From: Dicyema japonicum
Lineage: Eukaryota; Dicyemida; Rhombozoa; Dicyemidae
Direction of reading: 5' to 3'
Length of the DNA: 22,482 nucleotides
NCBI GenBank assembly: GCA_011109175.1
Contig: RDEW01000030.1
Span: 747,899-770,380, forward strand
The first letter of the stretch is position 1. Each line of letters begins with the position of its first letter. A program made the position numbers and the translations under genes. The notes under the pieces are model-generated. The model worked only from the letters and a program-made list of their open reading frames with translations. It did no database searches and was not told the DNA's origin. This document shows, in pieces, positions 1 through 22,482 of the stretch.

Positions 1-33
1 AAAAAAAATTTTTTTTTAACAATTAAACAAATG

Positions 34-303
34 TCAGTTGAGGAAGCCTGCTGCGTGGATTGCGAATGAATTCCTTCGGAGTATAGCCATTTCAATTTTT
101 TGTCTTATCCATATCCCTTCTCGTTGATCCCTTTTCTTTCTGGCAAGCAATTCTCCGAGTTCTCGCAAGAACTCAGCCGTCATTGGACCAACGGCTCCTG
201 ATGCTTCGGTCGCAACAAAAGTAAATCGGTAGCGATCCCCGAGGCAATAATATTCCTTGATTTTTAGGTTTTCCGCAGTCGAAGCAGCTGCTTCATTTAA
301 CTA
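34..303 (-). mobile_element. LINE 3' end, RLE-like C-terminal domain (copy 1)
   Basis: Read on the minus strand, about 88 codons are open down to a TGA at 34-36. The peptide contains EAAASTAENLKIKEY, then VATEASGAVGPMTAEFLREL, then REGIWIRQKI and HAAGF. The order (G/E)AAA..AE..K..Y, hydrophobic strand, E..G..GP, LREL, Q+I.MAI is what I know from the C-terminal endonuclease-like part of site-targeting non-LTR retrotransposons. A second copy with few differences lies inverted at 17300-17594. No ATG fits the start, so this is a 5'-truncated insertion. The clade is an inference from motif shape only. Confidence 0.7.
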
Positions 304-388
304 AATTTAATTTAATATCTAAAAATTTTAGTATTTTATATAATGGACAACCAAACAAAATAAAATAAATAATTGAACTATTAGAGTA

Positions 389-934
389 ATGTTTTATTTA
401 TTCCTTCTTGTGAATGTTATAATATGTGATATTTATTATAACAAAACATTTGAGAGGTATTATGAACATTTCAATTGACAGAGATGATCTTCAATTTTAT
501 CTTAAAAAAATATACGATGAACATTCGCTGACGGAAATGTCATATAATCAATTCAAACAGTATGTAGAAGATGAACTACCATATGAGTTTTTTGAAAGCG
601 CGGATAAAAACAAGAATTTTGTGCTCGATGTAAATGAAGCGGTAGATGCCATCAATCCCTCTCAGTCAACCATTGATTCAATGACTATTGTAATATTGTA
701 TTTATTTGAGATTCATTTATTCGAACTACATGATGTCAACAAAGATTCACTGCTTGACATGAAAGAAGCTGAGGGTATGCGGTTTCCACAATTTTAGATA
801 TTAAAATCATTAATTTTTCTGAATTGGACACAAATAATGACGGATTCATCGATAAAGAAGAATTTAGTAAGCAACAAAAATCCTTCCGCCACCATCGGTC
901 AATTAGTATAAACAAAAATAATTTTGAGTTATAA
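389..934 (+). CDS. Secreted EF-hand protein A (CREC-like), 4 exons
   Basis: Exons 389-456, 482-689, 711-774 and 798-934 join into 158 codons. The introns are 25, 21 and 23 nt, all GT...AG. The N-terminus MFYLFLLVNVIIC is a signal peptide, so the protein should enter the secretory pathway. Three complete 12-residue EF-hand loops bind Ca2+ by pattern: residues 64-75 (DKNKNFVLDVNE), 100-111 (DVNKDSLLDMKE) and 124-135 (DTNNDGFIDKEE). The second and third introns sit at the same codon and phase as in the paralogue at 4697-5476, and loop spacings (36 and 24 residues) are identical, which confirms the splicing. The protein is shorter than reticulocalbin/calumenin family members (about 315 aa, six EF-hands) and lacks the first and last loops of its paralogue. 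It ends in NNFEL. CREC membership is an inference; the EF-hand and signal peptide calls are firm. Confidence 0.86.
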
Positions 935-1299
935 AATTAATAGTTTAATACAAAAAATCAATTTATTTAAAAGAAACAGTCAATGGTCATATAGTAGCCA
1001 TTCTGACTGAGTGGCTTTTTTCAGAATATCGAGCGAGATTCGCTCAAATAGCCAGCAGAGTAGAATTCAAGTAAAAAATGTTTCATTAATTAATTTGAAT
1101 TTTTAATTTGTGGTTTTTTGGTTAAAAAAATAGTGCAGATTTTTAATGTAAAATATCAAAATTTATAATTTATTCGTATAATATATTAAAATAGCCAGTT
1201 AACCGCCACCTGTGTGGATAGTCTCTCTCCCTCCATCTAACCCGGGCTCTGCTTCAGAAAAGGCTAAAACCTTAAAGTTGAAGAAATACGCATATCTTG
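935..1299. other. Intergenic, no gene seen; holds a small repeated palindrome
   Basis: No coding stretch is supported. A block around 1018-1065 contains GAGCGAGATTCGCTC, a 6-bp-arm palindrome, followed by AAATAGCCAGCA. Nearly the same block recurs at 6716-6765. The rest is A+T-rich sequence running into LINE debris from about 1300. Confidence 0.5.
1018..1065. repeat. Short dispersed repeat with palindromic core (copy 1)
   Basis: The sequence AGAATATCGAGCGAGATTCG and what follows it match 6719-6760 with a few substitutions. GAGCGA and TCGCTC form a perfect inverted pair around a GAT loop. Flanking similarity is weak. It may be the end of a transposon or of a short interspersed element; the function is unknown. 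Confidence 0.45.
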
Positions 1300-2090
1300 G
1301 TGCCAGTTAATTTTGAACCAGTCGCAATGGAAACGTCAGAAATCATTGGAAAAAGTCACAAGTCCTTCTAAACAAATTCGGATTGCTCATCGCAAAGAAA
1401 AAAATTATAGAAGAAAAATGAGCTTGTTCATTGAGCGAATTCCCTTGCAAATCGTCACGGGAATACAGAAACTTCAACCAATTAGCCACGAAACCTTAGA
1501 GTTGTCGCATCTAGGGGCGTGAATGTCGAACATGCTAAAGAAACTCTACAAGGAATACTAAATAACATAAATGGATGGTTGTGCGAAAATCGATTAAATG
1601 CATGTTCCGGAAAGTCACCAGTCACTCTATTCACTAAGAATAAAAAAATGGGAACGCAAACAATTGATGTCACGTTAAATGGAGTAGTTATACCACAAAA
1701 GAAATTGCAAAAGATACTGGGAGTAACTATTGATATTCTCGTCTGCTTCTCTGCCAAGTGAAATCTATCATATTAACCTGTGTAAAGAAATCAATTTTTT
1801 AAAAGTTTTCTTTTGGAACTGTGGAAAAATTATCCGCCAGGTGTCGAGACCCTCTACAAGCAGTATATCGAGCCAACAATAGGCTGTGCATGTGCTGCGT
1901 GGGGATCTAACCTGGCGGCAACGAACGTATAAAAATTCAAGAGATTCAGTCAAAAGCAATCAATTTACTGGAAAAATATACGGATAGAGAAATTGTCCCC
2001 AGAACACTTGAGTCTATCATAGCAGCAACTGGAGGCAATTTCAGAAGAGGAGCAATAAAAGACCCCCATCCGTATAAAAAATGTTAGAAA
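1300..2090 (+). mobile_element. Decayed LINE reverse transcriptase fragment (Jockey/CR1-like)
   Basis: 1519-1761 encodes a typical reverse transcriptase segment: LNNINGWLCENRLNACSGKS, then VTLFTKNKK, VTLNGVVIP and LQKILGVTID. This matches the (I)..W...N.L..n..KT..v.F motif followed by the .LG...D motif of non-LTR elements. After a frame change, 1840-1960 gives ETLYKQYIEPTIGCACAAWG and SNLAATNV, the thumb-region motif (LY..yi.P...Y...vWG). This block recurs at 16640-16760. Several frameshifts and stops (for example at 1759) show that it is dead. The upstream part, 1300-1510, has no recognisable domain. Confidence 0.75.
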
Positions 2091-2394
2091 GATCACCAAA
2101 ATATTAGTTAGTAGTTTAGACAGCGTTTCTTTGGCTTAAATAATAATATCTTTTTCAGAGATTTATTATGCCTTTTTAGATCACTGAAAGTTTAATTTTT
2201 ATTGTATCGATTTTTGATAAATTTAAAAGTAACAATTAAAGACATTGTCAGTTTTTCCATCAATGTATCGTTACAGAATGGAATAGTTTTTAGTTATTCG
2301 GCAGGTTCCATTTGATGAATATGCTTAATAGACATTTATAAAAGTATAACACTCTCGACAATGTTGGTTATATAAAATAAAATAAAGAAAAATC
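2091..2394. other. Intergenic, nothing recognised
   Basis: A+T-rich with many stops in all frames and no repeat match elsewhere in the window that I could see. It lies between two LINE fragments and may be decayed element sequence. Confidence 0.4.
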
Positions 2395-2470
2395 AGTCTC
2401 AACTCTCAAGAGTTTTTCTTATCTCGACAGTCTGAATATATGCCCTTAGAATACATCCACTTGGAGTTTA
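2395..2470 (-). mobile_element. Short remnant of RLE-type LINE 3' coding end
   Basis: On the plus strand, TGAATATATGCCCTTAGAAT at about 2432-2451 matches 21256-21275 at all but one base, and the similarity continues on both sides. At 21224-21505 this segment is the C-terminal coding end of a LINE on the minus strand, so this is a short minus-strand remnant of the same family. It ends abruptly where plus-strand LINE sequence begins. Confidence 0.5.
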
Positions 2471-2474
2471 GAAA

Positions 2475-2695
2475 AGCCTTTTCTCTATCAATAGATCAAT
2501 CTGCATTCATTATTAATTGTTGTCTTTTTATTTGGTTTGAACATTCATGGAAGCAGGCCACACTACCTGTAAGACTCGGAAGGCTCGGAATTAGTAACAT
2601 TTCTCTCTTTGCATATCTTTCGTCGCTAATGACATGTAACATCCTTGTCAATAGGATTCTACATTCCCTCCTTGAATTCTCTACTGACTAGGACG
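2475..2695 (+). mobile_element. LINE reverse transcriptase remnant (LPVRLG.LGI motif)
   Basis: The frame from 2440 reads KQATLPVRLGRLGISNISLF and then YLSSLMTCNIL before a stop at 2689. The motif Q..LP.r.GGLGI......A.la.S is common near the end of non-LTR reverse transcriptase domains. One glycine of the usual GGLGI is arginine. A second occurrence of the motif (RKKGRLGILF) lies near 6001-6030. Only this short segment is recognisable. Confidence 0.6.
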
Positions 2696-2869
2696 GCAAT
2701 CATGGTCGTCATGCCTGGAGCCATACATATCAGTTTTTCCAACCTTCTATATTCTCTAGGTAGACTCTGAAAGTCTTTTGAAGATCTGCTAGTTACAGCT
2801 AACCAACATCTCCGTGCATGTTTGTTGTCGGGGGCGTCTTCCGAGAGCGTGAAATCTGAAGCATCATTT

Positions 2870-3330
2870 TATGTCGATGCTTCTTATCTGGAGTTACTTC
2901 TACGTCTTAGTCACCGAGGATGTATTTTAGTAAGTTGTATTATTCGTTATCTTACACAATTTTTAGAGAAGATCATTCAAAAAAAATTTGTTAGTGTAGA
3001 TACTTTTTAATTGTTTATAACTCAGGGATCACTGAGAAAAAAAGACAGAAAATCGACAAACAGTTAGGTGATTCCAGTTTTCGTAATCAGCCAGACATCC
3101 AACTTTTTAGTTTTTCATTATTCTTACTCCCGTACGAAAAAGTCTTCTTCATTCCTGCAGTGGAATCAATTGGAGAAGAGAACTTATGAACCAATCGTTT
3201 TTTTTCCTTGAAAATGGACAGGCGAAGCAGGTTTCCATCTTCCTTCCAGACGCAGAGAAATCCGAATCCGCGAATGCATGCAGTAGTTTCCTTGTGTATT
3301 TGGCTTATATTTGAATTTTTCAAATTAGAA
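2870..3330 (-). repeat. Dispersed 0.45-kb repeat, copy 1 (weak coding signal on minus strand)
   Basis: The block matches 21912-22320 over most of its length; GGATGTATTTTAGTAAGTTG near 2919 resembles the start of the second copy. The minus-strand frame in both copies keeps a related peptide: GFGFLCVWKEDGNLLRLSIF here against GSGFLHVCEEDGSTLRLSIS there. Keeping one frame through many base changes suggests the source element coded on the minus strand. I do not recognise the domain. It is probably a 3' fragment of a LINE. Confidence 0.6.
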
Positions 3331-3798
3331 AGGAATAGTCACAAAATTTACTAAAAATCAAATATATCCTTGTTAAAAAAACTTTAGTGAGTATTTAATA
3401 GACATTTGTAGACAAATGCAAGTGAATTTCACTGGAATAACTAACAAATCCAATATTATCTCTGTTAATGGGTCTGACTTTTTCTTACAGAATATTTTTT
3501 CTCTTAGGAGATTTAAGATCGGCATCACGACTTCTTTCAAAATGGTGTCCTTGAAGATCCACTTATTTTTTTAACCAATTCGAAGCCGCTATTTTTATCC
3601 CACAACATGAAGACGACATCTTAATAACTCATGCAGATATCCTGGCCTCTGTAAGCTATTCTATTTTTCAACTAAAACGAATAACTGCAAAGTAAATGAG
3701 AATATCTTCTTGTCTCCTAGAGACTAAACTAAACTAAGATTTGGACTAACTAGAGTGACCATAAGGGATAATTTTACTTGAACCAATAATGTAACGCT
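3331..3798. other. Unresolved stretch with short open frames, no confident gene
   Basis: Two overlapping plus-strand frames are open. One starts at ATG 3416 and runs 52 codons to a TAA near 3572. The other gives SYRIFFLLGDLRSASRLLSK and stops near 3556. A third open run, FEAAIFIPQHEDDILITHAD, ends at a good donor-like GTAAGC near 3651. The pieces could not be joined with short introns into one frame. They may be a decayed gene or element, and I claim no function. Confidence 0.3.
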
Positions 3799-4216
3799 AT
3801 GGAAATGGTTTTTCGGTCCATAAGTGAAATTTTAACTCGATTCATAAGTGCTGGAGTGTCATTATTTGATAGCATTATTGCAATAAATGTCGGGGAAAAC
3901 GTTTTTGAAAATTATTGTCGTATATCTTCACGTCCGAGTGATAAGTCAAACTTATCACTAAATTACCGTGAGACGAAATTTTTAATTTTGTCTAAAAAAT
4001 TGATTGGTGTAGCAAGGAATAAAAATGATAGACCTGACATCAGTCTCCCCTTTCGGAGGAAAAACGAAATTATTTATTTTGTCCAAAAACATGTTTGACA
4101 TAGCATCAGACAAATTGAGAAACCTTGCCACAGGTTACATGATATCCAAATCACTAAACGGACTTCTCGTTTTTATAATAGGACAATTTTACACAGAATA
4201 TTACTTATTTATTTGA
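3799..4216 (+). CDS. Hypothetical 130-aa protein with internal repeat, 2 exons
   Basis: Exons 3799-4006 and 4032-4216 join into 130 codons across a 25-nt GT...TAG intron. I do not recognise the protein. After splicing, a 22-residue internal repeat appears: ETKFLILSKKLIDLTS followed by KTKLFILSKNMFDIAS, both of the form TK..ILSK...D..S. The intron falls inside the first copy, and its removal is what restores the alignment, which supports the splice. The C-terminus (LLVFIIGQFYTEYYLFI) is hydrophobic and could be membrane associated. AATAAA occurs about 10 nt after the stop (near 4227), a plausible poly(A) signal. The start at 3799 is the first ATG in frame but is not otherwise supported; upstream exons are possible. 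Confidence 0.45.
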
Positions 4217-4696
4217 GAGACATGATAAATAAAGTTAACCTTAAAATTTATTTTAATTGAAATTAATTATACAAATTTTCAATAAAAAAGTATTTTAATT
4301 TCTAGAATTTTAACTTTGGCTGAGAAAGTAAGTAATGGATCTCTGTTAGTGGCCTGTCTTAGCGGCCCATTTTTTTTACGATTGCCAGTTTCCTACATGT
4401 TAATAAAACTGGGGTTTTTAATTTTAGCGTCATTTGATTCATCTTTCTCAGACAGCATGGAAAAGGATAATTTGCCCTCTTTCAATTTATTGGAGATGTT
4501 ACCACAACGGTGATTCTGTATTGACTGTACTTCGAAAAAACTTGTTTTCGTTATTACGACTGTAGGAACTGTATACACTTATTCATTTATTGTTAACTTG
4601 ATTCCCGGGATATTCAAGGTAACTAAAATAAAAAAATTGAAAAAAATTAGATGGTAAACCAATAATCGAAATAAATTGTTAAATGGCTTTATAACA
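4217..4696 (+). other. Region with a possible spliced gene fragment, unresolved
   Basis: A clear intron-like element lies at 4328-4349 (GTAAGT...GTTAG, 22 nt). Across it, LTLAEK joins WPVLAAHFFYDCQFPT in one frame. A second possible intron of 29 nt (GTTAAT...TTTTAG, about 4399-4427) would join this to SSFDSSFSDSMEKDNLPSFN, ending at TGA 4511. No start codon or recognised family was found, and the segment 4217-4300 is plain A+T-rich sequence. It could be a gene with a missing first exon, or a decayed one. Confidence 0.3.
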
Positions 4697-5476
4697 ATGA
4701 TTCATTTTTCATTATTATTTTTGTGGTTTTCTAGTGGGGAACAAAATTTTATTAATAAATCGTTTTTATATAATTTATTCGTAGGTCCAATTTCGAGACT
4801 GTAGATGAAAATAATGACGGAAAGATAGATTACAAAGAATTCGTAATTTTTATCAAAAATGACAGAGAAAGAGAAGCACAGAAATCCGCATACAATCTAT
4901 TTAAAAATTATGACGTGGAAAACGTGTCTTATTCTCTATTCAAAAAATATTTCAAAGCTGACGTTCCTCAAAGTCTATTTGAAAGTGCAGACATAAACGA
5001 TGATAATGTTCTTGATATGAGTGAAACGGCCTTACTATTAAATCCCAACTTTGGATTGAATCAATCTGAAATTATTGTATTTTTGACAATAAGTTTAGAA
5101 TGAATTTTTCACTTTCTTTGATCGTAACAGGGACGATATGTTGAATTCTACAGAATTAGAAGGTCATGGTGTATCTAATGATAGAATTGAAAGATCTCAA
5201 TGTAACAGATTTTGACACTGATTTGGATGGTCAATTGAACGAAAATGAGATCCTTAAATATATCGAGATTAACCTTTACTCTGATGATCAAACTAAAGAA
5301 GAATTTGAAATGGTTGATTACGATGATGTAATATGGGATTTAATATTTAGGATAATTATATTTCAACTGAAGAATTTGAGAATTTTTTCGAATCATACTT
5401 GAAAGCTAATGAAGATGGAATGAACGACGAGGAAGCATATTTTGAAAATAATAAAAGTTATTATGAAGAATTATAA
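4697..5476 (+). CDS. Secreted EF-hand protein B (CREC-like), 5 exons
   Basis: Exons 4697-4761, 4785-5076, 5099-5162, 5185-5327 and 5351-5476 join into 229 codons. The introns are 23, 22, 22 and 23 nt, all GT...TAG. MIHFSLLFLWFSSG is a short signal peptide. Five EF-hand loops are seen: residues 29-40 (DENNDGKIDYKE), 91-102 (DINDDNVLDMSE), 127-138 (DRNRDDMLNSTE), 151-162 (DTDLDGQLNENE) and 185-196 (DYDDDNYISTEE); several exist only after splicing. The third exon is 64 nt, as in gene A, with flanking introns at the same positions and phases. The C-terminus is acidic and ends in YYEEL, loosely like an ER-retention tail (HDEL/KDEL), as in reticulocalbins. A role as a Ca2+-binding protein of the secretory pathway is inferred. 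An AATAAA follows the stop within about 15 nt. Confidence 0.88.
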
Positions 5477-5569
5477 CATCAATAATAAACATTAATACTT
5501 TATAATATTAACGTAAGAATTACTTAATTAAAAAAAGTCAGAGGTTATTCAGGAAGTAACACTATAACA

Positions 5570-6060
5570 ATGATTTTGTTTAGATTCTCCCTTTTGGCCA
5601 GTTGGTCAAGGAATTCTCTCATTTTCCTATGTTTCACATCTCCCCTTGTTCTAATAGAGCAGCATTATATGATCCAACTGTCTCATGTGACCCATACTGC
5701 CAAGATAGTACAAAAAGGATCATCTCCTTTTCATTATGCCATTATAGGAATTTTAGAACTACAAGGACTGGCTATTTTCTCCCCCATCCGCTGGTTCCGG
5801 ACAAACTTGAAGGTATTTCATTCTGCGACCATATTAGCAACACACATCCTATACTTGTAACTTCTGACTTTTTATCCTCCAAGTTCATCAAATTTGGGTT
5901 GGACGTTGTTCAAATCTAGATCCTAAGTGTATCGATGTTTTTTTGTTTAGAATTTCTAAGTTCCAGTATATCCTAAATTCGCCTCTTCCTAGTTCACGTA
6001 AAAAAGGAAGACTAGGAATTTTATTCACTATAAAGCTAAGTAGACATTCTGCGTAATAAA
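5570..6060 (+). mobile_element. LINE/repeat debris (repeat family B plus RT motif)
   Basis: 5602-5919 contains NRAALYDPTVSCDPYCQDST, which aligns with a repeat also found at 13780-13945 (minus), 17030-17240 and 17690-17910: a DNA core like GTCATGTGATCCACCTGTCT, then AAAAAGGATCAT. Further on, near 6001-6030, the frame gives RKKGRLGILF, resembling the GGLGI motif of non-LTR reverse transcriptases. Frames are broken between these parts, so this is a dead copy. Confidence 0.5.
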
Positions 6061-6082
6061 ACAATTTCTAGATCGATTAACC

Positions 6083-6334
6083 ACTGGTCTGAATGTGCTC
6101 ATAAAATGATTTTTATATTCTCGATTAAAAGTGATGGTGGAAGCTTTTATAAATTAAGAACACAATTTTATTAGAGGAATAAAAAGTCTAAGTTGATTAA
6201 CATTGAGTACTGGTCTGAATGTGCTCATAAAATGATTTTTATATTCTCGATTAAAAGTGATGGTGGAAGCTTTTATAAATCAAGAACACAATTTTATTAG
6301 GGGAATAAAAAGTCTAAGTTGATTAACATTGAGT
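6083..6334. repeat. Tandem duplication, 2 x 126 bp
   Basis: 6083-6208 and 6209-6334 are direct copies starting ACTGGTCTGAATGTGCTCAT, with only two base differences. The unit holds no gene. It is one of three unrelated head-to-tail duplications of similar size in the window, plus a 104-bp one that straddles an N. It is either a recent duplication or an assembly overlap left unmerged. Confidence 0.9.
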
Positions 6335-6870
6335 AAATTTGTGAATAAAATTTGTCCATAGTAGTAAGATTCTGTATGTGTGAGATGATTAGATAATTGT
6401 TATGTAACTAATCTACTCTACATTTGACACTGTAAGTATTTACCTGGCATAAGATTATTTTTTGGAAATATCGTTCAAACATATGACATTAAATAATAGA
6501 ACAGCTAAATACTCTGATACTCTCATATCCTTTTATCATCAGAATCTTATTACTATGGTTCCCTATTCACAAGAGTTATTGCAATTCAATCTATTAGTAT
6601 TATCGTGTGAATGATAGGTTTGATATTCTTGTATGTGAGACAATTTGGGACTTAATAAAGTTAATAATGACAAAATAAAATAAACAGCGGTCACATTTAC
6701 TGCGTGACTATTCCCTCTTAGAATGGCGAGTGAGATTCGCTCAAATAACCAGCAACGCTCACGAGAATTTACTGTAAGTGCAACTTAATTATTATATTTG
6801 ATATTTGTTCATATGATAATGTTAATTTTTCTATAGTTAGACAAACTAGCCATAGTCTGACTAATTAAGC
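6335..6870. other. Intergenic with second palindromic repeat block
   Basis: No coding stretch is supported. The block at 6716-6765 (GGCGAGTGAGATTCGCTCAA and neighbours) matches the repeat at 1018-1065. The rest is A+T-rich sequence without recognised features. Confidence 0.45.
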
Positions 6871-6875
6871 GGATT

Positions 6876-7231
6876 TTAATCCAGATTGTTGTTAATCCTT
6901 CTTCCTCTTCTTGAAAAAGAGTGTGCCATTAACTCCTCGTTACTCCCCATCTCCCCATCAGAGTCAATCGAAATATCTCCGTTAGAGTCCAGTGGGCTGT
7001 TTTCACTGAATGCCAGTTTTACGAGTTGGGAGGTAGCAGAGGCGTACTCTTAGAAAATATTTAGTAATTCTAAATTATTTCCAATCAATTTCGCATATGC
7101 TGTTTCCTAGGTTTTTTGAATTTTAAATTAAACACTTTTTGACTAAATTCAATGTCAAATACCTTTCTCTTCATACTTTCAGAATTTAATAGCCTTAAAA
7201 TTTCGAATTCGTGTTTATACTTAACGGGCAT
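6876..7231 (-). CDS. Possible small gene, minus strand, splicing uncertain
   Basis: Two open stretches look coding. From ATG at 7231 the frame begins MPVKYKHEFEILRLLNSESM and continues KRKVFDIEF. From 7049 down to the TAA at 6876-6878 another frame reads YASATSQLVKLAFSENSPLD, then SNGDISIDSDGEMGSNEELM, and ends RRGRRINNNLD. A stop at 7050-7052 separates them. One in-frame join uses a GTCAAA donor and the CTAAG acceptor just before AGTACG, giving an intron of about 93 nt, far longer than the other introns here. A 29-nt GTGTTT...CTAG intron fits the first part but leads into the stop. I do not recognise the protein. It may be a gene with one atypical intron, or a decayed one. Confidence 0.35.
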
Positions 7232-8145
7232 TCTTTACGATGTCTTCTCGTGGTTAATAACTTGGATATGAGCAAATACATTGCATTGTATTTGGAACAT
7301 TTTTTTCTTTTTTAAATAATGAAATACTAAGCCTTCCTGGTTAGAATAATCGAAAAATTTTTACTTTGGTTTTGTGAATTATTTATCGTTCATTAAATCG
7401 TACTAATAAAAGAATTTTATTTCATTAGACTTGAAATTGTTCCAAAACTGACCAACACTTCGATCTGTTAGATTTTATTCATTTTTTGTTAAATAAAAAT
7501 GTAGGATTTTAGCGTCAATATTAGATACAATTTTTTAAGTGTAATACTTTAATTCTTTGACTTCTTAATGTCAAATCTCCTTCATATATATCTGAAATTT
7601 CATTACGTTTTTGGGTATAATCAATTTTTTAGTTGATAAACCGTTCTGAGGTAAATTTTTAGGTTTTCAAACGATCTACGAATGAACTTCTGCTTTCTTA
7701 TAGGTAGAGTGTTCAAAATCCAACAATCCACTATAACATTGTTTCTCAACCTTTTTTCTGGGACCCCTAAATTTAATTTATCAAATAATTTAAAATCAGA
7801 AAACCATATTTAGAGTAAATCATATTAAAAACTGCCATCCATCCAAAGTTAAAAAAAATTGGGGGTCACCTAATTATTAATATTAAATTTATTTCCTACT
7901 ACACTAAATGTTATTTTTAACATAATTTGGAATGTCATTATATTCTATAAATTGTGAATCTTTTCTAAAGGCATCGATAGCTATCTATTTATCTAAAGGC
8001 ATCGATATTTTGTCCCTCACCTTTATCGGCATGTTCTTATACTACTATTATTTTTAAAGTACAAAATCAATGTGACTTTTGATTTTGCTAGAAGTTAACT
8101 CTCCAATTTGAAATGATTGAAAGTATATAGTCCGTAATTCATATG
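7232..8145. other. Intergenic, A+T-rich; possible hAT terminal fragment inside
   Basis: No gene was found. 7737-7767 reads CATTGTTTCTCAACC, a T-run, then CTGGGACCCC, which resembles the termini of some hAT-type elements (CAGTG.TTCTCAACC...GACCCC). About 100 bp later GGGGGTCACC (7861-7870) looks like the partly complementary subterminal sequence. No second terminus is seen. Near 7968-8006, TCTAAAGGCATCGATA occurs twice as a short direct repeat. Confidence 0.4.
7737..7870. mobile_element. Possible hAT-like MITE fragment
   Basis: The left end looks like a hAT terminal repeat (TTTCTCAACC, then GGGACCCC). An inverted GGGGGTC element sits about 100 bp inside. There is no matching right terminus or clear 8-bp target duplication, so the fragment is incomplete or a chance resemblance. 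Confidence 0.3.
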
Positions 8146-8149
8146 GGCA

Positions 8150-8430
8150 GTGTAATGATTACCGGGCAAAAGGCCTGATGGTTGTTGTATATTTCAGTTG
8201 AAGGTTCCACACATCTGCGATGCTTTGGCTTGACGAGTGACTCTTTCATCAGTGAACATTTCACAGCAGTTCCGAATTGTCCATAAAGGACATACATCTA
8301 ACAAAAAGAAAAAAGAAGTGAAGATCATTCCTTGGTTCTCCCAATTAGTTATAATAACTGATCTATACTTAAATAAAATCTGTGTTCTGTCTGAGCGAAG
8401 CTATAGTTAATATGGTTTTGCGTAAAAGTG
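8150..8430 (+). mobile_element. tRNA-derived SINE, copy 1 (5' end degenerate)
   Basis: The block AAGGTTCCACACATCTGCGA through GACGAGTGA, CATCAGTG, AAGTGAAGATCATTCCTTGG and CTTAAATAAAATCTGTG aligns with the better preserved copy at 16262-16565. The tRNA-like head is decayed here: GATTACCGGGCAAAAGGC sits where the region after box A would be. The 3' half is well kept and ends near GAAGCTATAGTTAATATGGT. A shared body with a pol III-type head in the best copy defines the family. Confidence 0.7.
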
Positions 8431-9001
8431 CAGTTTTTTTAATCCAAGTGGGAAGCACACAGTTAATCAGCATTTCCTTTAAAAAACCTTGGCCCATTGA
8501 ATTGAATGCTTATTTAACATCAGTCCAGGCGCTGAAAAAAAATTATTATGCACTTCGTTAACCCGTCGGTTAACTTAAAATTTATGGTACGTTCTCTAGT
8601 CCCTTAGCAATTGTCTTTTAGAAATATCAATTGCTTCAGAATACGCCAAATGCATGACCGGAATCAAAAACTATTTCTTTCTTCCCTACTCCATTGGAAG
8701 AGTTTCCACAATGGAGGATATAAATGAACTTGATGCTTGGAGAGGATGTGTCTCACTCTAAAAGTGAGTACTGGATATAACTTTATTAGACATAAATTGA
8801 CTCTTAATCTCCTTCCAGTATATCTGGGGTTATGAAATGAATAATCCCATTTTTCCTAATCGCCTTAAAAAATAGTAACAAGTCTCTTCTTTCTAAAATA
8901 AAATCTTGTGAGTCTAATGATGTGCGTGATAAAGTGAATTCTAATTTTAATTTTCTTAATAATTATTAGATTTATTAGTTAAGGTTAGATTTTAGATATC
9001 C
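8431..9001. other. Intergenic; one short unexplained open stretch
   Basis: Plus-strand 8622-8761 is open for 46 codons after an acceptor-like TTTTAG and contains MTGIKNYFFLPYSIGRVSTM and DINELDAWRGC before TAA 8759-8761. No start, donor partner or family was found. GTGAGT...TTATTAG at about 8764-8789 would make a 26-nt intron but leads nowhere in frame. It may be a remnant exon. The rest is featureless A+T-rich DNA. Confidence 0.3.
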
Positions 9002-9889
9002 TTAACGTTGATTGAGCATCCTGTAAACGTTATCAATGTCAAATATTTTAACTTTGCAGACAAATGGTTGGATATTAACAGATACAAGTGGAAAATGTTC
9101 CCACCTCCCACAATTATTCATAGAAATACATTCACAATCTAACTTCTCTTCAATATCTCTGTTTGACCAATTTTGAAACGTCTAATTTGAGTTAACATCT
9201 AACCTGATTTACCGGAGGTTTTTTAATCCAAATGCTATTTTTGTTGACTTCGACAAAATTTTCTGATTTAATTTAAACACAAATAAACCATAAACGAAAT
9301 TATTCTCATAAGCATTGATCGGAGAAACTAAAGTCCCATTCACTTCCTTGCAAAGTTCTTCTGCAATTTTACAAGTTTTATGTTTCCTGTAGTATATATA
9401 GCAATCTTGCGAAGTACAGCTGACATCAACGACTATAATATCTACCACTCATATACTGCGAGCGACGCACAAAAACTTTCTGTTGTTATTGCAGCAAGTA
9501 GTTTGCCAATGTCCGCATTCGTTCATTTCCACACAATTCTTGCATGATTTAGTTTCGTAGGGTTCATGATTTGCCCAGTTTGTGTATCTATGCGGTTCTT
9601 TTTCGGTATCTTCAAATATCCAAAAATTATCGTTTAAGTATTTTGAAATGTATAAATATAGAATTAATCGATTTACTATAAATATATTCGTTTGTCCTAG
9701 AAGTGCGAATGTCTGTTAATTTCAGAGAGAATGATTCGCATAGTTGTTTAGCGTCGTAATAATCAAGTTGATCTCCCGTGTAGAGGTAATAATTGCTAAA
9801 CTTGGGGGACTTGATAAAATAACTCGAACCTAACATTTCAAGGTGGACTTACTTTGATAAATAAAAAGAGCGATGAATATAACCGGCAT
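9002..9889 (-). CDS. Secreted protein with two C-type lectin domains, 6 exons
   Basis: Minus-strand exons 9853-9889, 9677-9829, 9457-9654, 9289-9432, 9204-9262 and 9002-9181 sum to 771 nt, or 256 aa plus stop. ATG at 9889 opens a short signal peptide (MPVIFIALFIYQ). The first C-type lectin domain has YYDAKQLCESFSLKLTDIRT, NWANHEP and NECGHWQTTCCNNNRKFLC. The second has IAEELCKEVNGTLVSPI, NSIWIKKPP, FQNWSNRD and NNCGRWEHFPLV...PFVCK. These show the family's conserved cysteines, the C.W and W.N patterns and an EP motif. Four introns are GT...AG of 23, 24, 26 and 22 nt. The junction at about 9655-9676 has a GTAAAT donor but no AG acceptor; 22 nt keeps the frame and the alignment. The fourth and fifth exons (144 and 59 nt) match those of the paralogue at 11465-12075. 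The likely role is extracellular sugar or surface recognition. The odd junction could mean sequence error, noncanonical splicing or a new pseudogene. Confidence 0.8.
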
Positions 9890-11464
9890 TTCAAAGATTG
9901 TTAATTCTAGGAGTTAAATTGATACATGGAACCACATGTTTTAAAAGTGCAGTTATATTAATGATTTGGGTTTATTATAGCACTTAATGACTTTTCCTCC
10001 TACACATATGGTTTATAAATATTTTAGAATTTTAGTCTTATTAGATAAGCCCCCACAATTAGAATGAATAAATTTTTATTATCAGAAATTAAGTAAGGTT
10101 ATATATGAGGGAGAGTTGAAATTACATTGGTCTATCCTAAAGGGCCTTGAACTGGACTAAGTGGTCTATAATCAAATAGTTTCAATAAGCTTGACATATC
10201 AAAACAGATACAGTATTCCATACGGAAGGTCATTATTCTCTCTTCCACAGTCAAGCTCACTGGTCTCACTGGTCTTAATTTAACTTCGTGTTGGACCTCA
10301 TCTGGAGAGACCAGTCAGCCAAATGGTTAATTAGTCGAGACGATGAAGTTTTGACTTGTACAAAGTGTCTATTTAGCTTCATGATAAATGAAAACCTACA
10401 GTTAGAATAAAAATTATTTCAGCTGAAATAAAAAAATTTGAGAGTAATAATAGTTCATACACGATGCTCCTTTTAAAAGTAAAGCACGTTGAATATGGAG
10501 TCTTATTGATTGTTTAACTTTATCAATTCAATATATTAGATTTTAGTTCACTTGTTTATTAAGAGTCTTAAACAGGTGAATAAGTGTGATATGTTCCTGA
10601 CCAAAATCAGAGGTCCCAGGTTCGAATCTCGCCGCTGTCCATTCGGTTGAAAGTCCTACGCATTTGTGATTCTTTGAGTTGACGAGTGGCGCCGTCATCA
10701 GTGTTTTAACACTGCGGAACTAGATTGTCTTCTGGAAGTCATACGCAAACAATAAAAAAAGAACGAGAAGTCAAGAACTCTTTATGTCGGAAATTATTAT
10801 TATTAAAAAGCACTTTCACAAAACCAAAGGACGTTATATTAACTAAGTTCCCGTTTATGCCACACATGTCTTAGATATGTCTTGGATTAATTAACATTGT
10901 TGTTCTTACTTCTTAATTAAAATGTGAGCTTTGCCTAAGGTAGGTTTAAATAATAGAAACATTACCTACACCTTGCCGGGCGTGCTATGTTTTTTTAAAC
11001 AGGTAAAATCTAAATTTCTACTAAAGCTAAAATGTCTATATATCGCAGTTAGTTATTTTTATTTTCATTTTCAAGGAAATAGTTCTTATCCAAGTTCGTC
11101 AAAATTTTGACTTTTTTGATTTTATAACTTGATTTATATAACATTTTTGATTAAAAAGTCATATTTTTATAAGTTTTAAACAATTTTAAAAAACATGAAT
11201 TTTTGAATTTATTGACAAAAATCGCCCTACGCTAACAAATCAGATTCCCAAAATTGCTCGTATTTTTATACTACACAAGCGATCCAAACATTATATTGGA
11301 TATCATGCGATTCCCTTACTGTGTTGGTACTTGGGAAAACTTGGACATTTCATAGATGATTTCTATTTTTTTCAAAATTGTAAGGAATCAATTTTCATTA
11401 GCGAAATTTAACGAGATTAGTAATTATTAGTGATATTAGAAAAAATTATCCTTAGTATTAGTAA
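9890..11464. other. 1.6-kb intergenic region between the lectin genes; one SINE fragment
   Basis: Apart from the SINE copy at about 10590-10780, I find no supported gene or repeat. A short open run at about 11230-11354 (plus strand, ending GTWENLDIS) has no start or family. The sequence is A+T-rich and should contain the upstream region of the gene at 9002-9889, but no promoter motif is convincing. Confidence 0.45.
10590..10780 (+). mobile_element. tRNA-derived SINE, copy 2 (good B box)
   Basis: GGTTCGAATCT at 10619-10629 is a near-consensus RNA polymerase III B box. The following GCCGCTGTCC, GAAAGTCCTACGCAT, GACGAGTGGCGCCGTCATCA and CACTGCGGAAC align with the copy at 16262-16565. The A box is not clear here. 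The 3' half is missing or strongly diverged after AATAAAAAAAGAACGAGAAG, so this copy is truncated. Confidence 0.72.
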
Positions 11465-12075
11465 TTATATATGGACGTGTGGGTTCTTAGTGGTTGTGGT
11501 ACTAGTAGTAGTCGTAGTAGTTGTGGGAGTTGCAGTTGTGGTTTCAGCATTTTTATTATTCGAACACAAGCAGTAGTCACTTTGATCAACTATAGGAACT
11601 TTGCAGACAAATGGATAAGTGGCAGAGGATACAAGATCAGTTGAGAGATGCTCCCACTTCCCACAAAAACTCATTAAAGTACAATCTCCCCTCAAATTAT
11701 CGGCAACATCTCTATTAGACCAATATTGGAAGCTCTAAAATATAAATACACATAAACTTGATCGTGTGAAGGATGTTCTAGCCACATTTCAGTTTTAAAC
11801 AGATTAACAAAGTTATCTAATAAACTAAACCAGGGAACCATAAACAATCGAATTTTCATTCATATCTACTGGAGGGACTAGTGTGCCATTAATTCGATTA
11901 CAACGGTCCTCAGCCTCTTTACATGTAACTCTGTTAGGGTGGTAAAGATAGCAGTATGTAGATGTACAGAAGACATTTGTGGCTTTTTGTTATATTTTTT
12001 TTTACCTTCAACTTCACACATAAACCGTCTGTTATAATTGCAACAGGTTGTCTGCCACTTTCCGCATTCATCCAT
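11465..12075 (-). CDS. C-type lectin protein, 5'-partial, Thr-rich tail
   Basis: Exons 12006-12075, 11839-11982, 11758-11816 and 11465-11734 (minus) join in frame to 180 codons plus stop, across GT...AG introns of 23, 22 and 23 nt. The model begins inside the end of a first C-type lectin domain (MDECGKWQTTCCNYNRRFMC) because an N at 12076 cuts the gene. A full second domain follows: VTCKEAEDRCNRINGTLVPP, EMWLEHPSHDQSFQYWSN, SFCGKWEHLS and YPFVCK. The tail is a run of threonines (ETTTATPTTTTT and on) ending KNPHVHI, a likely O-glycosylated mucin-like stretch; no membrane anchor is seen. Exons of 144 and 59 nt equal those of the lectin gene at 9002-9889, so the two are paralogues in the same orientation. 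Missing: signal peptide and most of the first domain. Confidence 0.85.
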
Positions 12076-12076
12076 N
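12076..12076. other. Assembly gap marker (single N)
   Basis: One ambiguous base marks a join. To its left is a minus-strand lectin gene whose 5' part is absent. To its right is an unrelated plus-strand transposase fragment. The true distance is unknown, so linkage across this point should not be assumed. Confidence 0.9.
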
Positions 12077-12603
12077 TACAACAGTTTCACAGAAGAAGCT
12101 CAACCTGTACTGGATTATGTAGAAGATATTTGGATAGGACGTCCCGACCGCCGTCAAGTACGTCGTTGTCCACGTTTTGCCATGAATTGTGGAATTGTTT
12201 TTAAGCAGCGAGAGTTGCTGGGCCTAAAACAAATAACTCTTGCGAAGGATGGCATCATTCTTTTAATTCTTTAATTGGAGAATGTCATCCTACGATTTGG
12301 AAGTTTATTGATGTTTTGAAGAAAGAACAAGCAAGAAATGAAATTAAAATTGNATGGCATCATTCTTTTAATTCTTTAATTGGAGCGTGTCATCCTACGA
12401 TTTGGAAGTTTATTGATGTTTTGAAGAAAGAACAAGCAAGAAATGAAATTAAAATTGAACAGTACATTGCTGGTGGGGAAGGTCCTACACAAAAGAAAAA
12501 ATACAGAGATAATGCTTTAAGAATTCAACGCATTGTAAATGACTTCGATGATCGCGAAATTCTTGACTATTTAAAAGGCATTGCCTATAATTTAGCATTT
12601 TAG
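12077..12603 (+). pseudogene. MULE-type transposase C-terminal fragment, broken
   Basis: The plus-strand frames give YNSFTEEAQPVLDYVEDIWI, GRPDRRQVRRCPRF, then in the next frame CHELWNCF, a TAA stop, AGPKTNNSCEGWHHSFNSLI, CHPTIWKFIDVLKKEQARNE and a final TAG at 12601-12603. The TNN..EGWH..F...I...HP..W.F...L..EQ pattern is typical of the C-terminal part of MULE-domain (Mutator-like) transposases. Faults seen are one frameshift after RRCPRF, one nonsense codon after WNCF, and an N at 12353 within a duplicated 104-bp segment. Some faults could be assembly errors, but as given it cannot encode a working enzyme. Confidence 0.75.
12249..12457. repeat. 104-bp duplication split by an N (12353)
   Basis: 12249-12352 and 12354-12457 are the same sequence (ATGGCATCATTCTTTTAATT to AAAATTG) with two substitutions, separated by one N. 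The natural reading is two contigs whose overlapping ends were laid end to end. If the copies are merged, the transposase frame here becomes continuous. Confidence 0.9.
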
Positions 12604-12720
12604 AAATTAACACAATGTTTTTGTTAATAATTGTCATAAACTTGTTTTCTAAAAATTATATTATCATAAATATTCATTTAAAGTTTGACCTTTATTATTA
12701 ATCAATAATCAGTAAGATAA
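12604..12720. other. Intergenic, nothing recognised
   Basis: Short A+T-rich spacer between the transposase remnant and the tandem duplication. Confidence 0.4.
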
Positions 12721-13006
12721 TTTTTCTATCACTTTAACCAATACACACACGTGTGGCGCACATCGTTGATTAAAATTTAACACTATTTGGAGAATTGAGG
12801 TTTTCAAATTTCTTCTATCTTGGGAAACTGGCCACGTGACTCATATCGTCAAATTAATCTTAATTTTTCTATCACTTTAACCAATACACACACGTGTGGT
12901 GCACATCGTTGATTAAAATTTAACACTATTTGGAGAATTGAGGTTTTCAAATTTCTTCTATCTTGGGAAACTGGCCACGTGACTCATATCGTCAAATTAA
13001 TCTCCA
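12721..13006. repeat. Tandem duplication, 2 x 143 bp, with CACGTG motifs
   Basis: 12721-12863 and 12864-13006 are direct copies differing at about one internal base (GGCGCA against GGTGCA). Each copy contains ACACGTGTGG and GCCACGTGAC; a further CCACGTGG occurs near 13067. The repeated E-box-like palindromes may be incidental. No gene lies directly downstream on the plus strand. Confidence 0.9.
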
Positions 13007-13086
13007 AAATCACATTTTAATAATAATATAAAAAAATCAAAATTTCGACCTCTTCTTTCAAGAACCCACGTGGTTGCTTGAATTAA

Positions 13087-13162
13087 CCGGCGATGATTTT
13101 ACCAGCGATGAATTTACCTCGCGATGAATTTACCGGTGATGAATTTACCGGCGATGAATTTA
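13087..13162 (+). repeat. Minisatellite, five units of 15-16 bp
   Basis: Five consecutive units follow the pattern CCGGCGATGAATTTA (lengths 15, 15, 16, 15, 15) with small changes at positions 3-5. The frame through it gives MNLPVMNLP, but it is explained by the repeat and is not evidence for a gene. Confidence 0.9.
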
Positions 13163-13497
13163 CCTAGAACCCTACCGAGATCATTTTTTTTCAAGTCCTA
13201 TCCTAATTTAAACATGAGTCGAAAAACTGTGTGTACTTCTGATAACATTCAATCCTTTTCACAACAGCTTCATGCGCTGGTCTTAAGAAGTATCCCTGAA
13301 CGCTTAGGACTTCCTTGAGCCTCATAGGAAAGCAATGGTCAGATGACCAATCGCTCAAACACAATAAATGTTAAAGTAAAAGGTATTCCTTGGTGTCAAG
13401 TGAAATAAATTGTGACAAAGGCTATTTTCATATTAAAGCTATTTTTGTAAATGTATGGAAATGTTGATGCTTATAATGATTGATTATTCTAAATTTA
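13163..13497. other. Intergenic, nothing recognised
   Basis: A weak open frame continues from the minisatellite to 13318 without family features. The remainder is A+T-rich sequence. Confidence 0.4.
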
Positions 13498-13689
13498 CTA
13501 CATTTTAATTATTTCCATCTCATAAATACTTTGATGAACTTTTAATGCGAAATTTAAAGAAAAATTAATTTTAAGCACGTAAATCCAACAATAACCAATT
13601 ATAAACGACAAAACCAAGTTTATGTGCCCAATAACGTGATTCCATAAACCATTCTCCTTACTATTCTTACTTTCTGAAACCTTCTGCAT
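13498..13689 (-). CDS. Small ORF with one predicted membrane helix, doubtful
   Basis: A 63-codon minus-strand frame from ATG 13689 has a polar start, then HVIGHINLVLSFIIGYCWIY, a plausible single membrane helix, then a basic/polar tail. No homologue is recognised and no introns are needed. At this length in A+T-rich DNA a hydrophobic frame can arise by chance, so this is only a candidate. Confidence 0.25.
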   Translation of the reverse strand: MQKVSESKNSKENGLWNHVIGHINLVLSFIIGYCWIYVLKINFSLNFALKVHQSIYEMEIIKM

Positions 13690-13779
13690 TTAATTTATTA
13701 GCCTTAGATACTGTGAGAAAACAAGTTAATAATTATAAATTGGTCTTATCCAGTTCTCATGGTCGCAGAAGCAGAGTCA

Positions 13780-13945
13780 CGCATAACCCAACCCGGAAGC
13801 AACGTAAAGAGAACATTCAGTCACTGCAGCTGTGGGAACCCCTCCAATTGACTGAGGAACAGCAAATGATCCTTTTTGTGTTTCCTAGTAATAGGTGTTA
13901 CCTGAGACGGGGGATCATATGACGCCACTTTAGTAGAACATGAAA
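13780..13945 (-). repeat. Repeat family B, minus-strand copy
   Basis: On the minus strand, GTGGCGTCATATGATCCCCC leads to ACAAAAAGGATCATTTGCTG and CCCACAGCTGCAG. The same order occurs at 17030-17160 and, more diverged, at 17700-17840 and 5630-5790. The frame here reads KVASYDPPSQVTP and HKKDHLLFL. The DNA similarity is clear; the encoded family is not recognised. It usually lies next to LINE motifs, so it is probably part of a LINE. Confidence 0.6.
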
Positions 13946-13958
13946 TAAATAATGAACA

Positions 13959-14274
13959 GAGGAAAGGAAGAGAAACCTTCAGCCAAGTAGTTAATGGGAG
14001 AATTAAACCCAAATGATCGTTGAGATATGATATCCCTACCAATATCCACATCTGGTCTAAAGGAAAGATAAAATACAATAATTTATAATAAATATATTAC
14101 AAATAATCTATTTGAAGAGGAAAGGAAGAGAAACCTTCAGCCAAGTAGTTAATGGGAGAATTAAACCCAAATGATCGTTGAGATATGATATCCCTACCAA
14201 TATCCACATCTGGTCTAAAGGAAAGATAAAATACAATAATTTATAATAAATATATTACAAATAATCTATTTGAA
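13959..14274. repeat. Perfect tandem duplication, 2 x 158 bp, at the CK1 3' end
   Basis: 13959-14116 and 14117-14274 appear identical by eye. The second copy includes the last bases and the stop codon of the CK1 gene (14266-14268), so the first duplicates its 3' flank. This is either a very recent duplication or an assembly overlap. Confidence 0.92.
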
Positions 14275-15412
14275 TTTACGTTTCTTAAATAACTTTAAGA
14301 ATCCCTTCCACTTTGACTTATTTTGTGTAAAAGCCTAATATAAGAAAAATACATACTCTGGAGTCAATATTACTAATATGTGAAACTAAAGGACTGGTGG
14401 CTCCATGAGCTGCCCAATCAGCCTCGCATTCGTCAGAAAGAGTGGATAAGACCTCATCCATTAGATTAGTAAAATATTCGTAGTGAGGATCATCAGTGAA
14501 GCCAAGTTCTCGTGAGTATTTAAGAATGCTGGCAAATTGTTCTAAATATAAATAAAAATAAAACGAGGGAAATCTCCACATAGTTGGTCAATGGAAGTAT
14601 TTATTTTTTTATGACATATATTTTGGTATCTCTCCTTAACAGTATCAGCATGCAGTCCTTGCCATGGAAGAGATCCTCTGAGAAAGTAAAAGATCATGTG
14701 ACAGATAGCCTCCAAGTCATCTCTTCTACTCTGTTCTACAATAACAAATTTTTCAACCTAATCCTCTGTGAGTGTTAATACTCATATAACGAGCAGTCCC
14801 TGTGAGATTCTTATGATCTCTGAACTGAATGTGGGCGCCTGTCTTAGGATCCCTGAATTCCTTGGACAGCCCAAAATCTACAATGTGAACAACTCGGTCT
14901 TTGTTTCCACGTCCTAATAGAAAATTCTCTGGTTTTATGTCTCTGTAAACAATCCCCTTCGAATGGACATATGAAATTAAGGGGAACTTTAATTATTCCA
15001 CACTGAACCAGCTGCATCGCCAACAAGGCAACTTTCTTCACGGAAAAAATACGGCCACATGCATTAAAGTGACACTCCAGACTAGGTCCTAACAGGTCTA
15101 ACACCAGTACGTTATAGTGTTCGTGAATTCCGTAATAATGTACATTAGGTACCCCATCTTGCAATTACTTAATACTATACCTTTGGGACATAACATTTTA
15201 TAGTACTGGTACTCATAGTGAAGTTGGGGAGAACGAGCCTTCACACTCTCCTACAGTTATATATTACACTACCATTTTTATCGCATACTTCACTTGTGTC
15301 GATAAATTTGTACCTATTATAGATATATAACACTACATATTTTTATCTCACCAAAATTCCCAGCACCTAAACTATGCCCTAGTTCATATAAGCCATTAAC
15401 GAGACTATTCAT
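14266..15412 (-). CDS. Casein kinase 1 (gamma/YCK-like), 8 exons
   Basis: Minus-strand exons 15337-15412, 15273-15313, 15181-15250, 15009-15157, 14758-14986, 14565-14735, 14357-14541 and 14266-14334 sum to 329 aa plus stop. All seven introns are GT...AG, 22 or 23 nt. This Ser/Thr kinase has LGAGNFGE (16-22, nucleotide loop), AIKM with catalytic Lys38, the CK1-type [16 protein letters not shown] with catalytic Asp128, VDFG with Asp149, and the CK1 hallmarks [22 protein letters not shown] and [10 protein letters not shown]. The segment is full length for a CK1 kinase domain with a short C-terminal extension. Of the CK1 branches it looks closest to the membrane-linked gamma/YCK type, judged from memory of motifs. 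Those kinases are usually anchored by C-terminal palmitoylated cysteines. This one ends [14 protein letters not shown], basic and aromatic with no cysteine, perhaps a direct lipid-binding tail. GAR1 lies 137 bp upstream on the same strand. Confidence 0.93.
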
Positions 15413-15549
15413 TTCACTTATTCGAATTTATTAACCTATTAAGACTTTGACAATTTAATGGTAATTCAGGTTAACCAGATTAACAATACCTTAAATTAAA
15501 TTATTTATAAAAACAAATTATTATTTATAAAATGTTTTCAAAAGTAAAA
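15413..15549 (-). other. 137-bp spacer between GAR1 and CK1, same strand
   Basis: Very short intergenic gap for two genes on one strand. It must hold the 3' end of GAR1 and the 5' end of CK1. It is A+T-rich. No acceptor motif or promoter element can be assigned with confidence. Confidence 0.5.
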
Positions 15550-16120
15550 TTAAAATCGTCTTCCTCTGAAAGTACCTCTCCCACGAGGACCTCCTCGACC
15601 ACGCGTGTTGAAGGACCCTCCTCTTCCACGTGAACCAAACGATCCTCCTCTACCTCGCTGACTGGCTTGTCCTCTTCCTCCTCTAGAGGCACCTCGACCT
15701 CTAGTAGAAGACTGTGATTCTGTAAAACGTGAGATTGGCAGCAGTTTGGCTGAGTCTACGAATAGTTCAGTCCCATTTGGAAGAGACTTTCCCTTAATTC
15801 CTGCGGATGCCTTGACAGAGCACATAAAGTCATTGATTGGTCCCATGATGTCATCAACCTTTAATTATACAAAGACATACATTTCCGATTTGTTGTTTGC
15901 TGTGATTATAAATATATGCATTAAAGAAGGGAACATGATCCCGTCCATTACATTTCATGAGTATAAAATCATTGAATGTTCCAGATTTAGTTCCTAGTAA
16001 AACCGTCTCAGAGTTTCCACCGGAATATCCACCATGATTGTCGTTAAATCTCCCTCTGTTATTATTAAAGCCTCCTCTGTTATATCCTCCATTATATCCA
16101 CCTCTTTGAGTGTGCATCAT
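15550..16120 (-). CDS. GAR1: H/ACA ribonucleoprotein subunit GAR1, 2 exons
   Basis: Exons 15881-16120 and 15550-15858 (minus) join across a 22-nt intron (GTATGT...AAAG) into 182 codons. GAR1 is a core protein of box H/ACA snoRNPs, which guide pseudouridylation of rRNA and snRNA in the nucleolus and Cajal bodies. The N-terminus is an RGG-type region (TQRGGYNGGYNRGG, with FNNNRGRF). The conserved core reads ETVLLG, VPFFNAYIYN, QIGNVDDIMGPINDF and KLLPISRF, matching the GAR1 beta-barrel order. A second RGG box follows (SRGGRGQASQRGRGG and on), ending RGRRF. The core motif QIGNVDDIMGP exists only after splicing. Start: the first ATG pair at 16118-16120 gives MMHTQRGG. Length fits the family (about 180-220 aa). 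Confidence 0.95.
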
Positions 16121-16261
16121 TTTTGGTAATATTTCCACTAAAATAAACGTGTTTAAATTTAATTTAAATATGATTTTTAATTGATATTGATATTAAATTA
16201 TTATTTTAAGTTAATAACTGTTGATATTTTTATTTTCTGTTTGTTTGTCTTAGTATCAACT

Positions 16262-16565
16262 TCCTGGTGGCATAGTGGTTAGGTGTCGGGCAAAGTGGCT
16301 TAGGTTACGTGTTTGATTCTCGCTGCTGTTCACCTGGTGGAAGGTTCCACGCATCTACGATACTAAAATGGTTTGACGATTGACGCCGTCATCAGTGGAC
16401 TTCACTGCGGAACTCGATTGTCTAGAAAGGACACTCACACAAGAAAAAGAAAAAAAAGTGAAGATCATTCTTTGGCTCTATGATTAGTTAAAATTAACTG
16501 TTCTTTACTTAAATAAAGTGTGTGTCCTGCCTATGCGGAGCTATAAATATTATGGTTCTCGAGAA
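16262..16565 (+). mobile_element. tRNA-derived SINE, copy 3 (best preserved)
   Basis: TGGCATAGTGG at 16268-16278 is a consensus-like pol III A box, and GTGTTTGATTC at 16310-16320 is a slightly decayed B box, 42 bp apart as in a tRNA head. The unrelated body carries GGAAGGTTCCACGCATCTAC, GACGCCGTCATCAGTG, CACTGCGGAACTCGATTGTC, an A-rich AAGAAAAAGAAAAAAAAG, AGTGAAGATCATTCTTTGGC and CTTAAATAAAGTGTGTGTCC. Copies at 8150-8430 and 10590-10780 share the body. Total length is about 300 bp. It is mobilised in trans by a LINE by analogy; the partner is unknown. Confidence 0.85.
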
Positions 16566-17000
16566 AAGGCTGTTATTATTATCAACTTTCTGATGGCGTT
16601 CTTGGGAAACCTAAGAGACCAAAAAGATCTGAGTGGACTGGATGTCATATACAAACAGTTCATCGAGATTACAATAGGATACGCATGAAATATCTGGGGA
16701 TCTAACCTTGCTGCAACGAATTTGGACAAGATCTACAACATTCAAGTGAAGACAGCAAGCATACTAAGGAAATATTCCCGTATGGCAACCTTGACAAGAA
16801 ACCTAGAAAATATGATAGAGGCGAATGGAACAGTGCCCATGCAAAGGAATCGAGAAAGCGGACTTTGTCCATATCGAAATGCGCAGGAGCGCAGTCGCAA
16901 CACCGAAAAAAGATGCGTAGACTGTTGAGAGAGGCCGGAATCACCTGAATTTTGTTTATTTTAGATATGACGGTGGTTTTCTGGTTTAATAATAATAATA
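16566..17000 (+). mobile_element. LINE reverse transcriptase 3' fragment with (AAT)n tail
   Basis: VIYKQFIEITIGYA, a stop, then NIWGSNLAATNLDKIYNIQV matches the thumb-region motif seen at 1840-1960 (LYKQYIEPTIGCACAAWG). The frame continues to TGA at 16942 with a basic tail (NRESGLCPYRNAQERSRNTE). AATAATAATAATAA at 16989-17001 could be the short microsatellite that ends some LINEs. The in-frame stop at 16686 marks it as dead. Confidence 0.7.
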
Positions 17001-17026
17001 AGTTTGCTGTTTGTTTTTTCCTCTTC

Positions 17027-17240
17027 TCTCTTCCTATTAGAGTGGCGTCATGTGATCCACCTGTCTAGGTGGCGCCCAGTCTCTGGCTGGCACGAAAAAG
17101 TATCATTTGCTCTCCCCCACTCCACAGAAAGTGTCTCCACAGCTGCTAGTATAGACGTCTTTTATTCTTCATCCTGATTCCGGATAGATTCTGTTTTAGT
17201 AGAGGTGGAAACTGGATACACTTAATTAAGTGTTTACTTT
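17027..17240 (+). repeat. Repeat family B, plus-strand copy 1
   Basis: TTAGAGTGGCGTCATGTGAT, GTCTAGGTGGCGCCCAGT, ACGAAAAAGTATCATTTGCT and TCCACAGCTGCTAG align with 13780-13945 (minus) and 17690-17910. It ends in ATACACTTAATTAAGT, also shared with the next copy. It directly precedes the LINE C-terminal fragment and probably belongs to the same element. Confidence 0.65.
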
Positions 17241-17252
17241 AACTTCTTATCT

Positions 17253-17594
17253 TTGGTCTGGGACGCAACTCGTGTAGACACGTTCTCAAGCACGAATATT
17301 TTCAAATCGGTTCAGACACGTGGAGCAGCTGCTTCGACTGCGGAGAACCTAAAAATCAAGAAATATTCTTGCCTCAGGGATCGCTACCGATTTACTCTTG
17401 TTGCGACCGAATCATCGGGAGCCGTTGGTCCAATGACGGCTGAGTTCTTGCGAGAACTCGGAGGATTGCTTGCCAGAAAGAAAAGGGATCAACGAGAAGG
17501 GATATGGATAAGACAAAAGATTGGAATGGCTATACTCAGAAGGAACTTGTTCGTAGTCCACGCAGCAGGCTTCCTCAACTTTAACTTATTATAA
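17253..17594 (+). mobile_element. LINE 3' end, RLE-like C-terminal domain (copy 2)
   Basis: The frame is open from 17253 to TAA at 17592-17594. It holds TRGAAASTAENLKIKKY, RYRFTLVATESSGAVGPMTA, EFLRELGGLLARKKRDQREG and HAAGFL. It is an inverted, closely similar copy of 34-303; the differing residues include VATESSG against VATEASG and NLFVVH against NSFAIH. Such high similarity suggests both were inserted fairly recently. The 5' part of the element is missing. Confidence 0.72.
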
Positions 17595-17689
17595 ATTAGA
17601 GAAAAAAATAAATATTTTTATTGAGAGATATGTGGTTACAAATACGTGACTACTTGGTTTGAAATTTTTCGTGTTTTTTTTATCCTCCT

Positions 17690-18115
17690 TTTTTCTTGTT
17701 CTCCTAAATTAGCGTCATGTGGTCTAGTGTCTCAAGTGATGCCCAGTATTAGGGTAGTACGAAAAAGGGTAATTTGCTATCCATATTCACTAGATGGGTT
17801 CTCACAGCTATAAAGACTGGATGTCTTCTTTATATTGGTCTGAGAGGACTTTTCGACATTGGAAAGACTTTTTATGACTGTTAGAATTAAATACACTTAA
17901 TTAGTTATTAAATACACTCTCCCAGGCATTTCCATTGGGAAGCCTCGTATTAGATGTTTTAGTGGCCCACTGTTGTAAATGCGGAAGTATATTAGACGTG
18001 AAAAATATTCATGTCCTCACATGCAGAGGAGTGGTGGAATGAGTCAGAGCCACATAGACATCAAATGAGTGGAAATACTGGAAGCTGCAGTTTTCAAGGA
18101 ATACTAATCTTGCCC
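17690..18115 (+). mobile_element. Repeat B copy 2 plus LINE zinc-knuckle remnant
   Basis: 17700-17840 is repeat B (TTAGCGTCATGTGGTCTAGT, then GTACGAAAAAGGGTAATTTG). 17929-18115 gives FPLGSLVLDVLVAHCCKCGS, then ILDVKNIHVLTCRGV, a C.CG....D....H.L.C pattern known from the C-terminal cysteine-histidine motif of several non-LTR reverse transcriptases. A stop soon after (TGAGTCAGAGCC region) breaks the frame. This is a dead fragment. Confidence 0.55.
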
Positions 18116-18851
18116 GTGTTTAATATTTTATTTTTATTAAAATAATTAATTAAAAAGTAAAAAATGACATTATCGCAACTAAAACGAATAATGGTATTTA
18201 AAATAAAAAATGGCATCTACAAATTCGTAAAATTTCTGAAAATTGCATTTATGGCAAATGCAATAATAACATTAATTCTTTATATTCAACTTGGACACCG
18301 TTGAGTTTAATTTAGAATCTTACGGGAAAACAATTGCAAACCTATCTGAGATGCACCCTTAACGCATTTCATTAAGACAACTAAAATTAAACCAACAGCT
18401 CCCACAAACTGCCGGTAGAATCTTTTAATTTATAAACAGCAAATCATTCCGAGACCGACAACGCACAAACTGCCTATTCTTTTTGCCAAAAATCTTCATC
18501 TTATTTAAAAAAAGCACAAAAAAGGGGAGACGGCATTGATGTGCATAGAAGTAGAAGTATGCAACATGTATCGCTTTAACTAACTACATCCTATAAATGA
18601 AACCTCCAATTCATTTAATTTTTGGCTGAACAAGATTCAAATTCAGATTCTACATGCATACGAAGTTTCCTCTGTTTAAGAATTTTCAATTTCTCCTGAG
18701 TCCGTCATTTCGTCGATGCTCATGAGAGATAAGACAAGAGCTTTCAAAATAGACATTTTTTGTTGATTAATTAAAGTTTTGGTTTAATCGTTTTTGAAAA
18801 ACAAAAATTTAATTTATTTAAAATATTTAAAAAATATTATTGTTGTTTGTA
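18116..18851. other. Region upstream of RPAP3; two short unexplained ORFs
   Basis: On the plus strand, 18164-18304 encodes 46 codons with a central IAFMANAIITLILYIQLG, like a type II membrane anchor; later open segments (YGKTIANLSEMHP, LNQQLPQTAGRIF) share its general frame but are cut by stops and no short introns rescue it. On the minus strand, ATG 18758 gives MSILKALVLSLMSIDEMTDS, and a neighbouring frame gives KLKILKQRKLRMHVESEFES to a TAA near 18620. Neither is a confident gene. The 5' region of RPAP3 must lie at the right end. Confidence 0.35.
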
Positions 18852-20374
18852 ATGAATGCTGACAATGCCTTTAAATTTCAAAATGATATTAGAATAAATC
18901 AGTTAGAATATCAGGACTTTGTCTCAGACATTGATAAATGGATTAAAAATCGCTCAAGTAAGACAGAAAAGGTGATTCCTCGTCCACCAGCAGTGCAGCC
19001 AGCAAGCAACGAATTATTCAAAGAAGCGGTAAATTCTCATAGTCACATTAGGGTAACACTCATTACAAAAACGGAGAATTCAGTGATGCAGTAAAGGCAT
19101 ACACAAATTCTATACAAATTGACTATAATAATCACATTTTGTATGCCAATCGTGCTATGTGTTATATTAAACTACAAAAATATGATAATGCTATTGAGGA
19201 CTGTGATGCGTGTCTCTCACTTAACTCTACTTTTCACAAGGCACTCTACAGACGGGCCCTGGCTTATTTTAAGACCGCCAAATATGAGTTGGCTGTGGCA
19301 GATGCACGGGGGTTCCTTGACCATCAACCTGGTAATCCTGAAGTAGCTAATCTACTTCAACAGGCGGAGGTATATGTGGTTTCTTATTCAGAACTTCATT
19401 GGAGCTAAAAAATTAATCGCTTCGGGGAATTATAATATAACTGCTGGAGAAATCGAGTCACGTGTTGTTGTACCGACATTTGGCACATTTGATGAGGTTT
19501 TAGTGTATCTACACGTTAAGACTGAGAATTTACGGAAAGTTGTAATCATGGATATCAAGAGAGACCTCAATCAATCTAAAGATGGACCAATTTTGACTGT
19601 GGGTATGGAAGAAGGAGACAGTAATCACCGTAAAGATGAATTAAATGTGACTGAGAGTAAGGAGCTCGAGATAAACAATAATCAGTCTGAGAGTGAACAA
19701 AATGTCCCCAAAATTGGGAATATGGAAGTTGCTAAAGACAGTAATTATAATGAGGATGAAGCAGTCTCTACTGAGAGTATAGGAAGGGTGACGCGTTTAG
19801 ACATTCTCAACAATTACTCACAATTCGAAAAGTCTCCTTGTAAAGATGTCGAAAAAAGCTATTATCAACCTGACATTGTCATCACTGAGTATAAGGAGGA
19901 CGTTAATCAATCTAAGAATGAAGCAGCTGTTGAGAGTATGGAAGAGATAATATGTTTTGACATTCCCAAGAATTACGTAGAGTTTGAGAGGAGAGTCAAA
20001 GGAATGAGTATATCATCCTTTTACAAATACTTCAAGGTTTTAATAATTATCAAATTGTAGAGAATATCTAGTACAGATTATGTGAAATTATTTGGTGAGA
20101 TGTTGGAGAGTTCAGTGTTGAGTAGAGTGATTTATGGATTAATCGAGGAAAGGTGAAAGCTTAATATAATTGTAGTGATTGCGCGTTAATTGTTGATGTA
20201 CTGGAAGGAATGGCTAATGTGAGGAGATTCTCTTTTGTTGTGTTATTTATGCGTGATGAGAAGGAAGGTATGCTGCTGTGTTATTATGTAGCTGTACGGA
20301 ATTTGCTTAATAAATGTGTCGGTTTTGTCAATTATGAACGAATTGATGCTCTTAAAAATAAATATTATGTTTGA
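18852..20374 (+). CDS. RPAP3: RNA polymerase II-associated protein 3 (RPAP3), 6 exons
   Basis: Exons 18852-19028, 19052-19369, 19392-20036, 20061-20152, 20176-20267 and 20292-20374 join into 468 codons with GT...AG introns of 23, 22, 24, 23 and 24 nt. RPAP3 is the TPR co-chaperone of the R2TP/HSP90 machine that assembles RNA polymerases, snoRNPs and PIKK complexes. The N-terminus (YQDFVSDIDKWIKN) resembles RPAP3's opening segment. Residues about 55-165 hold three TPRs with the EEVD carboxylate-clamp pattern KEAGN, YANRA and KALYRRA. A charged low-complexity linker (166 to about 350) follows. The C-terminal domain (about 355-468: ISSFYKYFKRISSTDY, then VDVLEGMANVRRFSFVVLFM) matches the RPAP3_C domain and is readable only after splicing. 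Human RPAP3 has two TPR arrays and about 665 aa; this one has one array and is shorter. SPAG1 also has TPR plus this C-terminal domain and is the main alternative. Confidence 0.9.
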
Positions 20375-20471
20375 TTATTTTGATTTTATTGTAATTCTTA
20401 TTAGTAATATTTGACTATTTTATTACACACGCATGAGATGCATGGTTCGATGTACTGTGTGTAGATGAAGA

Positions 20472-20815
20472 TCAGAGCTGGATGGTTTCCGCCGTTCCAA
20501 ATCCTGGGAGACTTTTCAGAATGCTAGTAATTTTCTCATATTTGGTAATCACGTTTCGCCGTGCTGTGAAAAACATATGTGGAATGTGATTCTCCCAGAA
20601 TGTTCCGGTGTTCTCTAAATATGATTTCAGCGTTATCCACTTTGTATTGTATTTATTAAAATAGAAACTATAAATTAAGAGGAAATTTGACTATAATAAA
20701 TCTAAAATACATTATGTATTTTATCATTTTGTGAATATAAAAAATCGATCGCATTATCAAGTTCTTCGAAATAGTCGTACACATAAACGTTGATAAGTGA
20801 TACAATTCTTTTCAT
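20472..20815 (-). CDS. Hypothetical 107-aa protein, 2 exons, 20-nt intron
   Basis: Minus-strand exons 20711-20815 and 20472-20690 join in phase 0 across a 20-nt intron (GTATTT...TATAG), the shortest here. The product starts MKRIVSLINVYVYDYFEELD and ends TSILKSLPGFGTAETIQL. Between them is SYLENTGTFWENHIPHMFFT. I do not recognise a family. Normal amino-acid composition and a clean join support a real gene. The start is uncertain: the frame stays open upstream to an acceptor-like TTTTAG near 20836, so an earlier exon may exist. It converges on RPAP3, with 97 bp between the two stop codons. Confidence 0.55.
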
Positions 20816-21026
20816 TAAAAACTTTGTATGTCTCTAAAATTAATACCAGTACAGTCAAGTCAATTTTCGATCGACTTTATGCAAAGTCCCTGTTTTTATA
20901 TTTATTGAAAAACAGTTGACGATTAAATCTTTTAACTAATTTATTGTATTGACTATAAAATTTATTAATAAAAGGATAGTTAATACCAAATATCAAAATT
21001 AAACTATTTAAAATTGATTGGCTGTA
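20816..21026. other. Intergenic, nothing firm
   Basis: May contain an upstream exon of the gene at 20472-20815 (minus strand, SRSKIDLT, then a 19-nt GTACTG...TTTTAG intron), but a stop lies just beyond it. The remainder is A+T-rich. Confidence 0.35.
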
Positions 21027-21505
21027 TTAATTTATTCTCCTTCGTTTTGAGCCATTCCTTAGCTCTCTAACTGCACCATCACCAATCTGATCTTCACTCC
21101 AGCATTGTTGTTCTATGGGCACGATTCCATCATCCTCAATTTGTTCTAAAGACTTTCGTAGTAGGAAATGAATGACCTCACTAACATCACTCTCTTGAAC
21201 GTTCATCCCATGTCGATGTTCCACTAACATGCTTTAAGAGTTTTCTTTAATACAATAGATTGAATATATGCCCTCAGAATTATATCCACATACAAATCAT
21301 CCATATATGACTGGTAGAACTTACTTACAATTCCTTCCCAACTCAAAACAATAGGAATAATTTTAACTTTCGCATTGTATATTTGAAACAATTCTCCAGC
21401 GAGGAGGTCGTATTTGTGAAGTTTTTCTACTTCAACCACCTTCATTTTTTGAGAAGTGATTCCAACCTCTACTAAAGTAATCTCACTTGTCCTTTTATCA
21501 AACAA
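21027..21505 (-). mobile_element. RLE-type LINE C-terminal fragment (R4/Dong-like)
   Basis: The minus-strand frame from 21505 reads EITLVEVGITSQKMKVVEVE, KLHKYDLLAGEL, AKVKIIPIVLSWEGIVSKFY and AYIQSIVLKKTL, stopping at 21224. This resembles the restriction-like endonuclease region of R2/R4/Dong-class LINEs: a core strand with E.(x)V, a K..KY..L...L helix, and .v.iiP.v.s..G.v. A second frame (21230-21027, HRHGMNVQESDVSEVIHFLL) follows with a frame change and ends KRRRIN; it may be the displaced C-terminus. A short remnant of the same family lies at 2395-2470. Confidence 0.68.
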
Positions 21506-21609
21506 ATATTTCCGGCAAGTTTATTAACAAACATATAATTTATTAAAATAGAAAAAAGCAAACTTAAAAAATTCATCGGAATTATTAAATTATCAGAAAG
21601 AAATTATAA

Positions 21610-21768
21610 TTACGGAAAAATAAAATAAATCATCCAGATAATAATTTTTATGGTAGAGAAGGAGACACCATTCATTTTTATGAAGGAGATAATCACTGGA
21701 ACGAAAATTATATTATTCAACAAGTCCCAGACTCGATCGACCGCAGGCGCAGTTCTTTAATGCAATAA
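21610..21768 (+). CDS. Possible terminal exon of an unknown gene
   Basis: The plus strand is open for 52 codons to TAA 21766-21768 and reads NNFYGREGDTIHFYEGDNHW, then NENYIIQQVPDSIDRRRSSL. Composition looks like a genuine protein and not A+T noise. There is no start codon and no GT donor within the preceding 80 nt, so an upstream exon could not be joined. It could be the last exon of a gene with a longer intron, or a remnant. Family not recognised. Confidence 0.3.
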   Translation, partial: LRKNKINHPDNNFYGREGDTIHFYEGDNHWNENYIIQQVPDSIDRRRSSLMQ

Positions 21769-21899
21769 ATGTCGAAAAATTTTATTAATAATCTTGTAAG
21801 TAAAGTAATTATTATGTAACTGAACAATCAAAATAATCCAGCTGAGATAATTGAGTAGTCGATTGCTCTGACAACAGAGAGAAAAATCTTTCAGTTTTT
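21769..21899. other. Intergenic, nothing recognised
   Basis: A+T-rich spacer before the dispersed repeat. No motif was seen. Confidence 0.4.
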
Positions 21900-22320
21900 A
21901 GTCTTTTTTAAGTCGATAGTTCTTATCTGGTGGTAAATCTACGTCTTGTTCCTCGAGGATATATTTTAGTAAGTTTTATTCTTCATTATATTTTACAATC
22001 TTTTAGAGGAAATTAAACCAACGTAGAAAGATTTTTTTAGCTTGGCTACTTTTATTTATTCAGAACCCTGGGATCACCAAGAAAGAAAGACATAAAAAAC
22101 GTCAAACAATTAGGTGATCCCGTGATCAACTTGCCATCCAACGTCTGCGGTCTTCCATTCTTCCCACTACCCTACGAAAGAGCCTTCTCGCATTCCTGCA
22201 GCGGAATCCGATTGAAATTTGAACTTTTTTAGCCTTGGAAATTGACAAACGAAGAGTGCTTCCATCTTCCTCACAGACGTGTAGGAATCCGGATCCGCGA
22301 GTGCGTATCGTAGTTTCCAT
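21900..22320 (-). repeat. Dispersed 0.45-kb repeat, copy 2
   Basis: Matches 2870-3330: CGAGGATATATTTTAGTAAG near 21952, CTGGGATCACCAAGAAAGAA near 22067, and CATTCCTGCAGCGGAATC near 22190. The minus-strand frame from 22320 (TIRTRGSGFLHVCEEDGSTL and on) keeps the peptide pattern of the other copy for about 30 residues and then continues to a stop at 22126. Probably LINE-derived; domain unknown. Confidence 0.6.
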
Positions 22321-22482
22321 TATTAAGATAGTTACTGTTTAACCAGTATGAGGACCTCTACAAAGTAGTCTTCGATAGCGCGAATCCCCACTCAACAGAG
22401 TTCATCTTCTGGAGGCCTTTGGTGAAGACTTGCTTTGCATGGGAGTTCAAATTCAACACCTTGTCGTACATTACCAAGAATT
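22321..22482. other. Window end: open on both strands, strand unresolved
   Basis: The plus strand is open from about 22335 to the window end: QYEDLYKVVFDSANPHSTEF, then IFWRPLVKTCFAWEFKFNTL. The minus strand is open from the window edge to a TAG near 22360: FLVMYDKVLNLNSHAKQVFT, then KGLQKMNSVEWGFALSKTTL. Both look protein-like and only one can be the real frame. No family is recognised on either. It is less A+T-rich than its surroundings. Confidence 0.3.

Follow-up and report, generated by a model that had tools for sequence, protein, structure and literature searches.

Very short introns in a Dicyema japonicum genomic window, and a branch-like motif 16-17 nt past the donor

Dicyemids are minute kidney parasites of octopuses. 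In the stretch of Dicyema japonicum DNA considered here (the window, 22,482 nucleotides of contig RDEW01000030.1), reading frames are broken again and again by segments of little more than 20 nt, which raises the question of whether these segments are spliceosomal introns and, if so, what a spliceosome would recognise in them. Publications have described mini-introns in dicyemids since 2007, and the main finding reported here is therefore already known. The introns of Dicyema acuticephalum were given as 26.2 ± 1.9 nt (n = 16; Aruga 2007, PMC2222250); a 2008 reanalysis of 41 introns gave 24.93 and 2.51 (taken here as mean and standard deviation) and the lowest donor score of all species in that study, 0.5 bits, and reported no branch signature (PMC2483917). 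The genome papers (PMC6543705, PMC6736024, with Ogino 2010 cited alongside) give a median intron of 27 bp for Dicyema sp., with two thirds below 30 bp, and for D. japonicum a genome of 67.5 Mb with 49% repeats and a GC content of 36.7%, annotated with 6.2 introns per gene and a mean intron of 38.2 bp. In the orthonectid Intoshia, from the other simplified group, the median intron is 57 bp. The assembly used here measures 64.7 Mb against the published 67.5 Mb, and its GC content is 30% in 113,653 random bases and 33.5% in the window, against the published 36.7%.

Short introns in seven genes of the window

The presence of tiny introns in the window is confirmed: an independent list holds 27 introns in seven genes, all GT-AG and all of 21-26 nt. 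The length tally of the original prediction (one intron of 21 nt, ten of 22, eleven of 23, three of 24, one of 25 and one of 26) was reproduced exactly, as was its count of 19 TAG ends among the 27, and five introns that it had named (457-481, 690-710, 775-797, 5077-5098, 15859-15880) are all on the list. It had placed 28 introns in total; 27 are the canonical ones on the list, and the non-canonical 28th is probably a further join in the first lectin gene (9,676-9,640) that no GT-AG pair fits. The degree of support varies from intron to intron, and is given in brackets below for the EF-hand and lectin genes.

389..932, plus: EF-hand gene 1, three introns, signal-peptide-like start, Pfam EF-hand_6 34.8 bits joined
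457..481, plus: intron, 25 nt, phase 2 (frame; ab initio)
690..710, plus: intron, 21 nt, phase 0 (shares alignment column and phase with 5077-5098 of EF-hand gene 2)
775..797, plus: intron, 23 nt, phase 1 (shares alignment column and phase with 5163-5184)
4697..5476, plus: EF-hand gene 2, four introns, Pfam EF-hand_6 47.6 bits
4762..4784, plus: intron, 23 nt, phase 2 (frame)
5077..5098, plus: intron, 22 nt, phase 0 (common to EF-hand gene 1)
5163..5184, plus: intron, 22 nt, phase 1 (matches gene 1 without gaps over the join; column and phase common)
5328..5350, plus: intron, 23 nt, phase 0 (frame)
9002..9889, minus: C-type lectin gene 1, four canonical introns and one join without GT-AG
9830..9852, minus: intron, 23 nt, phase 1 (frame)
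9640..9676, minus: odd join, a frame shift that no GT-AG pair fits (three-frame reading)
9433..9456, minus: intron, 24 nt, phase 1 (common to lectin 2)
9263..9288, minus: intron, 26 nt, phase 1 (common to lectin 2)
9182..9203, minus: intron, 22 nt, phase 0 (common to lectin 2)
11465..12075, minus: C-type-lectin-like gene 2, three introns, truncated at a single N (12076)
11983..12005, minus: intron, 23 nt, phase 1 (common to lectin 1)
11817..11838, minus: intron, 22 nt, phase 1 (common to lectin 1)
11735..11757, minus: intron, 23 nt, phase 0 (common to lectin 1)

Between the members of these paralogue pairs, five introns agree in alignment column and phase (two in the EF-hand genes, three in the lectins, which are identical at 71 of 149 residues); the first introns of the two EF-hand genes do not align with each other. 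Intron 690-710 is a multiple of three (3n) without an in-frame stop and is therefore not required by the frame; its position and phase are found again in EF-hand gene 2. Lectin 1 matches Pfam Lectin_C at 34.2 bits in the stretch downstream of its odd join, and lectin 2 gives no Pfam match at E 0.01 once its introns are removed. The remaining three genes are as follows.

14318..15412, minus: casein kinase 1 (CK1) gene, six supported introns and one optional, Pkinase 89.5 bits (spliced alignment)
15314..15336, minus: intron, 23 nt, phase 1 (spliced alignment; position also in paralogue L034)
15251..15272, minus: intron, 22 nt, phase 0 (spliced alignment; also in L034 and L035)
15158..15180, minus: intron, 23 nt, phase 1 (spliced alignment; also in L034 and L035)
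14987..15008, minus: intron, 22 nt, phase 0 (spliced alignment; also in L034 and L035)
14736..14757, minus: intron, 22 nt, phase 1 (spliced alignment; also in L034 and L035)
14542..14564, minus: intron, 23 nt, phase 1 (spliced alignment; also in L034 and L035)
14335..14356, minus: possible C-terminal intron, 22 nt (splice-site look only; frame open either way)
15550..16120, minus: GAR1 gene, one intron, Gar1 59.8 bits joined
15859..15880, minus: intron, 22 nt, phase 0, within the Gar1 domain (joined versus unjoined Pfam score)
18852..20374, plus: RPAP3-like gene with TPR and RPAP3_C domains, five introns, RPAP3_C 56.6 bits
19029..19051, plus: intron, 23 nt, phase 0 (frame; spanned by the TPR match)
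19370..19391, plus: intron, 22 nt, phase 0 (frame)
20037..20060, plus: intron, 24 nt, phase 0, in-frame TAG (within RPAP3_C)
20153..20175, plus: intron, 23 nt, phase 2 (within RPAP3_C)
20268..20291, plus: intron, 24 nt, phase 1 (C-terminal frame)

Pfam scores are higher joined than unjoined for EF-hand gene 1 (unjoined 23.5 bits), Gar1 (pieces of 21.3 and 18.0 bits) and CK1 (no match in the two open pieces scanned), and RPAP3_C is matched only when joined. The six supported CK1 introns were placed by aligning a scallop CK1 protein to the genome and allowing cuts of 10-300 nt; the alignment scored 756 with GT-AG required versus 261 without introns; with the dinucleotide rule lifted, the same six places (at most 7 nt off) were cut at 22-23 nt, and one additional cut, of 100 nt, appeared at the C-terminus. 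The positions recur in the paralogues, six of six in L034 and five of six in L035, with sequences and lengths that differ.

Ab initio gene finding badly over-called, yielding introns of all lengths up to 100 nt under a flat length prior (trained on everything), and when lengths of 22-24 nt were favoured by the prior it wrongly took 3n stretches within exons for introns; accordingly, statistics were restricted to introns anchored by proteins or backed by paralogues. Four candidates were rejected: 14781-14758 and 15052-15032 in CK1 are coding by protein alignment, and 19497-19520 and 19777-19800 in the RPAP3-like gene both lie inside an open frame. Eight open reading frames of the window were scanned for transposon pieces, and none had a Pfam match above cut-off.

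The same lengths in other genes of the genome

Seven well-conserved genes (Prp8, CCT5, HSP60, ATP synthase alpha and three of CK1) were aligned with GT-AG required, and 76 of 78 joins measured 20-27 nt; one of the misses is a 131-nt join of ATP synthase alpha in a locally duplicated stretch, and a 25-nt HSP60 join that we judged to be coding is within the 78 and excluded from the pooled set described below. Prp8 had 36 short joins among 37 under this rule and, with neither a length nor a dinucleotide rule, 34 of 41 cuts at 20-26 nt; CK1 and CCT5 alignments so freed gave cuts of 22-24 nt. Eight CCT genes were aligned to a single distant reference, CCT5, with GT-AG required and joins of 10-200 nt permitted; 49 of 60 joins fell at 20-26 nt, where the chance level is 4.2% (507 of 12,194 GT..AG spans). 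ATP synthase beta has no introns (460 residues aligned without a join), and the CK1-like loci L036-L038, with single doubtful joins of 150, 35 and 14 nt, are apparently intron-free. Two V-ATPase-like loci (L032 and L033) were kept outside all counts, having weak references and mixed joins (22-23 nt alongside 43-120 nt and others); archaeal thermosomes, tried as intron-free references, found no locus.

Pooled, 134 introns have a length of 23.36 ± 1.33 nt, a spread that is too narrow because CCT introns entered the pool only up to 26 nt. They resemble those of D. acuticephalum in being very short and uniform, with weak donors and an intronless ATP synthase beta, and differ in this length and in the placed motif described below; with Dicyema sp. 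they share lengths mostly below 30 nt. By contrast, the joins anchored here by proteins, mostly of 22-25 nt, do not fit the annotated mean for D. japonicum, which suggests that the published 38 bp is too high. The original prediction that most genes of this kind would escape standard annotation has only indirect support, from the same annotation, with its 6.2 introns per gene but so high a mean.

Splice signals, in-frame stops and the spliceosome

Donors are weak: position +3 is A in 53% and T in 37% and position +5 is G in 15% of 110 introns, and relative entropy at +3 to +8 is 0.01-0.10 bits across the 134. A search of the pooled introns without a preset pattern recovered T-N-A-Y, the animal-type branch pattern (yUnAy), with its A 16-17 nt past the donor (45 places at +16 versus 15.5 expected, 27 at +17 versus 13.9), a placement reached by none of 300 dinucleotide-preserving shuffles; the motif's distance to the donor varies so closely with its distance to the acceptor that neither can be singled out as the fixed one. 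In the 36 Prp8 introns alone the search did not recover the placed motif, giving a scattered TATTA instead, and A at -7 was mildly raised (20 of 36 versus 14.6 expected). AG is depleted in the last 8 nt (9 versus about 26 expected). We infer that the A of T-N-A-Y is the branch nucleotide; the placement is new against the literature consulted, including the 2008 survey.

We tested whether 3n introns are scarce, as they are in Paramecium, and saw no scarcity (34 of 134). The 3n introns are nonetheless rich in in-frame stops, which 29 of the 34 carry versus 22.7 expected when phases are sampled from other introns (29 or more in 50 of 5,000 draws); when the last codon is ignored, 21 of 34 have a stop versus 38 of 100 other introns (p = 0.018), and the excess of TAG ends is not significant by itself (25 of 34 versus 58 of 100, p = 0.15). 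The statistics of this stop excess are modest, and it is new against the literature consulted. Paramecium introns measure about 25 nt (PMC5014332), and their 3n members are likewise rich in in-frame stops; D. japonicum differs in that 3n lengths are not lacking, the code is standard and the organism is an animal. The 18-21 bp introns of the Bigelowiella nucleomorph, as quoted in PMC2222250, are similar in their minimal size and little-constrained sequence, but belong to an algal relict nucleus and are even shorter.

The genome contains U2 (22 of 25 matches above cut-off), U6 (nine of ten), Prp8 and SF1 (SF1-HH), together with 11 U1 matches, none above cut-off (best 69.0 versus 69.5), and a U2AF-large-like gene, read in pieces, whose whole match is under the family cut-off. 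Prp8 reads through 2,300 residues in the standard code to a single, terminal stop (a one-base break being skipped), is 81% identical to that of Lingula and, in a tree built with the 11-nt segment at the frame break skipped, falls in an unresolved group of protostomes. At the break, a T run is short by one base in the assembly; the assembly also has single Ns with duplicated flanks. Homeodomains match 67 places in the genome, single exons being counted apart; three dicyemid species have 38-55 homeobox genes.

Explanation, alternatives and meaning

We hypothesize, with a probability of about 0.88, that the segments are true dicyemid introns of the U2-type spliceosomal class, shrunk to near the minimum that its spliceosome handles and removed by intron definition. 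The original prediction, spliceosomal mini-introns of a dicyemid near the lower size limit, is very probably right: intron lengths, weak donors and an intronless ATP synthase beta agree with published Dicyema values, and GT-AG ends, T-N-A-Y, AG depletion, positions and phases common to paralogues, and the spliceosome genes speak for splicing. Such an intron would consist of a G at +1, a branch A within T-N-A-Y some 16-17 nt past the donor, 6-8 nt more, and AG. Its weak donor would be recognised mostly via spacing and AT-richness, and a polypyrimidine tract would be unusable because few bases remain from the branch to the acceptor.

A very improbable alternative is that the segments are internal eliminated sequences, removed from DNA rather than RNA, as in dicyemid chromatin elimination. 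DNA elimination with circle formation has been reported for dicyemids, and the size of the segments resembles that of short ciliate eliminated sequences; however, the ends are not TA or other direct repeats but GT..AG in every listed window segment, a branch-like motif sits at a fixed place, AG is depleted ahead of the segment end, and the genome has spliceosome components. That the frames are broken at random, in pseudogenes or through assembly errors, is scarcely credible: one-base breaks (the short T run of Prp8), the lectin 1 join and the single Ns with duplicated flanks do exist, but random breaks would yield neither GT-AG segments of 22-24 nt in Prp8, the CCT genes and CK1 nor common positions and phases. 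A contaminating ciliate of the genus Chromidina, reported as a parasite in cephalopod renal organs, would suit the short introns of the ciliate Paramecium (PMC5014332) but is equally hard to credit against the standard code of Prp8, its identity to Lingula and the many homeodomain places.

Within the preferred reading of spliceosomal introns, we lean slightly towards a joint account of three parts. First, a spacing rule would set the branch A 16-17 nt past the donor, with the exon starting 6-8 nt beyond the branch A, so that the introns would have shrunk to the smallest size sterically possible for an animal spliceosome that is ordinary in other respects. U1, SF1 and a U2AF-like factor would be retained despite donors that barely match U1 and no tract for U2AF between branch and acceptor. 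Second, retained introns may be policed by translation, the 3n introns tending to carry an in-frame stop. Third, the published absence of a branch signature may be a matter of sample size.

For dicyemids, gene prediction must permit introns down to about 20 nt. More widely, these introns show which intron parts are indispensable to an animal spliceosome, and intron lengths of 22-24 nt, in a genome whose U1, U2 and U6 are canonical, place hard limits on donor-branch and branch-acceptor spacing for structural models.

Short introns in the genes of the window

The DNA analysed comprised the window (contig C116, bases 747,899-770,380; the assembly has 191 contigs and totals 64,672,829 bases), 12 random stretches (113,653 bases), and the stretches surrounding conserved genes. 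For CK1, the scallop protein was placed on this DNA with a spliced aligner written for the analysis, which allowed cuts of 10-300 nt with any dinucleotides. An independent list of the GT-AG introns in the window holds 27, of which 19 end in TAG, and it reproduces exactly both the TAG ends and the length counts of the original prediction, which had the window's genes split by introns of 21-26 nt.

With no dinucleotide rule, alignment of scallop CK1 to the window's CK1 gene yields six cuts of 22-23 nt and one of 100 nt, the last at a poorly conserved end of the protein; with GT-AG required, exactly six cuts are made, all of 22-23 nt, and the alignment scores 756 with GT-AG introns versus 261 without introns. 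GAR1 (59.8 bits), CK1 (89.5 bits) and the RPAP3 C-terminal domain (56.6 bits) reach their Pfam cut-offs solely after the exons are joined. In alignments of paralogues, two introns are common to both EF-hand genes and three to both lectin genes, in identical column and phase; lectin 2 has no match of its own in the Pfam scan. Lectin gene 1 shifts frame at 9640-9676, where a GT-AG pair to account for the change was not found.

The window also contains single Ns and duplications:
12076, single N, at which lectin gene 2 is truncated
12353, single N, separating two 104-nt copies that are 98% alike
6076-6327, head-to-tail duplication with a unit of 126 nt
12718-13003, head-to-tail duplication with a unit of 143 nt
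13943-14258, head-to-tail duplication with a unit of 158 nt

The arrangement at 12353 resembles two contig ends placed next to each other. SSPACE writes one n at joins of this kind. The presence of single Ns flanked by duplicated ends is consistent with the way the published D. japonicum assembly was scaffolded (PMC6736024). The three head-to-tail duplications lie outside genes, have units 96-99% alike, and are either recent tandem copies or unmerged alleles.

Short introns in conserved genes elsewhere in the genome

Seven well-conserved genes (Prp8, CCT5, three CK1 genes, HSP60 and ATP synthase alpha) give 78 joins, 76 of them of 20-27 nt; the exceptions measure 11 and 131 nt. Prp8 is 81% identical to that of Lingula, and its tree places it among the bilaterians on the longest branch, leaving its position within them unresolved. 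When GT-AG is required it has 37 joins, of which 36 are 20-26 nt long and the other, of 11 nt, spans a T run one base short (about 4881-4891, minus strand, of L028, the Prp8 stretch). This one-base frame break could be an assembly error or real; it is probably an assembly error, because the gene is hardly dispensable. When any dinucleotides are allowed, 34 of 41 Prp8 cuts fall at 20-26 nt and the remaining seven measure 10, 11, 13, 30, 72, 79 and 95 nt, some being the ends of alignment chunks.

CCT5 has nine joins of 20-24 nt (one weak), and eight CCT genes aligned with the CCT5 reference give 60, of which 49 lie at 20-26 nt, versus 4.2% expected from span counts. Two CK1 paralogues (L034 and L035) match the intron positions of the window's CK1 in 6/6 and 5/6 cases, with lengths of 22-26 nt, and joins in HSP60 and ATP synthase alpha agree with the short-intron pattern. 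Three other CK1-like genes (L036, L037 and L038) look intron-free, unlike the CK1 genes that carry five or six, and are possibly retrocopies.

Splicing signals and in-frame stops

The pooled set comprises 134 introns (Prp8 36, CCT 48, window 26 of the 27, others 24), whose mean length is 23.36 nt (sd 1.33) with the CCT introns cut off at 26 nt. Beyond GT, their donor sites hold almost no information. Two of three U1 copies read carry the usual ACTTACCTGG and the third ACTTACTTGG; U6 carries the usual ACAGAG. Genome-wide there are 25 U2 matches on several contigs, six forming a loose cluster on contig C115 (851,074-962,467).

A motif search with no preset pattern returned T-N-A-Y, the animal branch consensus. 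By direct count its A falls at +16 from the donor in 45 places and at +17 in 27, versus 15.5 and 13.9 expected from dinucleotide-preserving shuffles (0 of 300 reach the sum); the placed motif is seen in the 98 other introns, and was not found in the Prp8 introns alone. Any A at +16 or +17 occurs in 107 of 134 introns (68.4 expected). Measured from the acceptor, the motif A lies mostly at -7 or -8, a coordinate inseparable from the donor one at these lengths, and the final 8 nt are poor in AG (9 observed, about 26 expected). From the motif placement, the A excess and the AG depletion we infer that the branch would lie about 16 nt behind the donor, the acceptor being the first AG downstream. The space between branch and AG is too small for a tract, yet genes for SF1 and a U2AF-large-like factor are present in the genome.

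An in-frame stop occurs in 29 of the 34 introns whose length is divisible by three (22.7 expected; attained in 50 of 5,000 draws). With the last codon left out, 21 of these 34 hold a stop versus 38 of 100 introns of other lengths (p = 0.018). The excess of TAG ends in such introns is by itself not significant, and among the 134 their lengths are not rarer than others. The stop excess is only suggestive of quality control; it resembles the Paramecium pattern described in PMC5014332.

Relation to published work on dicyemids

The short-intron finding as first stated is already known, since earlier papers reported dicyemid mini-introns: PMC2222250, PMC2483917, PMC6543705 and PMC6736024 describe very short introns, and Ogino 2010 names highly shortened introns in its title. 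As in those papers, intron lengths here match (PMC2222250, PMC6543705, PMC2483917), donors are weak (PMC2483917) and ATP synthase beta is intron-free (PMC2222250); these features suggest that the DNA is that of a dicyemid. Against this, the GC of the sampled DNA is below the D. japonicum figure (PMC6736024) and homeodomain match places, in which exons count separately, outnumber the gene counts (PMC6543705). A literature search for dicyemids and branch points listed no further paper with the dicyemid term; the branch placement may already stand in Ogino 2010 or other papers. To the literature on dicyemid introns, this analysis would add the branch placement and the excess of in-frame stops in introns of lengths divisible by three.
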